This document shows, one piece after another, positions 1 to 64,000 of a DNA stretch of 64,000 nt. Position numbers and translations under genes: made by a program. Source of the stretch: Advenella sp. S44 (lineage in GTDB: Bacteria; Pseudomonadota; Gammaproteobacteria; Burkholderiales; Burkholderiaceae_B); contig NZ_NEXS01000001.1 of the NCBI RefSeq assembly GCF_002810445.1, forward strand, positions 124,001 to 188,000. The letters are read 5' to 3'. Position 1 is the stretch's first letter, and every line of letters begins with the position of its first letter. The notes below the pieces were generated by a model that ran no database searches, was not told the DNA's origin, and saw only the letters and a program-made list of their open reading frames with translations.

Positions 1-170
1 CTGGTCAGGCCCAGGCCCGCACTGACCGCAGACAGGATAAAACCCAGAATCAGCAGGTCGAATCCATCCAGCGCATAACCGATGGATGAAGCCCAGATGG
101 CTTTTCTGGCATTTTTTTGATAGTCACGTTCTGCGGGCGCAGCAAGACCTGACACAGACGAAGCACGCAT
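1..170 (-). CDS. MFS transporter, N-terminal fragment (runs off the window)
   Basis: The minus strand is open from an ATG at 168-170 to the window edge and encodes 56 residues. After a polar N-terminus comes a first membrane segment with the motif GYALDGFDLLILGF, typical of helix 1 of major facilitator symporters of the sialate or aromatic-acid type, where the Asp in LDGFD is conserved. An AGGAA ribosome-binding site lies 6 bases upstream of the ATG. The substrate cannot be told from this fragment. It is the last gene read leftward and is separated from rplQ by a terminator, so it has its own promoter in the spacer. Confidence 0.75.
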   Translation of the reverse strand, partial: MRASSVSGLAAPAERDYQKNARKAIWASSIGYALDGFDLLILGFILSAVSAGLGLT

Positions 171-593
171 TGTTCGTTCCTGTTGGGGGGAAAGAAAAGG
201 GGGGGAATTTTGCAGGCCTTATTGTAGCGCGGCGGCGACTGCCATGAATCTGAAAAAATCACTTAAGCGGAAAAGAGCGCAGTTCAGAGCGAAAAGTACT
301 GTCTTTTTAGAACGGTATTTTTTTAGTCCCAGGCGGTTTTGGATTCGGCCAGCTATCAAAGGCCCATTCCACGGTACACCACGTTTGTTGCGAAAGTGTC
401 CGGCTGATTACGCGCCGCTTCGGTGCCTACTAGGAAAGGGACCGACTGCGCCACGATTTGGCGCCTATTGTTTCCGGGACTGACTGGGCCCCTTTTTTAA
501 ACTTATTGCGCAAGATCGTGTTCGATCAGCATTCTGACATACCGGGTATACGGAATACCTTTGCCTGGCACAGGTGACGGCAGGACAAAACGC
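171..593. other. Spacer between MFS gene and ribosomal terminator
   Basis: No convincing gene is seen. Short open frames here lack ribosome-binding sites and recognisable motifs. A small perfect hairpin (GCGCCA, 5-base loop, TGGCGC) lies at 448-464. The promoter of the leftward MFS gene must be in this stretch, but I cannot assign it a clear -35/-10 pair. Confidence 0.5.
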
Positions 594-625
594 AAAAAAG
601 CATCTGCCGAAACAGATGCCTTTTT
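594..625 (-). terminator. Rho-independent terminator of the ribosomal operon
   Basis: A perfect 7-bp stem GCATCTG/CAGATGC with a 6-base loop is flanked by six A on the left and five T on the right, so it can work in both directions. It lies about 90 bases past the rplQ stop and closes the spc-alpha transcript. Confidence 0.85.
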
Positions 626-713
626 GCTACCGGTGATGCAAGACCCCCGGCAAAGGAATACTACGACGCCCGCCGGTGCATGCACACCGACTGTCGACGA
701 TGGAATTTACGCC

Positions 714-1103
714 TTACTCGGCGTCAACCACTTCGTCGGCAACTTCAGGACGGTCAACCAGTTCCATAAATGCCATTGGCGCATTGTCGCCCTGACGGAA
801 ACCCATTTTCAGAACGCGGGTGTAACCACCGTTACGCTCTTTATAGCGAGGACCGATTTCGGCAAACAGTTTAACCACAGCATCGCGGTCGCGCAGACGG
901 GCGAATGCCAGGCGTTTGTTGGCCAGGGTCGGCTCTTTGGCCAAGGTGATAAGGGGCTCGATGACACGGCGCAGCTCTTTGGCTTTAGGCAATGTCGTTT
1001 TGATCGCTTCGTGCTGAATCAGAGAGACAGACATGTTGCGGAACATCGCCAGGCGATGGCTGCTGGTACGGTTCAGCTTACGTAGACCACTACGGTGACG
1101 CAT
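714..1103 (-). CDS. rplQ: 50S ribosomal protein L17
   Basis: The 129-residue product starts [20 protein letters not shown], the hallmark N-terminus of bacterial L17, and continues with the conserved [20 protein letters not shown] stretch. The length matches the family. L17 binds 23S rRNA near the exit-tunnel side of the large subunit. It is the last gene of the alpha operon, as in most proteobacteria, but is separated from rpoA by 259 bases, far more than the short gap in Escherichia coli. Confidence 0.98.
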
Positions 1104-1362
1104 GATAATTTCCTTTGAATCTAAGTTAAAGACGGCTTATGCCATCTGTTTGACCGGTTCTTCTATCCTGCCATGACAGTTGTCATAACTGGCGGTCCGG
1201 TTGGTATAGGAACAGAATCGGAATACCCTATTTGAAATAGGATAAACCCGAAACCATCCGGTTCTTTTGGTCCCTTGCAGGAACCGGCAATTTTACAGCA
1301 AATACAAACTCAAGCTCATGTTGGCGGCAGCGTTTGAGATCTGCCGCCAACAGTATTGAACC
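1104..1362 (-). other. Palindrome-rich spacer between rpoA and rplQ
   Basis: This 259-base spacer has no gene but several inverted repeats: ATGACA-gt-TGTCAT at 1173-1186, CCTATTT-g-AAATAGG at 1228-1242, CCGGTTC/GAACCGG with a 16-base loop at 1258-1287, and a perfect 10-bp stem at 1321-1350. They may fold the rpoA-rplQ mRNA, or mark a processing or promoter region for rplQ. Confidence 0.6.
1321..1350 (-). promoter_or_regulatory. Hairpin just downstream of rpoA
   Basis: TTGGCGGCAG and CTGCCGCCAA form a perfect 10-bp stem around a 10-base loop, starting 13 bases after the rpoA stop. No T-run follows in the direction of transcription, so it looks like an mRNA 3'-end stabiliser or processing signal rather than a classic intrinsic terminator. 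Confidence 0.6.
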
Positions 1363-2346
1363 TTAAGGACGCTCAAGTCCCAGTGGCGGCCAGCTTTCCA
1401 GCTTCATGCCCAGAGTCAAGCCGCGTGCAGCCAGTACTTCCTTGATTTCATTCAAGGATTTACGGCCCAGGTTAGGTGTTTTGAGCAGCTCGTTTTCTGT
1501 ACGCTGGATCAAATCACCAATGTAATAGATATTTTCTGCCTTGAGGCAGTTGGCCGAGCGAACGGTCAGTTCGAGATCGTCAACAGGACGCAGCAGGACA
1601 GGGTCGATTTGCGGTACGCCGCGCACCGGTGTTTCAAACGTATCGCTGGCGCCTTCCAGTGCAGCAAAGACGGAAATCTGGTCCATCAGGATGCGGGCAG
1701 ACTGACGCACGGCTTCTTCAGGAGAAATCACGCCGTTGGTTTCGATATCCAGAATCAGCTTGTCCAGGTCGGTACGCTGTTCAACACGGGCGCTTTCGAC
1801 AGCGTAGCTGACGCGGCGGACCGGGCTGAAAGACGCATCCATCTGGATACGGCCGATGGTGTGTGAACGCTCATCGCTCAGTGCGCGCATATTGCCGGCG
1901 ACATACCCACGACCCTGCTCGATCTTGATTTGCATCTCAAGCTTGCCGTTATCTGTCAGCGTGGCAATCACGTGATTCGGATTGATGATTTCTACGTCAT
2001 GAGGCAGATCAATATCGCTGGCCAGTACCGGGCCAGAGCCGGATTTACGCAGCGTGACTGTCACTTCTTCACGATTGTTCAGTTTGAATACAATGCCCTT
2101 CAGGTTCAGAACGATGTCTACGACATCTTCACGCACGCCTGTCAGCGTAGAGTACTCGTGAACCACACCTGTGATCTGCACTTCGGTTGGCGCAAAGCCT
2201 GTCATGGAAGACAGCAGAATGCGACGCAGCGCGTTGCCCAGTGTGTGGCCATAACCACGTTCAAACGGTTCCATAACCACTTTGGCGTGGTTCTCGGTAA
2301 CCGGTGTCACTTCAATGGAACGGGGTTTCAAAAAACCTTGAGACAT
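1363..2346 (-). CDS. rpoA: DNA-directed RNA polymerase alpha subunit
   Basis: The 327-residue product is full length for alpha. The N-terminal dimerisation and assembly domain (about 1-235) contains [20 protein letters not shown], the signature of alpha helix 1. A linker leads to the C-terminal domain (about 250-315), with [19 protein letters not shown] and the helix-hairpin-helix stretch [16 protein letters not shown] that binds UP-element DNA and activators. It follows rpsD in the alpha operon, after a 131-base spacer that contains a terminator-like hairpin, so its supply may be tuned separately from the ribosomal proteins. Confidence 0.99.
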
Positions 2347-2437
2347 AACTCTGTGTCCTTTTCAATACCCTCGGCTCGTTACACCGATAAGGCTGATGGA
2401 TAAGATAAATATTGCTTGGATAAAACCGGGATTGCAA

Positions 2438-2468
2438 AAAACAGGAAACCGTCACGGTTTCCTGTTTT
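2438..2468 (-). terminator. Terminator-like hairpin between rpsD and rpoA
   Basis: A perfect 14-bp inverted repeat (AAAACAGGAAACCG / CGGTTTCCTGTTTT) has a 3-base loop, and in the direction of transcription it is followed by TTTTTTGC. It begins 9 bases after the rpsD stop. The structure is that of an intrinsic terminator, although rpoA and rplQ continue downstream on the same strand, so it is probably a partial terminator or attenuator. Confidence 0.75.
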
Positions 2469-2477
2469 CATCACGCA

Positions 2478-3101
2478 TTAACGTGAGTACAGCTCGACGA
2501 TCATGGATTCGTTGATATCACGAGCGACATCAGCGCGATCCGGAGCCTGTTTGAACGTACCAGTCAGTTTGCTGGTGTCCACTTCGACCCACTGCGGCAG
2601 ACCGTTGCCGGATGCCAGATCCATAGACTCTTTGATACGAGCCTGTGTTTTGGATTTCTCACGAACAGAGACAACATCACCGCTGCTAACCAGCATAGAT
2701 GGAATGTCTGCCTTGTGGCCATTCAGTTCGATTGCACCGTGGGCAACCAGCTGACGGGCTTCTGCGCGTGTAGAACCGTAACCCATACGGTACACGACGT
2801 TGTCCAGACGTGACTCCAGCAACTGAATCAGGGTCTCGCCAGTGTTGCCACGGCGACGCTCAGCTTCAGCGAAGTATTTACGGAATTGCTTTTCAAGCAC
2901 ACCGTACATACGTTTCAGTTTTTGCTTCTCACGCAATTGCAGGCCGTAGTCTGAAGTACGGGCACCGGAGGTGCGGCCGTGCTGACCAGGTTTGGAATCA
3001 AGCTTGCATTTGGAGTCAAGTGAACGACGTGCGCTCTTCAGGAACAGATCAATGCCTTCGCGACGCGAAAGTTTGCATTTTGGTCCAGTATATCGTGCCA
3101 T
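2478..3101 (-). CDS. rpsD: 30S ribosomal protein S4
   Basis: The 207-residue product begins [20 protein letters not shown], diagnostic of S4. The S4 RNA-binding domain spans about residues 95-160, with [25 protein letters not shown]4 is a primary 16S rRNA binder and nucleates small-subunit assembly; in enterobacteria it also represses the alpha operon at its leader. It lies 17 bases after rpsK. The hairpin directly after its stop separates it from rpoA. Confidence 0.99.
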
Positions 3102-3118
3102 TATTTTCCCTTGCTAAA

Positions 3119-3517
3119 TTAAATACGACGACGTTTAGGAGGGCGGCAACCGTTATGCGGGACTGGCGTGATGTCTGAGATACTGGAGATTTTGATACCC
3201 AGTGCATTCAATGCACGCACTGAAGATTCACGACCAGGACCTGGGCCCTTGATACGTACTTCCAGTGTTTTGATACCATATTCCAATGCTACACGGCCCG
3301 CTGACTCGGCTGCAACCTGCGCTGCAAAAGGCGTCGATTTACGTGAGCCCTTAAAGCCCGCGCCACCCGACGTCGCCCATGACAAGGCATTGCCTTGACG
3401 GTCAGTAATAGTGATGATTGTATTGTTGAAAGACGCATGAACGTGTGCAATACCGTCCGATACGACCTTTCTGATTTTTTTGCGTGCGCGTGCAGCGCCG
3501 CCAGAAGCTTTCGCCAT
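3119..3517 (-). CDS. rpsK: 30S ribosomal protein S11
   Basis: The 132-residue product has the lysine- and arginine-rich N-terminus of S11, the core [23 protein letters not shown] and the conserved end [19 protein letters not shown]11 sits on the platform of the small subunit near the E site. It is 12 bases downstream of rpsM within the alpha gene group, and length and order match other betaproteobacteria. Confidence 0.99.
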
Positions 3518-3529
3518 AATCTACCCCGA

Positions 3530-3895
3530 TTATTTCTTCAGTGATTGTGCTGAACGACGTGGGCCCTTGCGTGTACGTGCGTTTGTACGTGTGCGCTGGC
3601 CGCGAACGGGCAGACCACGTTTGTGACGCAGACCACGGTAGGTACCCAGGTCAATCAGACGTTTAATCGAAAGTTGTACTTCACGACGCAAATCACCCTC
3701 GACTGTGAACAAACCAATCTGTTCACGGATTTTTTCGAGTTCTGCATCTGTCAGGTCTTTCACTTTCTTGTCAAAGGCCACACCGGCTGATTCGCAGATT
3801 TTGCGAGAGCGAGTGCGTCCGATGCCAAAAATAGCGGTCAGACCGATTTCAGCATGCTGATGCGGCGGAATGTTAATGCCAGCTATACGGGCCAT
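3530..3895 (-). CDS. rpsM: 30S ribosomal protein S13
   Basis: The 121-residue product starts [21 protein letters not shown] and contains the helix-two-turn-helix [16 protein letters not shown] and the basic tail [20 protein letters not shown] that reaches the P-site tRNA. It contacts 16S rRNA in the head and forms bridges to the large subunit. It follows rpmJ at a 31-base gap, the usual start of the alpha group. Confidence 0.99.
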
Positions 3896-3926
3896 GTCTG
3901 TTCCTCGTTAAATCGATGCGCCGGGA

Positions 3927-4040
3927 TTAACCCTGACGCTGCTTGTGACGTGGATCTGTACAAATTACTCGTACAACTCCGTGTCGTTTAATGATCTTGC
4001 AATGACGGCAGATCTTTTTTACCGATGCCATTACCTTCAT
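3927..4040 (-). CDS. rpmJ: 50S ribosomal protein L36
   Basis: This small gene encodes 37 residues: [20 protein letters not shown], then a Val-rich turn, then [11 protein letters not shown]. The CxxC...C....H set (Cys11, Cys14, Cys27, His32) is the zinc ribbon of the C+ form of L36. It lies between infA and rpsM, the standard place for it. Its start is fixed by the MKV(M)ASVKK consensus and by a short gap to infA. Confidence 0.97.
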
Positions 4041-4065
4041 GGTTGACTCCTAGTTTTGTTTCCAC

Positions 4066-4284
4066 TTATTTAGAGCGGAAGACGATTCTTGCGCGTGAAA
4101 GGTCATAGGGCGTGAGTTCCACGGTTACCTTGTCACCCGGAAGAATCCGAATATAGTGCATTCGCATCTTGCCGGATATGTGGCCAAGAACCACATGTCC
4201 GTTTTCGAGCTTTACACGAAATGTTGCGTTCGGGAGGTTCTCGACAACCTCACCCTGCATTTGTATGACGTCATCCTTGGCCAT
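4066..4284 (-). CDS. infA: Translation initiation factor IF-1
   Basis: The 72-residue product begins [20 protein letters not shown] and has the S1-like OB fold with [20 protein letters not shown]. This is the usual full length of IF-1, which occupies the ribosomal A site during initiation. The gene starts 3 bases after the secY stop, so translation is probably coupled. Placing infA between secY and rpmJ is typical for this lineage and unlike E. coli, where infA lies elsewhere. Confidence 0.98.
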
Positions 4285-4287
4285 GAT

Positions 4288-5622
4288 CTATCTCATAGGT
4301 AAGCTCGAACCCTTAAAACTTGTCTTCTTGAGCAGCGAATCATACTGGTGGGACATCATATAGGCCTGTACCTGCGCCATGAAGTCCATAGTTACCACCA
4401 CGATAATCAACAGCGAAGTGCCGCCAAAATAAAACGGTACGTTCTGCCACTGCATTCGAAGGAATTCGGGAACCAGACACACCAATGTGATGTAAATGGC
4501 ACCAACCAGTGTCAGGCGCATCAAAATTTTGTCGATGTATTTTGATGTCTGCAGCCCCGGACGAATACCCGGAACAAATGCGCCGCTTTTCTTCAGATTG
4601 TCTGCTGTTTCCCGACTGTTAAATACCAGCGCAGTATAGAAAAAGCAGAAAAACACAATCAAGGCGGTGAATACCGTCACATACAACGGCTGACCAGGCT
4701 GCAATGCTGCTGCCGTGTCGCTTAACCAGCGCATGTTACTTGACTGCGAAAACCAGCTGGCAATGGTTGCCGGAAACAGGATGATGGATGAAGCAAAAAT
4801 GGGAGGAATCACACCTGCCATATTCAGCTTCAGGGGCAGATGCGAGCTCTGACCGCCATAAACCTTGTTGCCGACCTGACGCTTGGCGTAGTTCACCGTA
4901 ATCCGGCGTTGACCACGCTCAACAAACACCACCAGCGCTGTAATCGCTACCACCAGCACCAGAATAAACAGTGCGGACACCGTTCCGATCTGATTCTGGC
5001 TGACCAGCTCGAACATGCTTGCCAGAGCGGTTGGCAGACCGGCCACAATACCTGCAAAAATCAGGATTGAAATACCATTGCCAAGACCGCGCTCGGTAAT
5101 CTGCTCACCCAGCCACATCACGAACATGGTTCCGGTTACCAGGGTGACCACAGTCGTGAAAACGAACATGGCGCCAGGTGAATTGACCAGATCCGGCTGA
5201 GCCTGCAGCGTGGCGGCAATACCAAAGGATTGCGCCAGTGCGAGCACGACCGTGCCGTAGCGTGTGTACTGGGTAATCTTGCGCCGGCCAGCCTCGCCCT
5301 CTTTCTTGATCGCTTCAAGAGAAGGCACAACGGAGCTGACCAGTTGCATGATGATCGATGCCGAAATATACGGCATGATCCCCAGAGCAAATACCGAGAA
5401 GCGCGACAGCGCGCCACCCGAGAACATGTTAAAGAGGCCCAGAATCCCGCCTGACTGTGAATTGAACAGCTGGCGCATGGCGTCGGGATTAATACCCGGC
5501 ACCGGAATATGCGTACCCAGCCGATACACGACCAGAGCGAGAATCAGGAACACAAGACGCTGCCTGAGGTCGCCGTATTTTTTACCGCTACCTGCTTTTC
5601 CTGCTGCCTGTGCTTTAGCCAC
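4288..5622 (-). CDS. secY: Protein translocase subunit SecY
   Basis: The 444-residue inner-membrane protein has ten predicted helices and the SecY signatures [18 protein letters not shown] at helix 1, [26 protein letters not shown] (plug and helix 2) and [14 protein letters not shown] in the cytosolic loop. It forms the SecYEG pore for export and membrane insertion. It starts 11 bases after rplO, as in the classic spc operon. Length and motifs are normal. Confidence 0.99.
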
Positions 5623-5633
5623 TTTTGCCCCTT

Positions 5634-6077
5634 TTACTCAGCGAGTGAACCACCAGCGGCTTCGATCGCTGCGCGGGCACCGGCTGTTGCTGTCAGGCCT
5701 TTTACGGATACTTTGCGGGAAAGCTCACCAGACTTGATGACTTTCACGTAACGTACCTGCTGACCAATAAAACCTTGCTGCTTGAGCACCTGAACGTCGA
5801 CCTCGTCGCCTGTCAGCTTCTGCAGATCAGACAAACGTACTTCTGCATGCAGGTGCTGACCCAGAGGCGTAAAGCCGCGTTTTGGCAAACGACGTTGCAG
5901 GGGCATCTGACCACCCTCGAAGCCGACTTTATGAAAGCCGCCTGAGCGTGATTTCTGACCTTTGTGTCCACGGCCGGCGGTTTTACCAAAGCCTGAACCA
6001 ATGCCGCGACCTACACGACGCTTGGTGTGCTTGCTACCTTCAGCGGGGGACAATGAGTTGAGTTGCATTTCGGACAT
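5634..6077 (-). CDS. rplO: 50S ribosomal protein L15
   Basis: The 147-residue product has the glycine-rich basic N-terminal extension [20 protein letters not shown] found in all bacterial L15 proteins, which threads into 23S rRNA, followed by the compact C-terminal domain with [18 protein letters not shown]. It lies between rpmD (22-base gap) and secY (11-base gap). Confidence 0.98.
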
Positions 6078-6099
6078 CTCTATTCCTTTACGATAGGCT

Positions 6100-6291
6100 T
6101 CAGGCTTCCGAAACGGACACGAGATAATCGACTGTGCGAATCATCCCGCGAACTTCCGGTGTATCCACCAGCACACGGCTGCTGTTTACTTTACCCAAAC
6201 CCAAACCGCGCACTGTATCGCGGTGACTTTGTTTGGTGCCGATAACGGACCGAACAAGCGTGACTTTAATTTGCTTCTTCTGTGCCATCAT
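6100..6291 (-). CDS. rpmD: 50S ribosomal protein L30
   Basis: The 63-residue product has the small L30 fold: [21 protein letters not shown], then the conserved [21 protein letters not shown]. It starts at the base directly adjacent to the rpsE stop codon, so no spacer exists and translation is likely coupled. Length is normal for bacterial L30. Confidence 0.97.
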
Positions 6292-6813
6292 TTACCCCAG
6301 AATCTCTTCGACGGACTTGCCGCGCTTGGCTGCCACCTCGGACGGTGTCAGGCAGGCGTTCAGACCGTTCAGTGTTGCGCGTACCAGGTTGTACGGATTG
6401 CTTGAACCCAGGCTCTTGGCAACCACGTTACGTACACCCATCACTTCGAAGATGGCGCGCATTGGACCGCCGGCGATCACCCCGGTACCTTCGGCAGCCG
6501 GTGAAATCAGAACGGTAGATGCGCCATGCTTACCCACGACGGTGTGGTGCAGTGTACCGTCATTCAGGGCAACACGAACCATGCCGCGACGGGCCTGTTC
6601 CATTGCTTTCTGAACTGCGACGGGCACTTCGCGTGCTTTACCTTTACCCATGCCGATGCGGCCATCGCCATCACCAACGACTGTCAGCGCTGCGAAGCTC
6701 ATTGTGCGACCACCTTTAACAACCTTGGTCACACGATTAACCGCAATCATCTTCTCGCGAAAACCGTCATCGCGTTCTTGCTCAGGGGCGTTTTTGCCTT
6801 GTGCTTTTGCCAT
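6292..6813 (-). CDS. rpsE: 30S ribosomal protein S5
   Basis: The 173-residue product has an N-terminal double-stranded-RNA-binding-like domain with [26 protein letters not shown], where the GxxxxF loop contacts 16S rRNA, and the second domain with the [19 protein letters not shown] stretch. S5 affects decoding accuracy at the mRNA entry channel. It sits 15 bases after rplR and abuts rpmD. Confidence 0.99.
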
Positions 6814-6828
6814 TTGACAATTCCTCGA

Positions 6829-7194
6829 TTAGATCTTGAGGCCGGCTTCACGCGCGGCTTCGGCCAGCGCCTTGACGCGGCCATGGTAACGGAAACCGGC
6901 ACGGTCGAATGCTACAGATTCGATACCCGCTGCCTTGGCTTTCTCGGCAACCCGTTTTCCAACAATGACGGCTGCCTCAACGTTGCCACCATTTTTCTTG
7001 CCTTCGGCCAGTTCCTTGCGGACTTCAGGCTCGAGCGTAGAAGCGGTTAACAACACCTTGTCGCCTTCCGGCGAAATAACGTTTGCGTAAATGTGAAGAT
7101 TCGAACGGTGAACTGCCAGACGGTATGTACCGAGTTCTGCAATTTTCCGACGAGTCGCCACTGCACGACGCAAACGGGATAATTTTTTGTCCAT
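6829..7194 (-). CDS. rplR: 50S ribosomal protein L18
   Basis: The 121-residue product starts [20 protein letters not shown] and carries [16 protein letters not shown] and [20 protein letters not shown], the 5S rRNA-binding consensus of L18. Its length is close to the E. coli protein. It lies 21 bases after rplF in the spc group. Confidence 0.98.
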
Positions 7195-7215
7195 GATATA
7201 TCCTTGCCTGCGCTA

Positions 7216-7749
7216 TTATTTCTTCTTGGTTTCTTTCATGACGACGCGTTCGTCAGCATAACGAACACCTTTGCCTTTGTAAGGCTCTGGTGGACGATAG
7301 GCGCGGACTTTCGCGGCAACCTGGCCAACAGCCTGCTTGTCGAAGCTCTTCAGAACGATTTCGGTCTGGGTAGGGCATTCGGCTTTCACGCTTTTTGGCA
7401 GCGGGTGCATGATGTCATGCGAGAAACCAAGTTGAAGCTTGAGTGAATCTCCCTGAACCTGGGCACGGTAACCCACGCCGATCAGATTCAGACGACGTTC
7501 GAAACCCTTGCTGACGCCGGTAACCATATTGTTTACCAGAGCACGCAGAGTGCCGGACATTTCTTTTGCGTGACGTGAATCATCAGCCACGGTGAAAGAG
7601 ATCTTGCCGTCGTCCAGCTTGAGTGCGACTTCGCCGCCCAGTTGCTGGTTCAGTTCACCCAAAGGGCCTTTAACATGAATGTTGTTGTCCGTGATGTTAA
7701 CTTCAACACCTTTAGGGACTTCAACAGGATATTTTGCTATACGTGACAT
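7216..7749 (-). CDS. rplF: 50S ribosomal protein L6
   Basis: The 177-residue product has the two repeated L6 domains, the first with [19 protein letters not shown] and the second ending in [20 protein letters not shown], the family signature near the sarcin-ricin loop contact. It lies 10 bases after rpsH. Length matches other bacterial L6 proteins. Confidence 0.99.
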
Positions 7750-7759
7750 ATTCTTCTCC

Positions 7760-8155
7760 TTATGCCACGTAACACAGAACTTCGCCGCCTACGCCTTCAT
7801 GACGGGCCTTGCGGTCTGTCATGACGCCACGCGAAGTGGAGACGATGGCTACACCCAGACCGTTCATCACCTGAGGGATGGCAGTACGGCCTTTGTAGAT
7901 GCGCAGTCCAGGTCGTGATACGCGGTCAATGCGTTCAATCACGGGACGTCCCGCGTAATATTTCAGTGAAATTTCAAGCTCGGGCTTGGCTTTTTCACCT
8001 TTGATTTCAAAGCTCTCGATATAACCTTCTTCTTTCAGCACGGCGGCAATAGCCACTTTCAGCTTAGAGGAGGGCATCGATACCGAGACTTTCTCGACCT
8101 GCTGCGCGTTACGGATACGCGTCAGCATATCGGCGATTGGATCGCTCATGCTCAT
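7760..8155 (-). CDS. rpsH: 30S ribosomal protein S8
   Basis: The 131-residue product begins [20 protein letters not shown] and ends with [20 protein letters not shown] and a GEVLCYVA tail, the S8 pattern for binding helix 21 of 16S rRNA. In E. coli S8 also represses the spc operon. An AGGAG lies 8-9 bases before the first ATG at 8155, which favours it over the second ATG two codons later. It follows rpsN by 11 bases. Confidence 0.98.
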
Positions 8156-8166
8156 AATTTATTCTC

Positions 8167-8472
8167 CTACCAGCTAGCCTTGGTCATACCGGGCACTTCT
8201 CCGCGCATTGCCATCTCGCGCAGTTTGTGACGGGTCAAACCAAATTTGCTGAACACGCCACGTGGGCGTCCGGTAATAACGCAACGGTTACGCATACGGG
8301 TTGGGTTTGCATTACGCGGTAATTGCTGTAATTTCAAACGTGCGTCGTAGCGCTCTTCGTCGGATTTCGATGTGTCGTTAATGATCGCTGTCAGTGCTGC
8401 ACGTTTGGCTGCGAATTTCTCAACCAGTTTGGCGCGCTTGATATCGCGATTGATGAGTGAAAGTTTTGCCAC
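8167..8472 (-). CDS. rpsN: 30S ribosomal protein S14 (zinc-free long form)
   Basis: The 101-residue product is the long form of S14: it lacks the paired CxxC zinc ribbon of the short form and has the [20 protein letters not shown] core and the [11 protein letters not shown] end. It packs in the head of the small subunit. It lies 11 bases after rplE. Together with the zinc-type L36 nearby, it shows that this cluster mixes zinc-dependent and zinc-free forms, which is normal in proteobacteria. Confidence 0.98.
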
Positions 8473-8483
8473 GTCATCGCCCC

Positions 8484-9023
8484 TTAGTTACGAAACGGGA
8501 AGCTGAAGGCTGTTAGCAGCGCTTTGGCTTCTTCGTCTGTCTTAGCTGTGGTTGTGATACTGATATTCAGGCCCCGCAGTGCGTCGATTTTGTCGTATTC
8601 AATTTCAGGGAAAATGATTTGCTCTTTCACCCCAACGTTGTAATTACCACGACCATCGAACGCGCGACCAGAGATACCACGGAAGTCGCGTACGCGAGGC
8701 AATGCAATCGTCACCAGACGATCCAGAAACTCGTACATACGCTGACCGCGCAATGTCACCATGCAGCCGATAGGATAATTTTCACGAATTTTAAAACCGG
8801 CAATTGCCTTTTTTGTTTTCGTGACCACAGGTCTCTGACCAGAGATTTTTGTCAGGTCTGATACCGCATGCTCAATGACTTTTTTGTCAGCAACAGCCTC
8901 GGAAACGCCCATGTTCAGTGTGATCTTGGTAATGCGAGGCACTTCCATGTCACTTTTGTAACCGAACTGTTTTTTCATTTCGCCAGCAATCTTGCTGTTA
9001 TATAAATCTTGCAAACGAGCCAT
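8484..9023 (-). CDS. rplE: 50S ribosomal protein L5
   Basis: The 179-residue product starts [20 protein letters not shown] and has the L5 signature [20 protein letters not shown], which binds 5S rRNA, and the C-terminal [19 protein letters not shown]. Full length for the family. It begins only 2 bases after the rplX stop, so translational coupling is likely. Confidence 0.99.
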
Positions 9024-9025
9024 GA

Positions 9026-9355
9026 TTACGCCCCTTTCGCTTTCGCGCCAACGACTTCGCCGTTAGAACGGTAAATACGGACGTTGCGTCCATCGACTTC
9101 TTTGACGCCTACACGATCACCCTTGCCAGTAGCAGGATTGAACAATGCCACATTGGAAATGTGGATAGGCATTGTTTTGTCAATGATGCCGCCTGGGTTG
9201 TTGTTCATCGGATTAGGTTTTGTGTGTTTCTTGACAACGTTCACGCCTTCAACCAGTACGTAATTAGCGTCAACACGGGCCAGTACGACACCGCGGCGCT
9301 TTTTATCACGACCGGTAAGGACGATAACCTCGTCACCTTTACGAATGTTTTCCAT
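9026..9355 (-). CDS. rplX: 50S ribosomal protein L24
   Basis: The 109-residue product starts [20 protein letters not shown], a KOW motif, and continues with [15 protein letters not shown], the conserved L24 loop at the tunnel exit. L24 nucleates large-subunit assembly. It follows rplN by 11 bases and nearly touches rplE. Confidence 0.98.
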
Positions 9356-9366
9356 CTATCTGCCCC

Positions 9367-9735
9367 TTACAGCACTTCAGGTGCCAGTGACACGATTTTC
9401 ATGAAGCGCTCGGTACGCAGTTCACGCGTCACAGGCCCAAAAATACGTGTACCGATAGGTTCAAGTTTGGCGTTCAGCAGCACGGCTGCATTTCCACCAA
9501 AACGGATCAGCGAACCGTCTTTACGACGAACGCCCTTGGCGGTACGTACGACGACCGCATTATAGATTTCGCCTTTTTTGACGCGCCCGCGCGGAGCTGC
9601 ATCCTTGACAGTCACTTTGATGATGTCACCGATGGCTGCGTAACGGCGCTTTGAGCCGCCCAACACCTTGATGCACATAATACGGCGCGCACCAGTGTTA
9701 TCAGCCACGTCTAGCGTGCTTTGCATTTGGATCAT
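9367..9735 (-). CDS. rplN: 50S ribosomal protein L14
   Basis: The 122-residue product [20 protein letters not shown]...[19 protein letters not shown] is a textbook L14, which binds 23S rRNA and meets the small subunit in an intersubunit bridge. It is the first gene of the transcript seen here. The rpsQ-rpmC side of the usual S10 operon is missing upstream; instead there is a 5' leader of about 265 bases with a hairpin close to the start and a promoter around 10007-10035. Confidence 0.99.
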
Positions 9736-9766
9736 GATTATTCCTGTTCCAACTTAGTTACATACA

Positions 9767-9784
9767 CTGCCGGTTTCCCGGCAG
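9767..9784 (-). promoter_or_regulatory. Leader hairpin upstream of rplN
   Basis: CTGCCGG and CCGGCAG form a perfect 7-bp stem with a 4-base loop, 32 bases before the rplN start codon and inside the predicted leader mRNA. It could affect translation or termination in the leader. No ligand or ribosomal-protein mimic could be recognised by eye. Confidence 0.5.
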
Positions 9785-10006
9785 CCCGTTTGCCATTTCT
9801 GGTATCTCAACCCGTTCTTTTCCAATTGACGCCCGGTTTATTAAAACCAAGGAAAATCAGTACATTAGGCAGGGCAGCAAGCACCAGATGCTATTCATAT
9901 AACCAGTTTTGGTCCCGTCAGGCCGCGCCCGTTAGTATTGCGTGCGCCACCCTGGGTTGAAATCTGTTTAAATAGTTTCCCCGCTCGTAAACGAACGAAG
10001 TCCTCT

Positions 10007-10035
10007 AATATATCCTATCTGTACACCGGATGCAA
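10007..10035 (-). promoter_or_regulatory. Predicted sigma-70 promoter of the spc operon
   Basis: Read on the minus strand there is a -35 TTGCAT, a 17-base spacer and a -10 TATATT. Transcription would begin near position 10000 and give a leader of about 265 bases before rplN. It is the best-spaced pair seen by eye in the 600-base gap between rplN and the tetR gene. Confidence 0.6.
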
Positions 10036-10279
10036 GTAAAAAACACAGCAAAAACACCAATTACTACTTGAAAAACAACAACTTTTTTAGAAATTCAGCG
10101 CATTTTGGTGCATCCTGAACATGCGACCGGTTTTATTGACCGTTGATTTAGCGTACGCAGTAAAGAGCGCGTTGATTGACGACGGCAAGAGCGCAAAGCG
10201 TCGGACATGAAGACTGCGCAACGCCGACACATGGCGCCATGCATGTATTCTGTACAACACAAAAAAGCCTTCTGAAGTG

Positions 10280-10307
10280 CAAAAATAAGATACATGATAC
10301 TATCTTA
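10280..10307 (+). promoter_or_regulatory. Putative TetR operator upstream of tetR
   Basis: An inverted repeat TAAGATA-N8-TATCTTA (10286-10307) sits 36 bases before the tetR start codon. Its left part belongs to a 16-bp sequence CAAAAATAAGATACAT (10280-10295) that recurs exactly upstream of the facing mipA-like gene at 11857-11872. The shared site suggests that this TetR controls itself and the outer-membrane gene. The inference rests on sequence identity only. Confidence 0.6.
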
Positions 10308-10342
10308 TAAATAATGATAACAAAATGTTAAATTGACTTCGA

Positions 10343-10960
10343 ATGGTGCTCCCCCGAAATATGATCATAGCGAAATCGGTAAAAACACGGCGGCGCGGCG
10401 CCACGCTTGAACAGGCTATTATTGAAGTGGCCTGGGACAGGCTCGTTGAACACGGCTACACCTCGTTGACCATGGAGATGGTTGCCCGCGCAGCCCACAC
10501 CAGCCGCTCGGTGCTCGCACGACGCTGGAACAGTAAAGCATCGCTGGTGCTGGCGGCCATTAAATACCAGCTTTCCAAGCATCCTCCGCAAGTGCCCGAT
10601 CAGGGCGATGTGCGGGCTGAGCTGCTGGAGTATCTGCAGCGCCTTGGCAGTTTTGCACCCATCTTTACAACGATCAACGCCTTGCTGTCGAACGAGATGT
10701 TTCGCAAGGCTTTTGCCACGCCGGAAGAGGTCAGGCGGGCGCTAAGCGCGGGCAGAACGGATTATTTGAGCGTGATTCTGGATCGTGCAGTGGCGCGCAA
10801 CGAAATCGACCCGGACAAGTTAACGCCGCCCATCAAGACCCTTGTGCGGGATCTGCTGCGTCAGCATGTCATGATGCACCGGGCCGCGCCGCCGGAGCAG
10901 CTGCTGGTGGCCTGGGTCGATTCAATTTTTCTGCCACTGGTGCGACGCACCTCACCCTGA
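10343..10960 (+). CDS. TetR/AcrR family transcriptional regulator
   Basis: The 205-residue product has an N-terminal TetR helix-turn-helix (about residues 20-65: QAIIEVAWDRLVEHGYTSLT, then VARAAHTSRSVLARRWNSK) and a helical ligand domain. The recognition-helix style and the GDVRAELLEYLQRL linker resemble TetR proteins with the TetR_C_11-type C-terminus. Neither the ATG at 10343 nor the in-frame ATG at 10361 has a good ribosome-binding site, so the start is uncertain. It converges on a MipA-like gene only 19 bases away, and the promoters of both carry the same 16-bp sequence, suggesting joint control. The ligand is unknown. Confidence 0.9.
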   Translation: MVLPRNMIIAKSVKTRRRGATLEQAIIEVAWDRLVEHGYTSLTMEMVARAAHTSRSVLARRWNSKASLVLAAIKYQLSKHPPQVPDQGDVRAELLEYLQRLGSFAPIFTTINALLSNEMFRKAFATPEEVRRALSAGRTDYLSVILDRAVARNEIDPDKLTPPIKTLVRDLLRQHVMMHRAAPPEQLLVAWVDSIFLPLVRRTSP

Positions 10961-10979
10961 GGCCATTGGCCAGCGAATA

Positions 10980-11771
10980 CTAGAACCGATAGGCAACGCC
11001 AAGGGCACCTACTGCCTGCGATTTGCGACGGACCAGCGGGCTGTCGGCTGCGTCCCCCATGAGCCGACTGACACCGGCAGCGCCAGTGATGCTCCATGTT
11101 TTGGTCAGGTCATAATTGAAGCCAACCCGCAGGGACACATCCTTGAATCCGGCCGACGGCCGGTATTTCGACAAGCCGGAGTCGGCTGCCTGCTGCGTAT
11201 TGATGCCGAAGTAGCTGTTCATGTACTTAGCGTTTGCCCAGTTGACCGAGACACTGGGAATGACTCTGAAGCGTTCCGATATTGAATACGGATAAGAGAC
11301 GCGTGCATTTGCGATGAGTCCTCGCTCGCTTTTGCTTATTGCCTGGGTGGCCGACACTGTGAAGATGGCTCCCCAGGCATTCGTCGATACGAAAACACGT
11401 GCACCCAACGCATGGGACAGTTTGCCGATACCCTCGGGCACGTCGCTTTTGCTATACCCCTCCATCATGTTCACCCCGGCTCCGACGGTCAATTGCGGGG
11501 ACTGCCAAATAGTTAATCCCAGGCCATCGCCCGAGCGGGCAAAAAAACGCCCATACCGGGCATCCACCACGGGAAACGGCCGCAACCGATATTCATCCGC
11601 ACCCTCATAACGCGGCGCAACGGCTACGCCCAGGCCAAGTGTCAGATGATCGCCGTCGGCGGCGTGAGCAGCCGCTGCTGGCAGGCTTAATAAAGCCAAC
11701 AGGATTCTGGGCCGTATAGTCGGGGGTAAATAAGCTTGTACATATCCATGGGTTTGAACGGCACGCTTCAT
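10980..11771 (-). CDS. MipA/OmpV family outer-membrane protein
   Basis: The 263-residue product has a signal peptide ending at about AAAAHA|ADG (after a hydrophobic LLALLSLPAAAA core) and a beta-barrel pattern with the MipA/OmpV opening LGLGVAVAPRYEGADEYRLRPFPVVDARYGRFF and a terminal Phe (GVAYRF), the C-terminal signature for outer-membrane insertion. Family members scaffold murein enzymes or act as small-molecule channels. A GGAG lies 5 bases before the ATG. A candidate promoter (TTGACA, 18 bases, TAAGAT) lies upstream, just beyond the 16-bp site shared with the tetR promoter, which makes it the likely target of that regulator. Confidence 0.9.
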   Translation of the reverse strand: MKRAVQTHGYVQAYLPPTIRPRILLALLSLPAAAAHAADGDHLTLGLGVAVAPRYEGADEYRLRPFPVVDARYGRFFARSGDGLGLTIWQSPQLTVGAGVNMMEGYSKSDVPEGIGKLSHALGARVFVSTNAWGAIFTVSATQAISKSERGLIANARVSYPYSISERFRVIPSVSVNWANAKYMNSYFGINTQQAADSGLSKYRPSAGFKDVSLRVGFNYDLTKTWSITGAAGVSRLMGDAADSPLVRRKSQAVGALGVAYRF

Positions 11772-11856
11772 GCTGGCTCCAGGGCAATTAAAACTTGGAT
11801 TTAAGGTTCGTGAAAGAATCTTAAAGACAATCCCCGGGGCTTGTCAAAGTACGTCG

Positions 11857-11872
11857 ATGTATCTTATTTTTG
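11857..11872 (-). promoter_or_regulatory. Second copy of the putative TetR operator, upstream of the MipA-like gene
   Basis: The minus strand reads CAAAAATAAGATACAT, identical over 16 bases to the sequence before tetR and in the same orientation relative to the gene it precedes. It ends about 85 bases from the start codon, just upstream of the TTGACA of the likely promoter. Its second half-site is weaker than that in the tetR copy. Confidence 0.55.
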
Positions 11873-12033
11873 AATAAAACAGATCCGTTCCCGTTGGTCG
11901 GGTTTGTAATTGAGATACAGATGCGAACAGCGCCGGCTCTCCCCACGCGATAATTGGGCCGCCAGGCACCAATACAGAAGAGGCAAACACATCGTACGGT
12001 ACTAGGTGTCTGCCATGGCTTAAGTATTGGTAA

Positions 12034-14268
12034 TTAGTACTTGTAATTTAACGTGGCCATGACGTTGCGCGACGCCCCCCATGCTCCCTGACTGTAAAAA
12101 CCGACTTGCTGATAATATTTTTTGTTCAACAGGTTATTCAGGTTCAACTGCACCGACACACGATCGTTGACTTGATAGCGGGCCATCAAGTCAACCAGGG
12201 CATAGGATTGCTGGGAAACCTCTTCCTGGCCATTCGGGCCATCGGCTGTCGCATACAGTTTGCTTTGCCAGTTGACGCCGCCGCCTACGGTCAGCCCACC
12301 AAGCGCGCCGGATAGCTGATAGGTCGTAAACAATTTGAATAGTGTTCGCGGCTGGTCGGTCTGAATCGCGTTTCGCTCTGCATCATGCGCCGTCCAATGC
12401 GTCAGGCCCGCCATAATGTTCCATCCATCCAGTGGCTCGCCCGAGATCTCCAGGTCGTAGCCCCTGCTGCGCGTGCCTTTTGCAGCATAATAAGCCTGGT
12501 TAACGGTCCCGGGAACCAGGTAACCCACGTCGGTCTGGGCCAGATTGTCCTGGTTAATCTGAAACAGCGCTGCGCTTGCATTCAAGCGGCCCTGCAGAAA
12601 ACTTCCCTTTACACCCACTTCATAGCTATCGCCTTCGAGCGGATCCAGCCAGCGTCCGTCCCGATCCTGATAATTCTGGGGGTTGAAAATGCTGGTATAG
12701 CTGACGTAGGCAGTCAGGTTGTCATTCAGATCATAAAGAATGCCTGCATATGGCGTAAAGGCTGACTTGCTGAATTTGTACGGAGAGTCGCCCTCTTGTT
12801 CCGTTTTCCATTCACTATAGCGACCGCCCAGGATCACCTTGAGCGAGTCGGTCAGGTTCAGGCGGGCAGCGGCGTACAGCCCGGTCTGCCAGGTGCGGCC
12901 CAGCAGCGAGACAGATTCGTCTGCCCATTGCGGCTGCGCATATGAGCCATCCCACTCAAAAAAGTTGCCTATGGGCGCGACATTGATTGGCGAGCGGCCG
13001 TAAAACAGCTCTTTTTGCCGGCTATGACTGGCTCCGAAAACAAGCTCATGCTGGCGCCCGAACAGCTCAAGGGGTCCGGACACTTTGATGTCCGCGCTCT
13101 TTTGCGTGCGATCGCCATAATAACGAGCTGGGCTGGCAGTCATTCCCAACCCGGTTTCCCTGTCAGGCCAGCCGCCGGTAAACAGCAACTTTTCATCAGA
13201 TTCGTTTTTGCTGTAATTCAGTAGCGCATCCACCCGCCAGCCATTGTCGAACTCGTGCTCCAGATTCAGAAACGCGCCCTGGGTCGTGCTGGCCCATTTA
13301 CTCCAGTCCGTGCCGATATTCAGTCCACGGTCCCAGTCGGTACGGCTGCCGTCTGCATACCACAGGGGGAAGCCACCCCATGCGCTTGCCTTGGGCGCGT
13401 TCTCCTGGTAGTGATAGCCCAGGCGTAACACCGTGCGGTCTGTCAGATCGGCTTCGACGGTGCCGTAAAAAATCGATTTGCGTGTGCTGTAGCGATCCAG
13501 ATAGGAGTGCCCCTGCTGGTGTGCGCCCACAATTCTGCCGCGCACCCTGCCGTCTTCTGTCAAGGGTGTCTGCAAATCTGCAGAAGCCCGGTAGGTGTCA
13601 TGGGAGCCGGCGCCCAGCGACAGGTCTGCCGCAAAGTCCCTGCTGCTGGCGCGTTTGCGTACGAAATTGACGGCAGCAGAAGGATTACCAGCCCCGGTCA
13701 TCAAGCCCGTGGCGCCGCGCACTACCTCAATACGATCATAAATGATCGGATCAATAGCCGATTCCCCGGCCGCCCATCCGCTGCCGCCTGTCACAGCAGT
13801 CGGAATACCATCATACAAGTACGTATTGATGGAAAAACCGCGTGAATTGAAACTGTAGCGCTCGGTGTCATAATTCTGGACGGAAATACCGGGTGTACTT
13901 GCCAGCACATCTTTGACAGACTGCATGTTCTGGTCCTCAATGCGCTGGCGGGTAACCACAGTGACGGACTGCGGCGTCTCACGCAAGGACAGCGACAAAC
14001 CGGTGCTGGCACGAGTGGCACGAGGCGTATATGAGCGCGTGCCTTCCGTGGTGACCTCGTCTGTTGCGGAACGGGCGGCAATGGCCTGCAGCGTCGTGAC
14101 CGGCGCGGCAGGGTCGACCTTATCCGACCCGCTTGCAGCCACCTGTGCAAATGACGCGCCATGTATTGTCATGGCCAGCGTCCCCGCTACCCATGGGGTC
14201 AGACGCGACACGGTTATAGACTTATCGCACTGACGGGTAACCGGGCAACGACTCAAATGCTGGCGCAT
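12034..14268 (-). CDS. TonB-dependent siderophore receptor
   Basis: The 744-residue product has a signal peptide (cut near GASFAQ), a plug domain (about 75-210) with LRETPQSVTVVTRQRIEDQN and the DRIEVVRGATGLMTGAGNPSAAVNFVRK signature of ferri-siderophore receptors of the FhuA/FpvA/FauA type, and a 22-strand barrel ending in LNNLLNKKYYQQVGFYSQGAWGASRNVMATLNYKY with the terminal aromatic residue. It takes up ferric chelates with energy from TonB. A Fur box 52-70 bases upstream indicates iron control. No siderophore synthesis or TonB gene is near, so it may serve a foreign siderophore. A candidate AAGGA ribosome-binding site precedes the start. Confidence 0.95.
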   Translation of the reverse strand: MRQHLSRCPVTRQCDKSITVSRLTPWVAGTLAMTIHGASFAQVAASGSDKVDPAAPVTTLQAIAARSATDEVTTEGTRSYTPRATRASTGLSLSLRETPQSVTVVTRQRIEDQNMQSVKDVLASTPGISVQNYDTERYSFNSRGFSINTYLYDGIPTAVTGGSGWAAGESAIDPIIYDRIEVVRGATGLMTGAGNPSAAVNFVRKRASSRDFAADLSLGAGSHDTYRASADLQTPLTEDGRVRGRIVGAHQQGHSYLDRYSTRKSIFYGTVEADLTDRTVLRLGYHYQENAPKASAWGGFPLWYADGSRTDWDRGLNIGTDWSKWASTTQGAFLNLEHEFDNGWRVDALLNYSKNESDEKLLFTGGWPDRETGLGMTASPARYYGDRTQKSADIKVSGPLELFGRQHELVFGASHSRQKELFYGRSPINVAPIGNFFEWDGSYAQPQWADESVSLLGRTWQTGLYAAARLNLTDSLKVILGGRYSEWKTEQEGDSPYKFSKSAFTPYAGILYDLNDNLTAYVSYTSIFNPQNYQDRDGRWLDPLEGDSYEVGVKGSFLQGRLNASAALFQINQDNLAQTDVGYLVPGTVNQAYYAAKGTRSRGYDLEISGEPLDGWNIMAGLTHWTAHDAERNAIQTDQPRTLFKLFTTYQLSGALGGLTVGGGVNWQSKLYATADGPNGQEEVSQQSYALVDLMARYQVNDRVSVQLNLNNLLNKKYYQQVGFYSQGAWGASRNVMATLNYKY

Positions 14269-14319
14269 GACACTGTGTCCTTCTGGATTATTTCAAATGA
14301 TTACGAGACGGCAAATTGT

Positions 14320-14338
14320 AATGCAAACGATTCGCATT
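14320..14338 (-). promoter_or_regulatory. Fur box
   Basis: AATGCAAACGATTCGCATT is a 19-bp near-palindrome (AATGC...GCATT arms) of the Fur type, situated 52-70 bases before the siderophore receptor start codon, where it would cover the promoter. It fits iron-repressed expression of the receptor. Confidence 0.8.
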
Positions 14339-14650
14339 CCATTCATTTAATTGCAACAATATTCTTCAGAAGCGGAATCTGGGGGAAAAAATGCATAAGA
14401 GTGTTGTTTTCATGATGCCGGATGCAATATCTGGCACAGGATGAGAGCCGGTGAAAAGTGTAAACCGGCGTTCCAGACGGAGATGCAAACGCGGGCAATT
14501 GTCACGTGGCAGCTTGATTTACGCAAGGACTGTTCATCAGTCCCATGAAAGGACTAACCCGATTTGACTGCTCGGCAGGTTACAGGACTGACCCGATCTC
14601 ATCGCTTACGCTAATTTAAGCGGACGCAAATTCAATCTGCACGTGCATCG

Positions 14651-14828
14651 CCTGCCCGCAGTAGATTTACTTTACTGCGAAGGTATACATGTTCCGCGAC
14701 GTGGCTTACGCCTGTGGCATCGTCATAGGCAGGAGATCCGGGCCACCTGCCCGCAGCAGATTTGCCATACTACGAAGGCGTACATGTTCAGCGATGCGGC
14801 TTACGTCTGTAGTATCGACATACGCAGG
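14651..14828. repeat. Tandem duplication of a permease gene end (two units, 95-bp period)
   Basis: Two copies of an 83-base sequence, 14651-14733 and 14746-14828, match at about 68 of 83 positions. The right copy contains the last codons of the ABC permease gene, encoding LRMSILQT then stop. The left copy still reads L-P-M-T-M-P-Q-A then stop in the same relative frame. This looks like an old tandem duplication of the gene's 3' end that has since drifted. The remaining part of the spacer (14339-14650) holds no gene I can support. Confidence 0.75.
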
Positions 14829-15637
14829 CGTTCGGCGCGTCGCCGCAGCCATTCGAGCGTGAGTAGCATGACAACGGAAAATAGAATCAGCAATGTCGCA
14901 GCGGCAGCGATGGTCGGATTCAGATTCTCACGGATCCCACTGAACATGACACGCGGCAGGGTGTACTGGTCGGGCCCCGCGATAAACAGCGTCATGACCA
15001 CTTCATCGAACGACGTGCCAAAGGCGAACAGCGCCCCCGAGATCACGCCCGGTGCGATAAGGGGAAGCGTGACTTTACGGAATGCGTACAATGGCGGTGC
15101 GCCAAGACTGGCCGCCGCCCTGCCCAGATTGGTGTCGTAACCTTCGAGCGTGGCCATCACTGTGATCAGCACGAACGGCGCGCCAAGCACGGCATGCATG
15201 ACAACCAGCAGGCCCAGATTGTTGGCCAGACCCAGGGGCGCAAAGAACAGATAGGCGGCCACGCCCAGAATAACGACCGGCACGACCATGGGGGAAATCA
15301 GCAGCGCCAGCAACAGCCCTTTGCCGGGAAAGCGCGCCCGATACAGCGACAACGCCGCAGCCGTTCCCAGCACCGTGGCAATCGCGGTCGCCAGCGGCGC
15401 AACAATCAGCGTATTTTTCAGTCCCAGCATCCACTCGGGCGATTGGAAGAAGTTTTCGTACCAGCGCAGGGAAAAGCCACTTAGGGGGTAGACCAGGAAT
15501 GAACTGTCATTGAACGACAGCGGCACAATGACCAGCACCGGCACAATCAGAAACAATAGCACCAGCAGAGCCAGCAGCCAGTGAACCACGCGCCAGATAC
15601 GTTCGGAAGGCGTAAGAATGGTCTTTTGCTGCGCCAT
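14801..15637 (-). CDS. ABC transporter permease, PotC-like
   Basis: The 278-residue inner-membrane protein has six predicted helices and the binding-protein-dependent permease motif in its cytosolic loop, EGYDTNLGRAAASLGAPPLYAFRKVTLPLI, with the EAA-like GRAAASLGA core. The order of the operon (binding protein, two permeases) and the similarity in style to PotC/PotI suggest polyamine or a related amino compound as substrate. Its ATG directly follows the stop of the upstream permease with no spacer, so translation is coupled. Its 3' end lies inside a tandem duplication. Confidence 0.92.
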   Translation of the reverse strand: MAQQKTILTPSERIWRVVHWLLALLVLLFLIVPVLVIVPLSFNDSSFLVYPLSGFSLRWYENFFQSPEWMLGLKNTLIVAPLATAIATVLGTAAALSLYRARFPGKGLLLALLISPMVVPVVILGVAAYLFFAPLGLANNLGLLVVMHAVLGAPFVLITVMATLEGYDTNLGRAAASLGAPPLYAFRKVTLPLIAPGVISGALFAFGTSFDEVVMTLFIAGPDQYTLPRVMFSGIRENLNPTIAAAATLLILFSVVMLLTLEWLRRRAERLRMSILQT

Positions 15638-16816
15638 TTACGCTACCCCCAGGCGGGTCGAGCCGCTAAGCCGGCTGTAGACCGCATACAAAATCAAGGT
15701 TGCCAGCAGCAGCATGGCAGCCAATGCCCCGGCCAGGCCCCAGTTGATGGTGCCATTGGTATAGAAGGCGATAAAGTAGCTGATCATCTGATCCTTCGGG
15801 CCGCCCAGCAGTGCCGGTGTAATGTAATACCCGATTGCCGTAATGAAGACCAGCAGGCAGCCCGCGCCAATGCCGGGCAGGGTCTGTGGAAAATACACCG
15901 CCCAGAAACTGCGCAAGGGATGACAGCCCAGGGAAACGGCGGCACGCATGTAGGTGGGCGAGATACCTTTCATCACACTGTACAAAGGCAGGATCATAAA
16001 CGGAAGCATGATATGCACCATGGCAATATAGACGCCCAGCCGGTTAAATACCAATTGCATGGGCGCATCAATCAGCCCGATATGCAATAGCAGGCGATTG
16101 ATCAGACCGCCATTTTGCAATAGCACGATCCAGGCCGCCGTGCGCACCAGTAAAGACGTCCAGAAGGGTAGCAACACCAGAATCATGAGCAGATTACTGC
16201 TGCGCGCGGGCAGCCTGGCGAGCAGATACGCCAGCGGGTAGGCCAGCACCAGCGCCACCAGCGTTACCACAGTTGCCATCCAGAAGGTGCGCAGGTAAAT
16301 GGCCTTGAAAATGCCCTGGTTCGGCGGCGCCGCAGCAATGCTGCCGTCGGGCGCCTGTTTCAGATCCAGAGCAGTCAGCAGATAGTATGGCGTTTGCGCC
16401 CGGGCATTGTTTTTCAATATGCCCCAATAGGTCTGGTCGGACCAGCGCGGATCAATCTGGTCAAATGCTTCCTGGAAGCTGGGCGGATCAATCTTGAAGG
16501 GCAGCTTGCGGGCCGTTTTGGCAATCAGCGTACGAAACCCCGCCTGTTCGAAATTGAGGCGCTGCATCAGCGGCCCCATTGCCTGTTCGGCGCGCGCCCG
16601 GGCCAGGTCATCGGCCAGGGCACGGTACATGGCTTCGCTCACCGGCGTACCGGGTTCCCACTTGTGCAGGGTTTTAACGGTGGCGGGCAAAATAGTGACC
16701 ACTTCAGGATTAGCCACGCTTTTGCCCAGGAATGACGCGATAGGCGCCACAAAGGTCAGCAGCAGAAATAGCAGCAACGGCACCACCAGCCAGAGCGCCT
16801 TGCGTGGTCCCGTCAT
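15638..16816 (-). CDS. ABC transporter permease, PotB-like, with long periplasmic insertion
   Basis: The 392-residue product is about 100 residues longer than PotB. After the first helix (LWLVVPLLLFLLLTFVAPIASF) an insertion of roughly 120 polar residues, about 35-160 and probably periplasmic, precedes the core of five helices. The core holds the EAA-like loop KGISPTYMRAAVSLGCHPLRSFWAVYFPQTLPGI. Start and stop overlap its neighbours: its ATG shares one base with the stop of the binding-protein gene. It pairs with the next permease to form the membrane channel. Similar long loops occur in some PotB-family permeases; their role is unclear to me. Confidence 0.92.
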   Translation of the reverse strand: MTGPRKALWLVVPLLLFLLLTFVAPIASFLGKSVANPEVVTILPATVKTLHKWEPGTPVSEAMYRALADDLARARAEQAMGPLMQRLNFEQAGFRTLIAKTARKLPFKIDPPSFQEAFDQIDPRWSDQTYWGILKNNARAQTPYYLLTALDLKQAPDGSIAAAPPNQGIFKAIYLRTFWMATVVTLVALVLAYPLAYLLARLPARSSNLLMILVLLPFWTSLLVRTAAWIVLLQNGGLINRLLLHIGLIDAPMQLVFNRLGVYIAMVHIMLPFMILPLYSVMKGISPTYMRAAVSLGCHPLRSFWAVYFPQTLPGIGAGCLLVFITAIGYYITPALLGGPKDQMISYFIAFYTNGTINWGLAGALAAMLLLATLILYAVYSRLSGSTRLGVA

Positions 16817-17877
16817 TATTTGGCAACCCAGGCGTTATACCGCTGCTCCAGGGAAACACCATTGTCGATCCAGAAATCCACATCCAGTGCAATGGCGTTC
16901 TTCTCGTTTTCGGGTGCCGTTGGCATATCGGCCAGATATTTCTTGTCTATCAGCGGGATCGCTTTTTTATTGACGACACCGTAAGCGATATTTTCGGCAT
17001 AGACTTTCTGGGTTTCGGGTTTGCTGGCAAAGGCGATGAACTTCATTGTCTCGGCTATGTTCTTACTGCCTTTGGGAATGGCCCAGTAATCCAGATCGTA
17101 AACACTTTGATCCCAGACAACTTTCAGATTTGTCCCTTCGCGGGCCGCCTGGGAAATCCTGCCGTTATAGGCCGAGGTCATGACCACGTCGCCTGATACC
17201 AGATACTGGGCTGGCTGCGCGCCCGACTCCCACCACTGGATATGGGGCTTGAGCTCATCCAGCTTGGCAAAGGCACGATCCACGCCCTCGGGCGTGGCCA
17301 GCACATTGTAAACGTCTTTAGGCGATACGCCATCGGCCATCAAGGCGATTTCCAGCGTGTATTTTGCGCCCTTGCGCAGACCGCGCTTGCCCGGGTATTT
17401 TTTGACATCCCAGAAATCGGCCCAGCTGGTGGGCGCATTGTCCTTGAGTTTGTCGCCATGATAGGCCAGCGCAACCGACCATACAAACATGCCGACGCCG
17501 CAGTCTTTGTCGGTCGCCGCCTCGATAAAATCGGCTTTGTCGCCAATGCCGCCCCAGTCAATCGGCTCGAACAATCCCTCTTCGCAGCCACGCACCAGTT
17601 CTGGGCTTTCCACTTCCACGGCATCCCAGCTCACACTGCTGGTGTCTACCATCGCCTTGATCTTGGCCTGCTCCCCGTTGTATTCGGCTGCAGTGATCTT
17701 GATGCCCGTTTCTTTTTCATAGGGTCCGTAATACGCCTTTTCCTGCGCCGTTTTATTGTCTCCGCCAAAGGAAACCAGCGTCAGGCTATCGGCCGCATGG
17801 GCACCCGCTGCGCCCAACCCCAGGCAGGTCGCTACTGCGGCGCGCAATACGACGCCCTTGATTGTTGTACTTTTCAT
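16816..17877 (-). CDS. ABC transporter periplasmic substrate-binding protein, PotD/PotF-like
   Basis: The 353-residue product has a signal peptide (cut near AGAHA|ADS) and a mature domain opening LTLVSFGGDNKTAQEKAYYGPYEKETGIKI, followed by WDAVEVESPELVRGCEEGLFEPIDW, the arrangement of the PotD/PotF-type (extracellular solute-binding family 1-like) proteins. It would bind a polyamine or related amino compound and deliver it to the two permeases that follow. An aminotransferase and gamma-glutamyl enzymes lie nearby. It is first in its transcript; the ATPase gene is 240 bases upstream on the same strand beyond a repeat-filled spacer. Confidence 0.9.
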   Translation of the reverse strand: MKSTTIKGVVLRAAVATCLGLGAAGAHAADSLTLVSFGGDNKTAQEKAYYGPYEKETGIKITAAEYNGEQAKIKAMVDTSSVSWDAVEVESPELVRGCEEGLFEPIDWGGIGDKADFIEAATDKDCGVGMFVWSVALAYHGDKLKDNAPTSWADFWDVKKYPGKRGLRKGAKYTLEIALMADGVSPKDVYNVLATPEGVDRAFAKLDELKPHIQWWESGAQPAQYLVSGDVVMTSAYNGRISQAAREGTNLKVVWDQSVYDLDYWAIPKGSKNIAETMKFIAFASKPETQKVYAENIAYGVVNKKAIPLIDKKYLADMPTAPENEKNAIALDVDFWIDNGVSLEQRYNAWVAK

Positions 17878-17921
17878 TTGTCTCTCTCCACATTAAGGTT
17901 GTGATACCACTGTGCTGGCTC

Positions 17922-18120
17922 TACCGCTGAGCTTGATCTACCGCTGCCGTCTTTCGGCCTGTGTACGCTTTCTGCCGGTATCCGTCTTACCGCTGTACTT
18001 CTTATACCGGCGCCCTCATTAAACCGCCGTCCTTCGTATACTGCCGTTCTTCCTACGCCGTCCGTCTTAATCCGACTACCTCGCTAAACCGCCGGCCTTG
18101 TTCCGTCACTATCCGTGCTA
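17922..18120. repeat. Degenerate 17-bp tandem repeat array (about 11 units)
   Basis: The spacer is made of units close to TACCGCCGTCCTTCTTA. Units start at 17922, 17939, 17956, 17973, 17988, 18005, 18022, 18039, 18056, 18070 and 18087; eight of the first ten are exactly 17 long, two are 14-15, and the last is 25 or more. Individual units differ at many positions. The array runs into the stop codon (18118-18120) and possibly the last codons of the ATPase gene. It is not CRISPR, since there are no unique spacers. Confidence 0.75.
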
Positions 18121-19242
18121 AATCGCCGCCGTCACCTCTATCGGGTCCAGAAGCCGCACAAATTCGTGATTCCAGCCCAGATCGACGGTATCGCCCACCG
18201 CGATTTTCTGTTGAACCTGGGACACCGGCTGCTTCACCACAAAGTCGGGATCGCCATTGATAACCAGCCGAACACGAACATGATCGCCCAGATAAATGAC
18301 TTCCCGGACCTTGCCCTGGCAACGCACATCGGTAGCGTTTTGCGCCGGATTGATCGCAATTCTTTCGGGACGAATCGATACCGATACGCGATCACCCGCT
18401 TTCATTCCCAATTGCGGCGTACCCTGGATTTGCATACCGCTGTCCAAATCAACCGTGGCCTGACGCGCGCCCGCATGCGCAATGGTGCCATGCGTACGGT
18501 TGTTTTCGCCGATGAAACCGGCAACAAATGCGGTGTCGGGCGCCTCGTATATATCCTGGGGAGAGCCGATCTGCTGGACCATACCGTCATGAAAGACGGC
18601 GACGCGGTCCGACATGGTCAGGGCCTCGTCCTGATCGTGCGTCACGTAGACAACCGTCACGCCCAGTTCGCCATGCAGCCGTTTGATCTCCAGTTGCATA
18701 TGTTCGCGCAACTGTTTGTCCAGCGCTCCCAACGGTTCATCCATTAGCACCAGTTCAGGCTCGAATACCAGCGCCCGCGCCAATGCCACGCGCTGCTGCT
18801 GGCCGCCTGACAACTGCGAGGGGTATCGTTTTTCCATGCCATTGAGCTGCACCATGGCCAGTGCCTTGCTGACTTTCTGCTGCCGGGTGGCGGCATCGAC
18901 CTTGCGAACCTTCAGTGGAAACGCCACATTCTCCTGTACCGTGATATGCGGAAACAGGGCGTAATTCTGAAAGACCATGCCGATATTGCGTTTGTGAGGA
19001 GGCAGGTTATCTATTTGCTCTCCGGCCAGTTCAATGGTGCCCGATGTGGGTGTCTCGAAACCGGCCAGCATCATGAGCGTGGTGGTCTTGCCTGAACCCG
19101 AGGGACCCAGCAGGGTCAGAAATTCCCCCCGCCGGATATCCAGGTTCAGATGCCGGACAACCTGGTTCTTGCCATCGTAACTCTTGCGCACGTTCTTGAA
19201 ACGCACCAGAGGGTTGTTGTTATTCGCATTTGCTGCAGACAT
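18118..19242 (-). CDS. ABC transporter ATP-binding protein, PotA-like
   Basis: The 374-residue ATPase has Walker A GPSGSGKTT (46-54), the Q-loop in GMVFQNYALFPH, the signature LSGGQQQRVALARAL, Walker B ELVLMDEPLGALD and the switch His in VTHDQDEA. A C-terminal TOBE-type domain follows (SIRPERIAINPA onward). It would energise the PotBCD-like components encoded next on the same strand. I chose the ATG at 19242, since an upstream GTG at 19266 only adds eight residues; a GGGAG and an AAGG lie just before the chosen ATG. The gene's 3' end merges with a 17-bp repeat array. Confidence 0.95.
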   Translation of the reverse strand: MSAANANNNNPLVRFKNVRKSYDGKNQVVRHLNLDIRRGEFLTLLGPSGSGKTTTLMMLAGFETPTSGTIELAGEQIDNLPPHKRNIGMVFQNYALFPHITVQENVAFPLKVRKVDAATRQQKVSKALAMVQLNGMEKRYPSQLSGGQQQRVALARALVFEPELVLMDEPLGALDKQLREHMQLEIKRLHGELGVTVVYVTHDQDEALTMSDRVAVFHDGMVQQIGSPQDIYEAPDTAFVAGFIGENNRTHGTIAHAGARQATVDLDSGMQIQGTPQLGMKAGDRVSVSIRPERIAINPAQNATDVRCQGKVREVIYLGDHVRVRLVINGDPDFVVKQPVSQVQQKIAVGDTVDLGWNHEFVRLLDPIEVTAAI

Positions 19243-19338
19243 AAACCTTGCTTCTCCCAGTATCACTCATGCAACGACGGGTCGCGCCGACGACGTGCCT
19301 GCCACCAAACGGCGCAATCAAATCATTGCATCGCATGC

Positions 19339-19374
19339 GGCAATCACATCTGAATTATTCCAAATGTGATTGCC
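19339..19374 (-). promoter_or_regulatory. Long hairpin between aminotransferase and ATPase genes
   Basis: GGCAATCACAT and ATGTGATTGCC form a perfect 11-bp stem with a 14-base loop. It lies 41 bases after the aminotransferase stop and 96 bases before the start codon of the PotA-like gene. There is no T-run, so it may stabilise or trim the mRNA between the two genes rather than terminate it. Confidence 0.55.
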
Positions 19375-19414
19375 AGCCGTATCCCGTGAGGTTTGGACCT
19401 CCGATGAATCAGCT

Positions 19415-20785
19415 TCAAGACTTGAGCGACTGCTGCGTGGCGTCCAGCGCCTGCGTGACAGCATCGACCAGCGTATCCACCTGCTCTGCCGTGATAATCA
19501 ACGGCGGGCAGAAGGCCAGGGTATCGCCGATATTGCGCGTGATCACGCCCAGTTCCTGCAGCTTGCGACCCACCGCAGTTCCCAGCTGCCCCGGGTTGGC
19601 CAGCGCCGTTTTCGCTGCCTTGTCCGTCACAAGTTCCACGCCTGCAATCAGCCCGACGCCCCGCACTTCGCCTACCAGCGGGTGGTCGCGCAGGCCGGCA
19701 AGCCGTTGCTGCAGATGCGCACCTGTCACAGACGCATTTTGTACAAGATTTCTTTCACGGATGATATTCACGTTTTCCTGACCTACCGCGACTGCGACCG
19801 GATGCCCGCCAGCGGTAAAGCCGTGGCCCAGCACGCCCAGCTTGTTACTTTCATCTGCAATCGGGTCGAACATGCGACTGTTAAGCAAAATGGCCGACAG
19901 CGGCTGGTAGGACGAGGAAATCTGCTTGGACAGTACCATCACATCGGGTTTGATGTCATAGGTTTCGCTGGCGAACATCTTGCCGGTGCGGCCAAAGCCG
20001 CAAATGACCTCGTCGGCCACCAGCAGCACGTCGTATTTGTTCAGCACCGCCTGGATTTTTTCCCAATAGGTTTTCGGCGGCACAATCACGCCGCCCGCGC
20101 CCATCACCGGTTCGGCAAAGAATGCCGCAATGGTGTCCGGACCTTCCTTCTGGATCAGCGCCTCAAGGTCTGCCGCCATGCGGGTGGCAAATTCATCTTC
20201 CGTTTCGCCGTCCCGGCCTTCGCGCCAGTAATGAGGGCATGTCGTATGCAATACACGCTCAATGGGCAGGTCAAAGCCTTTGTGATTGCCCGGCAAGCCG
20301 GTCAGGCTGGCCGAGGCGATCGTGACGCCATGGTAGCCCTTATGGCGGGAAATGAATTTTTTCTTGTTCGGCTGGCCCAATGCATTGGACCGATACCAGA
20401 GCAATTTCATGACCGTATCATTTGCTTCCGAACCCGAATTGGTGAAGAACACCTTGCTCATGGGTACCGGCGCAAGATCAACCAGGGTTTTGGCAAAACG
20501 AACAGCAGCTTCGTGCGTTTTGTGGGTAAACAAATGATAGAACGGCAGGGTCTGCATCTGGCGCATGGCTGCGTCCACCAGTCGCTGCTCGCTGAACCCG
20601 ACCGCGACACTCCACAACCCGGCCATCGCTTCGATGTATTTTTTTCCATGTTCATCTTCCACATAAATGCCATCACCGCGCGTGATGACCAATGGCCCTT
20701 GCGATGCATGCGTAATCGCATTGGTATATGGGTGCATGTGAAACGCGATGTCGTCACTGCCCTGCTGTGAAATTGAATTGCTCAT
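19415..20785 (-). CDS. Class III pyridoxal-phosphate aminotransferase (omega-amine type)
   Basis: The 456-residue enzyme has the class III motifs: NSGSEAN (116-122) for phosphate binding, the DEVICGFGRTG block (258-268) with the cofactor Asp, and the Schiff-base Lys287 in VLSKQISSSYQPLSA. Length and motifs resemble polyamine:pyruvate or beta-alanine:pyruvate aminotransferases such as SpuC. Next to a PotABCD-like importer it probably removes the terminal amine of the imported compound. The ATG at 20785 has GGAG at 5 bases; the longer open frame upstream crosses a 20-bp direct repeat and is unlikely to be translated. Confidence 0.92.
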   Translation of the reverse strand: MSNSISQQGSDDIAFHMHPYTNAITHASQGPLVITRGDGIYVEDEHGKKYIEAMAGLWSVAVGFSEQRLVDAAMRQMQTLPFYHLFTHKTHEAAVRFAKTLVDLAPVPMSKVFFTNSGSEANDTVMKLLWYRSNALGQPNKKKFISRHKGYHGVTIASASLTGLPGNHKGFDLPIERVLHTTCPHYWREGRDGETEDEFATRMAADLEALIQKEGPDTIAAFFAEPVMGAGGVIVPPKTYWEKIQAVLNKYDVLLVADEVICGFGRTGKMFASETYDIKPDVMVLSKQISSSYQPLSAILLNSRMFDPIADESNKLGVLGHGFTAGGHPVAVAVGQENVNIIRERNLVQNASVTGAHLQQRLAGLRDHPLVGEVRGVGLIAGVELVTDKAAKTALANPGQLGTAVGRKLQELGVITRNIGDTLAFCPPLIITAEQVDTLVDAVTQALDATQQSLKS

Positions 20786-21139
20786 TGTGTCTCCAATATC
20801 GGTTGCGTCTGGTTCTTCGTAAGGTTGCGTCTGGTTCTTCGTTATTATCCATGCTAACTGGTTCCTTGGCGAGCGCAGGGCCAATTGTGCGGGAAATCAC
20901 CGAACAATCGTGGCAGCCCCGGCCACGACGATTGCCGCGCGTGGCAACAAACCATGCCGAGCGCCAGGACAGCAGCAATAATGCAATTGCAATTGGAAAT
21001 GCAATGTCCTCGTCGCGTCGTTGCAGATCCGCGAGGATAATAAGCTATGATTATCATATTGGTGGTGCAATAATACAATTGGCATCTTCCTGCGAGAGCC
21101 ATTTTCCCTTAACCAAAACTCGAAGTGAAACTATCTCCC
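20786..21139. other. Divergent promoter region between aminotransferase and gamma-glutamyltransferase genes
   Basis: This spacer separates two divergent operons. It holds a 20-bp direct repeat near the aminotransferase start, and an AT-rich part around 20980-21090 with repeated TGCAAT words including the palindrome TGCAATTGCA, which could be an operator. I see no gene in it. Confidence 0.5.
20801..20842. repeat. Perfect 20-bp direct repeat
   Basis: ggttgcgtctggttcttcgt occurs at 20801-20820 and again at 20823-20842 with two bases between, a 22-bp step. It lies 16-57 bases upstream of the aminotransferase start codon, within its likely 5' leader or promoter. Confidence 0.85.
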
Positions 21140-22729
21140 ATGTCTGATTTGAACTGGTCCTTCCCCTATCCGTCCCAGAAAATGCCCGTTTTTGCCCGCA
21201 ACGTTGTCAGCACATCGCAGCCGCTGGCCGCGCAGGCCGGCCTGGCCATGCTTTACCGCGGCGGCAACGCGGTTGACAGCGCGCTGGCTACGGCAATCGC
21301 GCTGACCGTGGTGGAACCGGTGATGAACGGTATTGGGGGCGACCTTTTCGTGCAGCTCTGGCATGAAGGCAAGCTTTACGGTCTGAGTGCCTGCGGGCGC
21401 TCTCCCGAAAAATGGACTTACGATGTGTTCAAGGGCCGCTCAAGCATGGACGACAAGGGCTGGGGCACAGTTACCGTGCCAACACAGGTGGCTGGCTGGC
21501 GCGCCCTGTCGGAACGATTCGGCAAGCTGCCGTTCGAGGATCTTTTTGAACCTGCTATCCGCTACGCAGAAGAAGGCTTCATGGTCTCCCCGACGATTGC
21601 CCGTATCTGGGAAGCACAGGGTAAGACCTGCAAAGATCAACCCGGTTTTGCCGAGGCCTTTATGCGCGATGGTCGTTTCCCCACAGCCGGCCAATTGTGG
21701 ACATTTCCCGAGCAGGCCGCCACACTCAAAGATATTGCCCAGACACGGGGTGAAAGTTTTTATCGCGGCGCCCTTGCCGAAAAAATTGTCGCATTTTCAG
21801 ATAAAACCGGCGGCTACCTGAGTGCTGCCGATATGGCCGGCGCCGCTGCCGAATGGGTCGAACCCATCAGCGCCCGTTTCCGCGATCTGACGCTACACGA
21901 GATTCCTCCCAACGGCCAGGGCATTGCTGCCCTGATGGGCGTTGGCATCCTGGATCAGTTCGACCTTGAGTCCATGGGCCTGGACAGCCCCGATTTCTAT
22001 CATGTCGGTATCGAGGCCATGAAGCTGGCGTTTGCCGATCTGCACGATCATATCGCCGACCCGGAACACATGACCATGACGACAGCAGACCTGCTCTCGC
22101 CGGCCTATCTGCAAGAGCGCGCCAGGCTGATCAGCATGGAGCGGGCATCCACACCGGCTGCCGGCATGCCTGCCCGTGGCGGTACCGTGTATCTGACCTC
22201 GGCCGACCAGGACGGCACCATGGTCTCGTTTATCCAGTCCAATTATCATGGTTTCGGTTCCGGTGTTGTTGTGCCGGGCACCGGCATTGCCCTTCATAAC
22301 CGTGGTTGCGGATTCAACGTTCGTGAAGGCCATGCCAACTGTGTCGGCCCGAAGAAAAAACCCATGCATACCATTATCCCGGGCTTTATTACGCGTAACG
22401 GCGAGCCGCTGATGTCTTTCGGCGTGATGGGCGGCAGCATGCAGGCACAGGGTCATGCGCAAATGGTGGCGCGCCTGGGCGCGTTCGGGCAGAACCCCCA
22501 AGCCATGAGTGACGCGCCGCGTTTCCGTGTCGAGAACGGGCCGGTTGTCAACCTGGAAGCTCATACGCCGCAGGCCGTTATCCAGACTCTGACGGCGCGC
22601 GGACACAAGGTGGACGTGGCACGTGCCGACAGCCTTGAATTCGGATCAGCACAACTGATTTATAAAGCCGAACACGGCTATTATGCGGCTTCCGATTCCC
22701 GTCGTGATGGCCAGGCCGTTGGCTTCTGA
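21140..22729 (+). CDS. Gamma-glutamyltransferase family protein (Ntn hydrolase)
   Basis: The 529-residue product belongs to the gamma-glutamyltranspeptidase family: RGGNAVDSALATAIALTVVEPVMNGIGGD near the N-terminus, PPNGQGIAALMGVGIL in the middle, and the self-cleavage site GGTVYLTSADQDG, where Thr349 aligns with the catalytic Thr of E. coli Ggt. The family TTH motif is changed to TVY. No signal peptide is seen, so it probably works in the cytoplasm, on gamma-glutamyl amides rather than external glutathione. It is 34 bases upstream of an N-formylglutamate amidohydrolase and divergent from the aminotransferase. Start uncertain: a GTG lies five codons earlier; neither start has a clear ribosome-binding site. 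Confidence 0.9.
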   Translation: MSDLNWSFPYPSQKMPVFARNVVSTSQPLAAQAGLAMLYRGGNAVDSALATAIALTVVEPVMNGIGGDLFVQLWHEGKLYGLSACGRSPEKWTYDVFKGRSSMDDKGWGTVTVPTQVAGWRALSERFGKLPFEDLFEPAIRYAEEGFMVSPTIARIWEAQGKTCKDQPGFAEAFMRDGRFPTAGQLWTFPEQAATLKDIAQTRGESFYRGALAEKIVAFSDKTGGYLSAADMAGAAAEWVEPISARFRDLTLHEIPPNGQGIAALMGVGILDQFDLESMGLDSPDFYHVGIEAMKLAFADLHDHIADPEHMTMTTADLLSPAYLQERARLISMERASTPAAGMPARGGTVYLTSADQDGTMVSFIQSNYHGFGSGVVVPGTGIALHNRGCGFNVREGHANCVGPKKKPMHTIIPGFITRNGEPLMSFGVMGGSMQAQGHAQMVARLGAFGQNPQAMSDAPRFRVENGPVVNLEAHTPQAVIQTLTARGHKVDVARADSLEFGSAQLIYKAEHGYYAASDSRRDGQAVGF

Positions 22730-22763
22730 AACACCAGTCAATTGCCTGACGAACGGAGGACCT

Positions 22764-23561
22764 ATGCCGAACCCCATTTTTTCGCTGCAGCAGGGCTCAA
22801 CTCCCCTGCTTATCTCTATCCCCCATATGGGCACCCGGCTGGATCCGCAGATTGCCGCAAACTTTACGCAAGTGGCCGGTTTCGTAGACGACACCGACTG
22901 GCATCTGGATCGGCTTTACGCATTCGCCCGGGACGCGGGCGCCTCGTTCCTGACGCCCGTGTATTCGCGCTATGTGATTGATCTGAATCGCCCCCCCGAC
23001 GACGAAAACCTGTATCCGGGCCAGGACACCACGGGCTTGTGCCCCGTGGATACCTTTAATAAAGAGCCCCTGTATCTGGCGGGGCGGGAACCGTCGGCAC
23101 AGGAAAAGGCGCGACGCCGAAAGATATTCTGGGAACCCTACCACAGTGCGCTTGAAGCTGAGCTGCAACGCATTAAAGACAAGCATGGCTACGCCGTACT
23201 TTGGGAAGCCCATTCCATCCGCTCCCAAATCAGTCGTTTTTTCCCTGGCAGGCTGACCGACTTCAATTTTGGCACCGCCAACGACACCAGTGCTCATCCA
23301 CAACTATGCACAGCGCTGGCCAGCCAAATTGAACAAGATGGGCAATTTACCGCTGCGGCCAATGGACGCTTCAAGGGCGGCTATATTACCCGCCAGTACG
23401 GCAAGCCGGCCGAACACATTCATGCCGTGCAACTGGAACTAACCCAGATCGCCTATATGCAAGAGACCCGGCCCTTTGCCTATGACCCCGACAAAGCGGA
23501 CAAGGTCACACCGCTGCTGGAACAAGCCCTGGAGACAGCGCTGCAGTATGCGCGCAGGTAA
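22764..23561 (+). CDS. N-formylglutamate amidohydrolase family protein
   Basis: The 265-residue product has the HutG/FGase motifs: LLISIPHMGTRLD with the metal-ligand His, VDDTDWHLDRLY, SRYVIDLNRPPDDE and LWEAHSIRSQ. In histidine breakdown HutG releases glutamate from N-formylglutamate; no other hut gene is here, so with the gamma-glutamyl enzyme next to it an N-acyl-glutamate from another source is equally possible. A GGAGG ends 3-4 bases before the ATG at 22764, which fixes the start; the open frame extends upstream but overlaps the preceding gene. Same transcript as the preceding gene, closed by a strong terminator. Confidence 0.92.
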   Translation: MPNPIFSLQQGSTPLLISIPHMGTRLDPQIAANFTQVAGFVDDTDWHLDRLYAFARDAGASFLTPVYSRYVIDLNRPPDDENLYPGQDTTGLCPVDTFNKEPLYLAGREPSAQEKARRRKIFWEPYHSALEAELQRIKDKHGYAVLWEAHSIRSQISRFFPGRLTDFNFGTANDTSAHPQLCTALASQIEQDGQFTAAANGRFKGGYITRQYGKPAEHIHAVQLELTQIAYMQETRPFAYDPDKADKVTPLLEQALETALQYARR

Positions 23562-23696
23562 TGGACTTGTCCGCCGCAGCCAGCTTATGAAGCGTTTGGG
23601 CATGCTACTGATACCTGCCTCGCAGGTAAAATCGGGTTGCCATCCATTTCACTTGAAATAATCGAAAAGCAGACGTGCAACTTGTCTGCTCCAAAT

Positions 23697-23730
23697 AAAA
23701 GGGGGAGCACCGCTCGTGCTCCCCCTTTTT
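23697..23730. terminator. Bidirectional terminator between hutG-like gene and tctA
   Basis: A perfect 10-bp stem GGGGGAGCAC/GTGCTCCCCC with a 5-base loop is flanked by AAAA on the left and TTTTT on the right. It sits between two convergent operons and can stop both. Confidence 0.92.
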
Positions 23731-23775
23731 GTTCCTCACAAAACAATACTATCAGTTGCGTCTACTCGTCGTCCT

Positions 23776-25317
23776 TTACTCGCCATCATCTGCCGCCTGC
23801 GCCAGCAACTTCTTGCCTTTACGGCTGAATTTGCGCAACAGTAAAGGCAACAGCACCACGGCAGCCGAGGCCACCCACAGTCCGACGGAAATATTGCTTT
23901 GGACCAGGATGCTGACGTCGCCATTGGTAATAGACAGGGCACGCCGCAAATTTTGCTCCATCATATTGCCAAGCACGACGCCCAGCACCAGCGGTGCCAT
24001 CGGAATCTCCATCTTGCGCAACCAGTAGCCGATAACGCCAACGATAACGACCATCAGCAAATCAAAGCTGCCCGCGTTGATGGCATACACACCAATAAAG
24101 CTGATGCACAAAATGCCAGGAACCAACAGCCAGCCCGGCACGGCGAGCACTTTGGAAAACACGCGAACCATCGGCACGTTCATGACAAATAACATGACGT
24201 TGGCAATGAACAGCGAGGCGATCAGGCCCCAGACCAGTTCAGGCTTGGACTCGAACAGCACAGGTCCTGGCGTGATGTTATACAGCGTCAGCGCACCCAT
24301 CATGACCGCCGTGGTGCCCGAGCCCGGTACGCCAAGCGTAAGCATGGGCACAAAGGAACCGATGGCCGAGCCGGTGGCAGCCGCTTCGGGCGCGACCAGG
24401 CCTCGCATATCGCCCTTGCCAAACTTGGCATTGGGGTCCTTGCCTTCGATAATGCGTTTTTCCTGCGAATACGCTACCGCTGCAGCCACGCTGGCGCCCG
24501 CACCGGGCAGTACGCCAACGAAAAAGCCGACAAAGGCGCTGCGCACGACGCTCCACCACGTAAAGGCCAGCTCTTTCAGATTGAATATTTTGCGACCGCT
24601 GGAGTCGACTTCCACATGCTGCCCGCCCATGACCTTCTCCAGCATCTCCAGCAGTTCGGCTACTGCAAACAGCGCGATCACGACCACCACAAATTCGATG
24701 CCATCGGCCAGGTGCACAGAATCAAAGGTATAGCGATAGACCCCCGAGTTTGCATCCACGCCAACCACGGCAATGGCCAAACCCAGCATCGCTGCCAGCG
24801 TTCCCTTCACCGGCTTTTTACCCAGCAGACTGGTCAGGCAGCAGAACGAGAAAATCATCAGGACAAAATATTCGGGCGGGCCAAAGGCCAGTGCCCAGCG
24901 AGCCAGCAAAGGCGCCAGCAGCATAATGCCAATCACCGACACCATCGCCCCGAAGAACGCCGACCAGGCGGATAACGAGAGCGCGACATTGGCCAGACCC
25001 TGACGCGCCAGCGGATAACCGTCAAGCGTGGTCATGATCGCGCTGGCTTCGCCGGGCACATTCAGCAGAATTGAGGTAATGCGCCCGCCGTATTCGGCGC
25101 CCACGTAAACCGCCGCCAGCAGAATCAGGGCTGACTCAGGCGGGAAATTCATGGCAAAGGCCAGTGGGATCAGCATGGCTACGCCATTGATCGGACCAAG
25201 CCCTGGCAACACGCCAACCAGCGTTCCCAGAAAAGCGCCAACGGCGGCGATCAGCAGATTACTCCATGTGAGCGCAACGCCAAAACCAATAGACAGATGA
25301 TCAAGCAAGCCGCTCAT
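23776..25317 (-). CDS. tctA: Tripartite tricarboxylate transporter, large membrane subunit TctA
   Basis: The 513-residue membrane protein has about eleven predicted helices and the TctA signature near the N-terminus, GAFLGTLVGVLPGLGPINGVAMLIPL, repeated in a second half with VGVLPGAGASVAAAVAYSQEK and a LTLGVPGSGTTAVMMGAL loop. It forms the solute channel of a secondary, cation-driven importer fed by a periplasmic TctC protein. It overlaps tctB by 4 bases. The order tctD-tctE-tctC-tctB-tctA on one strand fits citrate- or tricarboxylate-type uptake, but the substrate is not proven by sequence. Confidence 0.95.
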   Translation of the reverse strand: MSGLLDHLSIGFGVALTWSNLLIAAVGAFLGTLVGVLPGLGPINGVAMLIPLAFAMNFPPESALILLAAVYVGAEYGGRITSILLNVPGEASAIMTTLDGYPLARQGLANVALSLSAWSAFFGAMVSVIGIMLLAPLLARWALAFGPPEYFVLMIFSFCCLTSLLGKKPVKGTLAAMLGLAIAVVGVDANSGVYRYTFDSVHLADGIEFVVVVIALFAVAELLEMLEKVMGGQHVEVDSSGRKIFNLKELAFTWWSVVRSAFVGFFVGVLPGAGASVAAAVAYSQEKRIIEGKDPNAKFGKGDMRGLVAPEAAATGSAIGSFVPMLTLGVPGSGTTAVMMGALTLYNITPGPVLFESKPELVWGLIASLFIANVMLFVMNVPMVRVFSKVLAVPGWLLVPGILCISFIGVYAINAGSFDLLMVVIVGVIGYWLRKMEIPMAPLVLGVVLGNMMEQNLRRALSITNGDVSILVQSNISVGLWVASAAVVLLPLLLRKFSRKGKKLLAQAADDGE

Positions 25318-25751
25318 AGCAGGCCCTCCAGAATACCTGTTGGCAGCACGACATCAAGCGCACGATCAAACAGGAGAAAAAACAAAACGCCCATGACAAC
25401 ACCGCCGATCAGGCACTTGATCCAGCTGCCGCCGAACAGGCGTCCGACCAGCACGGTCATCGCAGCCGTCGCGATAATGAAGCCGAGCCACTGGAACAGG
25501 AAGGCATACCCTAGCGCGACCAGTACCATCATAAAAATACGGCCGTTCGCGCCCGGGGGATTGGCCTGGGCGGTAAATTCGTTTTTGTAGATCAGCCACA
25601 ACCCGCACAGGCCGATGACCAGCGCTATCAGCAAGGGAAAGGCGCGAGGGCCCACGGGTTCGTAAGAAACGGGGGCCTGCAGATTCCAGCCGAAGACGGT
25701 CAGGAATAGGGCAACGCCCAGGGATACAATCCCCAAAATGCGATCATTCAT
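25314..25751 (-). CDS. tctB: Tripartite tricarboxylate transporter, small membrane subunit TctB
   Basis: The 145-residue protein has four hydrophobic segments, the normal TctB layout, with GPRAFPLLIALVIGLCGLWLIY near helix 2. It joins TctA in the membrane. Start and stop place it between tctC (84-base gap) and tctA (4-base overlap), and the overlap suggests coupled translation. Confidence 0.9.
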   Translation of the reverse strand: MNDRILGIVSLGVALFLTVFGWNLQAPVSYEPVGPRAFPLLIALVIGLCGLWLIYKNEFTAQANPPGANGRIFMMVLVALGYAFLFQWLGFIIATAAMTVLVGRLFGGSWIKCLIGGVVMGVLFFLLFDRALDVVLPTGILEGLL

Positions 25752-25835
25752 AGTGGTAGTTCCAGACAGAAATTGTCACAGCGCCGCAGCGCTTGCCGCT
25801 GCCCGCACAAAAGGCGGCAGCGGCAAGGGGCACCG

Positions 25836-26831
25836 TTATTTTTTCATCAGGCCAAACGAGTCAGCCAGCTCGCGATAAGCCGCAACGCGTTCCTTGACAT
25901 AGGCATCCAGCTCGGCACCGGTCTTGTCAAAGGGAAACAGCCCCTGTTGCTCACGCAGTTTGGCAAAGCCAGGATCTGCGGTCATTTTCTTGAATGCATC
26001 AAGCCAGAAGTTGTAATCTTCGTCAGACACTTTGGGGCCAACGTAATAGCCGCGAATAATCGGCCACTCGATATCAAAGCCCTGTTCCTTGGCGGTAGGT
26101 ACATCCTTGAATTTACCCTCCAGACGCTTATCGTTAAATACGGCCAGCACACGGATGGGCGCGCCGCCTTCGAGCATGGTGAAGGCTTCTGCCGCGTCAC
26201 CCATATAAGCCTGGATATGGCCGCCGCGCAGTGCGGTGACAGACTCGCCACCGCCTTCAAAGGCCACGAAGCGCATTTTCTTGTAATCTACGCCTGCCGC
26301 CTTGGCCGTGAGTGCCGCTTTCATCCAGTCCTGGCTGCCCACAGTGCCGCCGGCCCCAAGCACAACCTTGGTCGGATCCTCTTTGAACGCCTGCATCAGC
26401 GATTTGAGGTCTTTGTAGGGAGAGTCGTCGCGCACGACAGCCACGCCGTAGTCTGTACCCACGGCAGCCAGCCAGCGTACGTCCTTTTCGTTGTACTTGC
26501 CGAATTTGCCCTGGGCCAGATTCAGTAGCGAGCCGCCGGAAAACGCCACGATATTGCCGCCTTCCGCCGGTTTTTGCGCAACAACGTTGTTGTAGGCAAC
26601 CGCACCGATGCCACCGGGCATATAAACGATACGCATCGGCGCCTTGAGCGCGCCACTTTGTTTAAGGCCTTCCTGCGCCAGACGGCAGGTCAGGTCAAAA
26701 CCACCACCCGGCTGGGCCGGGGCGATACATTCGGGGCGACGGGGTTCGTCGGCAAACGCGGCCGGTGCAATCACAAGCTGAGCCGCAATGACAGAGGCAC
26801 CGAAAACTCGGGACAGGAAAGAAGAACGCAT
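25836..26831 (-). CDS. tctC: Periplasmic Bug/TctC-family binding protein
   Basis: The 331-residue product has a signal peptide (MRSSFLSRVFGASVIAAQLV, cut near AFA|DEP) and the Bug fold with PAQPGGGFDLTCRLAQEGLK, VYMPGGIGAVAYNNV and DYKKMRFVAFEGGGESVTALRGG. It captures a carboxylate for TctAB. I chose the ATG at 26831; another at 26843 is possible, and the longer open frame upstream has no signal-peptide logic. The gene lies 225 bases after the tctE stop, long enough for its own promoter controlled by TctD. Confidence 0.93.
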   Translation of the reverse strand: MRSSFLSRVFGASVIAAQLVIAPAAFADEPRRPECIAPAQPGGGFDLTCRLAQEGLKQSGALKAPMRIVYMPGGIGAVAYNNVVAQKPAEGGNIVAFSGGSLLNLAQGKFGKYNEKDVRWLAAVGTDYGVAVVRDDSPYKDLKSLMQAFKEDPTKVVLGAGGTVGSQDWMKAALTAKAAGVDYKKMRFVAFEGGGESVTALRGGHIQAYMGDAAEAFTMLEGGAPIRVLAVFNDKRLEGKFKDVPTAKEQGFDIEWPIIRGYYVGPKVSDEDYNFWLDAFKKMTADPGFAKLREQQGLFPFDKTGAELDAYVKERVAAYRELADSFGLMKK

Positions 26832-27056
26832 GATTAGTCTCATCTTTATAATTAAATGGCAGGAAATGGCAGGCTTGCAGCCTTGCCGCCGTTCCTTGCG
26901 GCTGCAGCTTACGCGCCGGCACACACGCATGCATCCGGCCTTTGGCGAAGCTACCCTGCGCGCCGGACAATGCCACAGCTCACAGGACCACAGGAACTTT
27001 GCGTACATTACAGATGGAACCTTTCGATTGCCTTTCAAATCGCCGCGCACGGCCGT

Positions 27057-28472
27057 TTATTGTCCAGAACTAAGGGTAAACACTAGGCGCACACGCAGTC
27101 CCTTGAGCGCCTGTCCGGGTTCCAGCAGCATATGCCCCTGATGCATCTGCAGGATGGTAGTAACAATGGCAAGCCCCAGGCCGGCACCAGGCAGATGCTT
27201 GCCCGCCTTGCCCCGCCGAAACCGCGTGCCTGCCTTCTGCCTGTCTTCTTCGGTCATCCCCGGACCGCTATCTTCGACCACGACCTGTGCCGTCGTCGCG
27301 TTCAGGCGATCAAGCGATACCGCGACCTTGCCGTCGCGCGGACAATAGCGAATGGCGTTGTCCAGCACATTGCGCAGGGCTTCCTGCAAGAGCCAGGAAA
27401 CACCCAGCACGCACAGCGGTGTTTCAGGCCGGATCACTTCCAGGTCAATGCGTCGCTCGCGTATGACCGGCCATAGATCGCGCACCAGTCCATTGACCAG
27501 CTCGCCCAGATCCACCGATACGCTTTGCTGCCAGACCTGAGTATCGAGCGAATCGCGCACTCTGGCCAGCGCCAGCATCTGGCTGGTCATGCGGATGGCC
27601 CGATCAACGCCTTCGTTCATGGACAGCAGCACTTCGCGCAATTCCTGCGGATCGGACTCACGCAAGGCATAATCCAGTTGCATCTTCAGCACCGACAACG
27701 GCGTTTTCAACTGGTGTGAAGCATCGTCCAGGAACTGGCGCTGGCGGTCCGCCTGCTCGGTATAGCGCTGCATATGCACGTTGATCGCATTGACCAGCGG
27801 CATGACTTCTTTGGGCATGCCATCCGTGCTCACCGCACGCAAGTCATTGATGGTGCGCGAACGCATCTCATGGCGCAGACGCTCAAGCGGACGCACCGCG
27901 AAAACAATACCGACAATCACGATGACCATCACCACGGTGATCAGCAGCAGGTCGCGCCACACCGACCGCCACAGCATGCGGTTAATAAAGGATTCCCGGC
28001 CCTCTATTCCTTCGGCTACCTGAATGATGATGCGTACACTGTTGTCGCCATAAAGGGGAGGCACCGCTTCGCGGGCCATCACGACAGAGCGTACCGGCTC
28101 GCCCAGGTAATCGGTATCGAAAAAATAAGCTTTGCCCGATTCCAGCGCCATATCCGGCATCGGCAGGTCGGCATTACCGATCACCGACAGGCCATCGTCG
28201 GCGGCGATCTTGAAAAACACGTTGGCATTGGCAGTCAGTTCGTAAAACTCAAGCAGCGTATAGGGCTGCTCAAGCGAGAGACCGCCGCTTTGTGTAGAAA
28301 TATTGTGGTTCAGAGAGTTCAGCGCCCCCACCAGCGAGCGATCATAGGCAACTGTAATCTGCTTGCGCAGATCTTTATTCGACAATCCCAGGGCGGTGAG
28401 CATGGTAAGCAAAAGGGCGGGTACCAGCAACCACAGCAGAATGGACTTGAGGCTGCGCGAGAACAGATTCAT
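27057..28472 (-). CDS. tctE: Sensor histidine kinase TctE
   Basis: The 471-residue inner-membrane kinase has a first helix (LLWLLVPALLLTMLTALGL), a periplasmic 2CSK-type sensor region (about 35-170), a second helix (LLITVVMVIVIVGIVFAV), then the phosphorylation helix FLDDASHQLKTPLSVLKMQ with the acceptor His, and the ATPase domain with NVLDNAIRYCP, DSGPGMT and GAGLGLAIV. It overlaps tctD by 4 bases and, with the transporter that follows, forms a classic TctDE-TctCBA unit that senses an external tricarboxylate. Confidence 0.95.
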   Translation of the reverse strand: MNLFSRSLKSILLWLLVPALLLTMLTALGLSNKDLRKQITVAYDRSLVGALNSLNHNISTQSGGLSLEQPYTLLEFYELTANANVFFKIAADDGLSVIGNADLPMPDMALESGKAYFFDTDYLGEPVRSVVMAREAVPPLYGDNSVRIIIQVAEGIEGRESFINRMLWRSVWRDLLLITVVMVIVIVGIVFAVRPLERLRHEMRSRTINDLRAVSTDGMPKEVMPLVNAINVHMQRYTEQADRQRQFLDDASHQLKTPLSVLKMQLDYALRESDPQELREVLLSMNEGVDRAIRMTSQMLALARVRDSLDTQVWQQSVSVDLGELVNGLVRDLWPVIRERRIDLEVIRPETPLCVLGVSWLLQEALRNVLDNAIRYCPRDGKVAVSLDRLNATTAQVVVEDSGPGMTEEDRQKAGTRFRRGKAGKHLPGAGLGLAIVTTILQMHQGHMLLEPGQALKGLRVRLVFTLSSGQ

Positions 28473-29149
28473 GCCGGTGTCGCCAGCACTTCCAGGCTAT
28501 AGCCCACGCCGCGCACTGTCACGATTTGCGCACCGCTGTCGGTCAGTTTCTTGCGTAGCCGATGCACAATAACTTCAATGGCCTCCAGGTTGACCTCCTT
28601 GTCGTCAGCTACCACACGATCCAGAATTGACTGCTTGCTCACTGGCTCGCCGCTGCGTTGCATGAGCACACGCAACACAGCGGTTTCCCGGGGCGACAAA
28701 GCCAAAGGCTGATCTCCCAGATAAAACTGCTGCAACGCCGTATCCAGCGACAGGTTGCCCAATATCAGCCGTGGACGGCTTTTGCCGCGACTGCGACGGA
28801 TCAACGCCGTCAGGCGCGCTTCGAGCTCGCCCACCTCAAAAGGCTTGGCCAGAAAATCGTCGGCGCCCTGGTGCAGCAAATCAATACGCTGATTGAGCGA
28901 ATCGCGCGCAGTGAGCACCAGCACGGGCGTGCGGTCATCGCGTGCCCGCATGCGCGCCAGCACGCCTGCCCCGTCCAGTCCCGGCAGACCCAGGTCCAGA
29001 ATTACCGCATCGTATTCTTCAAGCTCCAGCCGCCGCACCGCCAGCAGACCGTCATCGGCCCACTCGACAATAAATCCGGCATACCTGGCCAGACTTTTGG
29101 CGAGCCATTTTGCCAGCGAGGGTTCATCTTCTACAAGTAATATTCTCAT
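28469..29149 (-). CDS. tctD: Two-component response regulator TctD (OmpR family)
   Basis: The 226-residue product begins MRILLVEDEPSLAKWLAKSL, a receiver domain with the acidic pair Glu7/Asp8, phospho-acceptor Asp52 in VILDLGLPGLDG and the conserved Lys in FLAKPFEVGEL. A winged helix follows from about residue 130, with VHRLRKKLTDSGAQIVTVRGVGYSL. The ATG at 29149 is fixed by the receiver-domain consensus; no clear ribosome-binding site precedes it, and the longer open frame upstream is not protein-like. It should activate the tct genes after phosphorylation by TctE. Confidence 0.95.
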   Translation of the reverse strand: MRILLVEDEPSLAKWLAKSLARYAGFIVEWADDGLLAVRRLELEEYDAVILDLGLPGLDGAGVLARMRARDDRTPVLVLTARDSLNQRIDLLHQGADDFLAKPFEVGELEARLTALIRRSRGKSRPRLILGNLSLDTALQQFYLGDQPLALSPRETAVLRVLMQRSGEPVSKQSILDRVVADDKEVNLEAIEVIVHRLRKKLTDSGAQIVTVRGVGYSLEVLATPA

Positions 29150-29468
29150 TATTGCACTATGGCAAGGGTGATAAGCTATTAGGGCCCAAGCAAATCGGAT
29201 GGGGCGATTATGACCTCTGGGATCACAGACTGCAACCGCATTGCCCGGTTTTGCACGGCAACGTAGATACAAGCTGGATCTGGCGCAGGCTGACCGGATC
29301 GTTGAAAAATATTTCATTACCCTGTGCTGCGCATGCAAAATTGCGCCAGTCCGTTTATTATCAGGTCAGGCACAACAAAAATTAAAAAAACCACCCGTAT
29401 GCCGAAGCGTCGCACGCGACGATCGGCAAGTTTTCGTATAAATACCATAGACAAAGAAAGGATAAGTA
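29150..29468. other. Divergent spacer between tctD and aldehyde dehydrogenase
   Basis: No gene is visible. Near the dehydrogenase end there is a TATAAA at 29437-29442 that may serve as a -10 box, preceded by a small perfect palindrome CGTCGC-ac-GCGACG at 29408-29421. No -35 could be assigned with confidence. Confidence 0.45.
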
Positions 29469-30902
29469 ATGAGCCAGTATGAAGCACTCAGTCTTTACAT
29501 TGATGGTGAGTTTCTTTCAGGAGACGGTCGTACCACGCAGGATGTCGTTAACCCCGCTACCGGCGAGGTGCTGGCACAATTGCCACACGCCAGCGAAGCA
29601 GACCTGGACCGGGCGCTGAAAGCAGCGGATCGGGCCTTCCAGACCTGGCGGCACAGTTCCCCCATGGATCGCTCGGCGATTTTACGCAAGGCCGCTGAAC
29701 TGGCGCGCGAACGGGCGCAGGACATTGGCCTGAACCTGACGCGTGACCAGGGCAAGCCGCTGGCCGAGTCAGTCGGTGAAATCATCAGTTGTGCCGACCA
29801 CTGCGACTGGCATGCCGAAGAGTGCCGCCGCATTTACGGCCGTATCGTGCCGCCCCGCAATCCGGCTGTGCGCCAGCTAGTCGTGCGCGAGCCCATTGGC
29901 GTGTGCGCTGCCTTTACGCCATGGAATTTCCCGTTCAACCAGGCCATTCGCAAAATCTCTGCAGCCATCGGCGCAGGTTGCACGATCATCCTGAAAGGGC
30001 CGGAAGACGCACCCAGCGCGGTAATGGCCATTGCCCGTATTTTTCATGACGCCGGCCTGCCCAAGGGCATTCTGAACATCGTGTGGGGCGATCCGCCAAA
30101 AGTTTCTGATTACCTGATCCGCTCGCCTATCGTGCGCAAAGTGTCATTTACCGGCTCGGTTCCCGTGGGCAAGCAACTGGCCGCGCTGGCCGGCGCCCAT
30201 ATGAAACGCATTACCATGGAGCTTGGCGGACACTCACCCGTCCTGGTCTTTGACGATGCCGATATTCCCAAGGCGGCCAAAATGCTGGCCAAGTTCAAGA
30301 TCCGCAACGCCGGGCAGGTTTGCATTTCCCCGACCCGCTTTTACGTGCAGGACAAGGCCTACGATCAGTTTCTTTCTGTATTCGTTGAGACGCTCAAAGG
30401 CGTCAAAGTGGGCGACGGTACCGCCAAAGAGACGGAAATGGGACCGCTGGCTCACGAGCGTCGCGTTGGCGCCATCTCCTCTTTCGTGGAAGATGCCCGC
30501 AAGGGAGGCGCGACCATTGAACTGGGCGGCGATCCGCTGGGCGGCCAGGGATACTTCTTCCCGCCGACCGTTGTCACCAATATCAGCGACGAGTCGCGCC
30601 TGATGACCGAAGAGCCCTTTGGCCCGATCGCGCCGGTGGTGCGTTTTTCAGATACCGACGAAGTCATCAAGCGCGCCAATAGCCTGCCTTTTGGCCTGTC
30701 TTCCTATGTGTTCACCACATCACTGCAAACCGCAACCAAGGCATCCAATGAAATTGAAGCGGGCATGGTCAACATCAACCACTTCGGCGTGGCCCTGCCC
30801 GAAACACCGTTTGGCGGCGTCAAGGATAGCGGCATCGGCAGCGAAGGCGGTACCGAAACCTTCGACGGTTATCTGGTAACCAAATTTATTACGCAGGTTT
30901 GA
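29469..30902 (+). CDS. NAD(P)-dependent aldehyde dehydrogenase (semialdehyde type)
   Basis: The 477-residue enzyme has the full ALDH plan: cofactor-binding [34 protein letters not shown], catalytic base Glu251 in MELGGHSP and nucleophile Cys285 in [12 protein letters not shown]. It is close in form to succinate-semialdehyde or alpha-ketoglutarate-semialdehyde dehydrogenases (family 5 style), though the aldehyde cannot be fixed by eye. It stands alone between divergent tctD and a terminator. An AAAGGA precedes the ATG. Being next to a tricarboxylate sensor-transporter set, it may feed a product into the citric acid cycle. Confidence 0.93.
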
Positions 30903-30951
30903 TGATGCCTGGCGATGCCCTGGCGGCGTCGTCAATTTGATTTCAGGTATG

Positions 30952-30984
30952 ACCGGCGCCACCGCAAGGGGCGCCGGTTTTTTT
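30952..30984 (+). terminator. Rho-independent terminator after aldehyde dehydrogenase gene
   Basis: ACCGGCGCC and GGCGCCGGT form a perfect 9-bp GC-rich stem with a 9-base loop, followed by seven T. It starts 50 bases after the stop codon. Confidence 0.92.
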
Positions 30985-31190
30985 ATCGCGCTGCGCTGTG
31001 CGCCATGCCGATTAACAGATGGGAACGAAATGCCCCGGTCAGCGACCCGGTTATTTGATGCACAGCAGTGCTAGAATGACAAAATCGGATCTGACGCACT
31101 GCTGGCTGACTGGCTGCTTTGTATTTAAGGACATGTGGTAAGCCACCAAGGTGTCTGTGACAAATGAATTCTCAACGAATGGAGCAGATC

Positions 31191-33665
31191 ATGAACGCCA
31201 TCGCGGCATTACTCACGCTACTATCCGGACTGGCGCTTGCCATCGGCGGCGGCTGGCTGTTATCACTGGGCGGCAGTATCTATTACGTGGCTGCGGGTAT
31301 CGTCCTGCTGATCACGGCATTGCTATTGTTCCGGCGCCGGCCTTTCGCGCTCGTACTATATGCCGCCTTTCTGATCGGTACGGCCGTCTGGGCGTTCTTT
31401 GAATCGGGCTATGACTGGTGGCCACTGGCAGCCCGTCTGGGATTTTTCCTGGTACTTGGTCTCATCCTGCTGCTGCCTGGCGTTGCGCGCCCGCTGCGCA
31501 GCCGTCTTGAATCTGATCGTCGCATGGCGGCCAACGAGGCCACCAACTCCAAGGCCGTGCTGGCCGTTATTACAGTCGTAATCGCGATTGGAACACTGGG
31601 CAGCATCTTCAATCCAACGCATGAAATCGATGGCGCGCTGCCCGATGCCGTGGTCAGTGCGGAGCCCGATATGGGCAACGACGCCCACACAGGCGATAAT
31701 GACTGGCACGCCTACGGTCGCACCGGTTATGGACAACGCTATTCGCCGCTGGATCAGATCACGCCCGACAATGTCAGCAAGCTGAAACTGGCATGGTCCT
31801 ATCAGACGGGGGACGTCAAGCTCGAAGGCGATACCAATGAGTTTACTTATCAGGCGACCCCCATCAAAATCGGCAATACGCTTTATTTGTGCACACCTCA
31901 CAACTGGGCGATTGCACTTGATGCCGATACCGGCGAGAAAAAATGGGAATACAAGGCAGATGTGGTAGCCGATGGACAGCGGCAGCACCAGACTTGCCGC
32001 GGCCTGTCCTACTGGGCCGGTGATGCAGCCGCCTCGGGCGCTGCAGCGTCCACAAATAGCGACACCGAAACGACAACCGCCGACAATAGCCAGGCAGATG
32101 CGACAAGCACGACCCCTGCTGCTGCGCCTGCGACCGCATCCGAATCCGGCGCCGCTTGCAGCACGCGTTTGTTTCTGCCTACGGCCACGGCCAAACTGAT
32201 TGCCCTTGATCCGGAAACCGGTGAAGTGTGTAAGGACTTTGCCGATAATGGCGAACTGGATCTGACCCACAACATGCCATTCAAACAACGCGGGTATTAT
32301 TATTCCACCTCTCCACCGGTTGTTGCCAATGGCAAGATCGTTGTGGCTGGCGCAGTCAATGATAACTATGATGTCAACTCGCCTTCCGGCGTGATCCGGG
32401 CCTATGATGTTCGCAGCGGCAAGCTGTTGTGGAACTGGGACTCGGGCAACCCGGACGATACCGCCCCCTTTGATCCGAATAATCCAGACCAGAAATACAC
32501 GGTGAGCTCGCCCAATAGCTGGTCTGTGGGCAGTGTCGACGAAGAATTGGGACTGGTGTATTTCCCCATGGGCAACCGCACTCCGGATCAACTTGGCCAG
32601 TACCGCAACGAGCACGAAGAAAAATATGCAAGTTCCGTCGTCGCGCTGGATCTGAATAACGGCCAGGCCCAATGGGTCCACCAATTCATCCACCACGATC
32701 TGTGGGACATGGATTCGCCCGCACAGCCGACCCTCATGGACATCAGTACGGCCCAGGGCGTGGTTCCATCCATGGTTGTGCCCACCAAACAGGGTGATAT
32801 TTTTGTGCTGGACCGACGCACGGGACAAGCCGTGTTGCCGGTGCGGGAACTCAAGGCGCCACAGGGCACCATCGAAGGCGAACACAGCGCCCCTACCCAG
32901 CCAGAATCGGCATTGAACTTCAAGCCAGATCCGCTGACAGAAGGCAAAATGTGGGGCGGCACGCCATTTGACCAGCTCTGGTGCCGTATCCAGTTCAAAT
33001 CTCTGCGCTACGAAGGCCAGTACACGCCACCCTCTTTGCAGGGAACCATTGTGTATCCGGGCAACTTCGGCGTCTTCAACTGGGGTGGCATTGCGGTGGA
33101 CCCGAAACGCCAGGTCATGTTCGGCATGCCGTTGCAACTGGCGTTCGTGTCCCAGCTTGTCCCCAAAGAGGAACTGGGCAAAGATGTACAGATGAACGTC
33201 GGGGAACAAGGCGTCAACAGCAATGAAGGCGCGCCGTATGCCGTCAATATGTACCCGTTCCTGTCGCCAATGGGTGTGCCTTGCCAGCAACCGCCATGGG
33301 GCTTTGTGGCCGGCGTGGACCTGCGCACCGGCCAGACCGCATGGAAACATAAGAACGGTACGGTTCGCGACCTGACTCCGCTGCCGCTGCCCATCAAAAT
33401 GGGTGTGCCCGGTATTGGCGGCCCGATGGTTACCGGCGCGGGCGTCGTCTTCATGGCTGCGGCCGTGGACAATTACCTGCGCGCCTATGATCTGACCAGC
33501 GGCGAGGTATTGTGGAACGCCAGACTGCCGGCTGGCGGGCAGGCAACCCCAATGACTTATCTGAACAGCAAGAACGAGCAGATGGTCGTACTGGTAGTCG
33601 GCGGCCATGGATCGGTCGGCACCAAGCTGGGAGATTACGTCATGGCCTACAAGCTGGCGCAATAA
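31191..33665 (+). CDS. Membrane-bound PQQ-dependent dehydrogenase (glucose/quinate/shikimate type)
   Basis: The 824-residue enzyme has about five N-terminal membrane helices (1-140) that anchor it and bind ubiquinone, then a periplasmic eight-bladed propeller with W-motif repeats such as LKLAWSYQTGD, IALDADTGEKKWEY and AYDVRSGKLLWNWD, and the stretch DNDWHAYGRTGYGQRYSPLDQI shared by GCD and quinate dehydrogenases. It oxidises a sugar or cyclic polyol in the periplasm. An Ala/Thr/Ser-rich insertion (residues 278-322) breaks the propeller before ACSTRLFLPTATAKLIALD. The ATG at 31191 has GGAG at 6 bases, better than the one nine codons earlier. No pqq synthesis gene is nearby. Confidence 0.93.
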   Translation: MNAIAALLTLLSGLALAIGGGWLLSLGGSIYYVAAGIVLLITALLLFRRRPFALVLYAAFLIGTAVWAFFESGYDWWPLAARLGFFLVLGLILLLPGVARPLRSRLESDRRMAANEATNSKAVLAVITVVIAIGTLGSIFNPTHEIDGALPDAVVSAEPDMGNDAHTGDNDWHAYGRTGYGQRYSPLDQITPDNVSKLKLAWSYQTGDVKLEGDTNEFTYQATPIKIGNTLYLCTPHNWAIALDADTGEKKWEYKADVVADGQRQHQTCRGLSYWAGDAAASGAAASTNSDTETTTADNSQADATSTTPAAAPATASESGAACSTRLFLPTATAKLIALDPETGEVCKDFADNGELDLTHNMPFKQRGYYYSTSPPVVANGKIVVAGAVNDNYDVNSPSGVIRAYDVRSGKLLWNWDSGNPDDTAPFDPNNPDQKYTVSSPNSWSVGSVDEELGLVYFPMGNRTPDQLGQYRNEHEEKYASSVVALDLNNGQAQWVHQFIHHDLWDMDSPAQPTLMDISTAQGVVPSMVVPTKQGDIFVLDRRTGQAVLPVRELKAPQGTIEGEHSAPTQPESALNFKPDPLTEGKMWGGTPFDQLWCRIQFKSLRYEGQYTPPSLQGTIVYPGNFGVFNWGGIAVDPKRQVMFGMPLQLAFVSQLVPKEELGKDVQMNVGEQGVNSNEGAPYAVNMYPFLSPMGVPCQQPPWGFVAGVDLRTGQTAWKHKNGTVRDLTPLPLPIKMGVPGIGGPMVTGAGVVFMAAAVDNYLRAYDLTSGEVLWNARLPAGGQATPMTYLNSKNEQMVVLVVGGHGSVGTKLGDYVMAYKLAQ

Positions 33666-33682
33666 CAAACCAGCAAGACCGG

Positions 33683-33722
33683 GACTCTGCCTCGCACCTG
33701 ATGTGAGGCAGAGTCTTTTTTT
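33683..33722 (+). terminator. Rho-independent terminator after the PQQ dehydrogenase gene
   Basis: GACTCTGCCTC and GAGGCAGAGTC form a perfect 11-bp stem with an 11-base loop, followed by seven T. It begins 18 bases after the stop codon. Confidence 0.93.
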
Positions 33723-33873
33723 ATATACCGTTGTTACAGCAAGATCGTCTCCAGAGCGTCGTTCCCGCCAGGTCCATTCCGCCCCTAGCTTGCGACCCGC
33801 ACAGCGCCCGAGCATGGGGCTTGGCATTGGCCTGTCATACTGCTCACCAACACCGCAATATTGTCGATAGCGT

Positions 33874-34005
33874 TCAATCCGTATTGTCATGTAGCGGGAT
33901 CGATAGGCCGGGCTTGATCGAGGGCGCTCGATATTGCACTTGGGATATTTCCCGCTCGATAGTGCGCTTGAACTAGTCCACACTCGATATTGCGCCGAGA
34001 TGACC
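33874..34005. repeat. Degenerate 28-bp tandem repeat array (about 5 units)
   Basis: Units begin with TCGATA at 33874, 33900, 33928, 33956 and 33984; three consecutive steps are exactly 28 bases and the first is 26. The shared core is TCGATATTGCGCTTG, with the rest variable. The array fills the space between the PQQ dehydrogenase terminator and the AHSA1-arsR operon. The rest of this 450-base spacer shows no gene. Confidence 0.7.
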
Positions 34006-34083
34006 GGCGTGTGATAAAAACAATTGCCTGCTGTTTTTTGCCTGCTGCCTGTTGCCTATTCCGTTTCCCTGTTTTACACTTAG

Positions 34084-34101
34084 TGCAACCATATGGTTGC
34101 A
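34084..34101 (+). promoter_or_regulatory. Perfect 18-bp palindrome, likely ArsR-family operator
   Basis: TGCAACCATATGGTTGCA is its own reverse complement over all 18 bases. It ends 18 bases before the start codon of the AHSA1 gene, overlapping the ribosome-binding region and probably the promoter. The second gene of this operon encodes an ArsR-type repressor, which is the natural candidate to bind it. Confidence 0.75.
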
Positions 34102-34119
34102 TATTAACAGGAGGAATAT

Positions 34120-34635
34120 ATGTCTTCAAATCAGATTGAAAAAAGCGTCATTATCAAGGCGCCCGTTGCCCGGGTGTGGCGCGCTCTGACCGATGCACGG
34201 GAATTCGGAGAATGGTTCGAAGTGGCGCTGGAAGGGCCCTTTACTGAGGGCGAGCCCGTTAAGGGCAAGTACATTGGTCGCCTGGACGAAGAAGTAATTC
34301 GGCAATATCAAAGCCAGGCAGGTCTGACGCCATCACCAATCAGGCAGCCGCAAGAGAACACGACATTTTGCACAGTGCAGCGTATAGAGCCCGAACACTA
34401 CTTCAGCTTTCGCTGGATTCCGTTTGGCATCGACGCCGCCGCGGACCCGCAGAACGAACCTACCACGCTGGTTGAGTTCCGGCTGGCTCCTGTGGCAGAC
34501 GGCACCCAACTGACCGTGACGGAATCCGGGTTCGACAATGTGCCGGCACATCGCCGCGCCCGCGCTTTTTTGATGAACACCGGCGGCTGGAGCGGCCAGG
34601 TTGAAAATGTGAAAAAATATGTCGAACGTGATTGA
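34120..34635 (+). CDS. SRPBCC (AHSA1-type) domain protein
   Basis: The 171-residue protein has the START-like AHSA1 fold: IEKSVIIKAPVARVWRALTDAREFGEWF at the N-terminus, then a beta-rich middle and the long C-terminal helix starting MNTGGWSGQVENVKKYVER. Such proteins bind small hydrophobic ligands or assist other proteins; no catalytic residues can be named. AGGAGG lies 6 bases before the ATG. It overlaps the following ArsR gene by 17 bases, a pairing found in many bacteria, where the AHSA1 protein is co-regulated by its own ArsR repressor. Confidence 0.92.
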   Translation: MSSNQIEKSVIIKAPVARVWRALTDAREFGEWFEVALEGPFTEGEPVKGKYIGRLDEEVIRQYQSQAGLTPSPIRQPQENTTFCTVQRIEPEHYFSFRWIPFGIDAAADPQNEPTTLVEFRLAPVADGTQLTVTESGFDNVPAHRRARAFLMNTGGWSGQVENVKKYVERD

Positions 34636-34960
34636 TCAGACCATTGCAGATGTGTTCTTTGCGCTTGGCGACGGTAACCGGCTTGCGTTGGTGCAACAAC
34701 TGGTGACAGAAGGGGCGCAATCGGCAACAGGGCTGTCACGCAATGCCCATATCACCCGCCAGGCCATCTTCAAGCATTTGCAGGTACTTGAAGGTGCACG
34801 GCTGGTCGTGCATGAGCGCCGCGGTCGCGAGGTCTTGTATGCGCTGAACCCGCAACGGCTGGACCAGGCCAACGCATTCCTTAGCGGCATCTCGGCCGGA
34901 TGGGATCGAGCCATCGGGCGCCTGCAGGATATGGTCCAAACTGATCCCTCTGCGCATTAA
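34619..34960 (+). CDS. ArsR family helix-turn-helix regulator
   Basis: The 113-residue product has a winged helix-turn-helix: ADVFFALGDGNRLALVQQLV, then ITRQAIFKHLQVLEGARLVVHERRGREVLYALNP. It lacks the CxCxxC metal-binding pattern of ArsR/SmtB metal sensors, so it probably senses an organic signal or its partner protein. It overlaps the AHSA1 gene by 17 bases and should repress the pair through the 18-bp palindrome upstream. Its stop codon lies 11 bases before a 22-bp repeat array. Confidence 0.92.
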   Translation: MSNVIDQTIADVFFALGDGNRLALVQQLVTEGAQSATGLSRNAHITRQAIFKHLQVLEGARLVVHERRGREVLYALNPQRLDQANAFLSGISAGWDRAIGRLQDMVQTDPSAH

Positions 34961-34971
34961 GCGGCGCGTTG

Positions 34972-35188
34972 CCATGTGCCAGGGCAGCGACGACATAGAC
35001 CCAGCGCAGATGCCACATAGCCCAAGGCAGTGGCCACATAGCCCCGAGGCTATATCGACATAGGCTCACGACAGTGACGACATAGCCTTAACACAATGGC
35101 AACAAAGATCCAAGGCAAGCGCCGACATAGCTCGAAGGCAATGACGACAAAGTCGCAAGGCAGGGACGACATGGCCCCGGACAGTGGC
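34972..35188. repeat. Degenerate 22-bp tandem repeat array (about 10 units)
   Basis: Units resemble CGACATAGCCCAAGGCAGTG and start at 34991, 35013, 35034, 35056, 35078, 35100, 35123, 35145 and 35167, with a poor extra unit at 34972. Steps are 22, 21, 22, 22, 22, 23, 22 and 22, so the period is held while the sequence drifts. There are no unique spacers, so it is not CRISPR. It starts 11 bases after the arsR stop. Confidence 0.8.
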
Positions 35189-35275
35189 GCCTAATACGCG
35201 CCATGCGCTCGGGGCAATCTACTGCGACAATCCAGTTCGCTGAGGCGACTCCGCGCGACGCGCCAATGCCTTTCT

Positions 35276-35416
35276 TCAGGCCTTTCTTGACGCCCTTTTT
35301 GCCGCCCTTTTTGCCGCCCGGCCCGCCCCGACGGTGCTCATTCCGTCCATCACGAGACCCTGATTCGACCTCGCCTTTTTGTATCTGATCTGCCCGTTCT
35401 TGCGGCGTTCTGACAT
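35276..35416 (-). CDS. Small basic protein of unknown function
   Basis: A 46-residue open frame starts MSERRKNGQIRYKKARSNQG and ends in an Ala/Arg/Lys tail (GAGRAAKRAAKRASRKA), giving a very basic peptide. A strong GGGAGGA lies directly upstream at proper distance, the main reason to believe it. An overlapping frame in the same stretch would encode a Gly-Lys-rich repeat, but has no start codon or ribosome-binding site. I do not recognise a family. It is divergent from the livG-like gene. It could be a nucleic-acid-binding peptide or a chance frame in repetitive DNA. Confidence 0.4.
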   Translation of the reverse strand: MSERRKNGQIRYKKARSNQGLVMDGMSTVGAGRAAKRAAKRASRKA

Positions 35417-35547
35417 CACATCCTCCCGCTTCAGATTCACCTATGGTTAGCACTAATAGCAAATTGACGTGTTCGTAAGCATACTGTCCGCTACAACTAG
35501 TAGCGGGTGTATCGCCTGCTCTCTTGCGGGTTTCACAAGACAAGAAT

Positions 35548-36321
35548 ATGACAGATCTAATATTAGAGACAAAGAAACTGACCAAGGAATTTCTTGGTTT
35601 TGTGGCAGTGAATGCCGTGGACTTGCAGGTAAAAAGGGGTTCCATTCACGCGCTTATCGGCCCCAATGGTGCGGGCAAAACAACCTGCTTTAACCTGCTT
35701 ACAAAATTTATCACACCCACATCCGGCGAAATTTTTTTCAACGGCCAGAATATAACATCTGAAAAACCCTCCCAAATTGCACGCAAGGGAATCATTCGGT
35801 CGTTCCAGATTTCCGCTGTGTTTCCGGATATGACGGTCCTTGAAAATGTACGCATCGGACTGCAGCGCGAAGAAGGCACGTCGTTTCATTTCTGGAAAAG
35901 CGATGTGTCTCTGCAAAAACTGAATGATCGCGCCCGCGCGCTTTTGGCAGAAGTCGACCTGCTGGAGTTTGAGGACCATATCACCGCAAGCCTGCCGTAC
36001 GGCCGCAAGCGCGCGCTGGAGATCGCCACCACGCTGGCGATGGAACCCGAATTGATGCTGCTTGACGAACCCACGCAGGGCATGGGACATGAAGACGTAG
36101 ACCGGGTAACGCAACTGATCAAGAAGGTCAGTGCCGGGCGCACCATCCTGATGGTCGAACACAATATGAATGTCATAGCCTCTATTGCCGACCGTATTAC
36201 CGTTCTGGCCCGGGGGACAGTCCTGGCCGAAGGCGATTACGCCACGGTGTCCACCAACCCTGCGGTTATGCAAGCCTATATGGGCACTGCCGACGGCGCA
36301 CTGCAGGGAGCACACGCATGA
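35548..36321 (+). CDS. ABC transporter ATP-binding protein, LivG-like
   Basis: The 257-residue ATPase has Walker A GPNGAGKTT (38-46), the LivG-type Q-loop IRSFQISAVFPDMTVLENV, a modified signature SLPYGRKRALEIATTLA, Walker B LMLLDEPTQGMG and switch His in MVEHNMNV. The branched-chain amino acid transport group normally has two such ATPases, LivG and LivF, and the second follows with a 4-base overlap. I used the ATG at 35548; a TTG eight codons earlier is in frame but less likely. It is the first gene of livGFKHM, an order where the binding protein lies between ATPases and permeases. Confidence 0.93.
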   Translation: MTDLILETKKLTKEFLGFVAVNAVDLQVKRGSIHALIGPNGAGKTTCFNLLTKFITPTSGEIFFNGQNITSEKPSQIARKGIIRSFQISAVFPDMTVLENVRIGLQREEGTSFHFWKSDVSLQKLNDRARALLAEVDLLEFEDHITASLPYGRKRALEIATTLAMEPELMLLDEPTQGMGHEDVDRVTQLIKKVSAGRTILMVEHNMNVIASIADRITVLARGTVLAEGDYATVSTNPAVMQAYMGTADGALQGAHA

Positions 36322-37037
36322 GCGTCATCGCCCTTGAAATAAAAGACTTGCATGCATGGTATGGAGAATCGCATATCCTGCATGGCGTGAATATGACCGT
36401 ACCCAAAGGCAGTGTGGTGACCCTGCTGGGACGCAACGGCGCCGGGCGCACCACGACAATGCGCGCCATGCTGGGCCTGACCGGCAGCCGCAAGGGCTCG
36501 GTGCAAATTCATGGCACACAAGCCATTGGCCTGCCGACGCACAAGATCGCCCATTTGGGCATTGGCTACTGCCCCGAAGAGCGGGGAATTTTTGCCAGTC
36601 TCAGCTGCGAGGAGAACCTGCTTCTGCCGCCCACGCTGAAGAATGACAAAGCAGAGGCCAACGCCATGTCGCTGGATGAAATCTATGCCATGTTCCCGAA
36701 TCTGAAAGAACGTCGCAATTCACCCGGCACCCGGCTATCGGGCGGCGAGCAGCAGATGCTGGCGGTCGCCCGCATTCTGCGTACCGGCGCCGATATTCTG
36801 TTGCTTGACGAAATTTCGGAAGGCCTGGCCCCGGTTATTGTGCAGGCCCTGGCCGGCATGATTAAGGCGCTCAAACAGAAGGGGTTGACGATCATCATGG
36901 TCGAACAGAATTTTCACTTTGCTGCGCCACTGGCAGATCATTTCTATGTCATGGAGCACGGTGAAATCGTAGAAGCATTTCCTGCTGCACAGCTGACAGC
37001 AAAACAGGAAACGTTGAACGAACTGCTGGGCGTTTAA
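36318..37037 (+). CDS. ABC transporter ATP-binding protein, LivF-like (Arg in Walker A)
   Basis: The 239-residue ATPase has the LivF plan: GIGYCPEERGIFASLSCEENL, signature RLSGGEQQMLAVARIL, Walker B ILLLDEISEGLAP and a C-terminal MVEQNFHFA. Its Walker A reads GRNGAGRTTT, with Arg44 (codon CGC at 36447-36449) in place of the Lys that contacts the nucleotide phosphates. If real, ATP binding may rest mostly on the LivG-like partner, or Arg may substitute. I believe some LivF-group proteins carry this change, but cannot check it here. It overlaps the preceding gene by 4 bases. Confidence 0.92.
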   Translation: MSVIALEIKDLHAWYGESHILHGVNMTVPKGSVVTLLGRNGAGRTTTMRAMLGLTGSRKGSVQIHGTQAIGLPTHKIAHLGIGYCPEERGIFASLSCEENLLLPPTLKNDKAEANAMSLDEIYAMFPNLKERRNSPGTRLSGGEQQMLAVARILRTGADILLLDEISEGLAPVIVQALAGMIKALKQKGLTIIMVEQNFHFAAPLADHFYVMEHGEIVEAFPAAQLTAKQETLNELLGV

Positions 37038-37081
37038 CGGATCAACCAACAACAATTAATCCTATCTATTGGAGAGTAACG

Positions 37082-38278
37082 ATGAGACTCACAAAAACCC
37101 TTTTTGCGCTTGCCATGGCGTCGCTCGGCACCCAAGCCATGGCCGCTGGCATTTCCGACGACGTGATCCGAATCGGCTTTATTACCGATATGTCGGGCGT
37201 CTATTCCGATATTGACGGCAAGGCTGGTGTGGAAGCCATCAAAATGGCGATCGAAGACGCCGGCGGCGCGATTGACGGCAAGAAAATTGAACTGCTGAGC
37301 GCCGATCACCAGAACAAGGCCGATGTGGCTTCGGCCCGCGTACGCCAATGGATCGACCAGGACAAGGTAGACATGATCATTGGCGGCACCAACTCGGCTA
37401 CCGCCCTGGCCTCGGCAGCGGTTGCCGCCGGCAAGAAAGTGCCCTATATCGCCATTGGCCCGGGCACCACGGCGCTGACCAACGCCAACTGCACGCCCTA
37501 TACCATCCACTACGCCTATAACACCAAGGCGCTGGCCAACGTGACCGGTGGCGCCGTGGTCAAGCAAGGCGGCTCAAAATGGTTCTTTCTGACTGCCGAC
37601 TACGCTTTCGGCCATTCGCTTGAGGCTGACACCACCACGGTCGTCAAGCAGGCCAAGGGCGAAGTCGTGGGTTCGGTCAAGGTGCCGCTGGGCACAACGG
37701 ATTTCTCCTCCTACATGCTGCAGGCACAGTCTTCAGGCGCACAGATTATGGGTCTGGCCAATGCCGGCGGTGATTTCATCAACTCGATGAAGGCAGGCGC
37801 CGAGTTTGGCGTTTTCCCGGCCATCAAGCCTGCTGGTCTGCTGGTGTTCATCAACGACGTGCACTCGCTGGGCCTGCAAACCACGCAGGGCCTGTATCTG
37901 ACGGCCTCCTGGTACTGGGATCAGGACGATGAGTCGCGCGCCTGGGCCAAGAAGTTCGAAGACAAAGTCAAGCGCAAGCCGTCGTTTCTTCAGGCGGGCG
38001 ACTATGCCGCCGTTGGCACCTATCTGAAAGCCGTGGCGGAAACCAAGACCGATAACGGCGATGAGATCATCAAATGGTTCAAATCCAACAAGATCGACAA
38101 TATGTTCATGAAAAACGGCGTAACCCGCAAGGACGGCCTGGTGGTGCATGACATGTATCTGATGCAGGTGAAAACACCGGAAGAATCCAAAGGGCCTTGG
38201 GATTATTACAAGGTTGTGGAAAAAGTCCCGGGTGAAGTCGCCTACGGCGCGGAAAGCGAATCAACCTGCAAGCTCTGA
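37082..38278 (+). CDS. ABC transporter substrate-binding protein (LivK-like, Peripla_BP_6)
   Basis: The 398-residue product has a signal peptide (MRLTKTLFALAMASLGTQAM, cut near AMA|AG) and the type I periplasmic fold: IRIGFITDMSGVYSDIDGKAGVEAIKMAIEDAGG, then DMIIGGTNSATALASAAVAAGKKVPYIA. This group binds amino acids, amides or aromatic acids; the substrate is not clear. GGAGAG precedes the ATG by 6 bases. Its place between the ATPase and permease genes and on the same strand makes it part of the livGFKHM unit. Confidence 0.93.
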   Translation: MRLTKTLFALAMASLGTQAMAAGISDDVIRIGFITDMSGVYSDIDGKAGVEAIKMAIEDAGGAIDGKKIELLSADHQNKADVASARVRQWIDQDKVDMIIGGTNSATALASAAVAAGKKVPYIAIGPGTTALTNANCTPYTIHYAYNTKALANVTGGAVVKQGGSKWFFLTADYAFGHSLEADTTTVVKQAKGEVVGSVKVPLGTTDFSSYMLQAQSSGAQIMGLANAGGDFINSMKAGAEFGVFPAIKPAGLLVFINDVHSLGLQTTQGLYLTASWYWDQDDESRAWAKKFEDKVKRKPSFLQAGDYAAVGTYLKAVAETKTDNGDEIIKWFKSNKIDNMFMKNGVTRKDGLVVHDMYLMQVKTPEESKGPWDYYKVVEKVPGEVAYGAESESTCKL

Positions 38279-38362
38279 TTTGCAGACCTGTCCTGGCAGG
38301 CGCTCCAGCCGGACACCTGCCGGATTCACGAATGTTATTTAAACTGACGCAGTCATTGAAAT

Positions 38363-39250
38363 ATGATTACCATTTTTGGCATACCCCTTGCTGCTTTTCT
38401 GGGCCAGATTCTGCTTGGCCTGGTCAACGGCTCCTTTTACGCGGTGCTATCGCTGGGCCTTGCCGTGATTTTCGGCCTGCTCAATGTGATCAATTTTGCC
38501 CACGGTGCACTGTATATGCTGGGGGCGTTCGTCGCGTGGATGGGCCTGCAGTTTCTGGGCCTAAACTACTGGGTCATGCTGATTGTCGCGCCAATCATTG
38601 TGGGTCTGCTCGGCATTATTATCGAGCGACTGCTGCTGCGTCATCTGTACAAACTCGACCATTTATACGGTCTGTTGCTCACCTTTGGCCTGACACTGCT
38701 CATTGAAGGCATTTTCCGCAGCATGTACGGCGTATCCGGACAACCCTACCCCACCCCTGAATCGCTACGTGGCGCCGTCAACCTGGGATTCATGGTATTG
38801 CCCATTTACCGTGGCTGGGTCGTGCTCGCCTCGATCGTCGCCTGCCTGGTGACCTGGTATGTCATTGAACGAACCCGCCTGGGTGCATTGCTGCGCGCCG
38901 GTACCGAAAACTCGAAACTGGTGGAGGCTTTCGGCATTAATGTGCCGCTCATGGTCACGCTGACCTATGGCTTTGGCGTTGCGCTTGCCGGTTTTGCCGG
39001 TGTGCTTGCCGCGCCGGTACTGCAAGTGTCTCCGCTAATGGGATCGAATCTTATTATTGTCGTATTCGCTGTGGTGGTGATCGGCGGCATGGGGTCCATC
39101 ATGGGTTCTATTGTCACCGGCCTCGGGCTGGGCGTTATTGAAGGGCTGACCAAAGTATTCTGGCCAGAAGCGTCCAGTACGGTGGTCTTCATTATTATGG
39201 CAATTGTCTTGTTATTGCGTCCTGCCGGACTCTTCGGGAAAGTGAAATGA
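38363..39250 (+). CDS. Branched-chain-type ABC transporter permease, LivH-like
   Basis: The 295-residue membrane protein has about eight helices and the LivH N-terminal pattern GLVNGSFYAVLSLGLAVIFGLLNVINFAHGALYMLGAF, and the cytosolic coupling segment RAGTENSKLVEAFGINVPLM. It pairs with LivM to form the channel. It lies 84 bases after the binding-protein gene and overlaps livM by 4 bases. Confidence 0.95.
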   Translation: MITIFGIPLAAFLGQILLGLVNGSFYAVLSLGLAVIFGLLNVINFAHGALYMLGAFVAWMGLQFLGLNYWVMLIVAPIIVGLLGIIIERLLLRHLYKLDHLYGLLLTFGLTLLIEGIFRSMYGVSGQPYPTPESLRGAVNLGFMVLPIYRGWVVLASIVACLVTWYVIERTRLGALLRAGTENSKLVEAFGINVPLMVTLTYGFGVALAGFAGVLAAPVLQVSPLMGSNLIIVVFAVVVIGGMGSIMGSIVTGLGLGVIEGLTKVFWPEASSTVVFIIMAIVLLLRPAGLFGKVK

Positions 39251-40227
39251 ACCGCCAACTGCTTGCCCTGCTGATATTTACCCTGGCACTGGCCTTTCTG
39301 CCTGCATTGGGCGTCTATCCGATTTTCGTCATGAAAATCCTGTGTTACGCACTGTTCGCCTGCGCCTTCAATCTGCTGCTGGGCTATGTGGGCCTGCTGT
39401 CGTTTGGCCATGCCGCGTTCTTTGGCGGTGCGGCCTATGCTACCGGCCACGCTATCAAGGTCTGGGGTATTTCGCCTGAACTGGGCATTCTTTTTGGTGT
39501 GGTGATTGCAGCGCTGCTGGGACTGATCGTGGGCTGGCTGGCCATACGACGCAGCGGCATCTATTTCACCATGATCACGCTTGCCATGTCGCAGATGGTA
39601 TTTTTCTATTTTCTGCAGGCACCGTTTACCGGCGGCGAAGACGGCCTGCAGGGCGTACCCCGCGGCAAGCTGTTTGGCCTGATCGACCTGGGCAACGACG
39701 TGAACCTTTACTATCTGGTCATTGTCGTTTTCCTGATTGGCTATTTCATCTGCTGGCGCACCGTGAAGTCGCCATTTGGCCAGGTACTGCATGCCATCAA
39801 GGATAATGAGCCCCGTACGGTTTCGCTGGGCTATGACGTTGACAAGTTCAAACTGCTGGCATTTGTGCTCTCCGCCGCCCTGGCTGGCCTGGCAGGCGCC
39901 ACCAAAACACTGGTGTTTGTATCTGCAACGCTGTCGGACGCCATGTGGCAGATGTCCGGCACTGTCGTGCTGATGACACTGATCGGTGGCGTGGGCACCT
40001 TTACGGGCCCGGTGATCGGCGCACTGATCGTTGTCTTCATTGAGAACAAAATCGGCGAAATCGGAAGAATGCTAGCCAGCGCTACGGGCGTTCAATGGTT
40101 CCAGACGCTGGGCGAATCGGTCACCATTGTGATGGGGCTGATCTTTATTCTGTGCGTGATGGCATTTCGCAAAGGTATCGTCGGAGAGCTGGTGGCCCGG
40201 CTGCCGGCCAATCGCAAGAAATACTGA
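39247..40227 (+). CDS. Branched-chain-type ABC transporter permease, LivM-like
   Basis: The 326-residue membrane protein has the LivM signature LLLGYVGLLSFGHAAFFGGAAYATG and the coupling loop AIKDNEPRTVSLGYDVDKFKLLAFVLSA. It completes the LivHM channel. The 4-base overlap with livH couples their translation, and a strong terminator 32 bases after its stop ends the operon. Confidence 0.95.
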   Translation: MNRQLLALLIFTLALAFLPALGVYPIFVMKILCYALFACAFNLLLGYVGLLSFGHAAFFGGAAYATGHAIKVWGISPELGILFGVVIAALLGLIVGWLAIRRSGIYFTMITLAMSQMVFFYFLQAPFTGGEDGLQGVPRGKLFGLIDLGNDVNLYYLVIVVFLIGYFICWRTVKSPFGQVLHAIKDNEPRTVSLGYDVDKFKLLAFVLSAALAGLAGATKTLVFVSATLSDAMWQMSGTVVLMTLIGGVGTFTGPVIGALIVVFIENKIGEIGRMLASATGVQWFQTLGESVTIVMGLIFILCVMAFRKGIVGELVARLPANRKKY

Positions 40228-40259
40228 CGGCCCCCCCGCGGCATGGCCGCAAGCGCCAG

Positions 40260-40295
40260 CAGCCCGCCTGAGAACGCCTCAGCGGGCTGTTTTTA
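40260..40295 (+). terminator. Rho-independent terminator after livM
   Basis: CAGCCCGC and GCGGGCTG form an 8-bp stem, extended inward by TGAG/CTCA past one bulged base, and are followed by TTTTT. It closes the liv-like operon. Confidence 0.9.
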
Positions 40296-40815
40296 TTGAC
40301 TCAACGATAGCCGCGACCGCATTGCAAGCGTTTGCCAACCTGCCGTGTGGCATGCTGTCGCCATAATTGCCAATCCATGCCTTGCGAATCACAGTCGTCA
40401 AGTGCGCGCTATACCATCAATGGCTTAGTCTGATCTGATATCGGACAAGATATGCGACGCATCCGGCGCGCAGGGACTGTAATTTCACATATGTGCACGC
40501 ATGTCGGCTTTTCCCGTGAAGTATTGCGGACAACATGGGGACCTGTCTTCATATCGGTTGTAATATCACGCATGTCGTATATAGCCAAATGCGGCGCGCC
40601 ACGGCAGCACAACCGTGCACGATTATATTGCATCAAGTCTCCGCAATTACCCTAGGTTCAAATAATAGGGCTTGCTTCCAGTGCATGTTCCTTAATACTA
40701 TCTTGTTTTAATTGAAGCCAAGTTGCGCGTGACCCGCCACAGTGTTTGAATTAAATCCGCCAGGATCTCATCTGTAATGATGCATCTCCGAGAATTCTAT
40801 AACGAAGGAATGTCA
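40296..40815. other. Spacer upstream of the second tct operon
   Basis: About 520 bases without a supportable gene. Small open frames on both strands lack ribosome-binding sites and motifs. The right part is AT-rich and holds a candidate promoter for the tct operon at 40672-40701. No repeat array of the kind seen in other spacers is visible. Confidence 0.5.
40672..40701 (+). promoter_or_regulatory. Candidate promoter of the second tct operon
   Basis: A -35-like TTGCTT, 18-base spacer and -10-like TACTAT lie about 115 bases before the tctC start codon. The match is fair, not strong, and the spacing is within the sigma-70 range. Confidence 0.4.
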
Positions 40816-41799
40816 ATGAAAAAGCGTACCCTTTTTTCAGTTGTTACATCCGCCATTTGTCTGAGCGCCGTAGCCATGGGCTCTGCACAGGCAGCGGATT
40901 ATCCAAGTAAACCTATCCGCGTCATTGTGCCGTTTGCACCAGGCGGCTCAACCGATATCGTCGCACGGGTCGTCACAGCCAAAATGAGCGATATCCTGGG
41001 CAAACCCATGGTCATCGAAAACAAGGGAGGCGCCGGTGGTGCGATTGGTGCAATTGAAGCCGCTCGCGCCAAACCCGACGGCTATACATTGTCTATCGCC
41101 ACTGTCTCCACCATGGCTGTCAACCCCGCGTGTAAACCTACAGGACTGGGTTACGATGCGCTGAAAGATTTCGCGCCCGTGGTCAACTTCGCCAATGTAC
41201 CAAACGTTGTTGAAGTCAATCCGAAGTTCCCGGGACAGGATTTCAAGGCTTTCCTTGAAGAGATCAAGGCCAACCCGGGCAAATATTCCTATGGCTCATC
41301 GGGCACATGCAGCGTGCTGCACCTGGCCGGAGAAGCTTTCAAACAAACTACCCAAAGCGACATTGTGCACGTGCCTTACCGTGGCGCGGGCCCAGCCGTA
41401 ACCGACACTGTCGGCGGACAGATACAAATCATGTTCGACAACCTGCCTTCATCATTACCCCAGATCCAAGGTGGCAAACTGCGGCCTGTGGCAATCGCCT
41501 GGAAAGAGCGCTTGCCAGCCCTCAAAGATGTACCCACTTTCGCTGAGCTTGGTTACGAAAACCTGAATCAGCCTGTCTGGTATGGCCTGCTGGCCCCTGC
41601 CAACACACCCAAGGAAGTGATCGATAAACTCAACAGTGTGGCTGTAGAAGCACTGAAAGATCCCAAAGTTGTTGATGCGCTTGAAAAACAGGGCGCATTT
41701 GTTTCCGGTAACACGCCAGAAGAATTTGGCCAGGAAATCCAGCAACAATACGATTGGGCCAAGGACGTTGTCAAGAAAGGCGATATCAAGCTCGACTGA
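40816..41799 (+). CDS. Periplasmic Bug/TctC-family binding protein (second system)
   Basis: The 327-residue product has a signal peptide (MKKRTLFSVVTSAICLSAVA, cut near AQA|ADYP) and the Bug consensus YPSKPIRVIVPFAPGGSTDIVARVV, ENKGGAGGAIGAIEAARAKPDGYTL and VPYRGAGPAVTDTVGGQIQIMFDN. It binds a carboxylate for the TctAB proteins encoded next. I chose the ATG at 40816, which has AAGGA at 6 bases; two upstream ATGs in frame are less well placed. A stable hairpin follows its stop, which would keep this part of the mRNA in excess, as is common for binding proteins. Confidence 0.95.
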   Translation: MKKRTLFSVVTSAICLSAVAMGSAQAADYPSKPIRVIVPFAPGGSTDIVARVVTAKMSDILGKPMVIENKGGAGGAIGAIEAARAKPDGYTLSIATVSTMAVNPACKPTGLGYDALKDFAPVVNFANVPNVVEVNPKFPGQDFKAFLEEIKANPGKYSYGSSGTCSVLHLAGEAFKQTTQSDIVHVPYRGAGPAVTDTVGGQIQIMFDNLPSSLPQIQGGKLRPVAIAWKERLPALKDVPTFAELGYENLNQPVWYGLLAPANTPKEVIDKLNSVAVEALKDPKVVDALEKQGAFVSGNTPEEFGQEIQQQYDWAKDVVKKGDIKLD

Positions 41800-41816
41800 C
41801 GCAACAGGCTGACTGT

Positions 41817-41855
41817 CAAAGTGCACCCGGGACTGGGCATCCCGGTTGCACTTTG
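41817..41855 (+). promoter_or_regulatory. Intercistronic hairpin after the tctC-type gene
   Basis: CAAAGTGCA/TGCACTTTG plus CCGGG/CCCGG make a 14-bp stem with one mismatch and a 9-base loop. No T-run follows, so it is better read as an mRNA 3'-end protector or partial stop between the binding-protein gene and tctB. Confidence 0.65.
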
Positions 41856-41904
41856 ACCGCAGCATGTCCTTGCGCAAGGTAAATTAAAAACGAAGGTTTA
41901 GTAT

Positions 41905-42450
41905 ATGCACATCAAAAATCAACAGGATTTTTGGGCAGGAATCATGTTCATCGCGATCGGCGCAGGCTTTGCCCTGTTTGCCGAATCCTATGACATGGGC
42001 ACTCCAGCCCGCATGGGTCCGGGTTATTTTCCGTTCTGGCTGGGCGTCAGCCTGGCTCTTCTTGGCGCTATCGTCTTTATGTCCTCGTTGCGAGGCGAGC
42101 CTAAAGAAGACACCGATATCGGCCATTTCGACTGGGACATTCTTTTTCTGATCATCGGTTCGATCGCTGTATTCGCTCTCATGCTGGACCATCTGGGACT
42201 GTACATTTCGGTTCCCTTGCTGATCATCTTCAGCAGCCTGGCCAGCCATGAATTCAGCATCAAGATCGCGATATTCAATGCCATTTTCCTCACGCTGTTC
42301 ACTTGGCTGGCATTCATCAAGGGACTTGGTCTGATTTTCCCCTTGCTGCCAGTCCCTTTCGGTGAATGGTCTCTGCTCGCGCAGATCTTCGTCCCTCTGT
42401 CACTCATCATTGCTGTTGTGACGCTGGCACGTCGTCTCAAAGGAAAATAA
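41905..42450 (+). CDS. Tripartite tricarboxylate transporter subunit TctB (second system)
   Basis: The 181-residue membrane protein has four to five hydrophobic segments and the TctB opening QQDFWAGIMFIAIGAGFALFAESYDMGTPARMGPGYFPFWLG. It is the small membrane partner of the TctA protein encoded 4 bases downstream. A GAAGG precedes the ATG. The operon order C-B-A is the usual one. Confidence 0.92.
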   Translation: MHIKNQQDFWAGIMFIAIGAGFALFAESYDMGTPARMGPGYFPFWLGVSLALLGAIVFMSSLRGEPKEDTDIGHFDWDILFLIIGSIAVFALMLDHLGLYISVPLLIIFSSLASHEFSIKIAIFNAIFLTLFTWLAFIKGLGLIFPLLPVPFGEWSLLAQIFVPLSLIIAVVTLARRLKGK

Positions 42451-42454
42451 CATT

Positions 42455-43960
42455 ATGGAACTACTTGAACACTTGGCGCTGGGGTTTTCGGTCGCGTTTA
42501 CGCCTGAAAATCTGCTTTATGCGCTGCTCGGATGTATTCTCGGAACATTGATCGGCGTACTGCCCGGTATCGGCCCTGTGCCTACCATTGCGATGCTGCT
42601 GCCGCTTACCTACGTTCTGCCTCCTGTTGCCGGTTTGATTATGCTTGCCGGTATTTACTATGGCTCCCAGTACGGGGGGTCAACCACGGCTATTCTGGTG
42701 GCGCTTCCGGGGGAAACCTCGGCGGTGGTCACGGTGCTCGATGGTCACCAGATGGCCAAGAACGGGCGAGCGGGTGCGGCACTTGCCATCGCCGCACTAG
42801 GCTCGTTCTTTGCTGGCTGCTTTGCGACAGTACTGCTGGCCGCGTTCGCTCCACCACTGGCTGAGGTGGCCTTCAAATTCGGGCCGGCAGAGTATTTCTC
42901 GCTGATGGTGCTGGGTCTGATCGGCGCTGTGGTGCTGGCTTCAGGCTCGTTGCCCAAAGCCATCTGTATGATTCTGCTGGGTCTGCTGCTGGGTATGGTG
43001 GGTACCGATGTGAACTCGGGTGTGGCCCGCTTTGACTTCGGTGTACCGGAACTGCAGGACGGTATCGACTTTGCCGTGGTTGCCATGGGCGTTTTCGGTC
43101 TGGCCGAAATCATGAATAACCTGGCACAAAAGGAAAATAGGGTCAACATTACCGACAAAATCGGTAGTCTGTATCCGAACAAGCAAGAGTTCAGGGAAGC
43201 GGCACCAGCCGTTCTCCGCGGCACGCTGCTGGGTTCTGCTCTGGGTATTTTACCCGGTGGTGGCGCCGTGCTCTCTTCGTTCGCGTCCTATACCATGGAG
43301 AAAAAGCTTTCCAAAAATCCGGAACGTTTCGGTAAGGGCCACCCTGCCGGTCTGGCCGGCCCTGAGTCTGCCAACAACGCGGCGGCGCAAACTTCGTTCA
43401 TCCCTCTGCTTACACTGGGTATTCCGGGTAACGCGGTAACGGCGCTGATGGTGGGTGCGATGACCATCCACAACATTCAGCCTGGCCCGCAGGTCATGAG
43501 CAGCAACCCAGATCTGTTCTGGGGTCTGATCGTGTCCATGTGGATCGGTAACATGATGCTGGTGATCCTGAACCTGCCACTGATCGGTCTATGGGTCAAA
43601 CTGCTCAAAGTGCCTTACCGCATGCTGTTTCCGGCTATTGTGCTGTTCTGCTCTGTCGGTGTGTACTCGTTGAACTACAACGTGTTCGACATCTATGTGA
43701 TGGCTATCTTCGGCATTATTGGCTACTTCTGGAGCAAACTCAAATGCGAGGGCGCGCCGCTGTTGCTCGGACTGGTACTGGGTCCGATGATGGAAGAAAA
43801 CTTCCGTCGCGCACTGCTGCTATCGCGAGGTGATTTCACCACCTTTGTGACCCGGCCGCTGTCCATGTCATTGCTGATCGCAGCAGCCATTCTTGTGGTG
43901 ATCGTGGCCATCCCGTCCATCCGCAAGAAACGCGAGGAAACCTTCGTCGAAGAAGACTGA
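42455..43960 (+). CDS. Tripartite tricarboxylate transporter subunit TctA (second system)
   Basis: The 501-residue membrane protein has the TctA signature LGTLIGVLPGIGPVPTIAMLLPLTY, the second-half repeat LGILPGGGAVLSSFASYTMEKK, and LTLGIPGNAVTALMVGAM. It is the main channel of the second Tct system. The gene ends 20 bases before a terminator. The high similarity in plan to the other TctA proteins in the window reflects an expanded family, not a recent copy, since the sequences differ widely. Confidence 0.95.
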   Translation: MELLEHLALGFSVAFTPENLLYALLGCILGTLIGVLPGIGPVPTIAMLLPLTYVLPPVAGLIMLAGIYYGSQYGGSTTAILVALPGETSAVVTVLDGHQMAKNGRAGAALAIAALGSFFAGCFATVLLAAFAPPLAEVAFKFGPAEYFSLMVLGLIGAVVLASGSLPKAICMILLGLLLGMVGTDVNSGVARFDFGVPELQDGIDFAVVAMGVFGLAEIMNNLAQKENRVNITDKIGSLYPNKQEFREAAPAVLRGTLLGSALGILPGGGAVLSSFASYTMEKKLSKNPERFGKGHPAGLAGPESANNAAAQTSFIPLLTLGIPGNAVTALMVGAMTIHNIQPGPQVMSSNPDLFWGLIVSMWIGNMMLVILNLPLIGLWVKLLKVPYRMLFPAIVLFCSVGVYSLNYNVFDIYVMAIFGIIGYFWSKLKCEGAPLLLGLVLGPMMEENFRRALLLSRGDFTTFVTRPLSMSLLIAAAILVVIVAIPSIRKKREETFVEED

Positions 43961-43978
43961 CCCGCGTTCTGAAAGAAT

Positions 43979-44037
43979 AATCCCCGCCCGGATCTGTGAT
44001 TAAAAACAAGAGGATCCGATCAGGCGGGGATTTTTTT
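43979..44037 (+). terminator. Rho-independent terminator after the second tctA
   Basis: AATCCCCGCC and GGCGGGGAT form a GC-rich outer stem with an inner GGATC/GATCC pairing, followed by seven T (44031-44037). It starts 18 bases after the stop. Confidence 0.9.
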
Positions 44038-44050
44038 GTCTGTCATTATC

Positions 44051-44210
44051 GGAATTGTTCCGTCGCGATCCTGGAATCGGTTTCGGTCTACCTTGGAACT
44101 GCTCTCTGGCACTGTCTTTGAATCGCTCTCTCTATCTCGAAATTGTTCCATAACGCCATCACGGAATTGATTTCGGTTGCCATATCGTCATTGATTTCGC
44201 CCAGTAGCCA
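44051..44210. repeat. Degenerate tandem repeat array, about 22-bp period (7 units)
   Basis: Units start with GGAATTG or a close variant at 44051, 44073, 44095, 44119, 44139, 44163 and 44187, steps of 22, 22, 24, 20, 24 and 24. The shared core is GGAATTGNTTTCGGT followed by a C/T-rich part. It begins 13 bases after the tctA terminator. No gene is seen in it. Confidence 0.65.
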
Positions 44211-44221
44211 AGCCTGATCGG

Positions 44222-44267
44222 AAAGAAGCAAGCGTGCAAACCTATGGGTATGCACGCTTGCTTCTTT
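44222..44267. terminator. Very stable 17-bp hairpin, probably a bidirectional terminator
   Basis: AAAGAAGCAAGCGTGCA and TGCACGCTTGCTTCTTT pair perfectly over 17 bases with a 12-base loop. The T-rich ends are short in both directions. It sits between two convergent units and likely ends the leftward SDR transcript. Between it and the SDR stop (44268-44469) an open frame of 44 codons (44355-44489) overlaps the SDR gene end but has no ribosome-binding site, so I do not call it. Confidence 0.7.
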
Positions 44268-44469
44268 ATCTGACGGACCGGCTGGCAAAGGAGTGCGGTC
44301 GCTTGGCATTGTCATGATGCACTCGCCGGCCTGACGACTGCCTGCCGAACACCCCTAATTACGCGATAGCAGCGCACCGAATGCCAGCGTGTCAAAATCG
44401 GCCTGCATCGCTACCGCGATCCGCTCTGCGCTACCGTAACCAAGCGCTACTACAGCGCCATCCTGCGTA

Positions 44470-45297
<828 letters not shown>

Positions 45298-45405
45298 TCA
45301 ATCACCGCTTTCTTTCTGTCACGGGGGATTTACCCCAATACCGGGCCGAGCGTGGAAAAAACTCGTATACTCTGACATCACTTTTATCAGTAAAACCTCA
45401 ATTTT

Positions 45406-46191
45406 ATGATTGGAAAAACCGCCACTGCTGCCCAATCGCGTTATTCGGCACCCGCGCTGGAAAAAGGGATGGCTATTCTTGAAGTCCTGAGCGAGAGCGC
45501 CCACGGCTGCACCATGAATGAACTGAGCGCCAGGCTCGGACGCTCGGTCAGCGAAATTTTCCGCATGGTGATTGTGCTGGAGAAACTCGGCTATATTGCC
45601 GCAGATTCCAGCGACCGCTACGCACTGACGCTGCGGCTATTCCATCTGGCCCACCGGCATTATCCGGTCCGCCAATTGACCGAATGCGCCCTGCCGCTGC
45701 TGCAGGAACTGGCCGTGCGCATCCAGCAGTCCTGTCATCTGAGTATTTACCGTCAGGGCAGACTGGTGATCATCGCACAGGTAGACAGCCCGGCCAGGTG
45801 GTCGCTTAGCCTGAAACTGGGCACAGAAATGGGACTGGGCGATACCTCATCGGGTCAGGTTCTGCTGGCCTTTTGCGATGACGAGGAACGCGCGCGCATG
45901 CTTCAGACGCATGTGCCCACAGACGGTGAACTCCTCCTGTCCGAAGTTCAGTTGCGCCGACAACTGGCCAAAGTCAGAAAAGCAGGATATTCAGTCATGA
46001 AAAGTCGACAGATCCAGGGCGTGACCAATATTGCAGCACCCGTACGCAACGAGCACGGCCAGGTCATTGCCGCCATCAATGTGCCTCATATCGCCCGTAT
46101 CGATGCCTTGCACACGCCTTCAGCAGACGCCATACGCCCGATGCTGCTGGATACCGCAGCACACATCTCGCGTCGGCTGGGACATGAATAA
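45406..46191 (+). CDS. IclR family transcriptional regulator
   Basis: The 261-residue protein has an N-terminal winged helix (about 14-75: YSAPALEKGMAILEVLSESA, then MNELSARLGRSVSEIFRMVIVLEKLGYI) and the IclR effector domain (about 85-255), with LQELAVRIQQSCHLSIYRQGRLV and IAAPVRNEHGQVIAAINV. It is divergent from the SDR gene with 189 bases between, the usual set-up for control of a sugar-acid pathway gene, and is the likely regulator of that gene and maybe of the operons to the right. Confidence 0.95.
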   Translation: MIGKTATAAQSRYSAPALEKGMAILEVLSESAHGCTMNELSARLGRSVSEIFRMVIVLEKLGYIAADSSDRYALTLRLFHLAHRHYPVRQLTECALPLLQELAVRIQQSCHLSIYRQGRLVIIAQVDSPARWSLSLKLGTEMGLGDTSSGQVLLAFCDDEERARMLQTHVPTDGELLLSEVQLRRQLAKVRKAGYSVMKSRQIQGVTNIAAPVRNEHGQVIAAINVPHIARIDALHTPSADAIRPMLLDTAAHISRRLGHE

Positions 46192-46410
46192 AACCGCAAG
46201 GGCGTGCAGAATACAAACCTGCAAACCTGCGCCCCGGGCATATAACCCCGCATCACGGCTGGCTGGCCGGTATGTCAGGTGCTATTGCAATAATGACATT
46301 ACACGTTGGCCAGCGATATTTGCCAAGCACAGTATTGCAACTGGCAATGGCAGCGGTGATCGAATCAGCGCGCCGGCTGCAAATGCCAATACGCGCCGCC
46401 TCTAGCAATA

Positions 46411-47319
46411 CTATTCACTGAAAGCGACATCAAAGGTCATCACCGACGTCAGCGATTGTCCCGGCTCCAGCGGTTGGCCGCCAACCTGAGTCGGGTCGTA
46501 GGTGGCATTCAGGTTAAACGCATCGGACGTATTGCTGACCGGTTCAACGCAGAACCAGTCTTTGCCAGGCGGGCTATAGACTACCAGGAAATCCAGGGGC
46601 TGGGTGGCCGTCATGCGCAGGGTCCGCCGCTCGTGGGGCCAGTGAATGTCTGCCACGTGATCCCAGCCCGTGAAGGGATGATCAAACACATGCCGATCAA
46701 TCGCAATGCCTTGTTTGAGTGCATCGGTATCCGGATGCATTGCCAGTTCCAGGGGCATGACTTCCTCATCGCTGATCCAGGCCTGCCCCACGCCCGCCGT
46801 CAACGTGGTGTTGGGATGACGAACGAAATACGGATGGTGTCCCATGCCCACCGGCATGGCCCGGTGTCCGGTATTGGTGACCGTCAGGTGCACCTTCAGT
46901 CTTAGCGGCTCCAGGACAAAACGCTGCGCGGCAACAAACGCATAGGGCCAGGCATCCGGCGTATGTGTATAACGTATGACAAGCTCGTTTTCCTGTTGTG
47001 ACTCCACGGTCCAGGGCTTGTTGCGCACAATGCCATGGATGCTGTGCGGCGAATCGGGCTTGGCCGAAGGGTACGTCACCCGCTGCCCTTCAAACTCGAA
47101 GGTGCCATTACGCAGCCGTCCGAACCAGGGCAGCAGTGGAAAGCTGGACATTTCCGAAACCAGGCCATCGTCGATAGCCTGCCGCGAGGCATCGCGCAGC
47201 CACGGGCAAATAACGTTGTCGATGTGGTGCCGGTAACCGCAAATTGCGCCCCCGATGTGGGGAGCAACAATGAGTTCGGCCTGCTCGGCGCGCAGGGTAA
47301 TCAGTTTCGTTTTACTCAT
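46411..47319 (-). CDS. Aldose 1-epimerase family protein
   Basis: The 302-residue protein has the galactose-mutarotase-like beta-sandwich: FPLLPWFGRLRNGTFEFEGQ for substrate contact, DSPHSIHGIVRNKPW with the catalytic His, MGHHPYF with the second His, and the catalytic Glu in DWFCVEPVSNTSDAFN. It would interconvert anomers of a free aldose ahead of dehydrogenation. It is 110 bases from the hydroxypyruvate-isomerase-like gene on the same strand, the gap holding a short repeat array, and closes this leftward transcript. Confidence 0.9.
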   Translation of the reverse strand: MSKTKLITLRAEQAELIVAPHIGGAICGYRHHIDNVICPWLRDASRQAIDDGLVSEMSSFPLLPWFGRLRNGTFEFEGQRVTYPSAKPDSPHSIHGIVRNKPWTVESQQENELVIRYTHTPDAWPYAFVAAQRFVLEPLRLKVHLTVTNTGHRAMPVGMGHHPYFVRHPNTTLTAGVGQAWISDEEVMPLELAMHPDTDALKQGIAIDRHVFDHPFTGWDHVADIHWPHERRTLRMTATQPLDFLVVYSPPGKDWFCVEPVSNTSDAFNLNATYDPTQVGGQPLEPGQSLTSVMTFDVAFSE

Positions 47320-47334
47320 TCCGTGTCCTTTCTG

Positions 47335-47440
47335 TGCAGTTCAAGTCGTAGCTGTCTAGTTCCAAGTCCTATCCTTGCAGTTTGATATCCGATCGGTGCA
47401 GTGGCAAGTTCTACCCGTGTCGCTCCGGTTCAGGCGTCAA
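47335..47440. repeat. Degenerate tandem repeat array, about 21-bp period (about 5 units)
   Basis: Units like TGCAGTTCAAGTCCTATCC start at about 47335, 47355, 47376, 47397 and 47418, steps of 20-21. It fills the whole gap between the aldose epimerase start and the hyi-like gene, whose stop codon region (from 47430) lies inside the last unit. Unit similarity is low; the even step is the main evidence. Confidence 0.5.
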
Positions 47441-48242
47441 GCGCCGTCTGTGAAGCGGCGTGCCAATAGCGCTGCAACCACCCCAACCCTTGCCGGGTCC
47501 CATTGGCAGGCCGGTATTCGCAGCCGATCCAACCGTCGTAACCAAGAGATTCGAGCTGCTCGAAGACATAGACATAATTGAGCTCTCCGGTGTCGGGCTC
47601 ATGCCTGTCTGGCGCGCCGGCAATCTGCATATGGCCGATCAGACCAGCGCCAAACGATTCCCGGATATGACGGGTGACATCGCCTTCCGTTCGCTGGCAG
47701 TGGTAAAGATCCATTTGAAGGCGCAGGTTTTCCATATTGACCTGCGCCAACACGTCGCGGGCCTGGGCCTGGCCCGACAGAAAATAGCCGGGCATGTCTG
47801 TCGGATTGATCGGTTCTATCATCAGCTCCAGACCGGCGCCCTGCAGCAGGCTTGCCGCTTTTGACAAGGTGTCCAGGTACTGTTCGTGCGCAGCGGCGCG
47901 CGCAGCCTGATCGCTTACGATGCCGGCCATCACGTGAATGCGTGGCACGCCCAGGATTAGCGCATAGTCTATCGCCTTTTTTACGCCGTCCAGGCACTCG
48001 GTCTGGCGACCGGGCAGGCACGCCAGACCCCTTTCACCGGCCTGCGCGACGCCGGGCGGCGCGTTGATAAGGACCTGGTGCAATCCATGGTCCTGCAACC
48101 GGCGGCGGATCTGATCCGCCTCTTCGTCATACGGAAACAGGCATTCGACCCCCGCAAAACCATCCTGTGCCGCCATGGCATAGCGGTCCAGAAAGGGAAC
48201 CTCGGTGTACAACAAGGACAGGTTTGCAGCAAACTTCAGCAT
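47430..48242 (-). CDS. Hydroxypyruvate isomerase family protein (Hyi/OtnI-like)
   Basis: The 270-residue TIM-barrel protein has the Hyi features MLKFAANLSLLYTEVPFLDRYAMAAQDGFAGVE, then LMIEPINPTDMPGYFL with the metal-ligand Glu, MQIAGAPDRHEPDTGELNY with the second metal site, and GYDGWIGCEYRPANGT. Family members isomerise hydroxypyruvate and tartronate semialdehyde, or 2-oxotetronates (OtnI). Its ATG shares one base with the stop of the Ldh-family gene, so the two are cotranslated. No OtnK-type kinase is present in the window, so the classic tetronate route is not complete. Confidence 0.9.
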   Translation of the reverse strand: MLKFAANLSLLYTEVPFLDRYAMAAQDGFAGVECLFPYDEEADQIRRRLQDHGLHQVLINAPPGVAQAGERGLACLPGRQTECLDGVKKAIDYALILGVPRIHVMAGIVSDQAARAAAHEQYLDTLSKAASLLQGAGLELMIEPINPTDMPGYFLSGQAQARDVLAQVNMENLRLQMDLYHCQRTEGDVTRHIRESFGAGLIGHMQIAGAPDRHEPDTGELNYVYVFEQLESLGYDGWIGCEYRPANGTRQGLGWLQRYWHAASQTALDA

Positions 48243-49237
48243 TACTGATACCCCATCTGCGCCAGCAGGGTATCGGGCACGGTGATGCCTTCTTCTCGCG
48301 CCGTATTGGCCAGATTATGACGGCGCGCGCCGGGCAGGCGTACCCCGTCGTCTTCCAGCATGGCGGCGATCAGGTCTTCAAGACGATTGAAATACGTTTG
48401 CTGGCCGGCCAGGGCCTGAGGGTCAATGAGGATGAACGCCTGGCCCAGGCGAGGTTCGTTGCCGGTGTCATCATAAAGCGGATCGGCCTCATAGCCAAAG
48501 TTGGCCCCGGTAAGCGCAACGCACAGCACTTCGACCATGAGCGCCAGCATTGATCCTTTGACCCCGCCAGCGGCCTGCATACTGCCTTTGAGGGCTGCCT
48601 TCGCGTCATTGGTGGGTCGGCCTTCGCTATCGAGCGCCCAGCCATCGGGAATCGGTTTATCATCGCGTGCCGCCAGAATCACCTTGCCCCGAGCCACCTG
48701 CGATAAAGACAAGTCAATGACCACCGGCTCGGCCTGCTCGCGTGGAAACGCCGCGGCAATGGGATTGGTGCCAAACAGCGGCCGTTTGCCGCCCCACGCC
48801 GTAATGGCCGAAGGCGAATTGCTGAAGGCCAGGCCGATCAGTCCGGCCTGGGCCACTGGCTCCAGATGATAGGCTGCCATGCCGAAATGATGACTGTTGG
48901 TCACGCCCGCAATACAGATGCCGGTTTGCCTGGCCTTTTCTATCGCTTTTGTAATTGCCAGTTCGCAGCCCGGAAAGGCCAGGCCGGTGCGGGCGTCCAC
49001 CAGTAGCGCCGAGGCTTTTTCCTGAACAATTTCCGGCTCTGCGGCCCCATCGGCCCGTCCCGAAGACAGATGCAGCGCATAACTGGGTACGCGCGATACG
49101 CCATGCGTGGCAATGCCGTGCGCATCTGCAAAGACCAGCGCCTTGGCGGTTGTCTCGGCCATGACCGGGTTCGCCCCGGCGGCCGCCAGCGTGTCCTGTG
49201 CCAGGGTGATCAGGGAAGAAAGTGAAATTGTGCTCAT
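48242..49237 (-). CDS. Ldh-family (malate/L-lactate dehydrogenase-like) oxidoreductase
   Basis: The 331-residue enzyme belongs to the Ldh_2 family (YiaK, malate/L-sulfolactate dehydrogenases): ATHGVSRVPSYALHL with the catalytic His, VTNSHHFGMAAYHLEPVAQAGLIGLAFSNSP for NAD(P) binding, and GTNPIAAAFP. It reduces or oxidises a 2-oxo/2-hydroxy acid. GAGG lies 5 bases before the ATG at 49237; the open frame extends ten codons further but without support. It is the first gene of a unit with the hyi- and aldose epimerase-like genes. Confidence 0.92.
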   Translation of the reverse strand: MSTISLSSLITLAQDTLAAAGANPVMAETTAKALVFADAHGIATHGVSRVPSYALHLSSGRADGAAEPEIVQEKASALLVDARTGLAFPGCELAITKAIEKARQTGICIAGVTNSHHFGMAAYHLEPVAQAGLIGLAFSNSPSAITAWGGKRPLFGTNPIAAAFPREQAEPVVIDLSLSQVARGKVILAARDDKPIPDGWALDSEGRPTNDAKAALKGSMQAAGGVKGSMLALMVEVLCVALTGANFGYEADPLYDDTGNEPRLGQAFILIDPQALAGQQTYFNRLEDLIAAMLEDDGVRLPGARRHNLANTAREEGITVPDTLLAQMGYQ

Positions 49238-49728
49238 GCTGCCTCGTCCATATTGTTTGTGTGTCATTCATGGTTGTGCTGTGAGCTCAATTCGCAGCAC
49301 AACCTGCTTCTACCTAATGATAATTCAGGAAACCGCCGCCTGCCGGGGATCGCCGTGGCAGCGGCTAATTTGTTGTGTTCTCAAATTAGACCGACGAATA
49401 CAAACAGACCGACGTTGCCTCGAAGTCTGAAAAAAGATTGCTTGGCGCTCGGGCCGCGGTATCTTGCTCGGGACTGTGTTTGTCAAATTTTCCGAACGCC
49501 ATGAAACGGCGCTGGCGGGGCGTTGGTCAGGAGGGCTATCGGGCAGGTGGTGGCTGAAAGGCGTGGCGGGAAGGCGCTGACAAAGTGACCCTAAAAGGCC
49601 GACGCTATCCGGGAGGTGCTATCCGGGAGAGGAGATGGTCGGAAGGCACGAGCCGCAAGAGACGCGCACCCGGAGTTGCGGACCGGGGCGCGAGCAGAAA
49701 AAGCAGTGCCGCAAATCAATGGCCCTGC
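49238..49728. other. Spacer between Ldh-family gene and aldolase gene
   Basis: About 490 bases with no gene I can support. The right half (49500-49720) is G-rich on the plus strand and weakly repetitive, with GCTATCCGGGAG doubled at 49604 and 49618 (14-bp step). The promoter for the leftward Ldh-family gene must lie at the left end of the spacer, but no clear boxes are seen. Confidence 0.45.
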
Positions 49729-50343
49729 TTACGCGATCGCCGCCGCGGCCAGGGCCGTGATGCCGGCCCAGTCTTTTGCCTGCACCAAGTGCCCCGGCGC
49801 CAGCCAGGAACCGCCAACGCAGGCCACGTTAGGCAGGGCCAGATAGGCCGCTGCGTTTGTCGCGTCAATCCCGCCAGTCGGGCAAAAGACGATATCGGGC
49901 AAGGGGCTGTGTAGCGACTTGAGCAGTGACACGCCGCCTACGGCTTCTGCCGGAAATAGCTTTTGGGCCGAAAAACCGGCATCAAAGGCGTTCATGGCCT
50001 CGGTCGGCGTGGCGACCCCCGGCAAAAACGGCACCTGGTTGGCGGCCAATGCCGGCAGCAGGGCGGCGGGCAGGCCCGGCGATATCGCAAAACGCGCACC
50101 GGCCTGCAGCGCCGCTTCCAGCTGGCCTGCGTCCCGCACCGTACCTACGCCGATCAAGGCTTGCGGAAATGCATTCACCAACTCGCGCACGCCATCGAGT
50201 GCGGCGGGTGTACGCAATGTGATTTCAAATGTGTTAATGCCCCCGTCCAGCAATGCACGGGTGACCTGCAGCGCCTCGTCAACCGACTGAATGACCATGA
50301 CCGGCATGACCGGTCCGCGCTTGAGAATGGCAAGTGTATCCAC
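49729..50343 (-). CDS. eda: KDPG/KHG-type bifunctional aldolase
   Basis: The 204-residue TIM-barrel enzyme has FEITLRTPAALDGV with catalytic Glu40, GVGTVRDAGQLEAALQAGARFAISPG, and the Schiff-base Lys128 in AQKLFPAEAVGG, followed by FCPTGGIDATNAAAYLALPNVACVGGSW. It cleaves 2-keto-3-deoxy-6-phosphogluconate, 2-keto-4-hydroxyglutarate or a related 2-keto-3-deoxy acid to pyruvate and an aldehyde. No edd gene is next to it, but an IlvD/Edd-family dehydratase lies 1.9 kb away on the same strand, so a related sugar-acid route is likely. Confidence 0.93.
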   Translation of the reverse strand: MDTLAILKRGPVMPVMVIQSVDEALQVTRALLDGGINTFEITLRTPAALDGVRELVNAFPQALIGVGTVRDAGQLEAALQAGARFAISPGLPAALLPALAANQVPFLPGVATPTEAMNAFDAGFSAQKLFPAEAVGGVSLLKSLHSPLPDIVFCPTGGIDATNAAAYLALPNVACVGGSWLAPGHLVQAKDWAGITALAAAAIA

Positions 50344-50495
50344 GACGGTATTTCCTTTCTAATTTAAGTTCTCACTGCGACAACAGAACTGGTCCCCCGG
50401 TTCAGGCAAGACAGCAGTATCTGCGCAGCCGATTGCATTACCGGCTTTACAGCAAATACTGTCCTTGTTGATGTTGACCTCAGTTCAATTGTGAT

Positions 50496-51905
50496 TTACG
50501 CATTCCAGGATACCAGTTTACCCGGATTGAGAATATTATTCGGATCATAGGCATGCTTGATGAGCCGCATCAGCTCCAGCGCATCGTCTCCGTGCTCTTC
50601 CTTCAGGAATGCCATTTTGTGAATGCCCACACCATGCTCGCCCGAGCATGTGCCATCCATACGAATAGCGCGCGATACCAGACGACGGTTGATGCCTTCA
50701 GACATCTCCCATTCTTCGCGGCTGTCAGGGTCGATCAGCATCTGCACATGGAAGTTGCCATCGCCCACATGGCCCACGATCGTATAGGGAAACGGCATCC
50801 CTTCAAGCTCCTGAGCCGTTTCGCTCACGCATTCGGCAAGCCGGGAAATCGGGACGCACACATCGGTGGCGACCGAACGTGAACCCGGACGCAACTGCAA
50901 GCCTGAATAGTGCGAATTGTGACGGGCTGTCCACAAGCGCTTGCGGTCCTCGGGCTTTTCAGCCCATTCAAAATCCATGCCGCCATTGTCCCGGGCAATT
51001 TCCTGCACGATTTCCGCCTGTTCCCGCACGCCGGTCTCGCTGCCGTGAAATTCGAACAGCAATAGCGGTGTTTCCTTCAGGGTCAGCTTGCTGTAGGCAT
51101 TGACGGCCTTCACTGCGCGCGTGTCCATGAACTCCACCCGGGCTATTGCCACGCCCGACTGCATCACTTCAATGACGGACTGCACGGCAGATTCCAGCGT
51201 CGGAAAGTTGCATATGGCTGCGGTGACGGCTTCCGGTTGCGGGTACACCCGCACGGTAACTTCGACAATAATACCCAGCGTGCCTTCGCTGCCAACAAAC
51301 AGCCGGGTCAGGTCATAGCCCGAAGACGATTTGCGGGCACGGCTGCTGGTACGAATCACTTTGCCGGCCGCCGTGACCACTTTCATGGAAACCACATTCT
51401 CGCGCATGGTGCCGTAGCGCACCGCATTCGTGCCCGAGGCCCTGGTGCTGGTCATGCCGCCAATGGACGCATGCGCGCCCGGATCGATGGGAAAAAACAG
51501 GCCCGTGTGACGAATTTCCTCATTGAGCTGAGTGCGGATGACGCCGGGTTGCACGGTAACGGTGAAGTCTTCGGCATTGACGGCCAGCACCCTGTTCATC
51601 TCGGCAAAGTCCAGGGTGACGCCGCCTTCAATGGGCAGGACGTGCCCTTCCAGTGATGAGCCAATGCCAAACGGGATCACCGGCACGTTGTACTGATTGC
51701 AGATTTTGACCGCATCGACCACTTCTTCGGTGTCGCGCGGGAAGATGACGGCATCGGGCGGGCATACCGGATACGGAGATTCGTCGGTACCGTGGTGCTC
51801 GCGCACGGCCATGGAGGTAATAAAACGTTCGCCGAACCGCGCCTGGAATGCCGCGACGGCGGCATCCGGAAGGCGGCGGGTGGCTTTTTTTTCCAGAACT
51901 GTCAT
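50496..51905 (-). CDS. FAD-binding 2-hydroxy-acid dehydrogenase (GlcD/D-lactate dehydrogenase type)
   Basis: The 469-residue flavoenzyme has the FAD-binding 4 (PCMH) domain with VPVIPFGIGSSLEGHVLPIEGGVTLD and DPGAHASIGGMTSTRASGTNAVRYGTM, and the FAD-oxidase C-terminal domain with VGHVGDGNFHVQM and the ending CSGEHGVGIHKMAFL. It is of the cytochrome-linked D-lactate dehydrogenase and glycolate oxidase GlcD type, without GlcE/F partners nearby. It would oxidise a D-2-hydroxy acid to a 2-oxo acid and pass electrons to quinone or cytochrome. In this locus it may handle a lactate or glycolate released by the pathway. Confidence 0.93.
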   Translation of the reverse strand: MTVLEKKATRRLPDAAVAAFQARFGERFITSMAVREHHGTDESPYPVCPPDAVIFPRDTEEVVDAVKICNQYNVPVIPFGIGSSLEGHVLPIEGGVTLDFAEMNRVLAVNAEDFTVTVQPGVIRTQLNEEIRHTGLFFPIDPGAHASIGGMTSTRASGTNAVRYGTMRENVVSMKVVTAAGKVIRTSSRARKSSSGYDLTRLFVGSEGTLGIIVEVTVRVYPQPEAVTAAICNFPTLESAVQSVIEVMQSGVAIARVEFMDTRAVKAVNAYSKLTLKETPLLLFEFHGSETGVREQAEIVQEIARDNGGMDFEWAEKPEDRKRLWTARHNSHYSGLQLRPGSRSVATDVCVPISRLAECVSETAQELEGMPFPYTIVGHVGDGNFHVQMLIDPDSREEWEMSEGINRRLVSRAIRMDGTCSGEHGVGIHKMAFLKEEHGDDALELMRLIKHAYDPNNILNPGKLVSWNA

Positions 51906-52220
51906 AGTATGCTCACTGCCCTGCTGTCGTGTATTTCGTTTGACATCAGCAAAGCCTCAATAATAATAAAAAATCCGGCGTGATAACCCACAATCGCGGG
52001 CCATATACTGGCCGCCTGCGAGGGCATGCTGCCCGGCACCGCAGCAAGCGTTGCATGGCAGCCCGAAATAACCCGGCTGCCCTGCCATTTTGCCATGGTC
52101 CGGGCGTTTACCCATACCCACCAGCACCACGTCCTTCACAATGCAGGTCGCCATGCGCAGTTCCGGTGCCAAAGACCACATATCATGCAACGCTGACCAC
52201 CGGTCATGTAAACAAGCCGA
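51906..52220. other. Spacer between dehydratase and flavoprotein genes
   Basis: About 315 bases on the path from the dehydratase to the flavoprotein gene. No gene, terminator or clear promoter boxes are seen; an AT-rich run lies near 51956-51972, just upstream of the flavoprotein start, where its promoter could be. Confidence 0.4.
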
Positions 52221-54005
52221 TCAGTGATTATCGCGCGACTCGCCCCGCGTTTGGATAATATCCACATAAGCGGTCGCCGCTTCCAGACAGGCGCCATCGC
52301 CCTGCTGACCCACCATGCCACGGTAGATCTCCTCCCACGGCGTCATGTTCAGCAATTCTGGTTTAACCCAGGCCTCGCGTCGCGCCCGCAGTTCCTCGTC
52401 GGAAAGCAAGACATCAACGCGACAGGCGTTCAGGTCAACCCTGACGATATCACCGGTGCACAGCAAGGCAAGTCCGCCACCGACGGCCGACTCGGGCGAG
52501 ACGTTCAGAATGGACGGGCTGGCCGAGGTTCCACTCTGGCGACCATCGCCCATGGTAGGCAGCGTATCAATTCCCTTGTTAAGCAGATAGGCAGGCGGCT
52601 GCATATTGACCACTTCGGCGCCCCCCGGGTAGCCCACCGGGCCGCTGTTGCGAATGACAAGTATTGATTTATCGTCAATTCCCAAAGCAAGATCCTCAAT
52701 ACGATCATGATAATCTTCCGGGCCTTCAAAAACCACTGCCTTCAGATCCATGACGTTCGGGTGCGCCGGGTCGGACAGGAAACGGGCACGGAATTTGTCG
52801 TCAATCACACTTGTCTTAATGACAGCATTGTCGAACAGATTGCCGGTAAGTACAACATAGCCGGCAGCCTCTTTAAGCGGCGTATCGTAGGCCCGAATCA
52901 CTTCCCGGTCCGGCGCCGGCACCTGGGCCAGATTGTCGGCCAGTGTCTTGCCGGTCACGGTCATGGCCGTGCCGTCTATTTTACCGGCATCCAGCAGTTC
53001 TTTCATGACTGCCGGCACGCCGCCCGCACGGTGAAACGCTTCACCAAGAAAACGCCCCGCCGGCTGGCAATCGACCAGCAACGGAATTTCCGGGCCCAGG
53101 CGCTGCCAGTCTGCCAGCGTGTGATCGACGCCCATATGGCGAGCAATGGCTACCATGTGTATCGGACAATTGGATGAACCGCCTAGCGCGGCCGCTGCGA
53201 CCACGGCATTTTCAAAGGCGGCGCGGGTCATGATATCGGACGGACGCAAATTTTCCCCAACCATCTCGACAATACGACGCCCGGTCTCATAGGCCATCCA
53301 GCCGCGTTCCCGGTGCGGACCCGGGATGGCTGCACAACCGGGCAGCGACATGCCAAGCGCTTCGGCCAGCGAATTCATGGACAATGCCGTGCCCATGGTA
53401 TTGCAGTGCCCCACCGACGGCGCCGACGACGCAACGTTGTTCATAAATTCTTCATAGTCGATTTCACCGGCAGACAGACGCTTGCGCGCGTCCCAGACCA
53501 CAGTGCCCGAGCCGGCCAGCTTGCCCTTCCACCAACCGTCTAGCATGGGTCCGCCGGAAAGCACAATAGCGGGGATATTGACAGTGGCAGCAGCCATCAG
53601 GCAGGCCGGCGTCGTTTTGTCACAACCTGTGGTCAGCACGACGCCGTCCAGTGGATAGCCGTGCAGGATTTCGACCAGACCCAGATAGGCCAGATTGCGG
53701 TCAAGGGCGGCGGTCGGGCGCTTGCCCGTTTCCTGTATCGGATGCACCGGAAACTCCAGCGGAATCCCGCCCATATCACGAATGCCATCACGTACCCGTG
53801 TAGCCAGCTGCACATGATGACGGTTGCATGGAGATAGATCGGAACCCGTCTGCGCAATGCCGATAATGGGCTTTCCCGATTGCAGTTCTTCCCGGGTAAT
53901 ACCGTAATTCATATAGCGCTCGATATACAGGGCAGTCATGCCTGGATTGGCCGGATTGTCAAACCACCGGCGGCTGCGCAAAGGCTTTTGTTCTGACGTA
54001 GACAT
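52221..54005 (-). CDS. IlvD/Edd family dehydratase (sugar-acid type)
   Basis: The 594-residue enzyme has the three cluster-ligand Cys regions of the family: GSDLSPCNRHHVQL, TTGCDKTTPACLMAA and SVGHCNTMGTALSMNSLAEALGMSLPGCAAIPGP. The opening LRSRRWFDNPANPGMTALYIERYMNYGIT is typical of the pentonate/L-arabinonate dehydratase branch rather than of IlvD or phosphogluconate Edd. It would dehydrate an aldonic acid to a 2-keto-3-deoxy acid, with an Fe-S cluster and Mg. The gene is 33 bases after the TRAP dctP gene on the same strand, so it probably acts on what that transporter imports. Confidence 0.93.
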   Translation of the reverse strand: MSTSEQKPLRSRRWFDNPANPGMTALYIERYMNYGITREELQSGKPIIGIAQTGSDLSPCNRHHVQLATRVRDGIRDMGGIPLEFPVHPIQETGKRPTAALDRNLAYLGLVEILHGYPLDGVVLTTGCDKTTPACLMAAATVNIPAIVLSGGPMLDGWWKGKLAGSGTVVWDARKRLSAGEIDYEEFMNNVASSAPSVGHCNTMGTALSMNSLAEALGMSLPGCAAIPGPHRERGWMAYETGRRIVEMVGENLRPSDIMTRAAFENAVVAAAALGGSSNCPIHMVAIARHMGVDHTLADWQRLGPEIPLLVDCQPAGRFLGEAFHRAGGVPAVMKELLDAGKIDGTAMTVTGKTLADNLAQVPAPDREVIRAYDTPLKEAAGYVVLTGNLFDNAVIKTSVIDDKFRARFLSDPAHPNVMDLKAVVFEGPEDYHDRIEDLALGIDDKSILVIRNSGPVGYPGGAEVVNMQPPAYLLNKGIDTLPTMGDGRQSGTSASPSILNVSPESAVGGGLALLCTGDIVRVDLNACRVDVLLSDEELRARREAWVKPELLNMTPWEEIYRGMVGQQGDGACLEAATAYVDIIQTRGESRDNH

Positions 54006-54038
54006 AACGGGTTCCTTCTATTTCAATTGTAATAATAC

Positions 54039-55058
54039 TCAGGCGTCGGAGGCCTCTTTGGCCGCTTCCAGTACGCCTTCAACGGTTTCCTTGCCAATTT
54101 TGGCCTTCAGGCTTTCCACAATCGGGGCAACTTTCTCACGGATTTTCTCTTTTTCCTCGGTAGAAAACTCGGCCACCTTCACGTTGTTCTCTTTCAGATA
54201 CTTGAGTGCATCCTCATTGCCCTGCCGACTGGCCTTGCGCTGAAATTGCTGACTCTCTTTTGCTGCTTCGGTGATCACATCTTTTTCGTCCTGTGATAAC
54301 TGGTCGAACCATTTTTTCGATGCCAGGAAAACAAATGGGGTATAGACGTGGTTGGAAAGCGTCAGGTAAGGCTGCACTTCATAGAATTTACTGGTCTGGA
54401 TGGTAGACAATGGGTTCTCCTGACCGTCCACTGTTTTGGTTTCCAGCGCGGTGAACAACTCTGTAAACGGCATGGGAATCGCATTGGCGCCCAGCCCCTT
54501 GAACACGCTCAGGGCGACCTGGTTTTGCATCACACGCAGCTTGATGCCGTTGATGTCATCCATCTTGGAAATTTCGTGACGGGAATTGGTGATATTGCGA
54601 AATCCATTTTCCCAGTAGTTCAATCCGATCAGGCCCTTGGCAGGCAGTTTGTCCAGCAGCTTTTTGCCTTCAGGACCATCCAGTACCGTATCGGCCACTT
54701 TTTCGTTATCGAACAGGAACGGCAGGTCAAAGACACCGAATTCCGGAATCAGGCTGGCAATCGGTGCCGTGGACACAAAGGTGATTTCACCGGAACCGCT
54801 GATCAGGGAGTTGATTAGCTGTTCATCGGGGCCCAGCGCGCCATTGCCGAAGGTCCTGACCTTCATTTTGCCATCGCTCAGCTTGCTGACCACTTCGGCA
54901 AAGTGGGCAGAGGCCTTGCCTGTAGGACTGTCATCGGCAAGGCCGTAGCCAAAGCGGATGATGCGTGGCTTGATGTCCTTGGCCCACACCGCCGCGGAAC
55001 CCATGCCCAGCAGTGCTACCGCTGTCATGCCTACAATCGTCTTTTTCAAAGTTTTCAT
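54039..55058 (-). CDS. TRAP transporter periplasmic binding protein DctP
   Basis: The 339-residue product has a signal peptide (MKTLKKTIVGMTAVALLGMG, cut near VWA|KD) and the DctP fold, with RFGYGLADDSPTGKASAHFAE, then GIKLRVMQNQVALSVFKGLGANAIPMPFTELFTALETKTVDGQENP, where the first Arg of the motif should bind the substrate carboxylate. TRAP systems take up sugar acids and dicarboxylates with a sodium gradient. It follows dctQ and dctM in the same transcript; next comes the dehydratase. Confidence 0.95.
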   Translation of the reverse strand: MKTLKKTIVGMTAVALLGMGSAAVWAKDIKPRIIRFGYGLADDSPTGKASAHFAEVVSKLSDGKMKVRTFGNGALGPDEQLINSLISGSGEITFVSTAPIASLIPEFGVFDLPFLFDNEKVADTVLDGPEGKKLLDKLPAKGLIGLNYWENGFRNITNSRHEISKMDDINGIKLRVMQNQVALSVFKGLGANAIPMPFTELFTALETKTVDGQENPLSTIQTSKFYEVQPYLTLSNHVYTPFVFLASKKWFDQLSQDEKDVITEAAKESQQFQRKASRQGNEDALKYLKENNVKVAEFSTEEKEKIREKVAPIVESLKAKIGKETVEGVLEAAKEASDA

Positions 55059-55091
55059 TTTCGTCTCCAGAGTATTGGTATTGAATGCAAA

Positions 55092-56372
55092 TCAGTAGAA
55101 CCAGTTCATCGGTACAATGACGATCTGCGGAAAAATCACAAGCAGCATAATCAACAGTGTGTAAGCCGCCACATAAGGCCACACACCTTTGATAATATCT
55201 TCCATACGGATGCGGGCCACACCGCAGACCACATTCAGTACGGTTCCCACCGGTGGCGTCAGCAGGCCGGCGCAACCGACCATGATGAATATCACGCCGA
55301 AATAAGTGGGATCGATGCCCGCTTCCTTGATCACAGGCATGAGCACCGGCGCCAGGATCAGGATAGTGGGCGTCAGGTCCATGGCAGTGCCTACCAAAAT
55401 CAGAAGCACCACAAGAACAAGCATCAGCAGTACGGGCGAGTCAACCAGAGGGCCAAGCATTGCAATCAGCTCCCTGGGCAGATCGGCCAGCGTGATCATA
55501 TAAGAGGTGACCAGGGCCGCCGCCACGAGGAACATGACCACGCTGGTGGTTGTTGCGGAGTTCACCAGCAGTTTCATCAAGTCGCGTGGTTTAATTTCGC
55601 GATATATCACCATGCCCACGAACAGCGCATAAACAGCGGCCACGGCTGCCGCTTCGGTCGGCGTAAAAATGCCGAAGCGCAAGCCGCCGATAATGATAAC
55701 CGGTAGCACCAGCGCCCAACCCGAATCACGCAGCGCCTTGGCCCTGACAGGCCAGGGTTCCTTGGGAAATGGCTTGAAGCTGGTGGAGCGGCGCGCCACC
55801 CAGGTCCATACCAGCGCCAGGGTCAGCCCCATCAGCAGGCCCGGTACAATCCCGGCCATGAACAGCTTGGTAACCGAAATATTGGTGGCCACGCCGAAAA
55901 TAATGAATGAAATGGACGGTGGAATGATGGGTGCAATAATGCCGCCGGCAGCGATCAGGCCGGTGGATTGTTTCATGTCATAGCCGCGGTCGCGCAGCAT
56001 GGGCACCAGCATGGCGGCAAGCGCCGCTGAGTCGGCAACAGCAGAACCGGAGAGTGCCGCCAGCAACACACTTGCCATAATGGCCACATAACCCAGCCCG
56101 CCGTGTACATGCCCCACCAGGGAACTTGCCAGCGCGACCATGCGGCGCGACATCCCGCCGGCGTTCATGGCCTCGCCAGCCAGCATGAACAGCGGGACAG
56201 CCATGAGTGAAAAATTGTCGGCGCCGGCAAGCATATTTTGCGCAAGAATCTGGACATCGAAAAAATCCAGATAGAACATCAGCCCGACAGCGGAAAGCAG
56301 TAACGCAAATGCGATTGGCATGCCAAATGCCATAAAACCGAGCAGCACGGAAAGAAAGATGGTGACAGTCAT
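55092..56372 (-). CDS. TRAP transporter large membrane subunit DctM
   Basis: The 426-residue membrane protein has about twelve helices and the DctM motifs GMPIAFALLLSAVG, PLFMLAGEAMNAGGMSRRMVALA and GCAGLLTPPVGTVLNVVCGVA, with LSGSAVADSAALAAMLVPMLRDRGYD in the first half. It is the ion-coupled channel of the system. It lies 21 bases after dctQ and 33 before dctP. Confidence 0.95.
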   Translation of the reverse strand: MTVTIFLSVLLGFMAFGMPIAFALLLSAVGLMFYLDFFDVQILAQNMLAGADNFSLMAVPLFMLAGEAMNAGGMSRRMVALASSLVGHVHGGLGYVAIMASVLLAALSGSAVADSAALAAMLVPMLRDRGYDMKQSTGLIAAGGIIAPIIPPSISFIIFGVATNISVTKLFMAGIVPGLLMGLTLALVWTWVARRSTSFKPFPKEPWPVRAKALRDSGWALVLPVIIIGGLRFGIFTPTEAAAVAAVYALFVGMVIYREIKPRDLMKLLVNSATTTSVVMFLVAAALVTSYMITLADLPRELIAMLGPLVDSPVLLMLVLVVLLILVGTAMDLTPTILILAPVLMPVIKEAGIDPTYFGVIFIMVGCAGLLTPPVGTVLNVVCGVARIRMEDIIKGVWPYVAAYTLLIMLLVIFPQIVIVPMNWFY

Positions 56373-56393
56373 ATTGTTTTCCCCTGGTACTCG

Positions 56394-56951
56394 TTATTCA
56401 ATCTCGTCGCTGTTGTCGACAGCGGTTCTGAAGCGATACCGATAGGCGCGGTCTGTCGGCGTCATGATGGCAATCGCAATATCGCCAATGGCAAGAACAA
56501 ACATGGCCGCGGCGCTGAACCATACCATGCCGCTGAACAGGGCCTGCGGCCACCCCGTGACGGGCAGCGAGGTATTCACACCAATGACCATCTGATCCCA
56601 TCCGCCATCCATCAACAGCCAAAGGATCCACATGATGATCAACTGGCGCAAAATGTGTATGATTTTTTGCAACATGACAGGCAGTCGGTCAAGCAGCATG
56701 TTCACGCCCAGATGCTGCTTGGTCCGAAACGCAATGACCGTGCCCAGGAAAATCAGCCAGACAAACGACATCCGGGCGACCTCCTCGGAAATGGTAATGC
56801 CCGAGTTAAAGCCGTACCTGAGGACGACGTTGCCAAACACCAGCAGCAGCATCACCAGTACGCAAAGCCCCAGTACATAGGTCAGTGTTTTTTCCACCGT
56901 TCGCGTAATCGCTGCCACCGATTGGAAAACAGGACTTTCCAGTATCGTCAT
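56394..56951 (-). CDS. TRAP transporter small membrane subunit DctQ
   Basis: The 185-residue protein has four predicted helices and the DctQ pattern VLRYGFNSGITISEEVARMSFVWLIFLGTVIAFRTKQHLGVNML, with the conserved EE and the RxxxHLG loop. It stabilises the DctM subunit. It is the first of the dctQMP genes and starts 117 bases after the SDR stop, enough for its own promoter. Confidence 0.93.
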   Translation of the reverse strand: MTILESPVFQSVAAITRTVEKTLTYVLGLCVLVMLLLVFGNVVLRYGFNSGITISEEVARMSFVWLIFLGTVIAFRTKQHLGVNMLLDRLPVMLQKIIHILRQLIIMWILWLLMDGGWDQMVIGVNTSLPVTGWPQALFSGMVWFSAAAMFVLAIGDIAIAIMTPTDRAYRYRFRTAVDNSDEIE

Positions 56952-57068
56952 GAATATCTCCTTTTGCTAAGACGCGATGCGGCTTCTGGCTGCATGCATC
57001 ATTTTTTTTTCTGCGTTGCATCCCATGTATGGGACACAGTCGCACGGGTTTGTGACGCTACGGTGTCG

Positions 57069-57821
57069 TCAATAGGTTGCCCGCCCGCCGGACAAGTCGA
57101 ATACCGCGCCTGTGCTGAAGGCACACTCTTCAGAGGCCAGCCAGCAGATCATGGAGGCAGCCTCGTCCACAGCAAGAAACCGCTTCATCGGAATCCGCGA
57201 CAACATATAGTCGATATGTTCCTGTGACATCGAATCGAAAATCTCAGTCTTTGCTGCCGCGGGGGTAATGGCGTTGACCAGAATATTGCGTTCTGCCAGC
57301 TCCTTGCCCAGCGATTTGGTCAGTCCGATCAGCCCGGCCTTGGAAGCGCTGTAATGCGATGCATTCGGATTGCCCTCTTTGCCGGCAATAGAAGCGATGT
57401 TCACGATGCGGCCATAGCCGTTTTCCAGCATGGCCGGCACCAGCACGCGGCAGGTATAGTAAGGGGCCATCAGGTTAGTTTGCACCACCTGCTGCCATAC
57501 GGCAGGATCCAGTTCCCAGGTCACCCCGTTGCCGCCGGTGATGCCGGCGTTGTTCACCAGAATATCGACCTTGCCATATTGCTTCAACGTATCGTCGGCC
57601 GCGTTTTGCACGGCGGCCAGATCGGTCAGATCCAGTGCATGCGCAGTGACCTTGCCCAATGCGCTCAGTTGCTGGCGCGTTTGCTCCAGACGGTCCGCAT
57701 CCAGATCCCACAGCGCGACTGACGCGCCCGATTGCAGCATGCGTTTTGCAGCAGCCAGGCCAATACCACGCGCGCCCCCCGTAATGACGGCTACCCGGTT
57801 CTGTAAACTGTTCTGACTCAT
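57069..57821 (-). CDS. SDR family NAD(P)-dependent oxidoreductase
   Basis: The 250-residue enzyme has TGGARGIG (14-21), VNNAGITGGNG, the catalytic Ser in NIASIAGKEGNPN and YSASK. Length and motifs are like FabG and sugar dehydrogenases of the classical SDR group. In this cluster it could be an aldose or 3-hydroxy-acid dehydrogenase; substrate unknown. It starts 19 bases after the Ldh-family gene stop and belongs to the same transcript. Confidence 0.92.
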   Translation of the reverse strand: MSQNSLQNRVAVITGGARGIGLAAAKRMLQSGASVALWDLDADRLEQTRQQLSALGKVTAHALDLTDLAAVQNAADDTLKQYGKVDILVNNAGITGGNGVTWELDPAVWQQVVQTNLMAPYYTCRVLVPAMLENGYGRIVNIASIAGKEGNPNASHYSASKAGLIGLTKSLGKELAERNILVNAITPAAAKTEIFDSMSQEHIDYMLSRIPMKRFLAVDEAASMICWLASEECAFSTGAVFDLSGGRATY

Positions 57822-57840
57822 TGTCTATCCTTGTCGTAAA

Positions 57841-58923
57841 TTAAAGTGTTGCCGGCATGCCGATACCATAGTGCTGCGCAGAATCCTGCAGCAGGGGCGT
57901 AATGGACGGATGCAGAACGACGCCGTTTTTCTTTTGCCGCTCATACAATGCCAGCCCGCGATCCCCGGGCATGCGGACATTGTCAAAGCCTGGCCGAGGC
58001 GGATTGTTGCGGCAGGCGTCGGCAATCCAGTCCATCTGACGCAGGAACGCCTCGTTGCCGCCAAAGGCGCCCGGATCATACAGGCTGACGAAAACCGTCG
58101 CGCCCCATCCCTTGATGTTGTCGGCCCGGCCATGACCGGCCAGACCGCCGGTCAGCGCTTCTATCAGCAATGCCAGGCCAAATCCCTTATGCCCCACCGA
58201 CAGGCCGCCCAGTGGCAAAATCGTGCCGGGCGGGTCCTGGTTCAGTACAGCGGGGTCGCGCGTTGGTTTGCCAGTACTGTCAAGCAGCCACTCTTCCTCG
58301 AATTGCCTGCCTTCCCTGGCCAGACGGCCGCTCATGCCGTTTGTGGTAATAGAGGCGGAAATATCAACCAGAAAGGGCTTTGCCGACGGTATGCCAACGG
58401 CAATAGGATTGGGCGTAAATACGGCGCGGGTCCCACCGAATGGCGCCACGCTCTGGCCGGCAGGATCCGAGCAACTGAGCACGATCAGCATATTTTGACG
58501 AATCGCGCGTAACAGGTAACTGGCCAGGCAGGCAATGTGATGGCTCTGCCTGATGACAGCCGTGGCAGTGCCATATTGCCGCGCGCGCGGCACGAGCATG
58601 TCTATTGTCTGGTTTACCAGCCAAGGCCCGGGCAGGCGGCGTCCGTCCAGCAGCAGCGATGCCCCTTTGTCGCTGACAATATCGGCGCTGCCTTGCCGGG
58701 TCATCTGCCCCTGTTCAACCTGCTTCAGGTAGGGATTGAGCAACGCCAGGCCGTGGGTGGTGTGGCCCAGCAAATCCCCATCAAGCAGGACATCTGCGAC
58801 CGTTCGCGCAATAGCGTCCGAGGTGCCGGCGGCCGCCAGTAACGCGCGCGCAAATTCGCGCAATGTCTCGGCATCATATCGGTCGCCGTCCTGTTGCACA
58901 GCGTGGTTTGCAGTCTGGTTCAT
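57841..58923 (-). CDS. Ldh-family (malate/L-lactate dehydrogenase-like) oxidoreductase, second copy
   Basis: The 360-residue enzyme is of the Ldh_2 family: DGDLLGHTTHGLALLNPYLKQVE with the catalytic His, IRQSHHIACLASYLLRAIRQNMLIVLSCSDP and FTPNPIAVGIPSAKPFLVDIS for cofactor binding. It differs widely from the other Ldh-family gene at 48242-49237, so this is not a recent duplicate. It overlaps the third tctA by 4 bases and probably oxidises a 2-hydroxy acid brought in by that transporter. Confidence 0.92.
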   Translation of the reverse strand: MNQTANHAVQQDGDRYDAETLREFARALLAAAGTSDAIARTVADVLLDGDLLGHTTHGLALLNPYLKQVEQGQMTRQGSADIVSDKGASLLLDGRRLPGPWLVNQTIDMLVPRARQYGTATAVIRQSHHIACLASYLLRAIRQNMLIVLSCSDPAGQSVAPFGGTRAVFTPNPIAVGIPSAKPFLVDISASITTNGMSGRLAREGRQFEEEWLLDSTGKPTRDPAVLNQDPPGTILPLGGLSVGHKGFGLALLIEALTGGLAGHGRADNIKGWGATVFVSLYDPGAFGGNEAFLRQMDWIADACRNNPPRPGFDNVRMPGDRGLALYERQKKNGVVLHPSITPLLQDSAQHYGIGMPATL

Positions 58924-60458
58924 GTGTTGATTCCTGGTTTGTTGACCGGGTCCTCATTACCGCCGGATGGCGGTTTGGATTTCCCGAGGAACAGTTTGAT
59001 AAAGGGAACGGACCAGATCAGAATCGCCACCACGCCCAGCACAGCGGCGATGGGACGACTGAAGAACATGGAAAAATCTCCGTCTGCCTTAATCATGGAC
59101 GAAATAAAGTTTTCTTCAAGCATGCCACCCAGCACGACGCCCAGCACGGCCGGTGCAATAGGGAACTCGTTTTCTTCCATGACATAGGCAAGCAGGCCCA
59201 TCATCATCATGATGATCACGTCAAAAGGACTATTGTTGATGGCGAACGTACCCACAATACTGAACAGCAAAATGATGGGCATGAGCATAGAACGGGGCAC
59301 CCGCAATACATTGCGGGCAATCTTGACCAGGGCATAACCCAGCGGCAGCATAATGATATTGGCAATAATAAACACCAGGAAAATCGAATACATTTCGACC
59401 GCATTGTTGGTAAAGATCATGGGGCCCGGCGTCAGATTTTTCATATACAGCACACCGACCACAATCGCCGTGATGGAGTCGCCCGGTATCCCAAAAACCA
59501 GCGCCGGGATCCATGCACCGGCCAGCGCAGAGTTGTTCGAGGCGCCGGCCTCGACAATGCCTTCCACATGCCCGGTGCCGAATTTTTCAGGTTCTTTGGA
59601 AAACTTCTTGCTCATGCCATATGACATCCAGGCGGCAATGTCGGCGCCAGCCCCCGGCAATGCGCCTACCACGGTACCCAGCACGCTGCCGCGCAGAATG
59701 GATAGCGGATACTTTTTGGTCAGCGTCCACATGCCGGTAAAGATATTGCCGATCTGCGCCTTGACCTCGCCCAGTCGATCCTGGGAATTGACGGCGTAAC
59801 GCAAGACTTCGGCAATCGCAAACATGCCGACCATCATGGGCAGCAAGGTGACGCCATTCATCAGATCTTCATTGCCGAAGGTAAAGCGCGGATAGGCCGC
59901 CGGATTATTCATGCCCACGCAGGCCAGCAACAGGCCGATCAGCAGCGACACAAAGCCCTTGAGCTGGCTGGCCGGGGTAATCACGATCGAGCAGGACAGC
60001 CCCAGCACAACGAGCCAGAAAAACTCATACGAAGAAAAATTGAGCGCAAAGTTGGCCAGCATGGGCGCGCATGTGATGAGCACGAGCGTGCCAAACAGGC
60101 CGCCAACAAACGAGAACACAATACTGGCTCCCAGCGCCTGATCGGCCAGGCCCTTGCGGGTCATGTTGTAGGCTTCATCCGTGTAGGCCGCCGATGACGG
60201 CGTACCGGGGATTCGTAGCAGACATCCGGGCACGTCGCCCGACGTGATGGCCATGGCCGTGGAGGTCACCATCATGGCAATGGCGGGCACCGGGTCCATA
60301 AAGAAAGTGACCGGCACCAGAAGCGCGACCGCCATGGTGGCGCTCAGGCCAGGTATGGCGCCGACAAACAGGCCGAAAATGGCGGCCACCAGAATGACGC
60401 CCAGTACGAATGGGTCGGCGACCAGACCAAGCGCAGCGGTAAAGTTGCTCATGAACAT
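58920..60458 (-). CDS. Tripartite tricarboxylate transporter subunit TctA (third system)
   Basis: The 512-residue membrane protein has the TctA plan, but its first motif reads FGLFVGAIPGLSATMAVALLVPVTF instead of GVLPGLGP, and the second half VVGALPGAGADIAAWMSYGMSKK, then FGIPGDSITAIVVG. These changes place it in a divergent TctA branch. It lies between tctB and an Ldh-family dehydrogenase with which it overlaps by 4 bases, suggesting uptake of the dehydrogenase substrate. Confidence 0.94.
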   Translation of the reverse strand: MFMSNFTAALGLVADPFVLGVILVAAIFGLFVGAIPGLSATMAVALLVPVTFFMDPVPAIAMMVTSTAMAITSGDVPGCLLRIPGTPSSAAYTDEAYNMTRKGLADQALGASIVFSFVGGLFGTLVLITCAPMLANFALNFSSYEFFWLVVLGLSCSIVITPASQLKGFVSLLIGLLLACVGMNNPAAYPRFTFGNEDLMNGVTLLPMMVGMFAIAEVLRYAVNSQDRLGEVKAQIGNIFTGMWTLTKKYPLSILRGSVLGTVVGALPGAGADIAAWMSYGMSKKFSKEPEKFGTGHVEGIVEAGASNNSALAGAWIPALVFGIPGDSITAIVVGVLYMKNLTPGPMIFTNNAVEMYSIFLVFIIANIIMLPLGYALVKIARNVLRVPRSMLMPIILLFSIVGTFAINNSPFDVIIMMMMGLLAYVMEENEFPIAPAVLGVVLGGMLEENFISSMIKADGDFSMFFSRPIAAVLGVVAILIWSVPFIKLFLGKSKPPSGGNEDPVNKPGINT

Positions 60459-60462
60459 AGGG

Positions 60463-60930
60463 TCACCATGCGAAGGATTCCAGCAGTCCCCAGGGCAGCG
60501 GAACTTCCAGAATATTGTAGAAAGAAAAGTGGATCAGCAGCACGCCGATCACAGTCAGAATCGCACTGCGCAGGGGCTTGACGCCGAACACCAGGAAGGT
60601 GATCATCAGGATAATGCCGGATGCAATAAAAAAGCCCAGCCATTCCGCGGTCAGAAAATAGAAAACAAGCGCCGCCGGAATCATGCAGAAGCGCAAAAAC
60701 GTAACCATATTCAAGCCCGGCCAGGCCAGCCACCGCTGATTATCCTGGCTGCGTCGGCTTTGCACAAGCAGACAGACTGAACAGATGAGCAAGCCGATAG
60801 CAATCAGGCGCGGGAACAGCCCCGATCCAAACTCCTGGCCGGGCGTGGGCGGAAACGACAGCGCCATGACAAAAACGATAATGGCAAAAATGCCGATGAT
60901 AATGCCGGAAAGGGTATCACTGATCTTCAT
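60463..60930 (-). CDS. Tripartite tricarboxylate transporter subunit TctB (third system)
   Basis: The 155-residue protein has four to five hydrophobic segments and the TctB pattern SGIIIGIFAIIVFVMALSFPPTPGQEFGSGLFPRLIAIGL. I chose the ATG at 60930 because the first helix then begins near the N-terminus, as in other TctB proteins; an ATG at 60999, only 6 bases after the tctC stop, would add 23 basic residues and is possible. It lies 4 bases before tctA. Confidence 0.88.
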   Translation of the reverse strand: MKISDTLSGIIIGIFAIIVFVMALSFPPTPGQEFGSGLFPRLIAIGLLICSVCLLVQSRRSQDNQRWLAWPGLNMVTFLRFCMIPAALVFYFLTAEWLGFFIASGIILMITFLVFGVKPLRSAILTVIGVLLIHFSFYNILEVPLPWGLLESFAW

Positions 60931-61005
60931 GGGAATTTTCCACAGGGTCGGCAGCGTGGTCCGGCGCGCCAGGCGCACCGGACCGACTACCCGGTTCATA
61001 TCAAT

Positions 61006-61974
61006 TTATTTGGCCATACCGATGGCTTTGAGAACCTCGCCGAAATCTTCCGTGGATTTGGCCATGTACTCGCCGTAATCCTTGCTGTTGGCATACGCTG
61101 CCCCAAAGCCGCGCTTGGACATGAAATCGCGGAATTCCTTGCTCTCATTAACGTTCTTGAGTGCGGCTTCCAGTTTGGCGGTTATATCATCCGGCAACCC
61201 CTTGGGACCGGCAATGCCGCGCCAGACGCCCACCGTCCAGTCATTGCCGGTCGTTTCCTTCAGTGTCGGCACATCGGGATACATGGGCGAGCGCTCTTTG
61301 GACATAATGGCCAGCGGCTTGGCTTTGCCCGCGTCAATCATCGAGCGCGCTTCCGGCAGCGAGGTGGGCACGATATCAATGCCGCCGGCCACCAGTTCCA
61401 GCATGGCTGGTGCTGAGCCGTTGGACGGCACAAAAGGCACTGAATTAGGCGGCAAACCCGCATTGTTCACCAGCCCGGCGATAGCAATATGCCAGATGCC
61501 GCCCTGCCCGGTTCCCGATGCCTTCAGTTTGCCCGGATTAGCCTTGATGGCCTCCATCAGCCCTTTCATGTCTTTGTAGTCTGAAGTCGCACTCACCGTC
61601 ACACCGGCAGGGTCCTCATTCATCAGCGCCAGCGGGGTGTAGTCGGCAGGCGTAATCGTCGTCAGGCCCAGATGTTTCATGGTCGCGATTTCAACCGTGA
61701 GCATGCCCAGCGTATAGCCGTCGGGTTTGGCTTTGGAGATAGCCATATGGCCCACCACACCATTGCCGCCGGTGCGGTTGACAACATTGACCGGGTTATC
61801 CAGTTCTTTTTCAAGCAGCGTGGCGATCATGCGGGCCGTGGCGTCTGTTCCTCCACCTGCACCCCAGGGCACGATCATGGTGATGGGGCGCTCGGGATAG
61901 GCTGCGTGAGCCATGCCTGCGCTCACTGCCATCGTCAACCCCAGCAATGCTTTAAGCGTATTGCGTTTGTTCAT
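61006..61974 (-). CDS. Periplasmic Bug/TctC-family binding protein (third system)
   Basis: The 322-residue product has a signal peptide (MNKRNTLKALLGLTMAVSAG, cut near AHA|AYP) and the Bug consensus YPERPITMIVPWGAGGGTDATARMI, VNRTGGNGVVGHMAISKAKPDGYTLGM and ELVAGGIDIVPTSL. It feeds the TctAB proteins encoded downstream. A terminator after the hydrolase gene and a spacer of 233 bases separate it from the upstream gene, so it begins the transcript tctC-tctB-tctA-ldh-sdr. Confidence 0.95.
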   Translation of the reverse strand: MNKRNTLKALLGLTMAVSAGMAHAAYPERPITMIVPWGAGGGTDATARMIATLLEKELDNPVNVVNRTGGNGVVGHMAISKAKPDGYTLGMLTVEIATMKHLGLTTITPADYTPLALMNEDPAGVTVSATSDYKDMKGLMEAIKANPGKLKASGTGQGGIWHIAIAGLVNNAGLPPNSVPFVPSNGSAPAMLELVAGGIDIVPTSLPEARSMIDAGKAKPLAIMSKERSPMYPDVPTLKETTGNDWTVGVWRGIAGPKGLPDDITAKLEAALKNVNESKEFRDFMSKRGFGAAYANSKDYGEYMAKSTEDFGEVLKAIGMAK

Positions 61975-62164
61975 ATTTGTCTCCGATTACAGGCAACTCC
62001 AGCGCAGCCGGGCTCCTGATCTATATTGTCCATACACGCCGGTTGCGTGACGGCCGATTCTGTTTTTACACGTTTACCACTGCGGTCAGGTGGCTGCCAC
62101 CCTTTGGCGGGTGGTCGGATGCCTGACCTCAACAACAACCTGAATTCCGCAAGGAGATTCAGGA

Positions 62165-62196
62165 TCAAACAAACGTGGCGCCTCCTTCGCGCCACG
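62165..62196 (-). terminator. Terminator after the fumarylacetoacetase-family hydrolase gene
   Basis: CGTGGCGC and GCGCCACG form a perfect 8-bp stem with a 7-base loop, followed on the minus strand by TTTGTTTG. It begins 12 bases after the hydrolase stop and separates that operon from the tct operon. Confidence 0.75.
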
Positions 62197-62207
62197 CCTT
62201 GCCGGCT

Positions 62208-63053
62208 TTACGCCTGCACAACCTTTTGCGTCTGTTCGCCCAGACCTTCAATGCCCAGACGCATGGTCTGGCCAGCCTTCAGGTAAACAGGCTCGGGTTT
62301 AACACCCATGCCCACGCCCGGTGGCGTGCCTGTGGAAATCACATCGCATGGCTGCAGGCTCATGAAGTTGCTCAGGTAAGAAACGATGGTTGCCACATCA
62401 AAAATCATTTTGGCGGTGGTCCCGTCCTGATAGCGTTTGCCGTCCACTTCCAGCCATAGATTCAGGGCTTGCGGGTCAGGCACGTCATCGGCCGTGACCA
62501 GCCAGGGTCCGATAGGGCCGAACGTGTCGCAGCCCTTGCCCTTGTCCCATGTGCCGCCTCTTTCGATCTGATATTCGCGTTCCGACACGTCGTTAATAAC
62601 GCAATAGCCGGCCACATAGGACAGTGCGTCTTCCTTGCTGATATAACGGGCCTCTTTGCCGATAACCACGCCCAGCTCGACTTCCCAGTCTGTTTTCTTC
62701 GACCCGCGAGGGATCGCCACGTCATCATTGGGACCCACAATGGCGCTGGTCCACTTGTTGAATACGACAGGCTCAGAGGGCTCAGGCAGGCCGGACTCGG
62801 CCGCGTGGTCAGAATAATTCAGGCCGATGCAAACGAATTTGCCAATGTTGGCCACACATGGTCCGATTCGCGGATTGCCTTCAACAACGGGCAGCGTGGA
62901 CAGATCCAGTTCGCGCAGGCGCGCCAGGCCTTCTGCGCTGATGGTGCTGCCGTCAATGTCGCCGATGACGCCAGACAGGTCTCGGATGCGGCCGTCGCTG
63001 TCGACGATGCCTGGTTTTTCTTGCTTGCTTTCCCCATAACGGATGAGTTTCAT
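62208..63053 (-). CDS. Fumarylacetoacetate hydrolase family protein, 2,4-diketo-3-deoxy-acid hydrolase-like
   Basis: The 281-residue enzyme has the FAH fold: FVCIGLNYSDHAAESGLPEPSEPVVFNKWTSAIVGPNDDV, the metal-ligand acids in DWEVELGVVIGKEARYI, then GYCVINDVSERE, DTFGPIGPWLV and the end SLQPCDVISTGTPPGVGMG. The whole looks very like the 2,4-diketo-3-deoxy-L-fuconate (or -rhamnonate) hydrolases, which cut the diketo acid to pyruvate and lactate. That matches the SDR at 44470-45216, which resembles the enzyme making such a diketo acid. It overlaps the GntR gene by 4 bases. Confidence 0.93.
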   Translation of the reverse strand: MKLIRYGESKQEKPGIVDSDGRIRDLSGVIGDIDGSTISAEGLARLRELDLSTLPVVEGNPRIGPCVANIGKFVCIGLNYSDHAAESGLPEPSEPVVFNKWTSAIVGPNDDVAIPRGSKKTDWEVELGVVIGKEARYISKEDALSYVAGYCVINDVSEREYQIERGGTWDKGKGCDTFGPIGPWLVTADDVPDPQALNLWLEVDGKRYQDGTTAKMIFDVATIVSYLSNFMSLQPCDVISTGTPPGVGMGVKPEPVYLKAGQTMRLGIEGLGEQTQKVVQA

Positions 63054-63796
63054 ACTGACTCCTGTTGGTTTGTGTATGCCGATGTCGCTGCGCCGGCTTG
63101 CTGATAGTCGTTGTAGTGCTTTTGCACATGATCCAGGTGCCGGTACATGGCTTCGGAAGCCTTGGCCGGGTTGCGTTCGGCCAGGGCTCGCACAATATGT
63201 TCGTGATCATCAAACGTCGATTGCAGAATCGACGGTATGACGGTTGTGATCGTACGGCTCTTGCGGCTGAGCAGACTGATGCTTTGCGCCACCCTTTGCA
63301 GGTAAACGTTGCCGCAGGCATTGATGATGGTCTGGTGCAGTTCTATATCCAGATGCCGAATGGCTTCGTGGTCATTGCGGGCCAGCGCGGCGCGCGCTTC
63401 CTCGACATTGACGCGCAGGCGCTCAATTTCCGCTTCGGTCAGCCGCTCGCAGGCCAGGCGCGTAATGCCGCCTTCGATAATTTTGCGCGCATCGAACAAC
63501 TCGTTGATCTGGTCAAAGTGTAGGTCGATCAGCAGGCTGAGCGGCTCGATCAGGTCTTCCACATTAAGCGAACTGATGAAGTTGCCTTCGCCCTGCTGAA
63601 TCTTGACCAGCCCCAGCAGCGACAGGCCCCGGATAGCTTCCCGAACCGCAGGCCTGCCCACATCAAACAATACCGCCAGCTCGCGCTCTGGCGGCAATTG
63701 CTGGCCAGCCACCAGTTGCCCCTTGCGGATCATATCGATCAATCGCTGGGCAACCAGTTCCGACACGGAGCGGGATTTGATGGCTTCGAACTTCAC
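63050..63796 (-). CDS. FadR-type GntR family transcriptional regulator (FCD domain)
   Basis: The 248-residue protein has an N-terminal winged helix (about 8-75: SVSELVAQRLIDMIRKGQLVAGQQLPPERELAVLFDVGRPAVREAIRGLSLLGLV) and the helical FCD ligand domain, with the metal-binding Asp/His pattern in HLDIELHQTI and later DDHEHIVRALAE. Such proteins sense organic acids. It overlaps the hydrolase gene by 4 bases and likely controls that operon and the tct block. A perfect TGGTNNNACCA site lies 87-97 bases upstream of its start. Confidence 0.95.
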   Translation of the reverse strand: MKFEAIKSRSVSELVAQRLIDMIRKGQLVAGQQLPPERELAVLFDVGRPAVREAIRGLSLLGLVKIQQGEGNFISSLNVEDLIEPLSLLIDLHFDQINELFDARKIIEGGITRLACERLTEAEIERLRVNVEEARAALARNDHEAIRHLDIELHQTIINACGNVYLQRVAQSISLLSRKSRTITTVIPSILQSTFDDHEHIVRALAERNPAKASEAMYRHLDHVQKHYNDYQQAGAATSAYTNQQESV

Positions 63797-63820
63797 TTTT
63801 CTATTTTCACGCTTTCTGTT

Positions 63821-64000
63821 TCAGCTGGGCCGTTCGTCTGAAATCATCCAGACTACACGACGGATTTCGGGTTCGCGTTCAATGGTAAGACCACTGAATG
63901 CCATGCCGCAACTGTAGGAAACCCTAAGTTGGGTTACTTCAAACTGCGTCCAGTTCCGCCAGCCTGGCACGGTCGGGATAACCTTCAGTGTCGCCTGCAA
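63821..64000 (-). CDS. Possible C-terminal end of an unrecognised gene (runs off the window)
   Basis: The minus strand is open for 59 codons from the window edge to a TGA at 63821-63823, ending REPEIRRVVWMISDERPS, 24 bases before the GntR start. I do not recognise it. Against it being real, the TGGTNNNACCA operator of the GntR gene lies inside. It may be just the promoter region of gntR. Confidence 0.25.
   Translation of the reverse strand: MQATLKVIPTVPGWRNWTQFEVTQLRVSYSCGMAFSGLTIEREPEIRRVVWMISDERPS
63883..63893 (-). promoter_or_regulatory. Putative GntR/FadR-type operator
   Basis: TGGTAAGACCA matches the FadR-subfamily consensus TGGTNNNACCA exactly, and the symmetry extends outward one base further (CA-n-TGGT / ACCA-n-TG). 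It is 87-97 bases upstream of the GntR start codon, suggesting autoregulation. Confidence 0.65.

Follow-up and report, generated by a model that had tools for sequence, protein, structure and literature searches.

Tandem arrays in the window

The window analysed here, a 64,000-nucleotide stretch of Advenella DNA, contains six short tandem arrays between its genes and one longer duplication, all given without strand. The first array consists of about 12 copies of a 17-bp unit (17905–18102; score 42.1 in our ungapped lag scan), in the spacer that separates an ABC-transporter ATPase gene (18118–19266, − strand; 3′ end facing the array) from a solute-binding-protein gene (16816–17877, − strand; start facing the array). 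About four copies of a 28-bp unit (33887–33995; score 21.3) were found 3′ of a PQQ-dependent dehydrogenase gene, 221 bp away from it, and about nine copies of a 22-bp unit (34979–35171; score 29.4) start 18 bp past a gene (34619–34960, + strand) whose product looks by eye like an ArsR-type regulator. No second copy of the 22-bp array region was found in the S44 genome, and a megablast search of 33600–35700 against plasmids gave no match. The fourth array (44051–44210; unit 21–24 bp; score 18.2 at 44088–44199) lies between two hairpins recognised by eye, one of them terminator-like and following a TctA gene. The fifth, about four copies of a 21-bp unit (47340–47419; score 14.9), fills the junction of two co-directional genes (47430–48242 and 46411–47319, both − strand). 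The sixth, with a 14-bp unit (49587–49687; score 18.9), is absent from the first-pass annotation. The duplication, of 95 bp (14651–14828), was present in the TRF output with 1.9 copies and 81% matches; its second copy overlaps the last 28 bp of an ORF (14801–15637, − strand), and on the duplication side sister homology begins only at 14798–14819.

The lag scan called arrays at a score of at least 14, accepted those with at least 2.5 copies and used 10 bp as its shortest lag. It detected all five arrays listed in the first-pass annotation, and in each of these spacers all 100 dinucleotide shuffles scored lower. The best lags were 17, 28, 22, 24 and 21 bp, compared with the periods of 17, 28, 22, about 22 and about 21 bp proposed before. 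TRF at a minimum score of 30 recovered the 17-bp and 22-bp arrays in part, and did not report the 28-bp array or those at 44051 and 47340. Rfam gave a single match in the window, Alpha_RBS at 3863–3942.

Frequency, position and units of the arrays

Our sample of the S44 genome comprised 724 kb (17%) with 358 spacers, 26 of which scored at least 14, while a shuffled set gave 0.2 on average; 20 of the 26 arrays lie outside the window. Both conditions named beforehand as refuting the observation, shuffled spacers scoring equally well and a lack of such arrays elsewhere in the genome, therefore fail. With one genome compared per species, four sister species had 1.2–5 arrays per 100 kb, A. kashmirensis W13003 had none in the 200 kb scanned, and the sampled control genomes had few (3 in 600 kb). 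Inside genes, a score of at least 18 was reached by 6 out of 618 S44 genes, in each case with a period divisible by three; this number is not clearly above that of the control genomes. Some of the sister and control matches are probably coding by eye, namely the lysine-rich one of G010, 92117 and 87103 of G007, and 13379 of G008.

The earlier observation that four of the five arrays lie close to a terminator or the 3′ end of a gene is borne out. Those at 17905, 34979 and 47340 are 15, 18 and 10 bp from a 3′ end called by a simple purpose-written caller that used no annotation, and the one at 44051 follows the terminator-like hairpin. Across the S44 sample, 12 of the 26 arrays have a 3′ end no more than 60 bp away, and three have a gene start at that distance or less. 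This bias is real; it could stem from biased birth or equally from selection against arrays near promoters and ribosome-binding sites.

Across 53 arrays, periods span 10–42 bp and no common value is evident. The units look unrelated between arrays, as had been claimed: out of 1378 pairs, 27 scored at least 10, compared with 17 for shuffled units, and the top three belong to one shared locus. Strand asymmetry of the units was not significant (P 0.07–0.31). AT-rich 5-mers are nominally 2.6–4.9 times commoner in the units than in other spacers, partly through the shared 29-bp locus.

Orthologous spacers and divergence of the copies

A comparison with sister species was possible for five of the six window arrays, the exception being the 28-bp array, where gene order in the sisters differs. 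None of the five has a same-period array scoring at least 14 in an orthologous spacer. The spacer of the 17-bp array is 240 bp long in S44 and 25, 25, 25, 25 and 21 bp in five sisters. Likewise, the corresponding lengths in S44 and five sisters are 509 and 187–348 bp for the array at 44051, 110 and 33–36 bp for the 21-bp array, and 491 and 215–344 bp for the sixth array, which has a same-lag score of 12.8 in G007, just below the threshold. For the 22-bp array, four sister spacers score only 2.9–4.5 at the same lag. Among all S44 arrays with an orthologue in at least one sister (one to five sisters each), 13 out of 14 lack a same-period array scoring at least 14 there, the sole exception being a 29-bp repeat common to the sisters.

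Most of the compared spacers with arrays have grown. Over 95 spacers, the median length excess over the sister orthologues was 120 bp with an array (11 spacers) and 0 without (84 spacers; P = 9e-6). Thirteen S44 spacers are at least 50 bp longer than in every sister, and nine of these hold an array, one being the sister-shared repeat. Two arrays absent from the sisters show no growth, those at 112503 (480 bp vs 393–608 bp) and 90673 (73 bp vs 99–215 bp).

A match to the unit was found in a sister spacer (P ≤ 0.01) for 17 of 37 arrays, or for 11 of 31 when six arrays judged by hand to be shared or probably coding were excluded, as they also were from the survey of array ages. No detectable seed was present in the sister spacers searched for the other 20 of the 31, and six of the 11 positive arrays were matched between G001 and G008, a close pair in which a shared array may account for the match. 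Clear single-copy seeds were identified for four arrays: the S44 17-bp array and 103209, 29519 and 25240 of G007. In four of five sisters (P ≤ 0.005; P 0.19 in G003), 11–14 letters of the 17-bp unit occur once, at the stop of the upstream gene, and the unit of G007 29519 repeats the final letters of the gene upstream of it, TGA included.

Most arrays are strongly degenerate. Adjacent-copy identity is 0.52–0.72 in 21 of the 26 S44 arrays, at most 0.69–0.72 in one further array and 0.85–0.93 in four. An identity of at least 0.8 was found in 13 arrays across four species; birth therefore looks near-perfect. For five of these 13 the true unit is by eye 5–9 bp, below the range of the lag scan. Among the arrays compared, no long young array was seen.

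We then examined decay in 13 long arrays, a set from which arrays with fewer than 5.5 copies or more than 0.8 identity were left out by design. Copy identity is flat over distance, within about one s.d. of the simulation, in nine of the 13, and drops with distance in four, so not every array is a single burst. In 11 of the 13 the columns of the unit are no more uneven than under simulated neutral decay; the exceptions are 34979 (P 0.03) and, clearly, G001 14336 (P 0.00). A fitted per-copy difference of 0.13–0.28 fits 10 out of 11 long S44 arrays, and indels are about twice the simulated number in four S44 arrays. All-pair copy identity is 0.56–0.69 in several S44 arrays (0.69 in the 22-bp array), and identity to the nearest sisters at 4-fold sites is 0.62–0.64. 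The copies of several arrays are thus as diverged as 4-fold sites across the species split, and more diverged than whole S44 spacers are from their sister orthologues (median gapped identity 0.80, with a random floor of 0.69). Between G001 and G008, the array portion is less conserved than the remaining spacer in 9 out of 10 comparisons, by 0.01–0.19.

Origin of the arrays and comparison with known repeats

A minisatellite is a tandem repeat of short units. The arrays qualify, with at least three copies arranged head to tail, more than chance would give, in a scan that accepted 2.5 copies or more. We conclude that they are probably decayed intergenic minisatellites, produced by tandem amplification and altered afterwards by largely independent, unconstrained substitution. 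Within some of the Advenella lineage, stretches of about 10–40 bp present once, some at a stop codon, would have been amplified in tandem, presumably by replication slippage or template switching, into several near-identical copies, which would then gather substitutions largely independently and without constraint. The 3′ bias would reflect tolerance rather than biased birth. The step outlasts the drift of the sequence because the copies decay by such substitution. Its near constancy needs no selection, since decay is mostly substitution and, as follows from the method, a lag comparison should regain register one period after an indel.

The first-pass annotation had offered two interpretations, the making of repeats at gene ends followed by decay, and a function of period rather than sequence. 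The former is supported by the absence of the arrays and the shorter spacers in the sisters, the stop-codon seeds of a few arrays and the star-like decay of most long ones. The latter, with the period serving protein sites, DNA bending or transcript-end structure, could draw on the clustering near 3′ ends and on the two arrays with uneven columns, but the other 11 long arrays show no constrained unit positions, periods have no evident common value, the units are unrelated and all but one of the comparable S44 arrays have no same-period sister counterpart. We regard such a function as very unlikely. Deletion of old arrays in the sisters would suit the high divergence of the copies, but five sisters, including G003, the most distant of them, would have had to arrive by independent deletions at 21–25 bp for the 17-bp array and 33–36 bp for the 21-bp array, which is implausible; this explanation, to which we attach hardly any probability, was rejected on these equal spacer lengths.

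Because divergence between copies equals that between sister species, we also considered whether the copies were born divergent by error-prone amplification, or whether arrays mutate faster than their surroundings. Copy identities that match or fall below those of 4-fold sites and fall below those of whole spacers are consistent with this, as is the lower conservation of the G001/G008 array portions, by 0.08 or more in four comparisons. But spacer identity is inflated by conserved elements and gapped alignment, the fitted per-copy divergence of about 0.14–0.35 (converted by hand) roughly matches that of the S44 branch, about 0.26–0.33, and 13 arrays have high identity, although five of these are the ones with units of 5–9 bp by eye. 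Divergent birth or fast mutation seems improbable. That the arrays belong to a dispersed repeat family, derive from CRISPR loci or are coding repeats that escaped calling has next to no likelihood in our view: a few sister and control matches do appear coding, but the units are about as dissimilar as shuffled ones, the 22-bp array region is single in the genome and Rfam returned only Alpha_RBS in the window.

The arrays resemble bacterial minisatellites and VNTRs, which have short head-to-tail units, many of them unique to a locus, and are abundant in few species only (PMC6749651, PMC2884548). Most Advenella arrays differ in being far under the usual identity cut-offs (in PMC2884548, units of at least 20 bp with 90% identity), in their 3′-end bias and in having sister species at hand that lack the array. 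The Borg elements of methane-oxidising archaea (PMC9879509) carry tandem repeats that arise independently per locus from local sequence, with examples of 18–21-nt units and one example missing from a close relative; the Advenella units are likewise locus-unique, of clear local origin in four arrays, and all but one of the comparable S44 arrays have no same-period sister counterpart. However, Borg repeats are described there as perfect, A-enriched and also located within ORFs, whereas the Advenella arrays are mostly degenerate and lack A enrichment on the coding strand, with A>T in 13 and A<T in 19 of 34 co-directional arrays (mean A−T −0.022), and repeats within genes are not clearly commoner than in controls. 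REP or palindromic units are also short and intergenic but place one unit at many loci (PMC2884548), unlike the unrelated Advenella units.

The same unit was not found at many loci, as it would be in a dispersed family of the REP, MIRU or TAACTGA type. The TAACTGA repeats of Beggiatoaceae, which reportedly are short, intergenic and share one unit among many loci, differ from the Advenella arrays in this respect. Our search of the literature on Advenella tandem or intergenic repeats found nothing on these arrays.

The whole looks like ordinary repeat birth and decay, unusually well dated, rather than a functional signal. With sisters that lack the array, a few stop-codon seeds and copies each serving as a separate clock, the arrays are datable fossils of bacterial minisatellite birth. 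They also warn that a degenerate intergenic array can keep its period without having a function, and show that tandem amplification can be a main source of a lineage's spacer growth. That the long arrays are all old suggests a pulse of births, since a lack of long young arrays is not what constant birth would lead one to expect. It is conceivable, though we think it rather unlikely, that a clade of Advenella had at least one pulse in which some fault of replication or repair multiplied short sequences in tandem, preferentially at transcription-unit ends, as the main route of spacer growth in the species of S44; the decayed arrays would place this pulse early on its own branch, and the sister G007 would have made its arrays more recently.

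A genetic cause was sought in MutS and Ku, and by their distribution neither accounts for the clade. Ku was present in all six large-genome Advenella, none of the four small-genome Advenella and five of eight other genera of the family; in three of these Ku-bearing genera (G011, G014 and G017) the 100 kb scanned of each held no array. Of 18 genomes, 17 have a MutS that passes its family cut-off; in G008 MutS is in three adjacent pieces.

Detection and distribution of the arrays

An ungapped lag scan of the window's spacers (log-odds match 62% vs 27%, lags 10–60, at least 2.5 copies, array threshold a score of at least 14) recovered the five degenerate intergenic tandem arrays claimed in the first-pass annotation, at 17905 (17 bp), 33887 (28 bp), 34979 (22 bp), 44051 (about 21–24 bp) and 47340 (21 bp); in each of these spacers, 0 of 100 dinucleotide shuffles attained the score. 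TRF detected parts of just two of them. The scan also identified a sixth array, of 14-bp units, at 49587–49687. The 95-bp duplication at 14651–14828, claimed as well, is present, and its second copy extends 28 bp into the ORF 14801–15637. The observation was right and extends past the window: in 724 kb of the Advenella sp. S44 genome (4.3 Mb, 17 contigs), 26 of 358 spacers scored at least 14, vs an average of 0.2 per shuffled set. The window is array-rich, with six arrays vs about two expected from the remaining own sample (P 0.014).

A 12-bp three-copy repeat at 35281–35319, which shares its spacer with the 22-bp array, is Gly-Lys-rich on the minus strand by eye; it probably represents a short coding sequence, not a decayed array. 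In L012 (G000:C8:400001-420000, own genome), a called gene at 17477–18640 contains an 18-bp in-frame repeat in about 21 copies with 84% identity.

Arrays were also found in four sister species: 14 in 340 kb of G007, 7 in 320 kb of A. incenata DSM 23814 (G001), 4 in 320 kb of G008, and 2 in 40 kb of Advenella sp. FME57 (G006). A. kashmirensis W13003 (G003) had none in 120 kb and none in a further 80 kb, with 6.1 expected from the other species (P 0.002). Among the controls, four other genera of the family gave one match in 400 kb, which is lysine-rich and probably coding (G010), and no arrays turned up in 160 kb from two small-genome species, of the four that are placed in Advenella; at the array density of the species that carry arrays, 17.0 would be expected in these two sets of controls together. 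Two weak arrays (14.6 and 14.0) were found in 40 kb of G024, a control of the same order but a different family. Of the 53 Advenella matches, six were set aside by hand (three rows of one 29-bp repeat from a divergent spacer, present in four species, and three resembling missed genes), leaving 25 arrays in the own genome, 12 in G007, 6 in G001, and 2 each in G008 and G006.

Ku is present in all six large-genome Advenella and in none of the four small-genome ones (genomes G000–G009), and G+C is 0.48–0.50 in the two sampled small-genome members vs 0.56. The mutS gene of G008 (G008:C1:2970666-2973239) matches its family as three adjacent pieces, reflecting either real breakage or sequence errors.

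Orthologous spacers and putative single-copy seeds

The genes flanking the arrays align to the five sisters at about 74–92%, and the alignments are interrupted at the arrays. Gene order differs at the 28-bp array and the 95-bp duplication, and these were therefore left out of the comparison. The spacer of the 17-bp array measures 240 bp in the own genome vs 25, 25, 25, 25, and 21 bp in the sisters, and that of the 21-bp array 110 bp vs 33–36 bp. Similarly, the spacer of a 12-bp array at 68162 on the same segment is 143 bp vs 22–59 bp in four sisters, and that of a 14-bp array 261 bp vs 91–92 bp in three. In two cases, 112503 and 90673, the own spacer is no longer than its orthologues. In the 95 own spacers for which two or more sisters have an orthologue, the median own excess was 120 bp with arrays and 0 without. 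Nine of the 13 own spacers that exceed all of their sister orthologues by 50 bp or more contain an array, one of the nine being the shared 29-bp repeat. The corresponding figure in G001 is 1 of 6, so array-driven spacer growth is not equally strong everywhere.

Fourteen own arrays have an orthologous spacer in one or more sisters. For 13 of these, no same-period array scoring at least 14 was found in any sister compared; the nearest score below threshold was 12.8, in G007 for the 49587 array. An array of a different period is present in three sister spacers (G007 at 34979 and 90673, G001 at 112503). Unlike the other own arrays tested, the 29-bp repeat of TATTTCATT type (divergent spacer, G000:C8 84853-84933) is conserved in G001, G008, and G007, and looks like an old regulatory element. 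A block at about 35435–35470, which precedes the next gene at the end of a spacer that differs elsewhere, is the same in the own genome and four sisters; this is possibly a promoter or operator.

Some units occur once in sister spacers, as putative seeds. Of the 17-bp unit, 11–14 letters occur a single time in four of five sisters, where the ABC ATPase gene ends, and the seed includes the stop codon (read by hand). One 12-bp array of G007 repeats the upstream gene's last letters including TGA, which occur once in three sisters. The seeds of two further G007 arrays, of 17 bp (0.99 identity) and 15 bp (0.77 identity), are single-copy in the three and two sisters compared, respectively. Overall, the unit was found in a sister spacer at P≤0.01 for 17 of 37 arrays, or 11 of 31 without the six set-aside cases; for six of these 11, the match was within the closely related pair G001/G008, so that the two species may share the array itself and not a single-copy seed.

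Probable decay of the copies and position relative to genes

All-pair copy identity, with gaps allowed, was 0.48–0.77 in 11 long own arrays. Copy relations were analyzed in the 13 arrays that have 5.5 or more copies and identity no higher than 0.8. In nine, identity was independent of copy distance, the pattern of a single burst with independent decay of the copies afterwards, and in four it dropped with distance (49587, 32897, C8:1000001 805, and G007 32244). In 11 of the 13, the consensus match was distributed over columns as in simulated neutral decay (60 runs per array), the departures being 34979 (P 0.03) and G001 14336 (P 0.00). Indels were about twice the simulated number in four own arrays. 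In most arrays, the near-constant step is therefore no sign of selection.

In co-directional spacers, 15 of 19 own arrays lie closer to the 3′ end of the upstream gene (P 0.0015; mean relative position 0.31), as do 25 of 34 over all six species (P 0.001). Of the 26 own arrays, 3 lie in divergent spacers vs 7.2 expected by length. These counts include the set-aside cases. Both biased birth and purging of arrays close to promoters and gene starts would produce the 3′-end bias, and the data fit either.

The arrays are best read as lineage-specific minisatellites, born of local sequence, sometimes at the ends of genes, with largely unconstrained decay afterwards. Among the published systems considered, the closest is the tandem repeats of Borg elements, which likewise originate in local sequence and can begin in an ORF end, but are perfect and A-rich (PMC9879509).

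Age of the arrays

At 4-fold sites, the nearest three sisters show an identity of 0.62–0.64 to the own genome (distance 0.51–0.55), and the own side has changed slightly more; by hand, this gives an own branch of about 0.26–0.33. Per-copy differences were 0.13–0.28 in 10 of 11 long own arrays, or about 0.14–0.35 after conversion by hand; compared with the branch length, this roughly fits birth within the own branch, towards its base. Whole spacers are closer between own genome and sisters than array copies are to each other (median gapped identity 0.80, random floor 0.69), which sharpens the age puzzle, though conserved elements occur in spacers. Between G001 and G008, conservation is lower in the array than in the remainder of the spacer in nine of ten rows, two of the ten being one locus (from 0.92 vs 0.94 to 0.62 vs 0.81); the exception is 0.81 vs 0.77.

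Among 47 arrays, none with identity of at least 0.8 exceeds 5.7 copies or 92 bp, and 14 of 23 with identity below 0.7 reach 100 bp. This difference is partly detection bias, because degenerate arrays need length to be detected, but the bias leaves the missing long young arrays unexplained. Their absence may reflect births concentrated in a pulse, long perfect arrays being lost before they can degrade, perfect arrays being collapsed in draft assemblies, or faster mutation within arrays. Arrays with identity of at least 0.8 are relatively commoner in G007 (6 of 12 vs 4 of 25, P 0.049), and five of the 13 such arrays have, by eye, true units of 5–9 bp.
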